Source: Spisula solida
Lineage: Eukaryota; Mollusca; Bivalvia; Venerida; Mactridae
Assembly: GCA_947247005.1 (NCBI GenBank)
Contig: OX365944.1
Coordinates: forward strand, 21,551,501-21,615,500
Direction: 5' to 3'
DNA length: 64,000 nt
The stretch's first letter is position 1; each line of letters begins with the position of its first letter. The translations under genes were made by a program, and so were the position numbers. Of this stretch, positions 1 through 64,000 are shown piece by piece. The notes beneath the pieces are model-generated. The model ran no database searches. It worked only from the letters and a program-made list of their open reading frames with translations, and was not told the origin of the DNA.

Positions 1-756
1 TGTGAAATTATGCCAATTTAAAGGTCGAGAGTCGTGTCAAATTATCTGGACTATATTTTGTAGTCACCTGTTTCATTTCCTTTTGGGTACAACATATGTA
101 CATTTATGAACATGGACATCTAATGATGTCTATTGAGTAAAATTATTTTAAGTACATTTTTATTTGTAGTTTGTCTTGTACCATAAAGAGAACATTTTTT
201 CTGTATCCTTCGAGATGAATATGATTAAACTATCAGTTTTAATATCCAGATACTTTTTGTTTATTTTTCTATTTACCACATCTGAATTCAACCAGATTTA
301 GTAGTCTAAGAATATTTAAAAAGCTACGTTGACAGGGATGTGAGTTTTGTTGTAACTAGGTCATTTAGTGTAGGCATTCCGCCTTTTGTTTGCTGAAACT
401 TTTCTATTCAGCTTTTTAACAGTCGGGATAAGGGCTGATTAATTTTCTTGGTTGGCAGTGTGATGGGCACGATTCCAAACAGCAAAAAAAATAGGCATTA
501 TAGTCGTTTTGCTGTGGAAACTGGGTCATTCAGCTAGTAATTACGTTATATAATTTTCGACAGCTTGGACTTGGGCGGATCTTTGCTTGTTTAGTTGGGC
601 ATTGTGCCTTGTATGTGTTTTATGTTCCTGTGCTCGGATGGTTCAGTTAGGCATTGTGCTTTGTGTGTTTTTAAAATTTTCTGTGCTCGGCTGTTTAAGT
701 TGAGTGATGCCTTCCCTGTCTGACTTAATATAATCTTTTTGTACCCTTGCCAAATG
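1..756. other. Upstream intergenic DNA, no gene seen
   Basis: AT-rich sequence with no long open frame or RNA gene that I can support. The only structure seen is a degenerate direct repeat of about 53 bp at roughly 590-700: two blocks each run from a GGCATTGTGC motif to CTGTGCTCGG. Confidence 0.5.
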
Positions 757-1110
757 TAAGTGATGGCTTAGAGGTAGGACTCCTGCATTGGGATCGAGAA
801 GGTCAGGGTTAGATCCCCGTCTGTATGACTGCTATATTTCTCTTCGTAAGAATAACCAACAATGCTTTACTCGACAGAGGTGTGAATTGGTACCTGCGAG
901 GGCAGTGTCTGAGCATGTTCGATCTTCCTGGTCGCCGTATCTGGATGTTGTCTGCGCACCAAATAGCCTCCCCATGGTTTCCTTAGGTAGACCAATGACC
1001 AGGGCGAGTTAGATGTCAAAGGGTGGATAGACGACTGACTTACTGAAAAGGACCTCGAACACTGGCAACTTAACTTTATGTGTAGATTTTCCCATGTCCG
1101 TTTGTCCATC
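757..1110 (+). repeat. tRNA-derived SINE-like repeat, degenerate
   Basis: Positions 765-822 look like a decayed tRNA-type RNA polymerase III promoter: an A-box-like TGGCTTAGAGG, then about 35 bases later a B-box-like GGTTAGATCCC. The sequence after it (to about 1110) is non-coding and could be the SINE body. There is no clear poly-A or simple tail. Family unknown; the call rests only on the spaced A/B boxes. Confidence 0.4.
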
Positions 1111-1184
1111 CCACATTGTCTAAGGTCCTATTCCTCTGTCGGTAGGAGGTTTTACATTGAATCTCAAGATTTGATTTATGACTA

Positions 1185-1640
1185 GCAAGTACGAGAAAGT
1201 CGAGTGCCAACCAACCTTAGGCGGTGCTCTTGTTCACTGGCTGGACCATCATGAAGGTTGATTATTTATTTGTAATCTATTTGCGTTTGAACATGGGTAT
1301 TGTGGGATATCACATGACTAAAATGGTACGTAACAGTGCCTAGAACATCGCAAAACATACATACTTGGATTTTGTTTGGATTATTGCCGAGCATAGTCTT
1401 TATTTGCCAGTGAGCTTTCAGCTGAAATATGACAGGAATATGAGTGCCTCCACTCATATTTAAACCCAGGTCGCCGGATAAGACGGCAAGCGCGCTTACC
1501 ATTGAGTACTCCCTAATGAGTTTTACTTTTTATATACTTCAGTCTTTGTAAAAACTCATGTTTGCATATTGGCTCAAACATTAGGTCATCCGATCAGATC
1601 AAAGATACGATACGTTCATATAAACACATTTACCGGTCAC
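1185..1640. repeat. Dispersed repeat (AGTACGAGAAAGTCGAG family)
   Basis: This block starts with AGTACGAGAAAGTCGAG and ends with a TTTGTAAA-ACTCAT ... GGTCATCCG-CAGATCAA segment. The same two modules recur in the same order at 12,635-13,290, and the first module recurs at about 26,702, 41,195, 46,330 (inverted) and 61,505 (inverted). A tRNA-like head lies inside on the minus strand (1448-1512), with A-box-like and B-box-like (CCTGGGTTTAAAT) sequences, so the unit may be SINE-derived. It is non-coding. Confidence 0.55.
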
Positions 1641-1876
1641 CGACTGCACTTCCCATCCGTTTCTTTATGAAATTTAACTCACTACATTCAGGTTATGATT
1701 CAGTTTGTTTATATATGTTGTTTAATTTACATCGATTGGTTTGGCCACTCGATCGAATTTCACATGTATTAGCCTTTGGGGGAAATATTGTAATTTTGGT
1801 TTATCATTTCCGCTTTAAATTGAAATCGCGCTAAAAGCTGGTGAATATAACGCAGTACACAGCGCAGTTATAAACA

Positions 1877-2297
1877 ATGTTTCAAACATTTGTTTCTGTT
1901 TTGGGAATTTACTTTGTTTTTTGTGAGACCATTGCCTCAACTTCCGCTCATTTTAGGTCCAATTCTATCGATTTACAAAATCTGTTTGATTTTACCAAGA
2001 ACAATGAGGTGTTCACATCACTGGCTCATTTTATTGAAACCGAGGAAGCGAACATAGAGTCACTCAAACACCTTTCGGAATTACTTGTTTATGATGAATC
2101 CTTCACAGCAACTGATGTTAAACAGTTGTATCATCCTAGGAACGTATTGAAAATAATTCGGCAACATACTGAACAACTTCCAGTTGTTGTCCAAGAGATA
2201 CGTGAACGATCGAGAAGAGAAGTGTTTGACGAAACTGCATGGAATGAATTTCTATCCCAGTTGCCGGACTCATCTGATCTTGGCTTTTTCGTTAAAG
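1877..2297 (+). CDS. P4HA: Prolyl 4-hydroxylase subunit alpha, exon 1
   Basis: First coding exon of a collagen-type prolyl 4-hydroxylase alpha subunit. It encodes residues 1-140 plus the first base of codon 141. The ATG opens a hydrophobic signal peptide (about residues 1-20, expected cleavage near the TAS/SA residues), as expected for an enzyme of the endoplasmic reticulum lumen. The rest is the helical N-terminal domain that mediates alpha-subunit assembly, with family hallmarks (a FLSQLPDSSDL-like stretch followed by a phenylalanine-valine-lysine-glycine at the exon end). The exon ends at AAAG|GTATGC, a good donor in phase 1. Joined to 6948 it reads smoothly into the conserved GLIRLMDIYEL block, which is strong proof of the splice. 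An open frame continues to 2353 past the donor but reads into hydrophobic nonsense. No convincing TATA box was identified. Confidence 0.9.
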
Positions 2298-3344
2298 GTA
2301 TGCTTTTAATAATTATTTTATCACTCCTATTGAAGGCGAATTCAACAGAATAATCTTATTTAATTGGTAATGGTCTCCGTCAGTCCGAACACATTGTAAG
2401 TATGGATTCAAACCAAGAGATGCCCATACATGAGCGTAGAAGCAGGGGTCGGGGCCAGACCACCTCCAATGTAAGGACGAGGGCAATATATAGTCCCCCA
2501 AAACATTCCAGACCACATACTTTTTTTCAGTCTAAACAGTCTGGTCGCATGCTCTTCCTCTCTATTGTACTTTATTGAATAATAGTACATATATATCGGC
2601 GGGACGGACCATCCTACAAGACTTTAAAATTATGGGACCAACCGTTTAAAACCAAAAGCCCCAACCCAATTTTAGCCGGCGACATTTTATAATTCTGGAC
2701 TTAAATGTATTTTCTGACTGGTTGAACAGTCGGCAGTCTGAACGAACTCCTTCATCAATTCGAAAATTCGATCTCATGAAAAAACGCTCCCTTATGCATT
2801 TCAAGTAGACATCTAAACTCAAATTGAGATTTTGCTAAAATTAGAGATTTATTTTTTATTAATCTTGAGTACAAGCTTTTGACATTTCACTGTAATAAAC
2901 TTCAAATGATGTTTCTATTTTTAGGAAAGTTTTGAGTCCATTCTCACATGGAAATTAACCCCATACGCATGTCAGTATTTGAGATAAGATTTTGTTAAGG
3001 CTGAAATGCTTAAGGTGATCGGGACGTGATGTCTTTACTACTCGGCCATTCACTCACTCTCGTGCATTTATACATTAACGGGTGTTCACAAAAGAACGCT
3101 CACAAAATCTTAAATGATATAAACAGGGTTATGTCACACAATAATTCGTGTGAACCAGACACAACCGTAGTTAGTATTGATATGATAGTAAACAAAGAGA
3201 TACTACTGCTAAATGATGTAGTGCTATAAAATTAAAATGAACAGTTTTTTGGTTGGAATGGACTAAATGTCTAACTGCTTGTAAATATGATGTTTTTTGT
3301 GAACACATTAAACCATAACGTCGTATATGTTTATCTCGTACCGT

Positions 3345-3948
3345 AAATACTTGATCACAAGTCGTGGCACTACTTCATGATATCGGTAGATTAACATATC
3401 GTTTATATTCGACCATAAGTCGTGGTACTACTTCACGATATCGGTAGATTAACATATCGTTTATATTCGACCATAAGTCGTGGTACTACTTCACGATATC
3501 GGTAGATTAACTTATCGTTTATATTCGACCATAAGTCGTGGTACTACTTCACGATATCGGTAGATTAACATATCGTTTATATTCGACCATAAGTCGTGGT
3601 ACTACTTCACGATATCGGTAGATTAACATATCGTTTATATTCGATCATAAGTCGTGGTACTACTTCACGATATCGGTAGATAAACATATCATTTATATTC
3701 GACCATAAGTCGTGGTACTACTTCACGATATCGGTAGATTAACATATCGTTTATATTCGACCATAAGTCGTGGTACTACTTCACGATATCGGTAGATTAA
3801 CATATCGTTTATATTCGACCATAAGTCGTGGTACTACTTCACGATATCGGTAGATTAACATATCGTTTATATTCGATCATAAGTCGTGGTACTACTTCAC
3901 GATATCGATTGATTAACATATCGTTAATATTCGATCGTAGCTGATGCT
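3345..3948. repeat. 58-bp tandem satellite in the P4HA intron
   Basis: About ten head-to-tail copies of a 58-bp unit containing ATAAGTCGTGGTACTACTTC and CGATATCGGTAGATTAACAT. The period is exact: the CGTGGTAC word recurs at 3421, 3479 and so on. Most units differ by one or two bases; the first and last are the most diverged. A degenerate piece of the same unit reappears at 4918-5045 beyond the mariner-type insertion, so the transposon landed inside the array. Confidence 0.92.
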
Positions 3949-3952
3949 TGTA

Positions 3953-4915
3953 CGAGGGGTGATCAACAAATCCGCGGGAAAATGCTCTGAAATCTTTGTT
4001 ACGGACCAATATTGCAGAAAATCGGTCAAATTATAGATGGGCGTATTACAAATACATAACAATAATAAAATTAAACTCAAGGAAATATTTGGTCGAAAAA
4101 TCGTAGAAACCGTAACGTCACTATGGCTTCACCGGCCAAACGTCATCGCGACGTCGTTACATTTAACAGTATACATGCTTATTCCTGGCACAATTCATAA
4201 TGTACAATGTATAACGCGTCGAATGTTTCTCAAAAATTGACTGTACAAGGAGATGGACTTCATAGACCTGTCAACCGAAAATCTATTTTTTCCTCTACAA
4301 CTTGCATGTAAATTAAAAGAATATGCTGATGGAGAACATTCATATTGATGGCGTAATTTGACGTTATTGACGTCGTATAGTCCATTCGCATGTCGGCATT
4401 GATTTCACATGGCTATATGTGAGAGAATATGCAAAACAGATGCCTGTTTTGTATTACATATGCGTTGCATTTCGCAATATTGTCATTGGCATTTTATGAC
4501 ATTTCATTCTTAACACGACTTTTCGACGCCGATTTCTGTATCACACTAATTTACATACAACGACTTCGAAGGAAACAGCTCTAAAACGGAATTTGACGTT
4601 AACACAATTGTTTGAAATAATTTATGCAATGTTATATCATTGCATATTCATAACACACCCTTTAGAAAATTATAATGTTACAAACGTACGCATGGTACGT
4701 CATCGTTTGATACGTGCAACGTTGGAAAATTTGAAAGTTTGGGCCCCATGACGTCAAGTGACGTTGCCATAGGAAACCGCGTTCGTTCTGACTTAGGTTA
4801 TTATTGATGGTCACTGGTGAATCAATTTAAAATGAATTTATCTTCATGTTTAGAAAGTTTCAACCACGTACAATAACAAATAAAACTTTTCCGCGTATTT
4901 GCTGATCACCCCTCG
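3953..4915. mobile_element. Mariner-type non-autonomous element, TA target duplication
   Basis: A 963-bp element bounded by TA dinucleotides (3951-3952 and 4916-4917) with terminal inverted repeats: CGAGGGGTGATCA at the left and TGATCACCCCTCG at the right, extending through CCGCG motifs to about 30 bp. This terminus is typical of Tc1/mariner elements. No transposase frame remains; the longest internal open frame (4037-4240) has no recognisable motif. It contains CRE-like TGACGTCA-type words near 4749. A shorter relative with matching ends is at 25,065-25,396. Confidence 0.85.
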
Positions 4916-4917
4916 TA

Positions 4918-5045
4918 CAATCGTGGTACTACATTTACTCGCAAATAACGGAAATACTCGATTATAAGTCGATGTCCATGTACGCGTTGAACTTCATCGC
5001 GAGAAGCATAAATATCGGATGTTGAACTCTGTTCAAATATAAGTG
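4918..5045. repeat. Residual 58-bp satellite fragment
   Basis: Immediately right of the mariner-type element the sequence resumes with TCGTGGTACTACATTTACTCG and ATTATAAGTCG words, matching diverged units of the satellite on the left side. It marks the far half of an array split by the insertion. Confidence 0.55.
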
Positions 5046-6079
5046 ACCCACGCTCGCGTATTTATTGATTTTATACTAATTGGATATTGTCTTTTATTGC
5101 AATAAAGCATCACTTAAAGTTTATATTACACAATTGACTAGATTGTTGTCGCAAATGTTCAAAAAAATAAGTACACTGGTTTTTTAATAGAACGTGATTA
5201 TTAGTATAATGTTCATTTATGCAATTTTAGATTTAATTTAGTGATAAGTAATGCTTTCCAATATATTCCATTACAATTGAATCCATGTGCCGCCTAATAC
5301 ACTAAGCGGCTTTGAAAAGGCAACACTAATGAAAATCAATATAACTTTTTTGTTTATTAATATTTCTCAACAAAATATTGTGTGCGTGTTATTTGCTACC
5401 CTTGGGTCGTAACCCGACGTTCTTTTCATCACAAGTCATGGTCCATTAAACCGTGAAACGGAAAAACACGAAAAATGTACGAGGAATCGAAGGGTTGGTG
5501 CTAATTATTTTAATGTAATGTCAATTTGAATAGTCTATCAGTCGACAAATTCACAAAACTCAAAATACGACGGTTTACCACTCTTTAGGTTTCAAAATCG
5601 CTATATAGCAATGTTTCAGGTTTACCGAAGAATACTTCTAATTTTACAGTCAAAGGGAAGTGATTATTGATAGAGATTGAGTAAATGAAATTCAACTGCT
5701 CTAAATCTAAATTGAGCTCTATATTTATTTTTGTTTTGCTTTATTTCTGTCTCCATGATAAGCACGGACACCTGTTCACAAACTGTATCCGAAAAATAAG
5801 TACACATCAGCATTAACAATCTGAAAAACGCAGACGGACGCACGGCATCAAATATGCTTTTGTTTATGTCATCATTGGGTTAGTGCTATTGTAAAGGGTC
5901 TTATCAAATCTTAATGAAATTAATTTGATTGTCATGCGACATATCTTAGCTACAAATGGTGAAATTTTCAGCATATTTAAACTCATGTTGGCTAAGCTAT
6001 AGGAAAATACATACATGTATACATACACGCTATATAAGTGTAAATGTTGCGTTTAAAGCCGATCGGTGTGTCAGCAACG

Positions 6080-6832
6080 TTAAAGATGGGTTCACACACT
6101 GGCGTTTGGACCGACTTTTACCGACGTTTGGGCAAACGTTCAGCTCCGCTAGTAACAGTTACTAAACGTTTAGAAAAGTTGACGATCGCTGGTAAACACG
6201 AAGAACGTTGTATTCGTTGAAAAATTTTAACATGCAAACATTTTGCCGACGTTTGGAAATAAACGCTGATGTAAGTTGTGCTCCGTTTATAAACGTTCCT
6301 GAACGCTGAATTAAGTTGATTAAAATTTGCTTAAGTTAAACTCCGTTGGCAAACGTCTGCTTAAACGCTGGTGGCGATAATGAATTTAGTCGAACGTTTA
6401 TCTAGCGGAGGCCAACGGGTATCCAGCCCAATGAAAGCGGTAGTAACGCAAGGGCTGGCGTAAGCGAACATTCCCCAGTGCAAATAAACGTTTGTCCAAC
6501 GCAGACCAACGGTATCAGCCGCAATGATCGCGATAGCAACGCAAGTGGTTAGCGCAGACGAATTTTCCATAACGTTTCAGTAATTTAGGTAATTTTTGTT
6601 CAACGGATCCAGGCGTTCGGCACCTCGTTTGTCTAAGTCGGACTAAGTTAGGGACCGCTACACATACACTATGCTGCGCTCGCAAACGTTCACATGCATT
6701 AATAGAAAATAGCTACAATGCTATTCCTCCTTGCGAACGTAATTTCACCAACGTTTCCAAGGGCTCATTTTCCCGTCTTTTGAAACGCTTATCAACGCTG
6801 GTACAAACGTTCATAGTGTGAACCAAGCTTAA
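6080..6832. mobile_element. TTAA-flanked MITE saturated with AACGTT motifs
   Basis: A 753-bp segment bounded by TTAA on both sides (6080-6083, 6829-6832) with imperfect inverted ends: GGGTTCACAC near the left and GTGTGAACC near the right, followed inside by GGCGTTTG / CAAACGTT. TTAA target duplications are characteristic of piggyBac-like (and Kolobok) elements. The interior is packed with AAACG, CGTTT and AACGTT words in both orientations. No transposase is present. It lies just upstream of P4HA exon 2, ending about 115 bp before the acceptor. Confidence 0.75.
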
Positions 6833-6947
6833 GTAATTATTTGTGCAATGTGTACATTATGGTATGAATTCTTAGTGAAAGGTTATATATGACAGATCTA
6901 TACGAGATATTCAATACAGTATACGTTATTTGTTCGCTATTTTTCAG

Positions 6948-8140
6948 GATTGATACGACTTATGGATATTTATGAATTGAAGCCAGAGACAGTCTCAATT
7001 GGACATATTCTACGTCACAGGTCACGTGGTCTGAATCTTGACGAAATAGCGGACGTAGGGTATATATCTACAGAACTTATTTTTAAAGATTCTACCATAG
7101 ATGGTGGTGATATGGTTAGTGTGATCATTGGTTGGTTAAAGCTGGGCTCATCTCTGGCCAAGGCCTCTGAAGATAACAAGCTTCGCTACAAATTAGAAGT
7201 TGCTTTGATTGACATCGCTAGGTTTCGGCTGAAACGTGATGGCTGTCAGTGTTCAATTGATATGGAGTTGACACACGACCTATGGAAGAAAAACAACCCG
7301 GGTCATCAACTCCCACCATATAACTGGACATGTGATGCGAACAAAAAAGCAGAAAAATGCTCTAAAAGCATAAACAAAAACAAAAAAGAACATGAAAATA
7401 TTTGCAATTTATGTCAACATAAGCAGCCTGTTCATTTTAAGGAAAAACACGTCCACCTGCCAGTTGAATATCAATATTGTAAACTCGACCATAATAATCA
7501 TCCTTTGTTACTGTTGCAGCCCGTCAAAGTTGAAATCCGCAGTCTATATCCGTATAACATGGTAGAATTTCACGATATTCTCTCGGATCGTGAAATGGAC
7601 TATTTAAAGCGTCTCATCGGTCGCAATATGACTATAGGAACGCTCAGACCTTATAGTAATAAAAATGCGACAGTTCACCTCCATTTCTCTGAATTCTCTT
7701 ATCTCGCACCGGAAAAACATGATTCTCCGGTCGTCAAGCGCATCAGGGCCCGTTTGTCTGCATTTTCGAATTTGACAATAACATACCAAACTAGCGAAAG
7801 AGTATTGCTATCAAATTATCCAACGACTGGATATATTGGTCCTCATGTAGATTTCCATATTCGGAAATTGTATGAAAATAACCGATTTGTAACAATTTTG
7901 TTGTATCTGAACGATGTTGACGGTGGTGCGACAGTGTTTCCGTTCATCAACATCCGAATGGAAGCGAGGCGTGGAAGGGGGTTTATGTTCACCAACACGT
8001 TTAGGAATAACATCGGCATGATGTACACACGCCACCTGAGTTGCCCTGTGATCACAGGCGACAAATGGATTATTACTCAATGGGTTCATTTTTGTGGACA
8101 GGAATTTTCACACAAATGCTCGCTAAAAAAGACCGAATGA
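6948..8140 (+). CDS. P4HA: Prolyl 4-hydroxylase subunit alpha, exon 2 with catalytic domain
   Basis: Second and last coding exon, completing a 537-aa protein; human P4HA1 is about 534 aa. Residues 141-250 form the peptide-substrate-binding (TPR-like) domain, starting with the conserved GLIRLMDIYEL block. Residues about 335-530 form the Fe(II)/2-oxoglutarate dioxygenase fold. The iron ligands are visible as H440-V-D442 (in GPHVDFH) and H503 (in TRHLSCPV); the 2-oxoglutarate-binding lysine is K513 (in GDKW), and the GGATVFP strand is at about 466-472. The enzyme hydroxylates prolines of collagen-like chains in the ER as a tetramer with protein disulfide isomerase. Unusual points: a Lys/Cys-rich insert at about 266-301, and an H-to-H spacing of 63 rather than the 71 of the human enzyme. 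There are NxT sequons around residues 266, 367, 380 and 415. It ends KKTE without a KDEL signal, as expected for alpha subunits. The exon starts at the AG at 6946-6947, not at an ATG. Confidence 0.93.
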
Positions 8141-8215
8141 TTCCGCAGATATTTACTTATTTATTTTTTACTATCGTGTACAACACGTATCCAGTGTTAT
8201 TTTGTCTTTCCTAAA

Positions 8216-8820
8216 GCCTAGGTTCCACTGAGGAATTCCTCAGGAATTACTCATAGTTTGCTCGATGGACCCCGATGCTCCCGACGTTTTTGCAGAACCT
8301 ATCCCCGAAGCTACATCCCGAGGCCGAGGAGGGACCGAAGTATAACGTCGGGAACACATCGGGAGTTCTCCCGATGACTCCCAGTACCCCCAAATCATCC
8401 CGATAAATATTAACGAATATTCGGGGATTAAATCCCAAGACAGCGAATGAGTCACCGAAATATTTAAATAACATCGCCGATGTGTCGGAGAAGCCCTCGT
8501 AATGCCTCGTGGAATGCGTTTTTATCGCGAAAGCAACCCCGGTCATTCTTCGAGGATCTGGGTGCTTCGGAATGCCTCCCCGAGATATTTATGAGCTTCG
8601 GGGATACTCTCCCCGGGGTAAAATCGCAAGTACATCGGGAAAAATTCTATACAGGCATTGAAATTTTTCGATATACTCGCAATGTCACTTACTGTCTCAA
8701 GACTTCCAGAAGCTTCCCCGAGTCATCGGGGGAACTCCTGATTTCAATCGACAGTACATCCCTGAGGCAGTTGTTCCGACGCATAAAGTCGGGAATACAT
8801 CGCGATTTTTCCAATTAAGC
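8216..8820. repeat. CCCGA/TCGGG-saturated repeat element
   Basis: About 600 bp just 3' of the P4HA stop codon are distinctly more GC-rich than their surroundings and packed with CCCCGA, TCGGG and CCGAGG words in both orientations. It opens with the 16-bp perfect palindrome CTGAGGAATTCCTCAG at 8228-8243. Open frames here on both strands (for example 8480-8818) derive from the repeated motif. Clear terminal inverted repeats or target duplications were not found, so this may be a truncated MITE. Confidence 0.5.
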
Positions 8821-8857
8821 CAATTATGGTACTTTTTAAAGAGAAATGTAGGCATAC

Positions 8858-8863
8858 AATAAA
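8858..8863 (+). promoter_or_regulatory. Candidate poly-A signal for P4HA
   Basis: AATAAA is the first canonical poly-A hexamer I see downstream of the stop codon, about 718 bp away and beyond the CCCGA-rich repeat. A non-canonical nearer site is possible. Confidence 0.3.
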
Positions 8864-8885
8864 TAGAAAATATGTTGATTTTTAT

Positions 8886-8992
8886 CAATTTTATTTCACT
8901 CGTGATCACAGAATAGTCAATTTTTACTCGAGGCTATGCCACTCGTGAAAATAGATATTTTCTGTGACCACTCGGTGAAATAAAATTCGATC
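8886..8992. mobile_element. Short hairpin MITE
   Basis: An imperfect inverted repeat of about 105 bp: the left arm TTTTATTTCACTCGTGATCAC is mirrored by GTGACCACTCGGTGAAATAAAA at the right. The arms meet around a short GAGGCTATGCCACTC centre. No coding capacity. Confidence 0.65.
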
Positions 8993-10778
8993 TTACACTA
9001 AAATCAAGAAATATCCTCTACGTATACGTAATCGAGTTTTTTAACTGGTCACAAAACCTTATCACGAACATTTTTTATCAATAATGTCAAATTTAAAAAA
9101 ATGATAATGTATTTGAGCAGTTCTCCAGGAAAACCGGGCTTAGTGACAAATTATGAATATCATGTCAATATGTCCTTAAAAAGACAAGACCTTTATGAAC
9201 AGTTTCCGAAAATTTGAGCAAATAATAACACAGACGCACAAAGTTACAAACACTCTCGCCTACTGTTTGAGTAAACGTCGCAAACGTCATTCAAACGTTA
9301 TTTGACGTAACGTTAACAAACACTTCAGAAATCCAGCATTTCATAAATTCTGGACGTAAACGTTTTAAAATAGTATCGCAATATAATTTAGAATTATATT
9401 CTTATTTTAGTATGATAATATTAAAAGCATGAATATTTGCGTTTATAGAAAACTATCTTCTGATTCGAACCACTCACCACTCGTTTTTCTCAATAATTTT
9501 TTTATGTGTGCTTTTTAGAAATAGGTCACCATAGCAACGAAAAAAGTTATTTTGACATAATTCATGAGAAAAAATAAATCTAAGAGATAGTGCTATACTG
9601 TCCAATTATTTAAAGTCAAATCAACGACCATGATTTTTTTCTCATTCCATTATTTCACGTAAATTGCCCTTTGACACACTAGGCCGCGTTTGACCTTGAT
9701 ATTTAGATGAAGGACTGTCATTTCAAGGCAACTAGGTGTTAAACGTGTTGACTATGTTGGTTGAACAATCGTAGAATGTAGACAATAATGAAATAAACCA
9801 CTTTTATCAATATTTCACGGAACCCCGGTTCTTTTGTTTACAACGAATTAAGTGTTATTGTGAATGTACGCCTTGCAGTGGTATAAATCTTGGAAAACTT
9901 GTGAATGCATAACTTTATTATGTTGTAAATAAAACACGATCAATCCACTTTGTCGTTAGTTTATTATTATTATTTATCACATAAAATAGGCTCTGGGAGT
10001 TTAATAAACCCATTACATAAAAGTCATAATACACACGTGTAATAAAGATGCAAATGAGGTATATACAAGGGCGAGTCACTTTATTTATGTATTCATACAC
10101 GTTGTCAAAAAAAGTAAAAGAATACATTTTTAGAATAGAATAAATTCTATATCAGATTATGAGCACTCTAGGGCATGTTATAATCACACAATAACAGATG
10201 TACAAGAACTTAAGAGATATGACTGTAAGTAAACATGACGGTAGGTCCGTTAAACGTGGGTACGAATAAGATCGGGACGAAATGTACATACCAAATATCT
10301 TGCATCTACACAAACACAGCATCGGATGTTGATTTCATTGTATAAGTCCGTTAATTTTGAGTATTAAAGGCGATTTTCCTTGCTTACCAAGTACTTGCAT
10401 CGTGAACAATCAGTTATTTTCGGCTATTCAGACGAATCGCGAATAAATCCACGCGGAAAACCTAGTTACTTCCCCTGTCCTTGGTTGTTACTAAAACCCG
10501 GAACGGAACACGGAACAGAACAGAATACGTTGAGTTGCTGCGGTCCAAGATTTAATTATTTACTTTGTTAAGCGTAGTTTTACATCTGCAGGATTTTAGA
10601 TACCCTAAAAATATTATTTTTAAAGGCAGAAAAATTAACATATTGGAGTATACATTGTTGCACTATTTTCTTAGCTCTTTCAATGAACCGCTTTACTCCT
10701 ATGGAGTTTATTTGCTAAAGGGGAAGTGTGTGCATTCTTGACACATTTTTACTGTGTATTTAGTTTATGTGATAAAAA
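8993..10778. other. Intergenic DNA with an AACGTT cluster
   Basis: No gene or RNA seen. A small cluster of AAACGTC, AACGTT and ACGTAAACG words at about 9265-9370 resembles the interior of the MITE at 6080-6832 and may be a fragment of it. Otherwise anonymous AT-rich sequence; short frames such as 9918-10127 are not credible genes. Confidence 0.45.
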
Positions 10779-10925
10779 GAATCTTACATTCGTGTCATTC
10801 CATATTAAATTTATTAAACTCGTTGAATAAAAGTGATAAAATGCTCGGCAGAGCCTCGCATTTTATCATTTTATCCAACTTGTTTAATAAATTCAATATA
10901 GAAAGACACTCATGTAAGATCCTCT
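10779..10925. mobile_element. Hairpin MITE (GAATCTTACATTCGTG family, copy 1)
   Basis: A near-palindrome of about 147 bp. The left arm begins AGAATCTTACATTCGTGTCA and the right arm ends with CACTCATGTAAGATCCTCT; the arms share TTTATTAAACTCGTTGAATA-like interiors around a GGCAGAGCC centre. A sister copy with the same terminal words is at 13,625-13,740. Confidence 0.75.
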
Positions 10926-11160
10926 ATATCTATAATTACCTAAATGGACTGCATTGCCAGGGGAAACACGGGCTTAACATTGCACTTTAAAAGTGCCAAG
11001 GCAACACAAACGTAAAATACTTGTTCGTTTTAGTAATAAGAAAATGGCATTCATATAATGTCATATGTCTATTTTGTAAAATATTGTGAGTTGTTTATTC
11101 TTTGTAAAGTATTTGTAAATTGTAATATTGCTTGTACAAGAATGCATGTATTTATTTTCT
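10926..11160. other. Anonymous intergenic DNA
   Basis: AT-rich, with no feature recognised. Confidence 0.4.
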
Positions 11161-12009
11161 TTGTATTGAATTGAATTGAAAATATGTATATAGCGCCTTA
11201 AAAACAAGTCTCTAAAACGCTGTACACGCGAAAGTTAATTTATTGAAAGTTGGTAAGTGTCTTGAAAATCTAACATCCACTGATCACTGATATGCCATTT
11301 TAAACATGTGCGTTTTTAGTGTATTTTTGAAAACCAGCAGAGAATCAATGTTTTTTATTTCTATTGGCAGACTGTTCCACAGGGTGGCTGCACATTTGTC
11401 AAAACGCCTTTCACCGTAGGTCTTAGTTTTTGTTCTCGGAACGTTTACAAATTTGGCTGAGTCTGATCTCAGGGATCTTGTAGGGTGGTACTCAGTTAAC
11501 AACTCATTCATGTAAACAGGAGCAAGTTCATGTTTGATCTTAAATGTGTATATAATGACCTTGTACTGTACTCTGTATGGCACCGGAAGCCAGTGCAGTG
11601 AATGCAGGATCGGTGTAATGTGTTCACGCTTTTTTGTAAGTGTGATCAAACGAGCAGCAGTGTTCTGGATACGCTGCAGTTTGCCTACTACCTTGCTGTT
11701 GGCACCACATAGCAAAACATTCGCATAGTCCAGTCTTGAGGTTACAAGGGAATTCACAAGTGTTTTACAGGCATTAACAGTAATGAATGGCCTAATACGT
11801 CCGATGTTACGCAGATGGAAAAAGCAGGATTTGGATATTGCATTAGCTTGTTTGTCCATGCTTAGAGTTTTATCAAAGAAGGCACCCAAAATTTTCACAA
11901 ATGATGATTCATGAACGATTGTTCCGTCAAATTGTAACTTGCAGTCAGAAAAATCATTGACTTGATGTTTTGGTGCAAAGATGAGATGAATATGAAGAAA
12001 ACCATCATT
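11161..12009 (-). pseudogene. CR1/L2-like non-LTR retrotransposon, 3' end with reverse transcriptase C-terminus
   Basis: Truncated 3' portion of a non-LTR retrotransposon. The open frame runs from 12,009 to 11,284 on the minus strand and encodes about 240 residues of the C-terminal RT region, with hallmark phrases SRLDYANVLLCG, LQRIQNTAARLI, ITPILHSLHWLPV and ATLWNSLPIEIKN. It is open at the 5' side only because a stop at 12,010-12,012 interrupts what should be upstream RT coding sequence, and no RT catalytic core (YxDD) or endonuclease is present. The 3' tail on the minus strand has the GGCGCTATATA motif and ends in a GAATT-like simple repeat (about 11,166-11,180), as in CR1/L2-group elements. 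5' truncation is the usual result of target-primed reverse transcription. Confidence 0.88.
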
Positions 12010-12155
12010 TTAAGATCGATATCTGTTTTGTTTTGTCTTTCAACAACACTTTAACTAGGCCTGATTTTGCAGAACATTTAAAGCGCTGCTTTAGAAATGA
12101 CGTGTTTGGCATGCCCTTGCTAAACACTAAGATTAGTCCTATCCGTCTGTACATC

Positions 12156-12309
12156 CACAGGAACTTGCATTTATAATTTGAAAAAAACTGAAAACAAAAA
12201 TTGAAAAAAAAATTATTTTTTCACTAGGCCTACTTTACTACTAAAATATTTTTTTTTTTCAAATTCTTTTTTTCATTTTTTTTTCAAATTATAAATGCAA
12301 GTTCCTGTG
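12156..12309. mobile_element. 154-bp MITE with 7-bp target duplication
   Basis: Perfect long terminal inverted repeats start CACAGGAACTTGCATTTATA on the left and mirror exactly on the right, followed inside by T/A-rich tracts. GTACATC occurs immediately on both sides (12,149-12,155 and 12,310-12,316), giving a 7-bp target duplication. Non-autonomous. Superfamily unassigned: 7 bp is compatible with P/Galileo-like elements, or with hAT if one base was lost. Confidence 0.82.
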
Positions 12310-12634
12310 GTACATCCCACAATAGTGTGTAGCACGTAACTTGAAAACAAATTGCACTGCAGTTGCCGTGTGTAGCCGTGTACCCGGTATGCATTATGAA
12401 TCGGATTCATTCGGTTAAACTTATAGAAATATGATATTGACTTAAAACACAACATTGAAAATCACAATAACTCATACACTATTCTGAAGACAAGAGTAGG
12501 TAGCTGATTGCAAACATTTCAGGATTTGATGGAATAAATGTCATTTTATAGCTATCCCATTAATCCGAATGTCCTTTTTTCTGTGGATAGAAAGCATTGC
12601 CATGAAATACTTGCTTTAGACCTAGTCTGGTTAG

Positions 12635-13290
12635 ATGAGCAAGGATAATATAAAGTACGAGAAAGTCAAGCGTTCAGCACCAGACGGGTGCTCTTGGGCA
12701 CTGGATCTTCGTGTGAAAGTCAATAAGTTTGTTGTATAATATGTAACAACATTTGATTTGGGTCAGCTGGGGTCAATCAATAGATCAGTCAATCAAATCA
12801 TACAAAATCATTGTACATGCTATGAAGGCTATATTTATGCACTGGATCTTCGCGAAAGTTGATCAGAATGTTTTGTAGAGATAAATATAGATCATCTGGT
12901 GTCAACAACTAGGTCAAATTATAATAGGGTCAAATGATACAAAAAACCTCGTGTATTCAACAGGGGTTGCATTTTTATTACTATGTAGATATCGATTACA
13001 TAGACTGCCATGTGGGCCTCTAGATGTCACAGTTTTCATTTAATCTTTATCAAACAGGGTATCAGTGTTTGTCTCTATAAAGTCTAGGTAAAGTTTGGAG
13101 CTATGTCACCATGACAAATCAAAGAAGAACATAAAAACTCGCAGGGGGTGTAGTAGTTTTACACAGTATTCATAAAACTTAAGCAAAATGCGTGTCTTTG
13201 TAAACACTCATTCCTGCATCGTGGTTCTAAATTTAGGTCATCCGGCCAGATCAATGAAAAAACATGTAAACACTATAGGCCAGTAGAATA
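12635..13290. repeat. Dispersed repeat (AGTACGAGAAAGTC family), second locus
   Basis: Starts GATGAGCAAGGATAATATAA then AGTACGAGAAAGTCAAGCG, and near its end carries the TTTGTAAACACTCATTCCTG ... GGTCATCCGGCCAGATCAA module also seen at 1545-1640. Inside, GCACTGGATCTTCG occurs twice about 143 bp apart (near 12,697 and 12,840), indicating a degenerate internal duplication. Non-coding. Confidence 0.55.
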
Positions 13291-13599
13291 ACCCCAAAAT
13301 GAGGTGATCAGTGGAAAAAATTCTGATGTTATCAACACTTCGGATTTCTACTCCACAAGTGCCCTAGAACATCAGAGAAAACGTTCCAAAAAATAACTTT
13401 TGGTGAAATTTTTTTTACCAGTCTTTGAAACATAACATGCGGTCCAGGAGTGCCGTAAAGCCGTGACGTAAATATCGTTCGGCACTCCCAGACCGTGCAA
13501 TAAATATTTAAATTAGCTTGACGTGACGTTAGCCAATCAATGCATTGATCCGTCACTGACGTCAGGATAATATCAACGTCACCATGACGTCGCGCTCAT

Positions 13600-13740
13600 T
13601 GTACCGCTAAATTTTGGCTGAAATAGAATCTTACATTCGTGCTCATTACATACGAGTTTTATTAAACTCGTCGATCATTTTGTTCACTCGTTTAATAAAA
13701 CTCGTATGTAATGAGCACTCATGCAAGATCCTCTATATAT
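13600..13740. mobile_element. Hairpin MITE (GAATCTTACATTCGTG family, copy 2)
   Basis: A palindrome whose left arm AGAATCTTACATTCGTGCTC leads to ACGAGTTTTATTAAACTCG; the right arm is its mirror and ends GCACTCATGCAAGATCCTC. The upstream flank GCTCATTGTACCGCTAAATT is shared with about 21,788-21,810 inside the giant element, so a related repeat exists there too. Confidence 0.75.
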
Positions 13741-14290
13741 CAATAAATATAATTATCCATGTGAAAAACTAGAAAATATGTCATTTTGTTGAGGATCATA
13801 TCATAGTGCAAGCAGGATTTTTTCAAACTTGTATAAAGCAAACACATTGCCTTAACATTCACAAAACAGTTTACAATCTATAAGAAGCCTTTTTATATCA
13901 ACCTGTTGGAAAATATTTTCATGGATTGTCTATTTTTTAAATACAAAATAAAAGACAAATATTATGTACAGATATGTACCTTTGTGCATCAAGCTTGTAC
14001 CATCAGTCACCAATGTGGAAACCTATAGATGTGTATTCTTTTAAGTGGTGTAATAACACATGGGTACACTTGATGTTTACTCAATAAATTTTCACATGCT
14101 AATAAATGCTCAGCACTGTATGAATGGACAGTTAGATAATCCCTAAGGATCATTAGGCCAAGCTTATTTTGAACATTAGAATTATATTTTCTAAAATACA
14201 AAACATCTTCTGTTCTTGAATTGTGCCAGAATAGATTTTGATTATCATTGTTTCTCTGGTGATTGTTACGTTTTTGTCGGAGTATAAGTC
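13741..14290. other. Anonymous intergenic DNA
   Basis: AT-rich, with no recognisable gene, RNA or repeat boundary. Confidence 0.4.
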
Positions 14291-14470
14291 AGATATAGTA
14301 CTAGTTATTCGTCAAAAGTGTCTTCTTACAAGGGTTATTGCACAGTTTTGTGAGGACAAACAACAAATTATCCTCGGCTTCGCCTCGGACAATTATGTTC
14401 TTTGTCCTCACAAAACTGTACAATAACCCTTGTAAGAAGACACTTTTGACAAATAACTAGTACTATATCT
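14291..14470. mobile_element. 180-bp near-perfect palindrome (hairpin MITE)
   Basis: Two arms of about 87 bp mirror each other nearly perfectly: AGATATAGTACTAGTTATTC at the left and its complement at the right, through CAAGGGTTATTG and CAGTTTTGTGAGGACAAA, closing on CCTCGGCTTCGCCTCGG. A single-stranded copy would form a very stable hairpin. It has no coding capacity and no obvious target duplication. Confidence 0.88.
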
Positions 14471-14660
14471 ATTACATACCCTATCATTCCAAGCAGTACA
14501 TAACGTTTAACATATTACTTACATAATATTTGACAGAGACTCATATTATGACATGTTTTCATGACTTACACTATGACCCCCGTAGACCGGGCTAACTGCT
14601 CGGATGAACATCGAGTCGTGTTTATGAAGCTCAATACGACTTTTCTTTAATACGGCAAAT
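14471..14660. other. Short anonymous spacer
   Basis: No feature seen between the palindrome and the satellite. Confidence 0.4.
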
Positions 14661-16228
14661 ACAATGTCCTTAGTGTCCCGACAATTTCTTTGTGTCCTGG
14701 CAATGTCTTAGTGCCTCGATAATGTCCTAGTGTCTCGACAATGTCCTAGTGTCCCGACAATTTCTTAGTGTCCTGACAATGTCTTAGTGCCTCGATAATG
14801 TCCTAGTGTCTCCACAATGTCCTAGTGTCCCGACAATTTCTTAGTGTCCTGACAATGTCTTAGTGCCTCGATAATGTCCTAGTGTCTCGACAATGTCTTA
14901 GTGCCTCGATAATGTCCTAGTGTCCCGACAATTTCTTAGTGTCCTGACAATGTCTTAGTGCCTCGATAATGTCCTAGTGTCTCGACAATGTCCTAGTGTC
15001 CCGACAATTTCTTAGTGTCCTGACAATGTCTTAGTGCCTCGATAATGTCCTAGTGTCTCGACAATGTCGTAGTGTCCCGACATTGTCCTAGTGCCCTGAC
15101 AATGTATTAGTGTCTCGACAATGCCCTAGTGCCCTGACAATGTATTAGTGTCCCGACATTGTCCTAGTGCCCTGACAATGTATTAGTGTCCCGACATTGA
15201 CCTAGTGCCCTGACAATATCTTAGTGTCCCGACAATGTCCTAGTGTCCCGACATTGTCCTAGTGCCGAACAATGTTCTAGTGTACCGATAATGTCCTAGT
15301 GCCCTGACAATGTATTAGTGTCCCGACATTGACCTAGTGCCCTGACAATGTCCTAGTGTCCCGACATTGTCCTAGTGCCGAATAATGTTCTAGTGTACCG
15401 ATAATGTCCTAGTGCCCTGACAATGTATTAGTGTCCCGACATTGACCTAGTGCCCTGACAATATCTTAGTGTCCCGACAATGTCTTAGTGCCTCGACAAT
15501 GCCTTAGTGTCCCGACAATGTCCTAGTGTACCGACAATGTTCCAGTGTCTCGACAATGTCCCATTGTCCGGACAATGTTCTAGTGTCCCGACAATGTTCT
15601 AGCGTCCCGACAATGTTCTAGTATCCCGATAATGTCTTAGTGCCCCGACAATGTCTTAGTATCCCGACAGTGTCCTAGTGTCTCGACAATGCCCTAGTGT
15701 CCCGAAAATGTCCTAGTGTCCCGACATTGTCCTAGTGCCGAACAATGTTCTAGTGTCTCGACAATGTCCTAGTGTCCCGACAATGTCCTAGTGTCTCGAC
15801 AATGTCCTAGTGTCTCGACAATGTCTTAGTGCACCGACATTGTCCTAGTGTCCCGACAATGTCCTAGTGTCTCGACAATGTCCTAGTGTCCCGACATTGT
15901 CCTAGTGTCTTGACAATGTCTTAGTGCACCGACAATGTCCTAGTGTCTTGACAATGTCTTAGTGCACCGACAATGTCCTAGTGTCCCGACAATGTCCTGG
16001 TGTCTCGACAATGTGCTAGTGTCTCGACAATGTCTTAGTGCACCGACAATGTCCTAGTGTCCCGACAATGTCCTAGTGTCTCGACAATGTCCTAGTGTCC
16101 CGACATTGTCCTAGTGCCGAACAATGTTCTAGTGCACCGATAATGTCCCAGTGTCTCGTCTCGACAATTCCCTAGTGCCCCGACATGTTCATAGTGCCCC
16201 TACAATGTTCTAGTGCACCGACAATGTT
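14661..16228. repeat. 19-bp satellite with 76-bp higher-order structure
   Basis: About 80 head-to-tail copies of the unit TAGTGTCCCGACAATGTCC, with substitutions concentrated at a few positions (TCC/CTC/CCC before GACAATG). From about 14,707 to 15,060 four successive 19-mers (CTCGATAATG, TCTCGACAATG, TCCCGACAATTT and TCCTGACAATG variants) repeat as a 76-bp higher-order unit; the rest is more mixed. It ends about 170 bp before the giant transposon. The period is not a multiple of 3 and no frame stays open. Confidence 0.95.
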
Positions 16229-16394
16229 TATATTATTATAGTGTTCAGAAACTATTTCTGAATGCTACAACAAGGTCGGTTCTTGGCCAGAGAATACGGC
16301 AATACGACGTGTTCCGACTATGTGCTAGTACTTTAAGTTATCATATTGTTCAGAAACAATTTTCTGATTGGAAGGACTGGTCTTGAATCGATCT

Positions 16395-16400
16395 GTTACA
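16395..16400. other. Left target-site duplication GTTACA
   Basis: GTTACA immediately precedes the outer element's first base and recurs exactly at 58,397-58,402, directly after its last base. A 6-bp duplication marks the insertion of the whole 42-kb block. Confidence 0.85.
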
Positions 16401-17356
16401 TATGGAAAGCCGGAGTACACCATTTGCCAGTTCGCTCTTTAATCTATATGAATGTTCATTTTTTGTCAGTTCGTAAGTTCGCAAGTTCGTAAGTTCGCAT
16501 TTTGGCATGTTCGCAAGTTGGTAACTTCGTCACTTGTATAGTTCGGAAGTTTGTAATTTTGCAAGTTCGTAACATCGTCACTTGGACAGTTGGGAGCTTG
16601 GTTAGTTCGCAATTTCGTAAGTGCGTAACTTCAACAATTGAATGCGTCCACATTGCCCGTGTTCCGAACTTCCGAACCTGCTTATTCAAAATGTGCAAGT
16701 TCGCTACTACAGTCATAAACTTTACATCGGGGATATATATATGTGCAGATCTACATGATTTATTAGCAGAAGTATCCAACTTGCGAACTGACTAATTCGT
16801 AGCATTTCCTAACTAGCGTCTAAGTTCCGAACTGTCGAACTGCACATTTCGCACGTTCGTCAGTTCACACTGTGTGTGTATATGTGATTCTCACAAATCG
16901 TTTAAATTGTTGCATACTGACATTTATCCGTTTAAAAACAGAATTACAGCGTTACGGACATCGTTCTAAATACACGCTGGTTGTTTCCCCATTTATATCA
17001 CAAGATTATTGTACAAAAAGCGAGTTTAAAAATGAACTAGCGAACCATACAAATCTGCAGGTTCGTAGGTTCGTCAGTTCACTCTTTATGTATATGATTC
17101 TGTTCTATTCCATTCTCATATGAAGATAGAGTGAACTGTCAGATTTCGCAAATTTGAGCAATCTGTGAAATGTATCCGTTTTAAAACAGAATCACAACTT
17201 TAGTGACATCGTTCTTAGTACGTACTGCTAGTTACCCCATTTATATATCAAGAATATTGTACGAAAAAGCATTTTTGACGAACATGACAAATATTCATTT
17301 TTGCTAGTTCGACGAACATGACAATTAAAAATAAATTATTCATTTTGCTAGTTCGG
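16401..17356. repeat. Left terminal and subterminal GTTCG-octamer region, copy A
   Basis: After the terminal 60 bp the sequence becomes a run of 8-bp units (AGTTCGTA, AGTTCGCA) at 16,468-16,505, then degenerate GTTCG-bearing units to about 17,356. Because 3 x 8 = 24, the reverse strand shows an 8-residue peptide periodicity (LRT/FRT/LPT blocks) in a 107-codon frame at 16,456-16,779. I read this as a DNA repeat rather than a gene. Equivalent regions: 30,016-30,975 and inverted 56,069-57,026. Confidence 0.8.
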
Positions 17357-17842
17357 GATAATCCAATCAAACAAGCCGTACTAGCTGTGGTTAGGTGTGA
17401 AACCACGCCCCCTTCTCATGCGGAATCCTTTGGCAATATACTCCATGTTGTTCAACGTTCAACACACTTGATGCAAAATATTAAATCATTAAATTACTCG
17501 GTGATATATCTATTATATATCTTTTTCTTCGTTATAAGACAAGGAAGCACAGCCAAGCAGTACTTATATGTAGTGACAGAAGGTATTGTAAACTGCTAAT
17601 ATGTTCTTTCATTCATTATTTTCTGCCATTGTATTCGTCTCATATTTCCGTGGTACCCGTATTTCCATGGAAGAGATATTACAGTTGTGTGCACCATGCA
17701 CGCACCTTAGTCAACATAGTAAGTATAGTAAGTAATAAGTAAATTACGTATATAAATATATATTACGAGGCAAACATATTTTCAATGGTTTGAAAAGGTA
17801 AAAGTACAAGTCCTCGACCTTCGGGTTTCCCCCGCCCCATAG
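17357..17842. other. Element interior without recognised feature, copy A
   Basis: Contains a 93-codon open frame (17,318-17,599) with a hydrophobic C-terminal stretch that matches nothing I know. It persists in the other copies with a few changes, but they are too similar for that to mean selection. Confidence 0.4.
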
Positions 17843-18303
17843 GAGTGCACACCAGCAGTCAAGGAAGCCTCCTACAAAGCCATGGTTCGTCCCATCATTG
17901 AGAATGCGGCCAAAGTATGGGATCCTACCCAAGCGAGCCACATCAAGAGGCTTGAACAAGTACAACGCCGAGCAGCCCGATTTGTCCACAACGACTACTC
18001 AACAACGACCCCAGGATGCTAAAAGACCTGAAATGGGAGTCCCTTGAGAGTCGCCTAAGACAAAGCAAGCTGTGCATGGTGTACAAAATACAGAATGGGC
18101 TTGTAGACATCACGGCAGACACATACTTTCACAAGAGTGATGCCAAGACACGTGGCCAACACCACCTTTACTAGAAAAGGGTCCATGACCAGACCCTCGC
18201 CAGCACATTCTTTGTGAGGACTGTGCCAGAATGGAAACTCCTCCCAGCTTCGACGTTCTCGGCGCCAAGGTTAGACGCCTTCAAGACCCGACTACATGAG
18301 TAG
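17843..18303 (+). pseudogene. Jockey-type non-LTR retrotransposon RT C-terminus, copy A
   Basis: A decayed C-terminal reverse transcriptase segment. One frame reads VKEASYKAMVRPIIENAAKV, then LEQVQRRAARFVHNDYSTTT, then breaks with a stop at PGC*. After a frameshift it resumes with IQNGLVDITADTYFHKSD, then FFVRTVPEWKLLPAS and APRLDAFKTRLHE. These phrases are typical of the thumb and C-terminus of jockey/RTE-like RTs common in invertebrates. The stops and frameshifts show it is dead. Downstream sequence to about 18,450 ends in a GAAGAAGAAGAAGA simple tail, the probable 3' end of the retroelement. It was in the giant element before that duplicated. Confidence 0.85.
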
Positions 18304-18674
18304 ACATCAGTGTGTGTACATGTATATAGTTTTAAATCAGTTTTGGACTATTTTAAATTTTTGACTCTGTACACCATCACCATGCATATAAAGTTGAGCT
18401 AATTACGCCTATTAAGTGCCCAGCTCAGTACACGGAAGAAGAAGAAGATAGCTGGGGCTTGGTTTCAATTGAATGCTGCAATGCATTTAGATGTAGGTTA
18501 ATGTGTTGGAAAGGTTGTTGGTGTCCCAGTAACTGCAGACACTGGCCAATCATGCGATCTACTACTACTAGTCCTATCCACAGGTGTACCGCTGTATCTC
18601 TCTGGTATGTAGGGTCTAAAAGTAAACTAGACAGGCTGCTGTCTCCAAATGATGGTCCAGTCCCGTATGATAAC

Positions 18675-18880
18675 GTGGCAGGGTGGTCAAGTGGATAACA
18701 CTCTTGGCTACTGATCAAGAGGTTCCTGGTTCGAATCGCAGCCAGGGCACTTGGTCATTTCTGAAACGCTTTTCAGTGTTTCCCACCCAACTAGTGACAA
18801 TTAAACCGGTTGGAAACACAGAGGTAGTCTCGCATGTATCAGTGCTATACACCAGATTTATCAGTGATTTTTAGTACAAC
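18675..18880 (+). repeat. tRNA-derived SINE, copy A
   Basis: Positions 18,675-18,749 form a 75-base tRNA-like head: A-box TGGTCAAGTGG and B-box GGTTCGAATCG with normal spacing and complementary ends (GTGGC...GCCAGGGC region). A body with TTTCAGTGTTTCCCACCC follows to about 18,880. Pol III-transcribed when active. The anticodon arm is too degenerate to name a parent tRNA. Copies: 32,303 (+) and 54,786 (-). Confidence 0.8.
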
Positions 18881-19643
18881 ACTGACCATATCAGTTTTCT
18901 TTAGTAATTTGTAAAACCAATTTTGTGACAGTTGACCAAACTGATACACGTTTGTAAATATCACAATACCCCGGACACACTATAGCACTTTTGACTACCT
19001 CAGTTGACAGCAAACAAAGACCTAAATATACAAATATTGGAAAAATCTACTGGATCTCAAAATATCTTGCGGCAGTTTTCTGAAATCTCGCGAAATCTCG
19101 TTTGTTCTTAAAACCTTATAACTCCTGTTTTAATATACATAGAAAAAAACTACTAAATTAATGCAATATATTTATTATTCTGCTTTAAAATGATACCTAA
19201 TTTATTGACATCAGCCAAGGAATAAAATAATATACATCAAAGAGCCAGACCTACTCACAATTTAATGGAAATTCCAATTTTATCAGAAAATACCTGATCT
19301 GCCTCAGTCAAACAGTATTTTTTTGAAGTCTCTCAGAGATAGAAAAAAATAAGTTACATCATGCAGTAGAAAAAGCTTAGCTCTTCAAAATGAGATATTG
19401 GTCATTAAAAAAGGTTGACAAACAAAAGTGATCATGCAAAATATCATAATCTGCTGCATGCTATTTTGCCTTTTCTCTCTGTTTTCATTTAAGTGTCCAA
19501 TCTGTATATATTTAGGTCTTTGTCGCAAACAAACTACATTGACATTAGCTATATAGTATTGTCTCCACATTTTAAGTTTAATTGATTTGATTATTATAGT
19601 TTTCCTAACAAAAAATATTAATAATTGTATTTCATAATTTCAG
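18881..19643. other. Element interior, no gene seen (copy A)
   Basis: AT-rich sequence with no recognised domain; the same in copies B and C with small changes. Confidence 0.4.
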
Positions 19644-22600
19644 TAATACACAGATTTATGTTTGGGGTCCAGTGGACTAGAGAAGAGGATTGGTTCAGAG
19701 AACAGTTAGCTGACATGTTGTGAACTTGTGAAAGTGGAGACTAAGTCTAAGGTACAAATTTGACTCAATTTTGCTTTTGGTCTACTTGGTTCTTATCCAT
19801 GTAAGAAGTGTCCTACCATTGTGTTTTTATACCCCCCCCCCCCTGCACAATGTCAATGAGTTGTAAGGGGGTATACTGGATTCAGCTTGTCTGTCCGTAG
19901 ACACATGCTTGTGGACGCAACTTCTCCTACAGTTTTTGCAGCATTTCCTTCAAACTTTAACTGATGCACAACCTCAACATGTAGATGTGCATAAAATAAG
20001 AATAAGCTGCAATGATTTTTGCCACGTGGGGGTATTTTAGTCTGACGAATGGAGACAGTTGTAGTTGGTCAAGTCACAGGGTATTGAAACATGTTTTGGT
20101 TAAATGGTGTCTTATAAAATAAATTTTACAATGTCTTGTTATACGTGATATAATCTATATGAAACTTGGTCACTATGATCATCTCAACAAAATCTGTATT
20201 TTGATTAATTAGCATATTTTATTTTACCCCTACTACATGTAGGTTAGTCTAGTTATTTTTTTATCAATTTTCAGGCCATTTTATCTAAATGCGGATGTCT
20301 GAATGTAAGTTCTGCAATCATGATGTGTGACATGGTGCCAATAATCTGGATTGTAAGTTCATATGCACTTTCATACTTAATACATGTATACTTTATATTT
20401 GTATATATGCAATGTTTTTGCATTTCTTTCATTTTATTGTTAACCTTACACGAGCTTTCCATTTGTTGTTTGGCATTGGGACATCTGACAGTATTGAAAT
20501 GGATAATTTACCCTTTCACATTGGCTTGGTCCCATGCAGTCATTAAAAAGAGTTTGTCACCATACTCCCTGATACAAAGTATATCAGGGGCAACATTGGA
20601 GTCAAGCTTGAGGTCGGTCAGTTGTTTGGTCCAGCAAATTTTGTTCAGGCTATTTCTTAGTAACCAATTGTTGGATTTCAACACACTTTGCATGACTGAT
20701 CAGTACCAAGCCGAGTTGTGAACATCGTCGGCACACTTGGTCTGATTATTTTTAAGGGAGTTATTGCCCTTTGTTTTTTTATCCTAACAAATGTTGTCCT
20801 CACTATTTCTTTTCATCATTATTTGGATTTTAACAAAACATTCAGTAACTGATCAGCACCAAGTCATATCAATTTTAAGGGAGTTATGGCCCTTTGTTTT
20901 TGACACTGATTTTGTTTGGTTGGATTTCAATGAAACTTTGCATGACTGATCCAGATTCAGTGGATAGTCAAATAATGATAACTGCATGCATAGTAGTACA
21001 CAGTACTAAGTATCAAAACGTAAATTTACTCAGAACATGATTGTGTGCCTCATATAATACAGTTAGAGATTACATTTATTTCTATGTGTCTATTCTCATG
21101 TATATTGTTTGTACATGTATACTAATTAATACATTACATTTCACTTTCAGGCTTTGTTGGCATCAATTATGAATCATGTCAGTAACAAACAGGGTTCTAT
21201 GACAATGATATCATATTCATTATGTCATAGAAAAGAGACAGCAAATTTTAGTTGAGGCCTACTTCATATACACTAAGTGCTACAGATAGTCAAACAGACT
21301 TTAGATGTACAATGACAGTGGTATTCCACATATTAAATATTTTATCAGTAAGTAATCATATTTGTTTTTCAAATGCATAAGTATGTCTCCCACATATCGG
21401 TATAATATTATTGTGTCTGGGGGACAGGCAAATTGATTTTGTCTCTCTGGATGGATGTCACAAATTGTGTCCACACTATTTCTCCTTAACCATTGGTTGT
21501 ATTTCAATGCAACTTCACATGAAGTACCTACCTAGTTGTTCATATTGTCAGGAATTATATGTTGTATTTTGGGGGTAAAAACCCCTTCTAAATTTACTTT
21601 TTGGGTCAACAAATATTACAGTAACAATTTAAATTGTGTGTTTATAATAATAAATATAATCTGTGGAATAAGTTTTTCGTATCATAGTTGATTTATCACA
21701 TAACCTGCTGCAGCCTAGCTGTGCCATAAAGATGTGCCGGAAATTGCTCTCAGAAGGTTAGCCAATTCCAACTTCGTCAAGACTTTTAGCTCATTGTACC
21801 GCTAAATTTTGGTTGAAACATACCTAGTATCACAACATTATCATTTTGAAAGACACATGTAATGAGCCTTCTCTATGTGAAAGGTTATGTGATAAGAAGA
21901 ATCTTCCATTCTTACAATATTTGAGACAAAACAAAAAATAAAAAGTGATAGTGTGACTTTTAACATGTTTAACATTCACAAGAAGTGGTGTTGTAGATAG
22001 CAACAGTACTTTCAAAGTTACTATGCTTAATGTAAATTAAGTAATTGAAATTATTGTTTAAAATATCTTCATAATTTACAGCTTATCTGGTAGAACCATT
22101 AAGACGCCACATGGATTAAACATCATTTGGTGTGAATACATTGTAATTAGGAAACTACATCAGACAAGAAAGCTTCAACAACCATCTCAAGTGTGTGCTC
22201 TAAACCAGGTATCTATTCTGTTTTATAATCAGTGTTAACTAAGAACATGTTGTGACAAAGACAGTTATCTGACAACTTTAAGCTTTTTGGCTTCATGCAT
22301 TTTCATAAAAGAGTATTATTGACACTGCTTGCGCTTATTTATTATGACACAGTACTTAAATTATCCTCAAGAAACAACTGACACTATGTCCTGAGAAATG
22401 ATTTTGGATTTGAACCTAAGCCCTTAACCCATTCATTTAGTACACTATGGACTACATACATAACAGGCAGATACTAATAAATGTATTGATAATTTCTGTG
22501 TTAAATATTCAATCTTTATTTATTTGCATGTATGTTATGATATATGTTTTTGATCTCATTAATTTTGTCTCCTGGGGAGACATATTGATTTTTACTGTCA

Positions 22601-23060
22601 CAAAGTTTGTCTGCGTCTTTTTTTCTTAACCACTGGCTCGATTTCAATGAAACTTCACATGAATGCTTTGTACCAAGCATTGTTGGACATTTGTTATAAT
22701 TGCATATTTTTTGTTTCAGGTGCAAAAGATTACAATTATGCAAATACAGGCATTTACTCCGTCTATAAACCAAATCACTGTACAACTTTTTGGGATACTA
22801 TACAATTCAACCTGTAGGACTTATTGTGATTGAAACATCTGTGATTTCCTTTCACTGTACAACTTATTGCAAGACTTCAATTCAACGTGTACTCCTTATT
22901 GCGATAACCGGAAGTTGACTCGTTTATACACTGTGATTAATGTATGTCTTCTATGCATATGTTCATATTTGAAGTCTGCTGTGAGAAGTGTGTTTGGAGC
23001 TGAAGTTTTGAAAAACAGTTCTACAATGTAATAACAAAATAAAGGATGTTGAATGTGCAA
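19644..23060 (+). other. Series of exon-like blocks (possible captured spliced transcript), copy A
   Basis: Blocks bounded by pyrimidine-AG and GT occur in order: 19,644-19,751 (TTTCAG|...AAG|GTACAA), 20,275-20,352 (TTTTCAG|...ATT|GTAAGT, open for 26 codons), a start at 21,151 (CACTTTCAG|GC), 22,082-22,208 (TTACAG|...CCAG|GTATCT, open for 42 codons in one frame) and 22,720 to about 23,060 (TTTGTTTCAG|GTGCAAAAG), containing AATAAA at 23,038. The open frame of the last block is broken in copies B and C by a 4-base deletion, so a protein is doubtful; a non-coding or pseudogenised spliced RNA is the more likely reading. The frame could not be joined across all blocks. Function unknown. Confidence 0.3.
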
Positions 23061-23440
23061 ATTCTATTGCTAACAGTGGAGTTATGGCTCTCTAAAATAT
23101 TTTTATCTAGAGTCATAAAGTGTAAACGACTGTTGGTTTGAAATGTATTGTACATTTGTGCATTACATGGTTTAATACTGTTATAAATGTGAACAATAGC
23201 AGCAGAGATATTGTCCATGGGCTATGAACAAAGAGTTAGGCCACAATGGGTTTTGTCTGTAAATATCAATTTAAGTAGAATGTCAGGACTGTTTGAAAAT
23301 TATTTCCTGATAAGCTGCATAATGTGTTCCAATATTGAGTATTGCCTGAGGTCGGTCGGTTTGTTGGGCTATGTATATTTGTCAGCGCTAATTCTCAGTA
23401 ACCATTGATTGGATTTCAATGAAACTATGTATGACTTATA
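20640..23440. repeat. Recurring GATTTCAATGAAACTT module, six degenerate copies in copy A
   Basis: A module of roughly 60 bp (AACCATTG-TTGGATTTCAATGAAACTT-CATGACTGATCAGTACCAAG) recurs at about 20,655, 20,835, 20,925, 21,485, 22,630 and 23,400 in varying states of decay. This looks like a common mollusc dispersed repeat that seeded several times or spread by local duplication. The other two large copies have it at matching places. Confidence 0.5.
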
Positions 23441-24031
23441 AGAACTATGTCTGGTTTTTCTACTTAAAAGTTTTGAAGGATTCATCAGTACCAAACCTAT
23501 GCTAAGTTTTGCACATCAGCATACTTCTAATGCTTGCAGTATCTGGGGTATTCATCACATTCAGTGTTATTTCTTGTTATAAGTAACATTGTATTAATGT
23601 ATCCTATGCAACAACTATTCTACAAATGGGTTTCACAACTTCATGATATGGTATTTTCTCCAATGGAAGTTATGTATGTGTATATTAGATGTTCCTTACT
23701 TGTTTGAATATACATGTAGGGTTAATTCAGTATTCAATCTACACTATAGGCAGAGAATTTGACACAACTCAACCTGCTATTGGCATAATTTCACAGCTAA
23801 TTTATTGTCTATATTTATAACCCCAGTTGTATGTTTTCATAAGGTGGAAGTATCACGAAGACGCGCGAGGTGTAATACCAACACAAATCTTAATCTAAAG
23901 GACCGATATTGCACAATTTGTTCGCAGAAATTTATAAATTCAAAGCAAGTACCTCGTAATATATTCATGCATTAAGGTCAGGATCAGGTCAAATTCTCTG
24001 TGCTATACTCGTCATACCAAATGTAGCATTT

Positions 24032-24456
24032 TTATGCCCCCCTATCGATAGATGGGGAGGCATGTAGTGATTCACCTGTCCGTCCGTCAGTTCGTCCGGG
24101 TTAACCCAAATTGACAGTTTCTTGTAGCATTATTATGGCTTGCTACAAAGCTTCCATACTTGCATGGATGTTGTATATGAACACTCTCCACACACCTGTT
24201 TCATTTGACACCATTTCGACCTTCACCTTGACCTAATTTGGACTTAGACTTAAGTGTCTAATTCTTGGTTAAACCAAATTGACAGTTTCGTATAACATCA
24301 TGTTCATCATGGCGTTGCCTTAAAACTTGGCATACTTGTTTACCATCATAAGCCCCTTACATTATCAAAGCCATGTAACACTATCCAACATTATTATAGA
24401 ACTATGGCCCCTAATTGACTTAGCTTTTTATGGGCAAGGCTTCCATGGGGGCATAA
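24032..24456. mobile_element. TTATGCCCCC-ended repeat, copy A (two internal units)
   Basis: Begins TTTATGCCCCCCTATCGATA and ends CATGGGGGCATAAGC, so it has short terminal inverted repeats TTATGCCCCC/GGGGGCATAA. The interior has CTGTCCGTCCGTC and tandem units of about 168-173 bp starting at TTAACCCAAATTGACAGTTT (24,101 and 24,269), each with a CTTCACCTTGACCTAA block (complement AGGTCAAGGTGAAG). Copies B and C have four units here. Confidence 0.7.
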
Positions 24457-24902
24457 GCGTTTATTGAACGCAGTCTTGTTATCCTTTGTAAGTGTTGAGA
24501 ACAGTAACCTTTTCAAAGTGTAGACTTTGTTCTCTATTAATGGAATAGTCTAACCTGTCTTTAGCAGCCATCCAATGCAAAGGGCCACCTTGGCTGTTCA
24601 AGTTCAGTGTACACTTAATGAAGATTTTGTGTTGATCTGATTGCAATGTTGATTACTTGTAGAAATTAGGGTTGGGTACCTGGAACCCAGATGTGCAAAA
24701 ACTGTCTCAATAAAGTGGTGATAATCTGTATGAATGAAATTCTTGTATTTTTTTTACTAAACCCTAAAGAATAAAGCAGTTGTCCCCTTAGATTAAGAAC
24801 AGAAATAGTGTTCTCAGGCTACTATCAGCATATTGACATGATGTTCTCAGGTCATGTGTTATCAGGCAGTTACCTTGGAAATTGCATGATAAAATGTGTA
24901 GT

Positions 24903-24974
24903 CGTGTCTGTGATCTAGTGCTTGGTGTGAAAGATTTGTAACATGGCCATTCAGGTTTGATTCCCGCTTGTGGC
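24903..24974 (+). repeat. tRNA-like SINE head, copy A
   Basis: A-box-like TGATCTAGTGCTTGG followed about 36 bases later by the B-box GGTTTGATTCC and a CTTGTGGCAAGTAATTC continuation, ending just left of the mariner MITE. A pol III-type SINE head; family unknown. Copies at about 39,390-39,461 (+) and 48,114-48,187 (-). Confidence 0.6.
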
Positions 24975-25064
24975 AAGTAATTCTCTTCAATGATGTTGAT
25001 TTTCCTCCACATGTGGAGAAGTTGCTCGTATCTTGTGGATGGATAAATATGTACTGGTTGAATA

Positions 25065-25396
25065 TGAGGGGTGATCAATATATTCGAGAACTTCCCTTCT
25101 AACCTTTTAAATATTGATTCTAGAACAATTAAATTACCAGGAAATGTAGATCTGTCAATTATCTAGCCTTTTAATTATTTAATTATATTGTGACCAAGGT
25201 GAAGCGCGCGGGTACTTGCTGCTCTAATGGTGGCGCTTGGAATGACGTCACATGATGACCAATGTCACACGCCCCTTGCATAAATAAAAAGATGTTATAA
25301 GTGCATTTGGTTGGCGATATCTTAGACTGAATGATGCTTTGCTGTCAAAACAAAATTGTTAGATGTAAAGTTCTCGAATTTATTGATCATCCCTCG
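25065..25396. mobile_element. 332-bp mariner-type MITE, copy A
   Basis: Flanked by TA (25,063-25,064, 25,397-25,398), with inverted ends GAGGGGTGATCAATATATTC and the mirrored GAATTTATTGATCATCCCTC, each followed by GAGAACTT. Its terminus resembles that of the 963-bp element in the P4HA intron. The interior has a TGACGTCA word. No transposase. Confidence 0.85.
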
Positions 25397-25398
25397 TA

Positions 25399-26437
25399 CA
25401 GTCCAAAGAACCTGGTTAGGTGGTAGGTAATGGGTCACTGTATATAACTGCCAAATTGTTGAGAAACGGCAGCAAACCGTAATAAATCATCAATGTATCT
25501 TGGCCAAATAAAGAGCATGTGTGGTTCAAGTAACATGATTAAAATATTTGTCTTCATGTGGCAATTCTAGTTGCCATTGATTTTAGTTTCATTCAATTCA
25601 TGAAGTTTCACAGAATTTCTGATTTCAAGTAACTAATTCATTTGAAAGAATCATCTTTAGCAAAAATGTTAGTTCTTGCTATGTTAATAAAATCATGTCT
25701 GTGTGAAAAATCTAGTATAATTTGGCTTCCTAAATCACACATATTCTTTAGCCTTGTATGTTTGTCTGATGTGGTCTCCTGTAAGTCTAACAAAAATGGT
25801 TTGTTTCCGGTAACACACCCTAGCAGCTAGGAAATGTAGTTCAGTAAATATGGTTCAATTTTCTTTCACATAAAGAAAGAGCAAATACTCTTAGAAATTA
25901 AAGAAATAGTTGGGGATTGAAACATTTAGGACTGCAGAAAATTTGTAGGCCAGGGAAGAATACTGGAAACAAATATTTTTTTGTGTATATGTCTTGCGCT
26001 TTACATTCATCATCAGAATCTACCATCTAATACAAAAGTGAAAAATACAAGAAATTGATCAATGGTTTATTTTTTATTTGCGATACACAGTCAAACAAGT
26101 TTTATAACTTATTTAGCAATGTCATCATAACACTCGTCTAATCCGGGATGGTATCCATTCCCATAATTATATGAATGAGAAGCCAGTTTCTTCATTTCAA
26201 AAACGAAAAAAACACTGACACCACTTTATCTATAGATTGACACGATCACAGAGCAAACCCCTAGACCCGACACTAAATGCGTTACCACTGCCCAATAGGA
26301 TAGACTGTCTCGTATTCCAAACAAACATTTTTCATAGTATTTAGCTTGACTTTTCGAAGAAAAAAAGTAAAGCTATTGTCGTGACGGGATCGTCTGCATT
26401 AACTGGTTAAGTTTATTGTAAGAGTCATTTTCTCAAA
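25399..26437. other. Element interior, no gene; shared block near 26,050-26,200
   Basis: No coding region supported. The stretch at about 26,080-26,200 (AAACAAGTTTTATAACTTAT ... GAGAAGCCAGTTTC) resembles 61,790-61,890 outside the element, so it is a dispersed repeat. A 62-codon frame at 25,642-25,830 is not recognisable. Confidence 0.4.
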
Positions 26438-26790
26438 GGCTATCAAAGGTATCCACTTGAAACTCAACATAGTTATTCATCACCACAAGGGGAGCCCATA
26501 CTGACAAGGCTGGTAACTCTGTGACCTATATTTATGGAGTTATCAGTCCTTGTTTAGACTTAGTACATAGACTATCAATGGTACCCACTTGAAACTCAAA
26601 CGTAGTTACGCATCATCACAAGGTCCATACTGACAAGGCTTGTAACTGTGACCTATATGTATGAGTTATCTGCCCTCGTCACTTTTAGAATTTTCACTCA
26701 CAGATGAGCAAGGGTACTATCAAGTACGAGAAAGTCGAGCGTTCGGCACTCGTAGGCAGTGCTCTGTAGGCAGTGCTCCTTAATTTTCCA
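26438..26790. repeat. Tandem 132-bp repeat plus AGTACGAGAAAGTCGAG module, copy A
   Basis: Two degenerate copies of a 132-bp unit (CCACTTGAAACTCAA, CATACTGACAAGGCT and GTGACCTATAT landmarks) start at about 26,440 and 26,572. They are followed by GATGAGCAAGGGTACTATCA and AGTACGAGAAAGTCGAGCG, the module of the dispersed family at 1185 and 12,635. Corresponding places: 40,930-41,280 and, inverted, about 46,325-46,665. Confidence 0.55.
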
Positions 26791-27943
26791 AACACAGGTG
26801 GTATTTTCTTCATATATTCACACTCAATTGGTCTGTCATCCATCAGTTGACTGTAGTAGACATGTAGTGTTTGTCAGAGGAAGACAATGCACATTCTGTT
26901 GAAGAAAAAACAAGCATTAATACTTTCTAAAAGATTGCATAATAATTTATTACCCAGGGTTTTCAATAATTGTATTTTGGGTCAGTGGGGTCAAGGTCTA
27001 AAAATAGAAAAAGGTTTTTTTACTCAATTAGTTGAGTTTAGATTGATCCCTATTCATCAAACTTTGGGTATAGCAAGCTTGCATGGAGACGTACCCAATT
27101 TGGCTGCCTCATTAGGTGGACAATGCTCAGAAAACCTGGCATTGCGGCAAGGCCGTAGCTTGTTTTTTCAACAGTATTAAGAACAGCAAGAACTTTTTAC
27201 ATATCTGCTATATATATACTTGCTACCATGAACTCAAAAGTTCTTGATCTTTAACTGCTGAACATTTTCACTTTATGAACTTGTTATTTCATGGAACCGC
27301 ATTTCTTGAACTATATGTACTAGTATATTATGTTCAAGAAGTTTAAGGGTAAATACCTGTAAGACCAAAACAAATCACTATTGTGGTTCTGGTAACATGC
27401 TTAAACATGGTAGGAAATACATTTTATGGTTTTATACACTGGAAAATCACCGATCTGCACCGACTTTTTACAAAATACCAATGAATTGTTTATTGTATGG
27501 GCACGAAATTTGGGTCAGTCGGTTTACTAGAACCACATTATCGATATAATTTGGCCTAATGAACTTGGCAAACTTAAGTTTTATGCCTCCTTAATCTTAA
27601 TGAAGCTTAGTCACAATGATCATCTTGTGACAAAGAGTGATCATCAAAACTCAACGGTGAATTTGAGGGCCCATACAAGGTGAGCTAAAAAGTGGTGATT
27701 GCGTACTTTAACTTTACCTGAAGTGTAATGTTTCGTTGGACTGGAGCTTTGTTCAAGAGCCCAAGATTTATATTTCGAGGCATGGTATAACTTCGGCCTT
27801 CTATCAAATGTTTCTTTCACAGTTGTTGGACTCATAACACACTGGTAACCAATCCATACATTCACCCAAAATACATCTTGAACTAGATCTGTTGATAACC
27901 AACTTCTGAAAAAGTAACATCAGGATATAATACATTTTTTACT
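26791..27943. other. Element interior, no gene supported (copy A)
   Basis: A frame at 26,887-27,180 (97 codons) is longer in copies B and C (119 and 121 codons) because of a one-base difference in a T run; unstable frame ends with no domain argue against a gene. Confidence 0.45.
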
Positions 27944-28510
27944 ATGATAAGCCCGAAGGACTGTATTTTGTTGTCGCCTCCATGTACATCAGATTCTGTC
28001 TGCCCGTCCGTCTGTCTGTCCTTATCAATTCCCCTTCGTCTTTGTAACTCTTGAGCCCCTTGAAGGATTTTAAAGGAACCTGACAAAAATGTTCACCACA
28101 TCAAGACGACGTCGCATGTTCTGGAAGGGTCGCTTCAAGGTCAAGTTCACACTTAGGGTTAAAGGTCATATGACTTTGTTTCCATTGAGCTCTGTAACTC
28201 CTAAACCCCTTGATGGATTTTATAGAAACCTTACACAGATGTTCACCACATCAAGCCGATGTGCATGCAGAGTGCATGTTCTAAAAGGGTCGCTTCACAG
28301 TCAAGGTCACACTTAGGGGTTAAAGGTCATGTGACTTTGTTAACCAATCGAGGTAAACAAATGAGCAAATTACTGCTTGGTGGCACCAGATGTTCTTTAT
28401 TTGTGGGGAACCGATTTTTAAATAAATTAGCATAAATGTTCAAAATGATTAGATAGCATTTCAAGTGCAAGACACATGTACAAGGGTCAGCGGTCAAGGT
28501 CACACATGAA
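27944..28510. repeat. CCGTCCGTCTGTC repeat with TCAAGGTCA motifs, copy A
   Basis: Contains TGCCCGTCCGTCTGTCTGTC, then two related subunits, each with GTTCACCACATCAAG and CGCTTCA...GGTCA. The word TCAAGGTCA is exact at 28,135, 28,301 and 28,494. This is a dispersed repeat of a kind I associate with bivalves. The 75-codon frame at 28,089-28,316 comes from the repeat. Copies: 42,429-42,990 (+) and about 44,610-45,150 (-). Confidence 0.6.
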
Positions 28511-29400
28511 GGACAAAATAGAAGTAATAGTGCTCTACATCTCAGTCATGCTCACCAGTATTCTAATTGCCTGCTTTGAGAATTGGTACATCATGAAATA
28601 TGTAGGTCAATTTTGACTTTCGTTGATTAAAACAATTTTGACACAGTTATGCCCCTTGCCCATAATACATGTGAAAATTATAAGATTCCAAAATTCCAGG
28701 GGGCAGGTTCCCCAGTTTGTACACCCTTAAGATATGTACATGAGGCCTGACCTAAAAATGAAAGTTATAACTGCATGTAATACACTAGCCAATTGAAATC
28801 ATGTACTCCCACTGCGGGGAACTAGCTAGCTGCCCCATGTTTTACCTAAATACCGATGCTTTTGTTTCACGCCAAATTAACGTGGAAATATAGCCCTGAC
28901 TATACCCGTGATGAATAGGTCGGGGGCAATTTGCTGGGGTTTTACCATGTACATGGGGAAAGTCCAGGGGGTGGAAAGGCCGGGTGCATAAGCATGTAGC
29001 GACACACACGCAATCAACACTATCGCTATGTTTCAGACTGCTTGTTTCACAATAGACACAGCATTTAGAATCAACCAACGTAATTTGATTCTACTTTCGT
29101 TTTCATCATATCAGACATGAATAGGGCCTAACTCTTGACGCTAGTATGCAGGCTAATAATTAGCCATTTATAATTATCTAAAGATATAAATCGATGATCT
29201 TACATGAACAATATAGAATGCATAAGATAAGAACTTACTTCAACAGATCTTCGTTAATCAAGTCGTTTTTCGTTAACCACGGTGAAGACAAGAAAAGCGT
29301 CTATGGATGTTGATGATGTATAGCAATCTTACGAGCAATCTGATTGGCTACAGTACAAAGTTTTTGATTGGATTATCACCAACTTGCACAAAATTTTAAT
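28511..29400. other. Element interior, no gene seen (copy A)
   Basis: No supported feature. The matching stretch in copy B (around 43,450) is where the inverted copy C begins. Confidence 0.4.
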
Positions 29401-30015
29401 GAATATGCATTTGTCGAGTTCGTTCATGCGCGAACTATACAAAATGTCTAAAAATAGTTTTACGAACTGTACAAATTGTCCAAAATGTCTAGTTCGTAAG
29501 TTCATAGAAAACTCGCCTTTTCGTACAATAATCCTGATTCAAGCATGTGGAAACGATTAGTACGTGTTTATAACGACGTCTGTAACGTTCTCACCTTTTT
29601 TCAAGCGGGAATATATCATAGATTTTTATATAATGGCAAATTAGATAGTTCACACTGGTATTCATATGGGAATTGAATAGAACAGAGTCGCCGTTCGCAT
29701 GTTCGGTTGTATAGTTCGTCAATTCGTCATCTCGACGAACTTGACAAACTTATAGGTCTGTAGTGTTTAACTCTACAAGCTTATAGGTTGGTAAAGTTTA
29801 ACTGTACAAGCTTATAGGTTGGTAGAGTTGGACAGTAGCAGTAGTAACGTTAGAGAATTAACGCTGTAGAGTTAAACTTGCAGATATGTATGTAAGTCGC
29901 GAGTTGACAGTGTACCTAATATTAGCGAGTTAAACGTGCAGAATCTGTATGAATGTTTCTGTATACCAGCAGGTTTAAAATGTGTATTGGTGAGAGTCGG
30001 ATAAATGACAATTGC
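29401..30015. repeat. Right subterminal CGAAC/GTTCG region, copy A
   Basis: GAGTTCGTTCATGCGCGAAC, GTTCGTAAGTTCATAG and CGTCAATTCGTCATCTCGAC are examples of the dense GTTCG words. A short 42-bp duplication (CAAGCTTATAGGTTGGTA) follows at about 29,775-29,830. The region stops at AATTGC where the inner copy begins. Confidence 0.7.
30010..30015. other. Inner target-site duplication AATTGC (left)
   Basis: AATTGC precedes the inner element's TATGGAAAGCC start and recurs at 58,080-58,085 directly after its end. Joining the outer flanks across the insertion gives GACAATTGCGGTCTGAATAA, exactly the uninterrupted sequence found at about 57,538-57,557 inside the inner copy. Confidence 0.92.
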
Positions 30016-30975
30016 TATGGAAAGCCGGAGTTCACCTTTTGCAAGTTCGCTCTTTAATCTATATGAATGTTCATTTTTTGTCAGTTCGTAAGTTCGCAAG
30101 TTCGTAAGTTCGCATTTTGGCATGTTCGCAAGTTGGTAACTTCGTCACTTGTATAGTTCGGAAGTTTGTAATTTTGCAAGTTCGTAACATCGTCAATTGG
30201 ACAGTTTGGAGCTTGGTTAGTTCGCAATTTCGTAAGTGCGTAACTTCAACAATTGAATGCGTCCACATTGCCCGTGTTCCGAACTTCCGGACCTGCTTAT
30301 TCAAAATGTGCAAGTTCGCTACTACAGTCATAAACTTTACATCGGGGATATATATGTGCAGATCTACATGATTTATTAGCAGAAGTATATCCAACTTGCG
30401 AACTGACTAATTCGTAGCATTTCCTAACTAGCGTCTAAGTTCCGAACTGTCGAACTGCACATTTCGCACGTTCGTCAGTTCACACCGTGTGTGTAACGTT
30501 ATATATGATTCTCACAAATCGTTTAAATTGTAGCATACTGACATTTATCCGTTTAAAAACAGAATTACAGCGTTACGGACATCGTTCTTAATACACGCTG
30601 GTTGTTTCCCCATTTATATCACAAGATTATTGTACAAAAAGCAAGTTTAAAAATGAACTAGCGAACCATACAAATCTGCAGGTTCGTAGGTTCGTCAGTT
30701 CACTCTTTATGTATATGATTCTGTTCTATTCCATTCTCATATGAAGATAGAGTGAACTGTCAGATTTCGCAAATTTGAGCAATCTGTGAAATGTATCCGT
30801 TTTAAAACAGAATCACAACATTAGTGACATCGTTCTTAGTACGTACTGCTAGTTACCCCATTTATATATCAAGAATATTGTACGAAAAAGCATTTTTGAC
30901 GAACATGACAAATATTCATTTTTGCTAGTTCGACGAACATGACAATTAAAAATGAATTATTCATTTTGCTAGTTC
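30016..30975. repeat. Left terminal and GTTCG-octamer region, copy B
   Basis: Same organisation as 16,401-17,356, with the terminus intact. The reverse-strand frame at 30,071-30,394 is the shadow of the 8-bp repeat. Confidence 0.75.
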
Positions 30976-31463
30976 GTGATAATCCAATCAAACAAGCCGT
31001 ACTAGCTGTGGTTAGGTATGAAACCACGACCCCTTCTCATGCGGAATCCTTTGGCAATATACTCCATGTTGTTCAACGTTCAACACGCTTGATGCAAAAT
31101 ATTAAATCATTAAATTACTCGGTGATATATCTATTATATATCTTTTTCTTCGTTATAAGACAAGGAAGCACAGCCAAACAGTACTTATATGTAGTGACAG
31201 AAGGTATTGTAAACTGCTAATATGTTCTTTCATTGATTATTTTCTGCCATTGTATTCGTCTCATATTTCCGTGGTACCCGTATTTCCGTGGAAGAGATAT
31301 TACAGTTGTGTGCACCATGCACGCACCTTAGTCAACATAGTAAGTAAATAAAGTAATAAGTAATTTACGTATATAAATATATATTACGAGGCAAACATAT
31401 TTTCAATGGTTTGAAAAGGTTAAAGTACAAGTCCTCGCGCTTCGGGCTTCCCCCGCCCCATAG

Positions 31464-31924
31464 GAGTGCACACCAGCAGTCAAAGAAGCCTCCTACAAAG
31501 CCATGGTTCGTCCCATCATTGAGAATGCGGCCAAAGTATGGGATCCTACCCAAGCGAGCCACATCAAGAGGCTTGAACAAGTACAACGCCGAGCAGCCCA
31601 ATTTGTCCACAACGACTACTCAACAACGACCCCAGGATGCTAAAAGACCTGAAATGGGAGTCCCTTGAGAGTCGCCGTAGACAAAGCAGGCAGTGCATGG
31701 TGTACAAAATACAGAATGGGCTTGTAGACATCACGGCAGACACATACTTTCACAAGAGTGATGCCAAGACACGTGGCCAACACCGCCTTTACTAGAAAAT
31801 GGTCCATGACCAGACCCTCGCCAGCACATTCTTTGTGAGGACTGTGCCAGAATGGAAACTCCTCCCAGCTTCGACGTTCTCGGCGCCAAGGTTAGACGCC
31901 TTCAAGACCCGACTACATGAGTAG
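31464..31924 (+). pseudogene. Jockey-type RT C-terminal relic, copy B
   Basis: Same decayed RT segment as at 17,843, with the same internal stop after the TTTPGC position and further small changes (for example Q for R in RRAAQFVHND). It shares a duplicated ancestry with copies A and C. Confidence 0.83.
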
Positions 31925-32302
31925 ACATCAGTGCTGTGTACATGTATATAGTTTTAAATCAGTTTTGGACTATTTTAAATTTTTGACTCTGTACACCATC
32001 ACCATGCATATAAAGTTGAGCTAATTACGCCTATTAAGTGCCCAGCTCAGTACACGGAAAAAGAAGAAGATAGCTGGGGCTTGGTTTCAATTGAATGCTG
32101 CAATGCATTTAGATGTAGGTTAATGTGTTGGAAAGGTTGTTGGTGTCCCAGTAACTGCAGACACTTGCCAATCATGCGATCTAGACTACTAGTCCTATCC
32201 ACAGGTGTACCGCTGTATCTCTCTGGTATGTAGGGTCTAAAAGTAAACTAGACAGGCTGCTGTCTCCAAATGTCTGCTGATGGTCCAGTCCCGTATGATA
32301 AC

Positions 32303-32510
32303 GTGGCAGGGTGGTCAAGTGGATAACACTCTTGGCTACTGATCAAGAGGTTCCTGGTTCGAATCGCAGCCAGGGCACTTGGTCATTTCTGAAACGCTTT
32401 TCAGTGTTTCCCACCCAACTAGTGACAATTAAACCGGTTGGAAACACAGAGGTAGTCTCGCATGTATCAGTGCTATACACCAGATTTAGCAGTGATTTTT
32501 AGTACAACAC
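32303..32510 (+). repeat. tRNA-derived SINE, copy B
   Basis: The 75-base tRNA-like head (32,303-32,377) has the same A- and B-boxes as copy A, followed by the same body. Confidence 0.8.
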
Positions 32511-33267
32511 TGACCATATCAGTTTTCTTTAGTAATTTGTAAAACCAATTTTGTGACAGTTGACCAAACTGATACACGTTTGTAAATATCACATTACCCC
32601 GGACACACTATAGCACTTTTGACTACCTCAGTTGACAGCAAACAAAGACCTAAATATACAAATATTAGAAAAATCTACTGGATCTCAAAATATCTTGCGG
32701 CAGTTTTCTGAAATGTCGCGAAATCTCGTTTGTTCTTAAAACCTTATAACTCCTGTTTTAATATACATAGGAAAAAACTACTAAATTAATGGAATATATT
32801 TATTATTCTGCTTTAAAATGATACCTAATTTATTGAAATCAGTCAAAGAATAAAATAATATACATCAAAGAGCCAGACCTACTCCCAATTTAATGGAAAT
32901 TCCAATTTTATCAGAAAATACCTGATCTGCCTCAGTCAAACAGTATTTTTTTGAAGCCTCTCAGAGATAGAAAAAAATAAGTTACATCATGCAGTAGAAA
33001 AAGCTTAGCTCTTCAAAATGTGATATTGGTCATTAAAAAAGGTTGACAAACAAAAGTGATCATGCAAAATATCATAATCTGCTGCATGCTATTTTGCCTT
33101 TTCTCTCTGTTTTCAATTAAGTGTCCAATCTGTATATATTTAGGTCTTTGTCGCAAACAAACTACATTGACATTAGCTATATAGTATTGTCTCCACATTT
33201 TAAGTTTAATTGATTTGATTATTATAGTTTTCTTAACAAAAAATATAATTGTATTTCATAATTTCAG

Positions 33268-36200
33268 TAATACACAGATTTATGTTTGGGGTCCAGTGCA
33301 CTGGAGAAGAGGATTGGTTCAGAGAACAGTTAGCTGACATGTTGTGAACTTGTGAAAGTGGAGACTAAGTCTAAGGTACAAACTTTACTCAATTTTGCTT
33401 TTGGTCTACTTGGTTCTTATCCATGTAAGAAGTGTCCTACCATTGTGTTTTTATACCCCCCCCCCCCGCCGCACAATGTCAATGAGTTGTAAGGGGTATA
33501 CTGGGTTCAGCTTGTCTGCCCGTAGACACATGCTTGTGGACGCAACTTCTCCTACAGTTTTTGCAGCATTTCCTTCAAACTTTAACTGATGCACAACCTC
33601 AACATGTAGATGTGCATAAAATAAGAATAAGCTGCAATGATTTTTGCCACGTGGGGGTATTTTAGTCTGACGAATGGAGACAGTTGTAGTTGGTCAAGTC
33701 ACAGGGTATTGAAACATATTTTGGTTAAATGGTGTCTTATAAAATAAATTTTACAATGTCTTGTTATACGTGATATAATCTATATGAAACTTGGTCACTA
33801 TAATCATCTCAACAAAATCTGTATTTTGATTAATTAGCATATTTTATTTTACCCCTACTACATGTAGGTTAGTCTAGTTATTTTTTTATCAATTTTCAGG
33901 CCATTTTATCTAAATGCGGATGTCTGAATGTAAGTTCTGCAATCATGATGTGTGACATGGTGCCAATAATCTGGATTGTAAGTTCATATGCACTTTCATA
34001 CTTAATACATGTATACTTTATATTTGTATATACATTGTATGCAATGTTTTTGCATTTCTTTCATTTTATTGTTAACCTTACACGAGCTTTCCATTTGTTG
34101 TTTGGCATTGGGACATCTGACAGTATTGAAATGGATAATTTACCCTTTCACATTGGCTTGGTCCCATGCAGTCATTAAATAGAGTTTGTCACCATACTCC
34201 CTGATACAAAGTATATCAGGGGCAACATTGGAGTCAAGCTTGACGTCGGTCAATTGTTTGGTCCAGCAAATTTTGTTCAGGCTATTTCTTAGTAACCAAT
34301 TGTTGGATTTCAACAAACTTTGCATGACTGATCAGTACCAAGCCGAGTTGTGAACATCGTCGGCACACTTGGTCTGATTATTTTTAAGGGAGTTATTGCC
34401 CTTTGTTTTTTTATCCTAACAAATGTTGTCCTCACTATTTCTTTTCATCATTATTTGGATTTTAACAAAACATTCAGTAACTGATCAGCACCAAGTCATA
34501 TCAATTTTAAGGGAGTTATGGCCCTTTGTTTTTGACACTGATTTTGTTTGGTTGGATTTCAATGAAACTTTGCATGACTGATCCAGATTCAGTGGATAGT
34601 CAAATAATGATAACTGCATGCATAGTAGTACACAGTACTAAGTATCAAAACATAAATTTACTCAGAACATGATTGTGTGCCTCATATAATACAGTTAGAG
34701 ATTACATTTATTTCTATGTGTCTATTCTCATGTACCGTATAGCGGGTTATTTCTGCGGGTAGAAAATTTTGCGATTTAGGCCTAAAATGGGTAGGTTTTA
34801 TTTCTGCGGTTTTTATTTCTGCGACCTACCAGAAAATCGGGAATTAATTTCTGCGGATTTCAGAAACCGGGTATTGCTATATCGTTAATACAATTATACA
34901 CAAACTACAGTGTTGCAAATTGAACCAGTTGTCAAACTTACATCAACGTGTATTGAGGGTCAATACCGATATAACACATACCATTCATTAATTGTTAAAC
35001 AAACAAGCAAACACAGACAGTCGATCACTATTATACGTGTGAAAAATACGACAGTAACAAAACACTAGAAAGATATAGATTAAATGTATATTACCAGTAT
35101 ATTGAAGCAAAATATGGAAGTTAAATTTTGCGAACAAAATTTTTACGGATGTTTAATTTTGCGGAATTTAATTTTACGGGACAGCCTCAAACCGCAAAAA
35201 ACGCAGAAATAAAAACCCGCAGAAATTACCCGCTATACGGTATATTGTTTGTACATGTATACTAATTAATACATTGCATTTCACTTTCAGGCTTTGTTGG
35301 CATCATTTATGAATCATGTCAGTAACAAACAGGGTTCTATGACAATGATATCATATTCATTATGTCATAGAAAAGAGACAGCAAATTTTAGTTGAGGCCT
35401 ACTTCATATACACTAAGAGCTACAGATAGTCAAACAGACTTTAGATGTACAATGACAGTGGTATTCCACATATTAAATATTTTATCAGTAAGTAATCATA
35501 TTTGTTTTTCAAATGCATAAGTATGTCTCCCACATATCGGTATAATATTATTGTGTCTGGGGGGACAGGCAAATTGATTTTGTCTCTCTGGATGGGTGTC
35601 ACAAATTGTGTCCACACTATTTCTCCTTAACCATTGGTTGTATTTCAATGCAACTTCACATGAAGTACCTACCTAGTTGTTCATATTGTCAGGAATTATA
35701 TGTTGTATTTTGGGGGTAAAAAACCTTCTAAATTTACTTTTTGGGTCAACAAATATTACAGTAACAATTTAAATTGTGTGTTTATAATAATTAATATAAT
35801 CTGTGGAATAAGTTTTTCGTATCATAGTTTATTTATCACATAACCTGCTGCAGCCTAGCTGTGCCATAAAGATGTGCCGGAAATTGCTCTCAGAAGGTTA
35901 GCCAATTCCAACTTCGTCAAGACTTTTAGCTCATTGTACCGCTAAATTTTGGTTGAAACATACCTAGTATCACAACATTATCATTTTGAAAGACACATGT
36001 AATGAGCCTTCTCTATGTGAAAGGTTATTTGATAAGAAGAATCTTCCATTCTTACAATATTTGAGACAAAACAAAAAATAAAAAGTGATAGTGTGACTTT
36101 TAACATGTTTAACATTCACAATAAGTGGTGTTGTAGATAGCAACAGTACTTTCAAAGTTACTATGCTTAATGTAAATTAAGTAATTGAAACTATTGTTTA

Positions 36201-37190
36201 AAATATCTTCATAATTTACAGCTTATCTGGTAGAACCATTAAGACGCCACATGGATTAAACATCATTTGGTGTGAATACATTGTAATTAGGAAACTACAT
36301 CAGACAAGAAAGCTTCAACAACCATCTCAAGTGTGTGCTCTAAACCAGGTATCTATTCTGTTTTATAATCAGTGTTAACTAAGAACATGTTGTGACAAAG
36401 ACAGTTATCTGACAACTTTAAGCTTTTTGGCTTCATGCATTTTCATAAAAGAGTATTATTGACACTGCTTGCGCTTATTTATTATAACACAGTACTTAAA
36501 TTATCCTCAAGAAACAACTGACACTATGTCCTGAGAAATGATTTTGGATTTGAACCTAAGCCCTTAACCCATTCATTTAGTACACTATGGACTACATACA
36601 TAACAGGCAGATACTAATAAATGTATTGATAATTTCTGTGTTAAATATTCAATCTTTATTTATTTGCATGTATGTTATGATATATGTTTTTGATCTCATT
36701 AATTTTGTCTCCTGGGGAGACATATTGATTTTTACTGTCACAAAGTTTGTCTGCGTCTTTTTTTCTTAACCACTGGCTCGATTTCAATGAAACTTCATAT
36801 GAATGCTTTGTACCAAGCATTGTTGGACAGTTGTTATAATTGCATATTTTTTGTTTCAGGTGCAAAAGATTATATGCAAATACAGGCATTTACTCCGTCT
36901 ATAAACCAAATCACTGTACAACTTTTTGGGATACTATACAATTCAACCTGTAGGACTTATTGTGATTGAAACATCTGTGATTTCCTTTCACTGTACAACT
37001 TATTGCAAGACTTCAATTCAACGTGTACTCCTTATTGCGATAACCGGAAGTTGACTCGTTTATACACTGTGATTAATGTATGTCTTCTATGCATATGTTC
37101 ATATTTGAAGTCTGCTGTGAGAAGTGTGTTTGGAGCTGAAGTTTTGAAAAACAATTCTACAATGTAATAACAAAATAAAGGATGTTGAAT
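33268..37190 (+). other. Exon-like blocks, copy B
   Basis: Counterpart of 19,644-23,060. The AG/GT borders are kept, but the last block starts GTGCAAAAGATTATATGC, lacking four bases present in copy A, which shifts the frame. Copy C has the same 4-base deletion. Confidence 0.28.
34735..35240. mobile_element. 506-bp TA-flanked MITE, present only in copy B
   Basis: Terminal inverted repeats CCGTATAGCGGGTTATTTCT and its mirror (AGAAATTACCCGCTATACGG), with TA on both sides (34,733-34,734, 35,241-35,242). The empty site CATGTATATTG is intact in copy A (about 21,100) and, inverted, in copy C (about 52,365). The interior is full of TTTCTGCGG / TTTTGCGG words. No transposase. Confidence 0.93.
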
Positions 37191-38167
37191 GTGCAGATTC
37201 TATTGCTAACAGTGGAGTTATGGCTCTCTTAAATATTTTTATCTAGAGTCATAAAGTGTAAACGACTGTTGGTTTGAAATGTATTGTACATTTGTGCATT
37301 ACATGGTTTAATACTGTTATAAATGTGAACAATAGCAGCAGAGATATTGTCCATGGGCTATGAACAAAGAGTTAGGCCACAATGGGTTTTGTCTGTAAAT
37401 CTCAATTTAAGTAGAATGTCAGGACTGTTTGAAAATTATTTCCTGATAAGCTGCATAATGTGTTCCAATATTGAGTCTTGCCTGAGGTCGGTCGGTTTGT
37501 TGGGCTATGTATATTTGTCAGCGCTAATTCTCAGTAACCATTGATTGGATTTCAATGAAACTATGTATGACTTATAAGAACTATGTCTGGTTTTTCTACT
37601 TAAAAGTTTTGATAGATTCATCAGTACCAAACCTATGCTAAGTTTTGCACATCAGCATGCTTCTAATGCTTGCAGTATCTGGGGTATTCATCACATTCAG
37701 TGTTATTTCTTGTTATAAGTAACATTGTATTAATGTATCCTATGCAACAACTATTCTACAAATGGGTTTCACAACTTCATGATATGGTATTTTCTCCAAT
37801 GGAAGTTATGTATGTGTATATTAGATGTTCCTTACTTGTTTGAATATACATGTAGGGTTAATTCAGTATTCAATCTACACTATAGGCAGAGAATTTGACA
37901 CAACTCAACCTGCTATTGGCATAATTTCACAGCTAATTTATTGTCTATATTTATAACCCCAGTTGTATGTTTTCATGAGGTGGAAGTATCACGAAGACGC
38001 GCGAGGTGTAATACCAACACAAATCTTAATCTAAAGGACCGATATTGCACAATTTGTTCGCAGAAATTTATAAATTCAAAGCAAGTACCTCGTAATATAT
38101 TCATGCATTAAGGTCAGGATCAGGTCAAATTCTCTGTGCTATACTCATCATACCAAATGTAGCATTT

Positions 38168-38938
38168 TTATGCCCCCCTATCGATAGATGGGGAGGCATG
38201 TAGTGATTCACCTGTCCGTCCGTCAGTTCGTCCGTGTTAACCCAAATTGACAGTTTCTTGTAGCATTATTATGGCTTGCTACAAAGCTTCCATACTTGCA
38301 TGGATGTTATATATGAACACTCTCCACACGCCTGTATCACCTGACCTAATTTTGACCTTCACCTTGACCTTATTTTGGACTTAGACTTATTGAAGGGCCA
38401 AATTCTTGGTTAACCCAAATTGACCGTTTCTTCTAGCATTAATATGGCTTGCTACAAAGCTTTCATACTTGCATGGATGTTGTATATGAACACTCTCTAC
38501 ACGCCTGTATCACCTGACCCCATTTTGACCTTCACCTTGACCTAAATTTTGACTTAGACTTATTCAAGGGTCAAATTCCTGGTTAACCCAAATTGACCGT
38601 TTCTTGTAGCATTTTTATGGCTTGCTACAAAGCTTCCATACTTGCATGGATGTTGTATATGAACACTCTCCACACACCTGTTTCATTTGACACCATTTCG
38701 ACCTTCACCTTGACCTAATTTGGACTTAGACTTAAGTGTCTAATTCTTGGTTAAACCAAATTGACAGTTTCGTATAACATCATGTTCATCATGGCGTTGC
38801 CTTAAAACTTGGCATACTTGTTTACCATCATAAGCCCCTTACATTATCAAAGCCATGTAACACTATCCAACATTATTATAGAACTATGGCCCCTAATTGA
38901 CTTAGCTTTTTATGGGCAAGGCTTCCATGGGGGCATAA
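38168..38938. mobile_element. TTATGCCCCC-ended repeat, copy B (four internal units)
   Basis: Same ends as at 24,032, but the unit beginning TTAACCCAAATTGAC occurs at 38,237, 38,410, 38,583 and (diverged) 38,751, a 173-bp period. Copy A has two units, a difference of exactly two periods. Confidence 0.85.
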
Positions 38939-39389
38939 GCGTTTATTGAACGCAGTCTTGTTATCCTTTGTAAGTGTTGAGAACAGTAACCTTTTCAAAG
39001 TGTAGACTTTGTTCTCTATTAATGGAATAGTCTAACCTGTCTTTAGCAGCCATCCAATGCAAAGGGCCACCTTGGCTGTTCAAGATCAGTGTACACTTAA
39101 TGAAGATTCTGTGTTGATCTGATTGCAATGTTGATTACTTGTAGAAATTAGGGTTGGGTACCTGGAACCCAGATGTGCAAAAACTGTCTCAATAAAGTGG
39201 TGATAATCTGTATGAATGAAATTCTTGTATTTTTTTTACTAAACCCTAAAGAATAAAGCAGTTGTCCCCTTAGATTAAGAACAGAAATAGTGTTCTCAGG
39301 CTACTATCAGCATATTGACATGATGTTCTCAGGTCATGTGTTATCAGGCAGTTACCTTGGAAATTGCATGATAAAATGTGTAGTCGTGT

Positions 39390-39461
39390 CTGTGATCTAG
39401 TGCTTGGTGTGAAAGATTTGTAACATGGCCATTCAGGTTTGATTCCCGCTTGTGGCAAGTA
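39390..39461 (+). repeat. tRNA-like SINE head, copy B
   Basis: Same A/B-box arrangement as at 24,903. Confidence 0.55.
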
Positions 39462-39546
39462 ATTCTCTTCAATGATGTTGATTTTCCTCCACATGTGGAG
39501 AAGTTGCTCGTATCTTGTGGATGGATAAATATGTACTGGTTGAATA

Positions 39547-39878
39547 TGAGGGGTGATCAATATATTCGAGAACTTCCCTTCTAACATTTTAAATATTGAT
39601 TCTAGAACAATTAAATTACCAGGAAATGTAGATCTGTCAATTATCTAGCCTTTTAATTATTTAATTATATTGTGACCAAGGTGAAGCGCGCGGGTACTTG
39701 CTGCTCTAATGGTGGCGCTTGGAATGACGTCACATGATGACCAATGTCACACGCCCCTTGCATAAACAAAAAGATGTTATAAGTGCATTTGGTTGGCGAT
39801 ATCTTAGACTGAATGATGCTTTGCTGTCAAAACAAAATTGTTAGATGTAAAGTTCTCGAATTTATTGATCATCCCTCG
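39547..39878. mobile_element. Mariner-type MITE, copy B
   Basis: Same element as 25,065-25,396, at the orthologous position and flanked by TA at 39,545-39,546 and 39,879-39,880. Confidence 0.83.
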
Positions 39879-42800
39879 TACAGTCCAAAGAACCTGGTTA
39901 GGTGGTAGGTAATGGGTCACTGTATATAACTGCCAAATTGTTGAGAAACGGCAGCAAACCGTAATAAATAATCAATGCACGATGTATCTTGGCCAAATAA
40001 AGAGCATGTGTGGTTCAAGTAACATGATTAAAATATTTGTCTTCATGTGGCAATTCTAGTTGCCATTGATTTTAGTTTCATTCAATTCATGAAGTTTCAC
40101 AGAATTTCTGATTTCAAGTAACTAATTCATTTGAAAGAATCATCTTTAGCAAAAATGTTAGTTCTTGCTATGTTAATAAAATCATGTCTGTGTGAAAAAT
40201 CTAGTATAATTTGGCTTCCTAAATCACACATATTCTTTAGCCTTGTATGTTTGTCTGATGTGGTCTCCTGTAAGTCTAACAAAAATGGTTTGTTTCCGGT
40301 AACACACCCTAGCAGCTAGGAAATGTAGTTCAGTAAATATGGTTCAATTTTCTTTCACATAAAGAAAGAGCAAATACTCTTAGAAATTAAAGAAATAGTT
40401 GGGGATTGAAACATTTAGGACTGCAGAAAATTTGTAGGCCAGGGAAGAATACTGGAAACAAATATTTTTTTGTGTATATGTCTTGCGCTTTACATTCATC
40501 ATCAGAATCTACCATCTAATACAAAAGTGAAAAATACAAGAAATTGATCAATGGTTTATTTATTTTTTATTTGCGATACACAGTCAAACAAGTTTTATAA
40601 CTTATTTAGCAATGTCATCATAACACTCGTCTAATCCGGGATGGTATCCATTCCCATAATTATATGAATGAGACGCCAGTTTCTTCATTTCAAAAACGGA
40701 AAAAACACTGACACCACTTTATCTATAGATTGACACGATCACAGAGCAAACCCCTAGACCCGACACTAAATGCGTTACCACTGCCCAATAGGGTAGACTG
40801 TCTCGTATTCCAAACAAACATTTTTCATAGTATTTAGCTTGACTTTTCGAAGAAAAAAAGTAAAGCTATTGTCGTGACGGGATCGTCTGCATTAACTGGT
40901 TAAGTTTATTGTAAGAGTCATTTTCTCAAAGGCTATCAAAGGTATCCACTTGAAACTCAACATAGTTATTCATCACCACAAGGGGAGCCCATACTGACAA
41001 GGCTGGTAACTCTGTGTCCTATATTTATGGAGTTATCTGTCCTTGTTTAGACTTAGTACATAGACTATCAATGGTACCCACTTGAAACTCAAACGTAGTT
41101 ACGCATCATCACAAGGTCCATACTGACAAGGCTGGTAACTGTGACCTATATGTATGAGTTATCTGCCCTCGTCACTTTTAGAATTTTCACTCACAGATGA
41201 GCAAGGGTACTATCAAGTACGAGAAAGTCGAGCGTTCGGCACTCGTAGGCAGTGCTCTGTAGGCAGTGCTCCTTAATTTTCCAAACACAGGTGGTATTTT
41301 CTTCATATATTCACACTCAATTGGTCTGTCATCCATCAGTTGACTGTAGTAGACATGTAGTGTTTGTCAGAAGAAGAAAATGCACATTCTGTTGAAGAAA
41401 AAACAAGCATTAATACTTTCTAAAAGATTGCATAATAATTTATTAACCAGGGTTTTCAACAATTGTATTTGGGGTCAGTGGGGTCAAGGTCTAAAAATAG
41501 AAAAAGGGTTTTTTACTCAATTAGTTGAGTTCAGATTGATCCCTATTCATCAAACTTTGGGTATAGCAAGCTTGCATGGAGACATACCCAATTTGGCTGC
41601 CTCATTAGGTGGTCAATGCTCAGAAAACCTGGCATTGCGGCAAGGCCGTAGCTTGTTTTTCAACAGTATTAAGAACAGCAAGAACTTTTTACATATCTGC
41701 TATATATATACTTGCTACCATGAACTCAAAAGTTCTTGATCTTTAACTGCTGAACATTTTCACTTTATGAACTTGTTATTTCATGGAACCGCATTTCTTG
41801 AACTATATGTACTAGTATATTATGTTCAAGAAGTTTAAGGGTAAATACCTGTAAGACCAAAACAAATCACTATTGTGGTTCTGGTAACATGCTTAAACAT
41901 GGTAGGAAATACATTTTATACACTGGAAAATCACCGATCTGCACTGACTTTTTACAAAATACCAATGAATTGTTTATTGTATGGGCACGAAATTTGGGTC
42001 AGTCGGTTTACTAGAACCACATTATCGATATAATTTGGCCTAATGAACTTGGCAAACTTAAGTTTTATGCCTCCTTAATCTTAATGAAGCTTAGTCACAA
42101 TGATCATCTTGTGACAAAGAGTGATCATCAAAACTCAACGGTGAATTTGAGGGCCCATACAAGGTGAGCTAAAAAGTGGTGATTGCGTACTTTAACTTTA
42201 CCTGAAGTGTAATGTTTCGGTGGACTGGAGCTTTGTTCAAGAGCCCAAGATTTATATTTCGAGGCATGGTATAACTTCGGCCTTCTATCAAATGTTTCCC
42301 TTCACAGTTGTTGGACTCATAACACAATGGTAACCAATCCATACAGTCACCCAAAATACATCTTGAACTAGATCTGTTGATAACCAACTTCTGAAAAAGT
42401 AACATCAGGATATAATACATTTTTTACTATGATAAGCCCGAAGGACCGTATTTTGTTGTCGCCTCCATGTACATCAGATTCTGTCTGCCCGTCCGTCTGT
42501 CTGTCCTTATCAATTCCCCTTCGTCTTTGTAACTCTTGAGCCCCTTGAAGGATTTTAAAGGAACCTGACAAAAATGTTCACCACATCAAGACGACGTCGC
42601 ATGTTCTGGAGGGGTCGCTTCAAGGTCAAGTTCACACTTAGGGTTAAAGGTCATATGACTTTGTTTCCATTGAGCTCTGTAACTCCTAAACCCCTTGATG
42701 GATTTTATAGAAACCTTACACAGATGTTCACCACATCAAGCCGATGTGCATGCAGAGTGCATGTTCTAAAAGGGTCGCTTCACAGTCAAGGTCACACTTA

Positions 42801-43450
42801 GGGGTTAAAGGTCATGTGACTTTGTTAACCAATCGAGGTAAACAAATGAGCAAATTACTGCTTGGTGGCACCAGATGTTCTTTATTTGTGGGGAACCGAT
42901 TTTTAAATACATTAGCATAAATGTTCAAAATGATTAGATAGCATTTCAAGTGCAAGACACATGTACAAGGGTCAGCGGTCAAGGTCACACATGAAGGAAA
43001 AAATAGAAGTAATAGTGCTCTACATCTCAGTCATGCTCACCAGTATTCTAATTGCCTGCTTTGAGAATTGGTACATCATGAAATATGTAGGTCAATTTTG
43101 ACTTTCGTTGATTAAAACAATTTTGACACAGTTATGCCCCTTGCCCATAATACATGTGAAAATTATAAGATTCCAAAATTCCAGGGGGCAGGTTCCCCAG
43201 TTTGTACACCCTTAAGATATGTACATGAGGCCTGACCTAAAAATGAAAGTTATAACTGCATGTAATACACTAGCCAATTGAAATCATGTACTCCCACTGC
43301 GGGGAACTAGCTAGCTGCCCCATGTTTTGCCTAAATACCGATGCTTTTGTTTCACGCCAAATTAACGTGGAAATATAGCCCTGGCTATACCCGTGATGTA
43401 TAGGTCGGGGGCAATTTGCTGGGGTTTTACCATGTACATGGGGAAAGTCC

Positions 43451-44115
43451 AGGGGGTGGAAAGGCCGGGTGCATAAGCCTAAGCATGTAGCGACACACAC
43501 GCAATCAACACTGTCGCTATGTTTCAGACTGCTTGTTTCACAATAGACACAGCATTTAGAATCAACTGACGTAATTTGATTCTACTTTCGTTTTCATCAT
43601 ATCAGACATGAATAGGGCCTAACTCTTGACGCTAGTATGCAGGCTAATAATTAGCCATTTATAATTATCTAAAGATATAAATCGATGATCTTACATGAAC
43701 AATATAGAATGCATAAGATAAGAACTTACTTCAACAGATCTTCGTTAATCAAGTCGTTTTTCGTTAACCACGGTGAAGACAAGAAAAGCGTCTATGGATG
43801 TTGATGATGTATAGCAATCTTACGAGCAATCTGATTGGCTACAGTACAAAGTTTTTGATTGGATTATCACCAACTTGCACAAAATTTTAATGAATATGCA
43901 TTTGTCGAGTTCGTTCATGCGCGAACTATACAAAATGTCTAAAAATAGTTTTACGAACTGTACAAATTGTCCAAAATGTCTAGTTCGTAAGTTCATAGAA
44001 AACTCGCTTTTTCGTACAATAATCCTGATTCAAGCATGTGGAAACGATTAGTACGTGTTTACAACGACGTCCGTAACGTTCTCACTTTTTTTCAAGCGGG
44101 AATATATCATAGATT
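43451..44115. other. 665-bp spacer of the large inverted repeat
   Basis: Sequence between the two 12.9-kb arms (B and C). It corresponds to about 28,990-29,640 of copy A and includes part of the right subterminal GTTCG region. The last 144 bases (43,972-44,115) are duplicated at 57,027-57,170. Confidence 0.8.
43972..44115. repeat. 144-bp direct repeat flanking copy C (left)
   Basis: CAAAATGTCTAGTTCGTAAG ... ATATCATAGATT matches 57,027-57,170 almost exactly. Shared variants (CTCGCTTTTTCG, TTTACAACGACGTCCG) differ from copy A, so the two are sisters within the inner element. Confidence 0.9.
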
Positions 44116-44609
44116 GGACTTTCCCCATGTACATGGTAAAACCCCAGCAAATTGCCCCCCGACCTATACATCACGGGTATAGTCAGGGCTATATTTCCAC
44201 GTTAATTTGGCGTGAAACAAAAGCATCGGTATTTAGGTAAAACATGGGGCAGCTAGCTAGTTCCCCGCAGTGGGAGTACATGATTTCAATTGGCTAGTGT
44301 ATTACATGCAGTTATAACTTTCATTTTTAGGTCAGGCCTCATGTACATATCTTAAGGGTGTACAAACTGGGGAACCTGCCCCCTGGAATTTCGGAATCTT
44401 ATAATTTTCACATGTATTATGGGCAAGGGGCATAACTGTGTCAAAATTGTTTTAATCGACGAAAGTCAAAATTGACCACGGATATCTAATGTATTTCCGT
44501 GAATTGACCTACATATTTCATGATATACCAATTCTCAAAGCAGGCAATTAGAATACTGGTGAGCATGACTGAGATGTAGAGCACTATTACTTCTATTTTG
44601 TCCTTCATG

Positions 44610-45150
44610 TGTGACCTTGACCGCTGACCCTTGTACATGTGTCTTGCACTTGAAATGCTAATCATCTAATCATTTTGAACATTTATGCTAATTTATTTAA
44701 AAATCGGTTCCCCACAAATAAAGAACATCTGGTGCCACCAAGCAGTAATTTGCTCATTTGTTTACCTCGATTGGTTAACAAAGTCACATGACCTTTAACC
44801 CCTAAGTGTGACCTTGACTGTGAAGCGACCCTTTTAGAACATGCACTCTGCATGCACATCGGCTTGATGTGGTGAACATCTGTGTAAGGTTTCTATAAAA
44901 TCCATCAAGGGGTTTAGGAGTTACAGAGCTCAATGGAAACAAAGTCATATGACCTTTAACCCTAAGTGTGAACCTGACCTTGAAGCGACCCTTCCAGAAC
45001 ATGCGACGTCGTCTTGATGTGGTGAACATTTTTGTCAGGTTCCTTTAAAATCCTTCAAGGGGCTCAAGAGTTACAAAGACGAAGGGGAATTGATAAGGAC
45101 AGACAGACGGACGGGCAGACAGAATCTGATGTACATGGAGGCGATCATAG
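44610..45150 (-). repeat. TCAAGGTCA repeat, copy C
   Basis: Inverted counterpart of 27,944-28,510, with the GACAGACAGACGGACGGGCA stretch at about 45,100. Confidence 0.6.
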
Positions 45151-47704
45151 TAAAAAATGTATTATATCCTGATGTTACTTTTTCAGAAGTTGGTTATCAA
45201 CAGATCTAGTTCAAGATGTATTTTGGGTGAATGTATGGATTGGTTACCAGTGTGTTATGAGTCCAACAACTGTGAAAGAAACATTTGATAGAAGGCCGAA
45301 GTTATACCATGCCTCGAAATATAAATCTTGGGCTCTTGAACAAAGCTCCAGTCCAACGAAACATTACACTTCAGGTAAAGTTAAAGTACGCAATCACCAC
45401 TTTTTAGCTCACCTTGTATGGGCCCTCAAATTCACCGTTGAGTTTTGATGATCACTCTTTGTCACAAGATGATCATTGTGACTAAGCTTCATTAAGATTA
45501 AGGAGGCATAAAACTTAAGTTTGCCAAGTTCATTAGGCCAAATTATATCGATAATGTGGTTCTAGTAAACCGACTGACCCAAATTTCGTGCCCATACAAT
45601 AAACAATTCATTGGTATTTTGTAAAAAGTCAGTGCAGATCGGTGATTTTCCAGTGTATAAAACCATAAAATGTATTTCCTACCATGTTTAAGCATGTTAT
45701 CAGAACCACAATAGTGATTTGTTTTGGTCTTACAGGTATTTACCCTTAAACTTCTTGAACATAATATACTAGTACATATAGTTCAAGAAATGCGGTTCCA
45801 TGAAATAACAAGTTCATAAAGTGAAAATGTTCAGCAGTTAAAGATCAAGAACTTTTGAGTTCATGGTAGCAAGTATATATATAGCAGATAATCATATGTA
45901 AAAAGTTCTTGCTGTTCTTAATACTGTTGAAAAACAAGCTACGGCCTTGCCGCAATGCCAGGTTTTCTGAGCATTGTCCACCTAATGAGGCAGCCAAATT
46001 AGGTACGTCTCCATGCAAGCTTGCTATACCCAAAGTTTGATGAATAGGGATCAATCTGAACTCAACTAATTGAGTAAAAAACCCTTTTTCTATTTTTAGA
46101 CCTTGACCCCACTGACCCCAAATACAATTGTTGAAAACCCTGGTTAATAAATTATTATGCAATCTTTTAGAAAGTATTAATGCTTGTTTTTTCTTCAACA
46201 GAATGTGCATTTTCTTCTTCTGACAAACACTACATGTCTACTACAGTCAACTGATGGATGACAGACCAATTGAGTGTGAATATATGAAGAAAATACCACC
46301 TGTGTTTGGAAAATTAAGGAGCACTGCCTACAGAGCACTGCCTACGAGTGCCGAGCGCTCGACTTTCTCGTACTTGATAGTACCCTTGCTCATCTGTGAG
46401 TGAAAATTCTAAAAGTGACGAGGGCAGATAACTCATACATATAGGTCACAGTTACCAGCCTTGTCAGTAAGGACCTTGTGATGATGCGTAACTACGTTTG
46501 AGTTTCAAGTGGGTACCATTGATCCTATGTACTAAGTCTAAACAAGGACAGATAACTCCATAAATATAGGTCACAGAGTTACCAGCCTTGTCAGTATGGG
46601 CTCCCCTTGTGGTGATGAATAACTATGTTGAGTTTCAAGTGGATACCTTTGATAGCCTTTGAGAAAATGACTCTTACAATAAACTTAACCAGTTAATGCA
46701 GACGATCCCGTCACGACAATAGCTTTACTTTTTTTCTTCGAAAAGTCAAGCTAAATACTATGAAAAATGTTTGTTTGGAATACGAGACAGTCTACCCTAT
46801 TGGGCAGTGGTAACGCATTTAGTGTCGGGTCTAGGGGTTTGCTCTGTGATCGTGTCAATCTATAGATAAAGTGGTGTCAGTGTTTTTTTCGTTTTTGAAA
46901 TGAAGAAACTGGCTTCTCATTCATATAATTATGGGAATGGATACCATCCCGGATTAGACGAGTGTTATGATGACATTGCTAAATAAGTTATAAAACTTGT
47001 TTGACTGTGTATCGCAAATAAAAAATAAATAAACCATTGATCAATTTCTTGTATTTTTCACTTTTGTATTAGATGGTAGATTCTGATGATGAATGTAAAG
47101 CGCAAGACATATACACAAAAAAATATTTGTTTCCAGTATTCTTCCCTGGCCTACAAATTTTCTGCAGTCCTAAATGTTTCAATCCCCAACTATTTCTTTA
47201 ATTTCTAAGAGTATTTGCTCTTTCTTTATGTGAAAGAAAATTGAACGATATTTACTGAACTACATTTCCTAGCTGCTAGGGTGTGTTACCGGAAACAAAC
47301 CATTTTTTGTTAAGACTTACAGGAGACCACATCAGACAAACATACAAGGCTAAAGAATATGTGTGATTTAGGAAGCCAAATTATACTAGATTTTTCACAC
47401 AGACATGATTTTATTAACATAGCAAGAACTAACATTTTTGCTAAAGATGATTCTTTCAAATGAATTAGTTACTTGAAATCAGAAATTCTGTGAAACTTCA
47501 TGAATTGAATGAAACTAAAATCAATGGCAACTAGAATTGCCACATGAAGACAAATATTTTAATCATGTTACTTGAACCACACATGCTCTTTATTTGGCCA
47601 AGATACATTGATGATCAATTACGGTTTGCTGCCGTTTCTCAACAATTTGGCAGTTATATACAGTGACCCATTACCTACCACCTAACCAGGTTCTTTGGAC
47701 TGTA

Positions 47705-48034
47705 CGAGGGATGATCAATAAATTCGAGAAATTTACATCTAACAATTTTGTTTTGACAGCAAAGCATCATTCAGTCTAAGATATCGCCAACCAAATGCAC
47801 TTATAACATCTTTTTATTTATGCAAGGGGCGTGTGACATTGGTCATCATGTGATGTCATTCCAAGCGCCACCATTAGAGCAGCAAGTACCAGCGCGCTTC
47901 ACCTTGGTCACAATATAATTAAATAATTAAAAGGCTAGATAATTGACAGATCTACATTTCCTGGTAATTTAATTGTTCTAGAATCAATATTTAAAAGGTT
48001 AGAAGGGAAGTTCTCGAATATATTGATCACTCCA
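47705..48034. mobile_element. Mariner-type MITE, copy C
   Basis: Inverted counterpart of 25,065-25,396. Its ends have accumulated a few changes (CACTCCATA at the right end). Confidence 0.8.
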
Positions 48035-48113
48035 TATTCAACCAGTACATATTTATCCATCCACAAGATACGAGCAACTTCTCCACATGTGGAGGAAAAT
48101 CAACATCATTGAA

Positions 48114-48187
48114 GAGAATTACTTGCCACAAGCGGGAATCAAACCTGAATGGCCATGTTACAAATCTTTCACACCAAGCACTAGATC
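48114..48187 (-). repeat. tRNA-like SINE head, copy C
   Basis: Inverted counterpart of 24,903-24,974, next to the mariner MITE as in the other copies. Confidence 0.55.
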
Positions 48188-48673
48188 ACAGACACGACTA
48201 CACATTTTATCATGCAATTTCCAAGGTAACTGTCTGATAACAAATGACCTGAGAACATCATGTCAATATGCTGATAGTAGCCTGAGAACACTATTTCTGT
48301 TCTTAATCTAAGGGGACAACTGCTTTATTCTTTAGGGTTTAGTAAAAAAATACAAGAATTTCATTCATACAGATTATCACCACTTTATTGAGACAGTTTT
48401 TGCACATCTGGGTTCCAGGTACCCAACCCTAATTTCTACAAGTAATCAACATTGCAATCAGATCAACACAAAATCTTCATTACATTGCAATCAGATCAAC
48501 ACAAAATCTTCATTAAGTGTACACTGATCTTGAACAGCCAAGGTGGCCCTTTGCATTGGATGGCTGCTAAAGTCAGGTTAGACTATTCCATTAATAGAGA
48601 ACAAAGTCTACACTTTGAAAAGGTTACTGTTCTCAACACTTACAAAGGATAACAAGACTGCGTTCAATAAACG

Positions 48674-49440
48674 CTTATGCCCCCATGGAAGCCTTGCCCA
48701 TAAAAAGCTAAGTCAATTAGGGGCCATAGTTCTATAACAATGTTGGATAGTGTTACATGGCTTTGATAATGTAAGGGGCTTATGATAGTAAACAAGTATG
48801 CCAAGTTTTAAGGCAACGCCATGATGAACATGATGTTATACGAAACTGTCAATTTGGTTTAACCAAGAATTAGACACTTAAGTCTAAGTCCAAATTAGGT
48901 CAAGGTGAAGGTCGAAATGGTGTCAAATGAAACAGGTGTGTGGAGAGTGTTCATATACAACATCCATGCAAGTATGGAAGCTTTGTAGCAAGCCATAAAA
49001 ATGCTACAAGAAACGGTCAATTTGGGTTAACCAGAAATTTGACCCTTGAATAAGTCTAAGTCAAAATTTAGGTCAAGGTCAAAATGGGGTCAGGTGATAC
49101 AGGCGTGTAGAGAGTGTTCATATACAACATCCATGCAAGTATGAAAGCTTTGTAGCAAGCCATATTAATGCTAGAAGAAACGGTCAATTTGGGTTAACCA
49201 AGAATTTGGCCCTTCAATAAGTCTAAGTCCAAAATAAGGTCAAGGTGAAGGTCAAAATTAGGTCAGGTGATACAGGCGTGTGGAGAGTGTTCATATATAA
49301 CATCCATGCAAGTATGGAAGCTTTGTAGCAAGCCATAATAATGCTACAAGAAACTGTCAATTTGGGTTAACCCGGATGAACTGACTGACGGACAGGTGAA
49401 TCACTACATGCCTCCCCATCTATCGATAGGGGGGCATAAA
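48674..49440. mobile_element. TTATGCCCCC-ended repeat, copy C (four units)
   Basis: Inverted counterpart of 38,168-38,938 with the same expanded unit number. Confidence 0.82.
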
Positions 49441-50419
49441 AATGCTACATTTGGTATGATGAGTATAGCACAGAGAATTTGACCTGATCCTGACCTTAAT
49501 GCATGAATATATTACGAGGTACTTGCTTTGAATTTATAAATTTCTGCGAACAAATTGTGCAATATCGGTCCTTTAGATTAAGATTTGTGTTGATATTACA
49601 CCTCGCGCGTCTTCGTGATACTTCCACCTTATGAAAACATACAACTAGGGTTATAAATATAGACAATAAATTAGCTGTGAAATTATGCCAATAGCAGGTT
49701 GAGTTGTGTCAAATTCTCTGCCTATAGTGTAGATTGAATACTGAATTAACCCTACATGTATATTCAAACAAGTAAGGAACATCTAATATACACATACATA
49801 ACTTCCATTGGAGAAAATACCATATCATGAAGTTGTGAAACCCATTTGTAGAATAGTTGTGGCATAGGATACATTAATACAATGTTACTTATAACAAGAA
49901 ATAACACTGAATGTGATGAATACCCCAGATACTGCAAGCATTAGAAGTATGCTGATGTGCAAAACTTAGCATAGGTTTGGTACTGATGAATCCTTCAAAA
50001 CTTTTAAGTAGAAAAACCAGACATAGTTCTTATAAGTCATACATAGTTTCATTGAAATCCAATCAATGGTTACTGAGAATTAGCGCTGACAAATATACAT
50101 AGCCCAACAAACCGACCGACCTCAGGCAATACTCAATATTGGAACACATTATGCAGCTTATCAGGAAATAATTTTCAAACAGTCCTGACATTCTACTTAA
50201 ATTGAGATTTACAGACAAAACCCATTGTGGCCTAACTCTTTGTTCATAGCCCATGGACAATATCTCTGCTGCTATTGTTCACATTTATAACAGTATTAAA
50301 CCATGTAATGCACAAATGTACAATACATTTCAAACCAACAGTCGTTTACACTTTATGACTCTAGATAAAAATATTTTAGAGAGCCATAACTCCACTGTTA
50401 GCAATAGAATCTGCACATT

Positions 50420-53400
50420 CAACATCCTTTATTTTATTATTACATTGTAGAATTGTTTTTCAAAACTTCAGCTCCAAACACACTTCTCACAGCAGACTTC
50501 AAATATGAACATATGCATAGAAGACATACATTAATCACAGTGTATAAACGAGTCAACTTCCGGTTATCGCAATAAGGAGTACACGTTGAATTGAAGTCTT
50601 GCAAAAAGTTGTACAGTGAAAGGAAATCACAGATGTTTCAATCACAAAAAGTCCTACAGGTTGAATTGTATAGTATCCCAAAAAGTTGTACAGTGATTTG
50701 GTTTATAGACGGAGTAAATGCCTGTATTTGCATATAATCTTTTGCACCTGAAACAAAAAATATGCAATTATAACAAATGTCCAACAATGCTTGGTACAAA
50801 GCATTCATGTGAAGTTTCATTGAAATCGAGCCAGTGGTTAAGAAAAAAAGACGCAGACAAACTTTGTGACAGTAAAAATCAATATGTCTCCCCAGGAGAC
50901 AAAATTAATGAGATCAAAAACATATATCATAACATACATGCAAATAAATAAAGATTGAATATTTAACACAGAAATTATCAATACATTTATTAGTATCTGC
51001 CTGTTATGTATGTAGTCCATAGTGTACTAAATGAATGGGTTAAGGGCTTAGGTTCAAATCCAAAATCATTTCTCAGGACATAGTGTCAGTTGTTTCTTGA
51101 GGATAATTTAAGTACTGTGTTATAATAAATAAGCGCATGCAGTGTCAATAATACTCTTTTATGAAAATGCATGAAGCCAAAAAGCTTAAAGTTGTCAGAT
51201 AACTGTCTTTGTCACAACATGTTCTTAGTTAACACTGATTATAAAACAGAATAGATACCTGGTTTAGAGCACACACTTGAGATGGTTGTTGAAGCTTTCT
51301 TGTCTGATGTAGTTTCCTAATTACAATGTATTCGCACCAAATGATGTTTAATCCATGTGGCGTCTTAATGGTTCTACCAGATAAGCTGTAAATTTTGAAG
51401 ATATTTTAAACAATAATTTCAATTACTTAATTTACATTAAGCATAGTAACTTTGAAAGTACTGTTGCTATCTACAACACCACTTCTTGTGAATGTTAAAC
51501 ATGTTAAAAGTCACACTATCACTTTTTATTTTTTGTTTTGTCTCAAATATTGTAAGAATGGAAGATTCTTCTTATCACATAACCTTTCACATAGAGAAGG
51601 CTCATTACATGTGTCTTTCAAAATGATAATGTTGTGATACTAGGTATGTTTCAACCAAAATTTAGCGGTACAATGAGCTAAAAGTCTTGACGAAGTTGGA
51701 ATTGGCTAACCTTCTGAGAGCAATTTCCTGCACATCTTTATGGCACAGCTAGGCTGCAGCAGGTTATGTGATAAATCAACTATGATACGAAAAACTTATT
51801 CCACAGATTATATTTATTATTATAAACACACAATTTAAATTGTTACTGTAATATTTGTTGACCCAGAAAGTAAATTTAGAAGGTTTTTTTACCCCCAAAA
51901 TACAACATATAATTCCTGACAATATGAACAACTAGGTAGGTACTTCATGTGAAGTTGCATTGAAATACAACCAATGGTTAAGGAGAAATAGTGTGGACAC
52001 AATTTGTGACACCCATCCAGAGAGACAAAATCAATTTGCCTGTCCCCCTGACACAATAATATTATACCGATATGTGGGAGACATACTTATGCATTTGAAA
52101 AACAAATATGATTACTTACTGATAAAATATTTAATATGTGGAATACCACTGTCATTGTACATCTAAAGTCTGTTTGACTATCTGTAGCTCTTAGTGTATA
52201 TGAAGTAGGCCTCAACTAAAATTTCCTGTCTCTTTTCTATGACATAATGAATATGATATCATTGTCATAGAACCCTGTTTGTTACTGACATGATTCATAA
52301 TTGATGCCAACAAAGCCTGAAAGTGAAATGCAATGTATTAATTAGTATACATGTACAAACAATATACATGAGAATAGGCACATAGAAATAAATGTAATCT
52401 CTAACTGTATTATATGAGGCACACAATCATGTTCTGAGTAAATTTATGTTTTGATACTTAGTACTGTGTACTACTATGCATGCAGTTATCATTATTTGAC
52501 TATCCACTGAATCTGGATCAGTCATGCACAGTTTCATTGAAATCCAACCAAACAAAATCAGTGTCAAAAACAAAGGGCCATAACTCCCTTAAAATTGATA
52601 TGACTTGGTGCTGATCAGTTACTGAATGTTTTGTTAAAATCCAAATAATGATGAAAAGAAATAGTGAGGACAACATTTGTTAGGATAAAAAAACAAAGGG
52701 CAATAACTCCCTTAAAAATAATCAGACCAAGTGTGCCGACGATGTTCACAACTCGGCTTGGTACTGATCAGTCATGCAAAGTTTGTTGAAATCCAACAAT
52801 TGGTTACTAAGAAATAGCCTGAACAAAATTTGCTGGACCAAACAACTGACCGACCTCAAGCTTGACTCCAATGTTGCCCCTGATATACTTTGTATCAGGG
52901 AGTATGGTGACAAACTCTATTTAATGACTGCATGGGACCAAGCCAATGCGAAAGGGTAAATTATCCATTTCAATACTGTCAGATGTCCCAATGCCAAACA
53001 ACAAATGGAAAGCTCATGTAAGGTTAACAATAAAATGAAAGAAATGCAAAAACATTGCATATATACAAATATAAAGTATACATGTATTAAGTATGAAAGT
53101 GCATATGAACTTACAATCCAGATTATTGGCACCATGTCACACATCATGATTGCAGAACTTACATTCAGACATCCGCATTTAGATAAAATGGCCTGAAAAT
53201 TGATAAAAAAATAACTAGACTAACCTACATGTAGTAGGGGTAAAATAAAATATGCTAATTAATCAAAATACAGATTTTGTTGAGATGATCATAGTGACCA
53301 AGTTTCATATAGATTATATCACGTATAACAAGACATTGTAAAATTTATTTTATAAGACACCATTTAACCAAAATATGTTTCAATACCCTGTGACTTGACC

Positions 53401-53850
53401 AACTACAACTGTCTCCATTCGTCAGACTAAAATACCCCCACGTGGCAAAAATCATTGCAGCTTATTCTTATTTTATGCACATCTACATGTTGAGGTTGTG
53501 CATCAGTTAAAGTTTGAAGGAAATGCTGCAAAAACTGTAGGAGAAGTTGCGTCCACAAGCATGTGTCTACGGACAGACAAGCTGAACCCAGTATACCCCC
53601 TTACAACTCATTGACATTGTGCGGCGGGGTATAAAAACACAATGGTAGGACACTTCTTACATGGATAAGAACCAAGTAGACCAAAAGCAAAATTGAGTAA
53701 AATTTGTACCTTAGACTTAGTCTCCACTTTCACAAGTTCACAACATGTCAGCTAACTGTTCTCTGAACCAATCCTCTTCTCCAGTGCACTGGACCCCAAA
53801 CATAAATCTGTGTATTACTGAAATTATGAAATACAATTATTAATAATTTT
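50420..53850 (-). other. Exon-like blocks, copy C
   Basis: Inverted counterpart of 33,268-37,190, without the 506-bp MITE. The same AG and GT borders are visible on the minus strand. Confidence 0.28.
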
Positions 53851-54579
53851 TGTTAGGAAAACTATAATAATCAAATCAATTAAACTTAAAATGTGGAGAC
53901 AATACTATATAGCTAATGTCAATGTAGTTTGTTTGCGACAAAGACCTAAATATATACAGATTGGACACTTAATTGAAAACAGAGAGAAAAGGCAAAATAG
54001 CATGCAGCAGATTATGATATTTTGCATGATCACTTTTGTTTGTCAACCTTTTTTAATGACCAATATCACATTTTGAAGAGCTAAGCTTTTTCTACTGCAT
54101 GATGTAACTTATTTTTTTCTATCTCTGAGAGGCTTCAAAAAAATACTGTTTGACTGAGGCAGATCAGGTATTTTCTGATAAAATTGGAATTTCCATTAAA
54201 TTGGGAGTAGGTCTGGCTCTTTGATGTATATTATTTTATTCTTTGACTGATTTCAATAAATTAGGTATCATTTTAAAGCAGAATAATAAATATATTCCAT
54301 TAATTTAGTAGTTTTTTCCTATGTATATTAAAACAGGAGTTATAAGGTTTTAAGAACAAACGAGATTTTGCGAGATTTCAGAAAACTGCCGCAAGATATT
54401 TTGAGATCCAGTAGATTTTTCCAATATTTGTATATTAAGGTCTTTGTTTGCTGTCAACTGAGGTAGTCAAAAGTGCTATAGTGTGTCCGGGGTAATGTGA
54501 TATTTACAAACGTGTATCAGTTTGGTCAACTGTCACAAAATTGGTTTTACAAATTACTAAAGAAAACTGATATGGTCAG

Positions 54580-54786
54580 TGTTGTACTAAAAATCACTGC
54601 TAAATCTGGTGTATAGCACTGATACATGCGAGACTACCTCTGTGTTTCCAACCGGTTTAATTGTCACTAGTTGGGTGGGAAACACTGAAAAGCGTTTCAG
54701 AAATGACCAAGTGCCCTGGCTGCGATTCGAACCAGGAACCTCTTGATCAGTAGCCAAGAGTGTTATCCACTTGACCACCCTGCCAC
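54580..54786 (-). repeat. tRNA-derived SINE, copy C
   Basis: The tRNA-like head lies at 54,712-54,786 (B-box complement CGATTCGAACC); the body extends left. Confidence 0.8.
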
Positions 54787-55164
54787 GTTATCATACGGGA
54801 CTGGACCTTCAGCAGACATTTGGAGACAGCAGCCTGTCTAGTTTACTTTTAGACCCTACATACCAGAGAGATACAGCGGTACACCTGTGGATAGGACTAG
54901 TAGTCTAGATCGCATGATTGGCAAGTGTCTGCAGTTACTGGGACACCAACAACCTTTCCAACACATTAACCTACATCTAAATGCATTGCAGCATTCAATT
55001 GAAACCAAGCCCCAGCTATCTTATTCTTCTTCCGTGTACTGAGCTGGGCACTTAATAGGCGTAATTAGCTCAACTTTATATGCATGGTGATGGTGTACAG
55101 AGTCAAAAATTTAAAATAGTCCAAAACTGATTTAAAACTATATACATGTACACAGCACTGATGT

Positions 55165-55628
55165 CTACTCATGTAGTCGGGTCTTGAAGGCGTCTAACCT
55201 TGGCGCCGAGAACGTCGAAGCTGGGAGGAGTTTCCATTCTGGCACAGTCCTCACAAAGAATGTGCTGGCGAGGGTCTGGTCATGGACCCTTTTCTAGTAA
55301 AGGCGGTGTTGGCCACGTGTCTTGGCATCACTCTTGTGAAAGTATGTGTCTGCCGTGATGTCTACAAGCCCATTCTGTATTTTGTACACCATGCACAGCC
55401 TGCTTTGTCTACGGCGACTCTCAAGGGACTCCCATTTCAGGTCTTTTAGCATCCTGGGGTCGTTGTTGAGTAGTCGTTGTGGACAAATTGGGCTGCTCGG
55501 CGTTGTACTTGTTCAAGCCTCTTGATGTGGCTCGCTTGGGTAGGATCCCATACTTTGGCTGCATTCTCAATGATGGGACGAACCATGGCTTTGTAGGAGG
55601 CTTCCTTGACTGCTGGTGTGCACTCCTA
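55165..55628 (-). pseudogene. Jockey-type RT C-terminal relic, copy C
   Basis: Same decayed RT C-terminus on the minus strand. Immediately beyond its 5' end a stretch of roughly 45 bases present in copies A and B is missing (CACTCCTATTGAACCATTG junction at about 55,621). Confidence 0.83.
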
Positions 55629-56068
55629 TTGAACCATTGAAAATATGTTTGCCTCGTAATATATATTTATATACGTAATTTACTTATTACTTTATTTACT
55701 TACTATGTTGACTAAGGTGCGTGCATGGTGCACACAACTGTAATATCTCTTCCACGAAAATACGGGTACCACGGAAATATGAGACGAATACAATGGCAGA
55801 AAATAATCAATGAAAGAACATATTAGCAGTTTACAATACCTTCTGTCACTACATATAAGTACTGTTTGGCTGTGCTTCCTTGTCTTATAACGAAGAAAAA
55901 GATATATAATAGATATATCACCGAGTAATTTAATGATTTAATATTTTGCATCAAGCGTGTTGAACGTTGAACAACATGGAGTATATTGCCAAAGAATTCC
56001 GCATGAGAAGGGGGCGTGGTTTCATACCTAACCACAGCTAGTACGGCTTGTTTGATTGGATTATCACG

Positions 56069-57026
56069 AACTAGCAAAATGAATAATTCATTTTTAATTG
56101 TCATGTTCGTCGAACTAGCAAAAATGAATATTTGTCATGTTCGTCAAAAATGCTTTTTCGTAGAATATTCTTGATATATAAATGGGGTAACTAGCAGTAC
56201 GTACTGAGAACGATGTCACTAATGTTGTGATTCTGTTTTAAAACGGATACATTTCACAGATTGCTCAAATTTGCGAAATCTGACAGTTCACTCTATCTTC
56301 ATATGAGAATGGAATAGAACAGAATCATATACATAAAGAGTGAACTGACGAACCTACGAACCTGCAGATTTGTATGGTTCGCTAGTTCATTTTTAAACTT
56401 GCTTTTTGTACAATAATCTTGTGATATAAATGGGGAAACAACCAGCGTGTATTAAGAACGATGTCCGTAACGCTGTAATTCTGTTTTTAAACGGATAAAT
56501 GTCAGTATGCAACAATTTAAACGATTTGTGAGAATCATTATAACGTTACACACACAGTGTGAACTGACGAACGTGCGAAATGTGCAGTTCGACAGTTCGG
56601 AACTTAGACGCTAGTTAGGAAATGCTACGAATTAGTCAGTTCGCAAGTTGGATATACTTCTGCTAATAAATCATGTAGATCTGCACATATATATCCCCGA
56701 TGTAAAGTTTATGACTGTAGTAGCGAACTTGCACATTTTGAATAAGCAGGTTCGGAAGTTCGGAACACGGGCAATGTGGACGCATTCAATTGTTGAAGTT
56801 ACGCACTTACGAAATTGCGAACTAACCAAGCTCCAAACTGTCCAATTGACGATGTTACGAACTTGCAAAATTACAAACTTCCGAACTATACAAGTGACGA
56901 AGTTACCAACTTGCGAACATGCCAAAATGCGAACTTACGAACTTGCGAACTTACGAACTGACAAAAAATGAACATTCATATAGATTAAAGAGCGAACTTG
57001 CAAAAGGTGAACTCCGGCTTTCCGTA
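56069..57026. repeat. Terminal and GTTCG-octamer region, copy C (inverted)
   Basis: CGAACTTACGAACTTGCGAA units lead up to the terminus at 57,026. The plus-strand frame at 56,648-56,971 is the shadow of the octamers. Confidence 0.75.
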
Positions 57027-57170
57027 CAAAATGTCTAGTTCGTAAGTTCATAGAAAACTCGCTTTTTCGTACAATAATCCTGATTCAAGCATGTGGAAAC
57101 GATTAGTACGTGTTTACAACGACGTCCGTAACGTTCTCACCTTTTTTCAAGCGGGAATATATCATAGATT
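57027..57170. repeat. 144-bp direct repeat flanking copy C (right)
   Basis: Second copy of 43,972-44,115. After it the sequence continues with TTTATATAATGG, as copy A does at 29,640. Confidence 0.9.
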
Positions 57171-57858
57171 TTTATATAATGGCAAATTAGATAGTTCACA
57201 CTGGTATTCATATGGGAATTGAATAGAACAGAGTCGCCGTTCGCATGTTCGGTTGCATAGTTCGTCAATTCGTCATTTCGACGAACTTGACAAACTTATA
57301 GGTCTGTAGTGTTTAACTCTACAAGCTTATAGGTTGGTAAAGTTTAACTGTACAAGCTTATAGGTTGGTAGAGTTGGACAGTAGCAGTAGTAACGTTAGA
57401 GAATTAACGCTGTAGAGTTAAACTTGCAGATATGTATGTAAGTCGCGAGTTGACAGTGTACCTAATATTAGCGAGTTAAACGTGCAGAATCTGTATACCA
57501 GCAGGTTTAAAATGTGTATTGGTGAGAGTCGGATAAATGACAATTGCGGTCTGAATAATGCGCTTATATTTCGCTTTAAACTAGCTTGCGGATTTGGATT
57601 AGGCAGGTTCGGAGGTTGGCGGGTTAGGCACTCTGGTACATTGAGGCTTTTGTTATAGTATTGAACTTGCGAACTGTATTATTTTAAATAGACAGTTCGT
57701 CACTTCGGAACTTTCACATTGTGGAAATATTGAACTTACGAACTCGCGAACTGTACAAGTGACGAAGTTACCAACTTGCGAACTTACAAATTGTCGAAAA
57801 TGAACTTTCATATAGATTATAGAGCGAACTTGCAAAAGGTGAAGTCCGGCTTTCCATA
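57171..57858. repeat. Right part of the inner element
   Basis: Continues the right subterminal region (matching 29,640-30,015, then GGTCTGAATAATGCGC, which in the outer copy is at 58,086). It lacks a short stretch of about 14 bp present in copy A at about 29,950. It ends in the first terminal CCGGCTTTCCATA at 57,858. No gene. Confidence 0.85.
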
Positions 57859-58079
57859 ACATTGAGGCTTTTGTTATAGTATTGAACTTGCGAACTGTAT
57901 TATTTTAAATAGACAGTTCGTCACTTCGGAACTTTCACATTGTGGAAATATTGAACTTACGAACTCGCGAACTGTACAAGTGACGAAGTTACCAACTTGC
58001 GAACTTACAAACTGTCGAAAATGAACTTTCATATAGATTATAGAGCGAACTTGCAAAAGGTGAAGTCCGGCTTTCCATA
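57638..58079. repeat. 221-bp tandem duplication of the right terminus
   Basis: 57,638-57,858 and 57,859-58,079 are near-identical 221-bp units, each from ACATTGAGGCTTTTG to the terminal CTTTCCATA. The outer element's own end (58,086-58,396) has a single unit. The inner element thus carries two consecutive right ends. Confidence 0.93.
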
Positions 58080-58396
58080 AATTGCGGTCTGAATAATGCG
58101 CTTATATTTCGCTTTAAACTAGCTTGCGGATTTGGATTAGGCAGGTTCGGAGGTTGGCGGGTTAGGCACTCTGGTACACTGAGGCTTTTGTTATAGTATT
58201 GAACTTGCGAACTGTATTATTTTAAATAGACAGTTCGTCACTTCGGAACTTTCACATTGTGGAAATATTGAACTTACGAACTCGCGAACTGTACAAGTGA
58301 CGAAGTTACCAACTTGCGAACTTACAAACTGTCGAAAATGAACTTTCATATAGATTATAGAGCGAACTTGCAAAAGGTGAAGTCCGGCTTTCCATA
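58080..58396. repeat. Right terminus of the outer element
   Basis: AATTGC (second target copy), then GGTCTGAATAATGCGC through CGAAC-rich subterminal sequence to CCGGCTTTCCATA, followed by GTTACA. Confidence 0.88.
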
Positions 58397-58402
58397 GTTA
58401 CA
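58397..58402. other. Right target-site duplication GTTACA
   Basis: Pairs with 16,395-16,400. Confidence 0.85.
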
Positions 58403-58569
58403 TGCCCTTTGCGTTACCAATTGAGCAAATAAACCACATCGTGTTTCATCGTTTGGTTATATACAACACGGTGTATGTGCAAAATGAGGAAACAGACCTC
58501 TCTCAATGCTGTCACATGACATTCTTTGTGCAAAACGATGGCTTTAATGGTTGGTTCCATGCCAGAAAG
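58402..58569 (+). pseudogene. Possible 3' part of an exon split by the giant insertion
   Basis: An open frame runs from the insertion point to a good donor-like AAAG|GTGAG at 58,569/58,570. Removing the insertion and one GTTACA, the frame continues upstream without a stop through 16,355-16,400 to an acceptor-like TATTGTTCAG ending at 16,353. The restored block would be 214 bp, about 71 codons, including IGRTGLESICYMPFALP and HMTFFVQNDGFNGWFHAR. I recognise no protein family. It may be a real exon broken by the transposon, or chance. Confidence 0.3.
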
Positions 58570-59490
58570 GTGAGAAAAATACACAAGTGTATGCATAAAA
58601 TATATAGACCACCAGTTGACGTAGGGATCTATAATACCTGTATTATTTTTATGTTATAGTATTGCCTTCGTGTATAAACAAACGGTCAGAGTATCGACAT
58701 CGGACTATAATTCGCTGTCTTAGAATGAGAAGGTCGTAGGTCGTTTTCAAATATTAACAAATTTCCTCTTGGATTTATACTTTATAGCATTAAGTCATGT
58801 ATTGCTAAACTGATGTATCTAGCGCTTCAGATGCGAAGTCGTTGGTCGGATTGAAATGTCTAATATAATAACACAGTAGCTTGTGTAGCGTTACTTTGTT
58901 GAAATTGTTTCGATCAGATTACCAAGCGTTGTCAGTGTATTTATCTTGTTAAATTGATTTTATTTAAACATTGCCTGTATACATGTTTACTTTAATGAGT
59001 TTTAACGACACGAGGTGCGTTAACGTTGTGGTTTTCTCGTTAGCTCAAGGCTAACCGAATGACTGTGTTATTAACTAGTTATTGACATGGGATAGTCATG
59101 TTTAGTCGTCAAATGAATAAACAACCGTTGTCAATGATTTTCAATTATTTGTTGATACTTCCCCAATCTAACACGATCCGTGTGTATGATATTACGTGGC
59201 CTTTAAATTTACTCATCGGTTCAGTTTGGGCAGAAAATAGTTGTATTAAATGCCTGCGTCATATTGTATAAGTTTAACGGAAATAATTTCTTTGAGATAT
59301 GTACCAAATAAAAAAGTCATACAATGTTGTTTCTACTTTCGATATCATTCGCCGGTGTGCGTTGCCTTCCAGGTGTTAGCGGAACACAGATTTCATCACA
59401 GCCACAACACTAATATGTACTTAATAATGCTAATGAAATGATGAAAACCCTGTTGTAGCAACATAAAAAAGAATGGTCTTAATTGCCAAT
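58570..59490. other. Anonymous flanking DNA
   Basis: No gene, RNA or repeat that I can support; a 63-codon frame at 59,250-59,441 has no recognisable domain. Confidence 0.4.
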
Positions 59491-59549
59491 GGGGCTCAAT
59501 CGGTAGAGCGTCTGACTTGTAAGCACGAAGTTGCTAGTTAGGGCCATGT
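59491..59549 (+). pseudogene. tRNA-Thr-like fragment (TGT anticodon region)
   Basis: GGGGCTCAATCGGTAGAGCG (A-box) then TCTGACTTGTAAGCACGAAG resembles the 5' two-thirds of a tRNA-Thr(TGT), but the anticodon stem does not close well and the T arm/B-box is missing (CTAGTTAGGGCC). Not a functional tRNA; probably a tRNA-derived repeat. Confidence 0.55.
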
Positions 59550-59625
59550 ATCCTTTAACATTTCTGTTATATTCCTTAATAACACAAGTATAAATTAACG
59601 GCAAATACAAATATATTCAATTCAT

Positions 59626-59652
59626 TACAAGTTAGACGCTCTATCGATGCGT
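59626..59652 (-). pseudogene. Inverted partial copy of the tRNA-like 5' half
   Basis: TTACAAGTTAGACGCTCTAT is the reverse complement of the ATAGAGCGTCTAACTTGTAA part of the tRNA-like sequence at 59,491, about 80 bp away in the opposite orientation. The pair forms an inverted repeat, a plausible MITE or foldback end. Confidence 0.55.
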
Positions 59653-59711
59653 TATTCGGACTCATGATATTTTTATAATTTATATATGCACTACATACAC
59701 ACTACATCTAA

Positions 59712-61136
59712 TGTACCTCTCCAAAGTACCTCTCCCAAGCCACCCTGTACCTCTGCCAAGTCAATATGTACCTCTCCCAAGCAGCCCGTCTCCCAAGTAT
59801 ATGTGTACTTTTCCAAAGCAACCATGTACCTCTCCCAAGTCAATGGGTACCTCAACCTAGCCACATTGTACCTCTCCCAAGTCAATGGGTACCTCAACCT
59901 AGCCACATTGTACCTCTCCCAAGTCAATGGGTACCTCAACCTAGCCACATTGTACCTCTCCCAAGTCAATGTATACCTCTCACAATCAGCCCTGTACCTC
60001 TCCCAAGCCACTCTGTACCTCTCCCAAGTATGTACCTTTTACAAGCAACATTGTACGTCTCCCAACTCCATATGGACATGTATCTCCCCAATGTCAATCT
60101 GTACCTCTCCAAAGCCACCCTGTACCTCTCCAAAGTCGATGTGTACCTCTCCCAAGCTACCATCTACCTCCCAAGCAACCCTGCACCACTCGCAAGCCAC
60201 TATGTACCTCTTCCATGTATTGTGTACCTCTCCCAAGCCACTATGAACCTCTCCTAAACCAATGTGTACCTCTCCCAAGCCACTTCTTACTTCTCCTAAA
60301 CCATTATGTACATCTCCCAAGCCATTATGTACCTCTCCTAAATCAATATGTACCTCTCCTAACTCACCATGTACCTCTCCCAAGTCACCCTGTACCTCCC
60401 TAAACCAATGTGTACCTCTCCCAAGCCACGCTGTACCTCTCCTAAACCAATATGTGCATCTCCCAAGCCACTCTGTACCTCTCCTAAATCAATGTGTACC
60501 TCTCCTAAGTCACCATGTACCTCTCCCAAGTCACCCTGTACCTCCCTTAATCAATGTGTACCTCTCTTAAGCCACCCTGTACCTCTCCTAAATCAATGTG
60601 TACCTCTCCTAAGTCACCATGTACCTCTCCCAAGTCACCATGTACCTCTCCTAAACCAATATGTGCATCTCCCAAGCCACTCTGTACCTCTCCTAAATCA
60701 ATGTGTACCTCTCCTAAGTCATCATGTACCTCTCCCAAGCCACCCTGTACCTCTCCTAAATCAATGTGTACCTCTACCAAGCCACTCTGTACCTCTCCTA
60801 AACCAATATGTACCTCTCCCATGTCAATATGTACCTCTCCCAAGCCACCCTGTACCTCTCCTAAATCAATGTGTACCTCTCCTAAGTCACTCTATACATC
60901 TCCTAAACCAATGTGTACCTCTCCGAGCCATCATGTACCTTTCACAGGCCACCCTGTACCTCTCCTAAGTCACTTTGTACCTCTCCCAAGTCACTCTGTA
61001 CCTCTCCTAAACCAATGTGTACCTCTCCCATGTCAATATGTACCTCTCCCAAGTCACTCTGTACCTCTCCTAAATCAATGTGTACCTCTACCAAGCCACC
61101 CTGTACCTCTCCTTAGTCACTTTGTACCTTTCCCAA
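59712..61136. repeat. 21-bp minisatellite (TGTACCTCTCCTAAATCAATG type)
   Basis: About 68 tandem 21-bp units, each starting TGTACCTCTCC and varying in the last ten bases. At about 59,834-59,965 a 42-bp double unit (with GGGTACCTCAACCTAGCCAC) is repeated three times without change. As 21 is a multiple of 3, several frames remain open on both strands (for example 60,369-60,968 and 60,554-61,147 on +, 60,039-60,383 on -) and would encode CTSPKSM-, VPLPSHx- or GEVHxGL-type heptads. Frames open on both strands and no signal peptide indicate a DNA repeat, not a gene. Confidence 0.93.
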
Positions 61137-61140
61137 ACAA

Positions 61141-61400
61141 ACATTAAATAAAATAAATAGACCAGATTTATATAGCGCCCTTTTCATGCGAACGCACGTT
61201 CAAAGGCACTTTACATGATTTTGTTGCAGCCACAAGGGCGCAGGTGCATCCTCTACCAGTGCAGATACAGCATATTAATCTGACTAGAGGGACAGACTGA
61301 GAGAATAGCACCGATACACAGCTTCCTGGCACTTCCAGATACTTTGCAGACCACATGGCCAGATAAAGCGGGAAATATTATAAATATTTCAGAAATGTCA
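61141..61400 (-). repeat. Non-LTR retrotransposon 3'-end-like fragment
   Basis: On the minus strand the sequence ends with AAAGGGCGCTATATAAATCT followed by a TATTTATTTTATTTAAT simple tail, the classic 3' end of CR1/L2-like elements or their SINEs (compare 11,161-11,225). Upstream sequence to about 61,400 has no RT motif. Confidence 0.55.
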
Positions 61401-61494
61401 AGTTCCGATGCCACTGAGCTAAATCCGCTTTTTCTAACATTCTAACTTTCACAAAGATCCAAACTCAACAATAGCACCACCTACGTGTGCTGGA

Positions 61495-61545
61495 CAATTA
61501 CTTTCACGTACTTAATAGTATCCTTGCTCATGACCAGTCTGGGTC
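61495..61545 (-). repeat. AGTACGAGAAAGTC-family fragment, inverted
   Basis: The reverse complement reads GAGCAAGGATACTATTAAGT ACGTGAAAGT, a diverged copy of the module found at 1185, 12,635 and 26,702. Confidence 0.5.
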
Positions 61546-61789
61546 AGCATCATAAAGCCAATCTTGAGAAATTGGACATTGTCGAAATCTAGTAATTGAA
61601 AAGGAGCTTTCTCCTCTTATCTACAGTATGGATGTCTATATTGTGATGTTCAATGTAGTGTGTAAAGTCAATACCATAACTCTACTTATACCGGATAGAT
61701 CTGCTTCGAAATGCATACCTGAAGCACAACTACACGTGACATTTATCGTGCAATTCTTATTAGTTTATACTAATTTATTTAAGGTCGAT

Positions 61790-62022
61790 TGTGAAACAAG
61801 TTTTTCAAACTTATATAAATCACTCTCGACACCTCATTCCTGATGTTATCCATCGCCACGAGGGTATAAGAGAAGAGAAGCCAGTTTCCTTTTATGCTGA
61901 GCGTCTAGCAAGGGAATTTCTGGTACCATTTTTATTTCGTCTTTGGTATGACGCGGCCAGGGATCGAACAAGAGACCTCCTGCACTCGAAGCGAACGCTC
62001 AACCACTAGGCTATAGAGGAGG
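61790..62022 (-). repeat. tRNA-derived SINE
   Basis: The minus-strand tRNA-like head at 61,950-62,022 has A-box TAGCCTAGTGGTTGAGCG and B-box TGTTCGATCCC with pairing ends (CCTCC / GGCCGCG region imperfect). The flanking 61,790-61,890 resembles 26,080-26,200 inside the giant element and may be the SINE body. Confidence 0.7.
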
Positions 62023-62461
62023 CGGTTATTATGCAATTCTTATTCTAGTTACATGCGGCCTTATGTTGTTGGATGTACAGACAGAAAGGGCAAATCTACA
62101 CAATTTAAGTTAGGCGATAAAAATCACTTCCCTGTTAAAGGTGCTGCATCACAGATTGGGCTAAAAATTTTGTTTATCGTGATTTTCCAACCTAACCAAG
62201 TATTGATGTAAAAGAAAGCCACTGGCGGTTGCTTTATGAAAGATTTGGTGCAGATAAGCAATTTTAACCAATCTCGATATTGCCCACTGAGTATTTTTTT
62301 CTTGAAAAAAATTTGCTAAGTTTCCTTCCAACATGCTTTGTGAATTATGTAATTCACACATGATTGAACTGTAACATCAACAATTTGGTATTTGGTTCAT
62401 TTTTCAATTCGTTTTCATCAAATGTGAACAAATTTCAGACAATTTAAGTAATAGTAATGGT

Positions 62462-62493
62462 AATTCTATAGGGTATTAATACCCTATAGAATT
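62462..62493. repeat. 32-bp perfect palindrome
   Basis: AATTCTATAGGGTATT is followed directly by its exact reverse complement with no loop. It lies in anonymous AT-rich sequence. Confidence 0.9.
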
Positions 62494-64000
62494 TTGGATG
62501 TAAAAATACTAAATAACTACAAAATGCTGAAGTTTCTCAAGTTATTTTAGATGTCAGTGTGGTTGTTTATGGGATATACAGGCAACTATACCAAAATTAC
62601 GCGAATATTTTACAATTTTATTTTTGCATTACACCAATATGTGAGGCAGTCCCTTTAAAATATTCTGCAAAATCTGGTCTAGTTCAAGTTTGGTTGAAAG
62701 ACAAAACAAAACAGATATGGACCTTAAAATTATAGTTTAATCATACTCATCACAAAAGATAAAGAAAATAAATATATTCGTTGTTGTACAGGACATATTA
62801 CAATTTACAAATAAAAATGTACTTTACAGAGATTAAATAACTCACAATATTTTACAAAATAGACATCATTAGATGAATGAATTTTTCTTGATTATCAACA
62901 AACAACTGAAAACCTACCAGACAAATGAAATAGTAAATAATTCATCACAACATCATGCAACACTTTAATCAATCTAGAGGTAAAACAATATCTCATCACA
63001 ATAATAATCGTGCTAACAGCCAGATGCGTTATCACTCATGATGACAGGGGGAGTCAATAGAACCGAATTTAAAATCCTGAAAATCACATACACTGATACA
63101 GTCAGCCTTCAACAAGAAGCCTTCAACCTCATGTTTTCAATATTTAGAATATAACCTACATTACAAGCCAATGCAAACACCAAATTTTGGCGGTTAAATG
63201 AAAATTTAATCATTAAAATTGTCTCTTAACAGACCTGATATCACACATTGGCGCTATTTCTATCAGCCAATCAGAATGCAGAATGTTATATTCTAAGCCA
63301 GTTAGAACATATTAAGTAAATTTTAATGACTAAAAAGGACTCGCTTCGCTTGCACTATAATAATTGCTATTTCTTGAGATATTTGCATCAAATAACTTTA
63401 ATAATCATAGCTCTTTAAAGATATATAAATACATAATTCCGAATTAATCAAGACTACTTGTCCCCTGAGATGAGTCATCACAAGAAGGGGCCAATAAATG
63501 CGGAAATTATTATTTCCCGGACCTTTGTTATCCTCACAATGTATAAGGCACCTTTCCTAGGAAAAAAGTATTACATGATCGATACATATAATTATCTCCG
63601 CAAGACACGCTCTCTGTGTGTGCAGAACAGTATAAAGACTACAAAAATACCACCATCTCTCATATAAGGCCAATGACAATTTAAAACACATGCCATGATC
63701 ACAGTAACCTTATATTATAAGGCTAAGGTCTAAATTAGAATATTGTTTGTTTGACCTTTTTTGACCCAACATTTTCAGGGGTTCTACTGAGGTATAATAC
63801 CCAATCCTGAAAACAAGTTGCAAGTCTGTTTCAGGTGCCATTAGCACACATCCCTACACCTTAACTAGGTTTCAAACATTGTTCTATTATTAAAATTCAG
63901 ATTATGGAACTTCAAATGACAATAATTTGTCAACTCTTTTGAATTTTTTAAATCAAATAACTTTTATTTTGTGCAGAAAATATCATTCTTTCCAATTCAG
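62494..64000. other. Anonymous flanking DNA to the window end
   Basis: AT-rich. No gene, RNA or repeat boundary that I can support; the 69-codon frame at 63,458-63,667 has no recognisable motif. Confidence 0.4.

What the first reader, a model, noticed from the sequence alone, without database searches (positions are those of the whole stretch)
16395..58402. A 42-kb block is one giant TIR transposon family nested inside itself, with two independent 6-bp target duplications
Seen: TATGGAAAGCCGGA termini at 16,401 and 30,016 face inverted termini at 58,079 and 58,396. GTTACA flanks the outer pair and AATTGC flanks the inner pair. The uninterrupted AATTGCGGTCTG junction exists inside the inner copy, proving where the inner copy landed. 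The unit is about 14 kb, has no recognisable transposase, and carries a large non-coding cargo. Known: 6-bp duplications occur in Maverick/Polinton, Dada and IS3EU elements. Inference: this is an undescribed giant non-autonomous family mobilised in trans.
Basis: partly seen in the sequence, partly recalled or inferred. Interest (0 to 1): 0.92.

Follow-up and report, generated by a model that had tools for sequence, protein, structure and literature searches.

The report
Giant self-nesting clam DNA transposon
A 42-kb stretch of a clam chromosome is three near-identical copies of a roughly 14-kb jumping DNA that carries no recognisable gene, stacked one inside the other; its relatives in the genome have repeatedly landed in the same small region near one end of their own kind, which would make them a natural case of self-targeted transposition.

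Summary
An outer copy A (13,926 bp) has GTTACA on both sides and is split by an inner block (30016-58079) flanked by AATTGC; the unsplit AATTGCGGTCTG survives at 57542. The host is very probably Spisula solida, chromosome 1. The terminal 14-mer occurs 112 times in the genome (backwards control 0). Of 38 end pairs tested, 31 have an exact 6-bp duplication, 1 an exact 7-bp one, 1 a 6-bp one with a mismatch, 5 none; mispaired control 2 of 1406. TA..TA ends, 6-bp duplications and long inverted repeats match published IS3EU descriptions. No coding signal was found in the copies read, so movement in trans is inferred; no transposase was found. New here: 12 nested insertions all lie in about 550 bp (A 13081-13626) beside the right end, 8 with duplications on both sides, against about 0.05 expected. 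A and its inner copies are no closer than A and copies elsewhere. Most likely the transposition complex is drawn to resident right ends; that mechanism is inferred.

The parts
16395..16400 (.). Target duplication of outer copy A, left (GTTACA)
16401..30009 (+). Outer copy A, left part (A-coordinates 1-13609)
   Evidence: alignments to copies on other chromosomes
30010..30015 (.). Target duplication of inner copy B, left (AATTGC; A-coordinates 13610-13615)
30016..44114 (+). Copy B, left part; includes the intact CAAAAT site at 43972-43977 and about 137 bp beyond it
44115..57026 (-). Copy C, inverted; left terminus TACGG at 57026, right about 1.36 kb missing
57027..57032 (.). CAAAAT beside C's left terminus: one side of a third target duplication
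57027..58079 (+). Copy B, right part, ending in the right terminus
57638..58079 (+). 221-bp tandem duplication of B's right end (internal terminus at 57858)
58080..58085 (.). Target duplication of copy B, right (AATTGC)
58080..58396 (+). Outer copy A, right part (A-coordinates 13610-13926)
58397..58402 (.). Target duplication of copy A, right (GTTACA)
29481..30009 (+). Most of the self-insertion hot region in copy A (A-coordinates 13081-13609 of 13081-13626)

Best explanation
The block is three nested copies (A contains B, B contains an inverted C) of a young, giant, non-autonomous DNA transposon family of the IS3EU kind in Spisula solida. SHOWN: the copies have TATGG...CCATA ends (C: TACGG) and mostly 6-bp duplications; near-identical copies, mostly about 14 kb, sit on other chromosomes; no coding signal was found in those read; new copies have repeatedly landed in about 550 bp just inside the right end of resident copies. 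INFERRED: an IS3EU-type transposase supplied by another element cuts and inserts these elements in trans. That protein, bound to AGTTCG/CGAACT motif clusters near a resident copy's right end, draws an incoming element to the motif-poor gap between the clusters. C's lost right end arose from a failed one-ended excision or repair, which extended B past the site and trimmed C.
For: Ends and duplications: (31 of 38 pairs exact 6 bp; mispaired control 2 of 1406). Copy number: 112 exact 14-mers, control 0; 126 hits of a 21-mer with up to 2 mismatches, control 0. Similarity: (11 type-1 copies 98.9-99.9% alike over aligned bases; C8 and C9 copies 99.89%). No coding signal. IS3EU ends: PMC10045372 passages (complete families always TA..TA, TSDs usually 6 bp); PMC12730594 passages (IS3EU families of rust fungi with 6-bp TSDs, TIRs over 30 bp, TAYGG..CCRTA). 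Hot region: (19 of 97 examined ends belong to 11 nested insertions; window copy C is the 12th; all at A 13081-13626). Source of inner copies: (A-B 99.02%, A-C 99.00%; A to 8 copies on other chromosomes 99.03-99.44%). Motifs: (AGTTCG/CGAACT at 13017-13341 and 13738-13898, none in 13342-13737).
Against: No transposase was found: PF13683 gave 27 matches (150 of 277 candidates scored), 3 of 27 were read and all look like LTR-retrotransposon integrases. IS3EU membership rests on ends and duplications alone. Protein binding to the motifs is untested, the motif clustering has no shuffle control, and the left end carries 13 such motifs in its first 450 bp yet shows no nested insertion apart from the unclear C19 locus at A 187, so motifs alone do not explain the preference. 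The two CAAAAT insertions (window C, C11 middle) lie inside the first cluster and the C11 innermost one at its edge. 5 of 38 pairs lack any duplication (two the C16 pair, two the abutted C10 pair, one on C6). The two CAAAAT insertions share site and orientation and may be one inherited composite (could not decide). Only the window's nest was compared inner to outer over full length.
Confidence: 0.78

Rival explanations
1. Nesting comes from local hopping: a copy excises after replication and inserts into its own sister copy, so it is a by-product of proximity and not of attraction to family ends.
For: Many cut-and-paste elements hop locally (recalled); the nests are by definition at zero distance.
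Against: B and C are no closer to A (99.02% and 99.00%) than 8 copies on other chromosomes are (99.03-99.44%), while recent pairs reach 99.89% (window nest only). Local hopping does not explain why all 12 sites fall in about 550 bp of 13.9 kb (chance about 10^-16.6 if uniform, computed after the fact for 580 bp).
Confidence: 0.1
2. The right-end region is simply an open, promoter-like stretch that attracts insertions like other open chromatin; no protein tether is needed.
For: The duplications differ at all 8 nested sites seen on both sides, so the target is a region, not a sequence; genomic target preference is only weak (AT-rich core, T just outside, 64 flanks). The motif-rich left end is not a hot region.
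Against: 11 nested insertions stand beside 47 left and 44 right ends examined, although the region is a minute part of the genome; about 0.05 nests anywhere in the element were expected, assuming 50 insertions and 63 copies. Ordinary open chromatin elsewhere should absorb most insertions.
Confidence: 0.25
3. The unit belongs to another 6-bp superfamily (Polinton/Maverick, Dada) or to an unnamed one.
Against: TATGG..CCATA ends, 6-bp duplications and long TIRs match IS3EU descriptions. No long frame was seen in the unit, and none of 10 frames scanned passed a Pfam cut-off. Rfam and tRNA scans found no RNA gene in the window; other loci were not scanned for RNA genes.
Confidence: 0.15
4. The inner palindrome is an assembly or replication artefact and not a third insertion.
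For: B carries about 137 bp beyond the CAAAAT site, and C lacks its right end, which a simple insertion does not give.
Against: B and C differ by 0.8%; C's left terminus abuts CAAAAT; the C11 locus has an inverted copy at the same site with the 6-bp duplication on both sides. The genome note gives a HiFi assembly with QV 62.8 (PMC11101916 passages).
Confidence: 0.05

Closest known systems
IS3EU/GingerRoot DNA transposons
   Same: 6-bp target duplications, TA..TA ends of the TAYGG..CCRTA form, TIRs longer than 30 bp
   Different: About 14 kb with no coding signal found in the copies read; transposase untested; a self-insertion hot region is not mentioned in the passages read
Maize double Ds (one Ds inserted inverted in another; recalled, one search found no paper on it)
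   Same: An element nested in inverted orientation in its own kind (window B and C)
   Different: Ds is hAT with 8-bp duplications and is much shorter (recalled); here nesting recurs at many loci in one region
P element self-insertions (PMC4744444 passages)
   Same: A cut-and-paste element inserting into copies of itself
   Different: P elements make 8-bp duplications (recalled); the passages read describe single self-insertions of a laboratory construct, not a natural hot region
Bacterial IS3/IS30 insertion next to their own ends (recalled)
   Same: Target choice next to family ends; one head-to-tail pair here has directly abutted termini (C10)
   Different: Bacterial; here insertions lie about 300-850 bp inside the right end

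Membership tests
IS3EU | 6-bp target duplication | tested here: met
   31 of 38 pairs exact 6 bp, 1 with one mismatch, 1 exact 7 bp, 5 none; mispaired control 2 of 1406
IS3EU | Termini TA..TA (TAYGG..CCRTA in the rust-fungus families) | tested here: met
   TATGG..CCATA at both ends of A and B; the 91 L- and R-type ends share it, but were selected by it; window C reads TACGG
IS3EU | TIR longer than 30 bp | tested here: met
   A's first 128 bp against its right end: 129 aligned bases, 84% identical
IS3EU | IS3EU-type DDD/E transposase in an autonomous relative with the same ends | tested here: inconclusive
   PF13683 search: 27 matches, 3 read, all LTR-type integrases by my judgement; four related-end loci read for 1.5-6.5 kb, 5 frames scanned, no transposase
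Polinton/Maverick | Protein-primed polymerase B and retroviral-type integrase genes (recalled) | tested here: not met
   No frame over 197 aa in the 10 copy regions read or over 157 aa in the window copies; none of 10 frames scanned passed a Pfam cut-off
Dada | Insertion into multicopy RNA genes (recalled) | tested here: inconclusive
   No tRNA or Rfam gene in the window; flanks of the other copies were not scanned for RNA genes
Non-autonomous DNA transposon | No transposase in the element, but shared ends with target duplications | tested here: met
   for the copies read

The most novel reading that the evidence does not exclude
A eukaryotic transposon family that homes on itself: the transposition complex recognises the right ends of resident copies and inserts new giant copies beside them, building growing chains (three deep in the window and at C11) that use their own dispensable DNA as landing pads and so spare host genes.
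Probability: 0.4. Interest if true: 0.75.

Novelty: new variant of a known kind. Interest (0 to 1): 0.6.

Why it matters
Non-autonomous cut-and-paste elements are usually short (general knowledge); a roughly 14-kb family with no coding signal whose copies on different chromosomes are up to 99.89% alike shows that size and coding content need not limit mobilisation. A natural, repeated, region-specific self-insertion makes target choice testable: if a bound transposase steers insertion, moving the right end should move the target. Nested giant inverted copies also seed large palindromes and rearrangements.

Tried and rejected
Inner block as one palindromic 28-kb transposon: rejected in favour of B plus inverted C, because C's terminus abuts CAAAAT and the intact site exists in A and B.

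A hidden coding gene: frames, Pfam on 10 frames (best hits below cut-off) and a codon-position test of 427 type 1/type 2 differences (lowest p 0.035 among 421 overlapping windows) gave nothing. The 140-aa and 154-aa frames were not scanned.

Autonomous partner: PF13683 found LTR-type integrases in the 3 of 27 places read (label from my own knowledge). Four other loci share only about 52-140 bp of the end, with different interiors; no transposase was seen in the stretches read. Whether the CAAAAT insertions in the window and on C11 are one event was left open. Literature: the listings of searches on self-insertion (12 of 311 shown, 12 of 37, 4 of 4) showed no title or abstract on such a hot region; passages of PMC4744444 and of a bivalve transposon survey, PMC10294476 (IS3EU and Spisula 0 occurrences), did not either. 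One search failed.

Dropped before counts: the left end C5:1812223, paired with an end that belongs to its inner copy; single ends without a found partner; the C18, C10 (3102348) and C5 (1812223) outer copies, whose second ends were not found. by itself gave 21 of 27 pairs.

Full report
WHAT IS THERE. The window holds an outer element A from 16401 to 58396, with GTTACA on both sides, interrupted at 30010-30015 (AATTGC) by an inner block ending at 58079 and followed by the second AATTGC. Without the inner block A is 13,926 bp. The hexamer and its neighbours, AATTGCGGTCTG, are uninterrupted at 57542 in the inner block's right end.

A THIRD COPY. The inner block is 28 kb. Self-comparison shows that 30016-44114 matches A in direct orientation, 44115-57026 matches A inverted, and 57027-58079 is again direct. 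At 57026 the inverted copy ends in TACGG, a left terminus with one change, directly beside CAAAAT; the same hexamer is uninterrupted in A (29481) and in B (43972). I read this as copy C inserted in inverted orientation into B. C has lost about 1.36 kb at its right end and B runs about 137 bp past the site, which fits a one-ended break that was extended from a homologous template and then joined (inference). B's right end also carries a 221-bp tandem duplication.

THE FAMILY. The host assembly has 931,988,947 bases in 36 contigs. The terminal 14-mer occurs 112 times (57 + 55; control 0 + 0; 100 listed), and a 21-mer with up to 2 mismatches 126 times (59 + 67; control 0 + 0; 100 listed). I examined 97 distinct ends with at least 100 bp of flank: 47 left type, 44 right type, 6 with unrelated interior. 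Of 38 pairs of ends, chosen by position from the listed hits, 31 have an exact 6-bp duplication, 1 an exact 7-bp one, 1 a 6-bp one with a mismatch and 5 none; pairing ends wrongly gives 2 of 1406. One left end that one search had paired with the end of its inner copy was dropped.

AGE AND CONTENT. Ten copy regions were read, some of them not to the end. Eleven type-1 copies, A, B and C included, are 98.9-99.9% alike over aligned bases; two on different chromosomes are 99.89% alike, so the family moved recently. An older type 2 (three of the ten) is about 96% alike in the one copy compared and lacks several segments. No frame exceeds 157 aa in the window copies or 197 aa in the ten. None of ten frames scanned passed a Pfam cut-off, and differences between the two types show no clear codon pattern.

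SELF-INSERTION. Flanks of all 97 ends were compared with A. 27 abut family sequence. Eight of those are not nests: a tandem duplication of a right end (one), a tandem duplication of a left end (one), an insertion into a repeat also present in A (two ends, C3), a directly abutted pair (two ends, C10) and a complex C19 locus (two ends, one at A 187 near the left end). The other 19 ends belong to 11 nested insertions, and window copy C is the twelfth. Eight have the duplication on both sides (one of them 7 bp), four were seen on one side only. All lie at A 13081-13626, about 300-850 bp from the right end: nine between 13437 and 13626, two at 13081 (CAAAAT) and one, less exactly placed, at about 13270-13363. 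One more insertion (C6) lies in the same region of a relative only 88% alike and has no duplication; it is not counted. Random insertion would give about 0.05 nests anywhere in the element, assuming 50 insertions and 63 copies; twelve of twelve within 580 bp has a chance of about 10^-16.6 if nests were uniform along the element, a figure computed after the region was seen. Both orientations occur. The two CAAAAT cases share site and orientation and may be one event.

HOW IT PROBABLY WORKS. The right end carries AGTTCG/CGAACT motifs at 13017-13341 and 13738-13898, with a gap between; nine of twelve nested insertions fall in that gap. I infer that transposase bound to the right end attracts incoming elements. 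A is no closer to its inner copies than to copies on other chromosomes (window only), which speaks against sister-chromatid hopping. Open chromatin is the main rival.

WHAT IT IS. Passages of two papers give IS3EU always TA..TA termini and usually 6-bp duplications (PMC10045372), and, for families of rust fungi, TIRs over 30 bp ending TAYGG..CCRTA (PMC12730594). The ends here meet all of these. The transposase, the remaining defining feature, was not found: PF13683 gave 27 places, of which I read 3, all LTR-type integrases by my own judgement. I therefore file it as IS3EU-like by ends, a new variant: giant, with no coding signal found, and with a self-insertion hot region. The listings for IS3EU with Mollusca (3 papers), giant non-autonomous elements (15 of 46 shown) and self-insertion showed no such family; Repbase and Dfam were not available.

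Noticed in passing
G000 C10:7043184-7043211 (L064): Two copies directly abutted, right terminus on left terminus with no spacer (CCATATATGG); the outer ends have no matching hexamers.
   Followed up: partly
G000 C16:9245387-9277233 (L041, L044): Two copies facing each other whose left-end flanks are 100% identical over 287 bp in inverted orientation, while the right flanks differ; neither copy has a matching duplication.
   Followed up: partly
L112 (C9:36690926): A 52-bp family-like end followed within about 100 bp by an exon-like frame weakly matching the SRCR domain (E 0.0005, below cut-off).
   Followed up: partly
L109, L110, L111: Loci sharing about 56-140 bp of the end but with different interiors: related families, extent unknown.
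   Followed up: partly
window 6950-8140 (+): Prolyl 4-hydroxylase alpha-like frame (best hit 37% identity), likely a host gene beside the block.
   Followed up: partly
window 14661-16227 and 59726-61136: Minisatellites of 19-bp (about 82 copies) and 21-bp (about 68 copies) units on either side of the block; also 58-bp x 10 at 3359-3934.
   Followed up: no
window 11284-11898 (-): A 204-aa frame that looks like a reverse-transcriptase element fragment (label recalled, not searched).
   Followed up: no
window 38236-38771: A 173-bp tandem unit inside the element is present about once in A and three times in B; a similar unit flanks the C3 copy L011/L012.
   Followed up: partly
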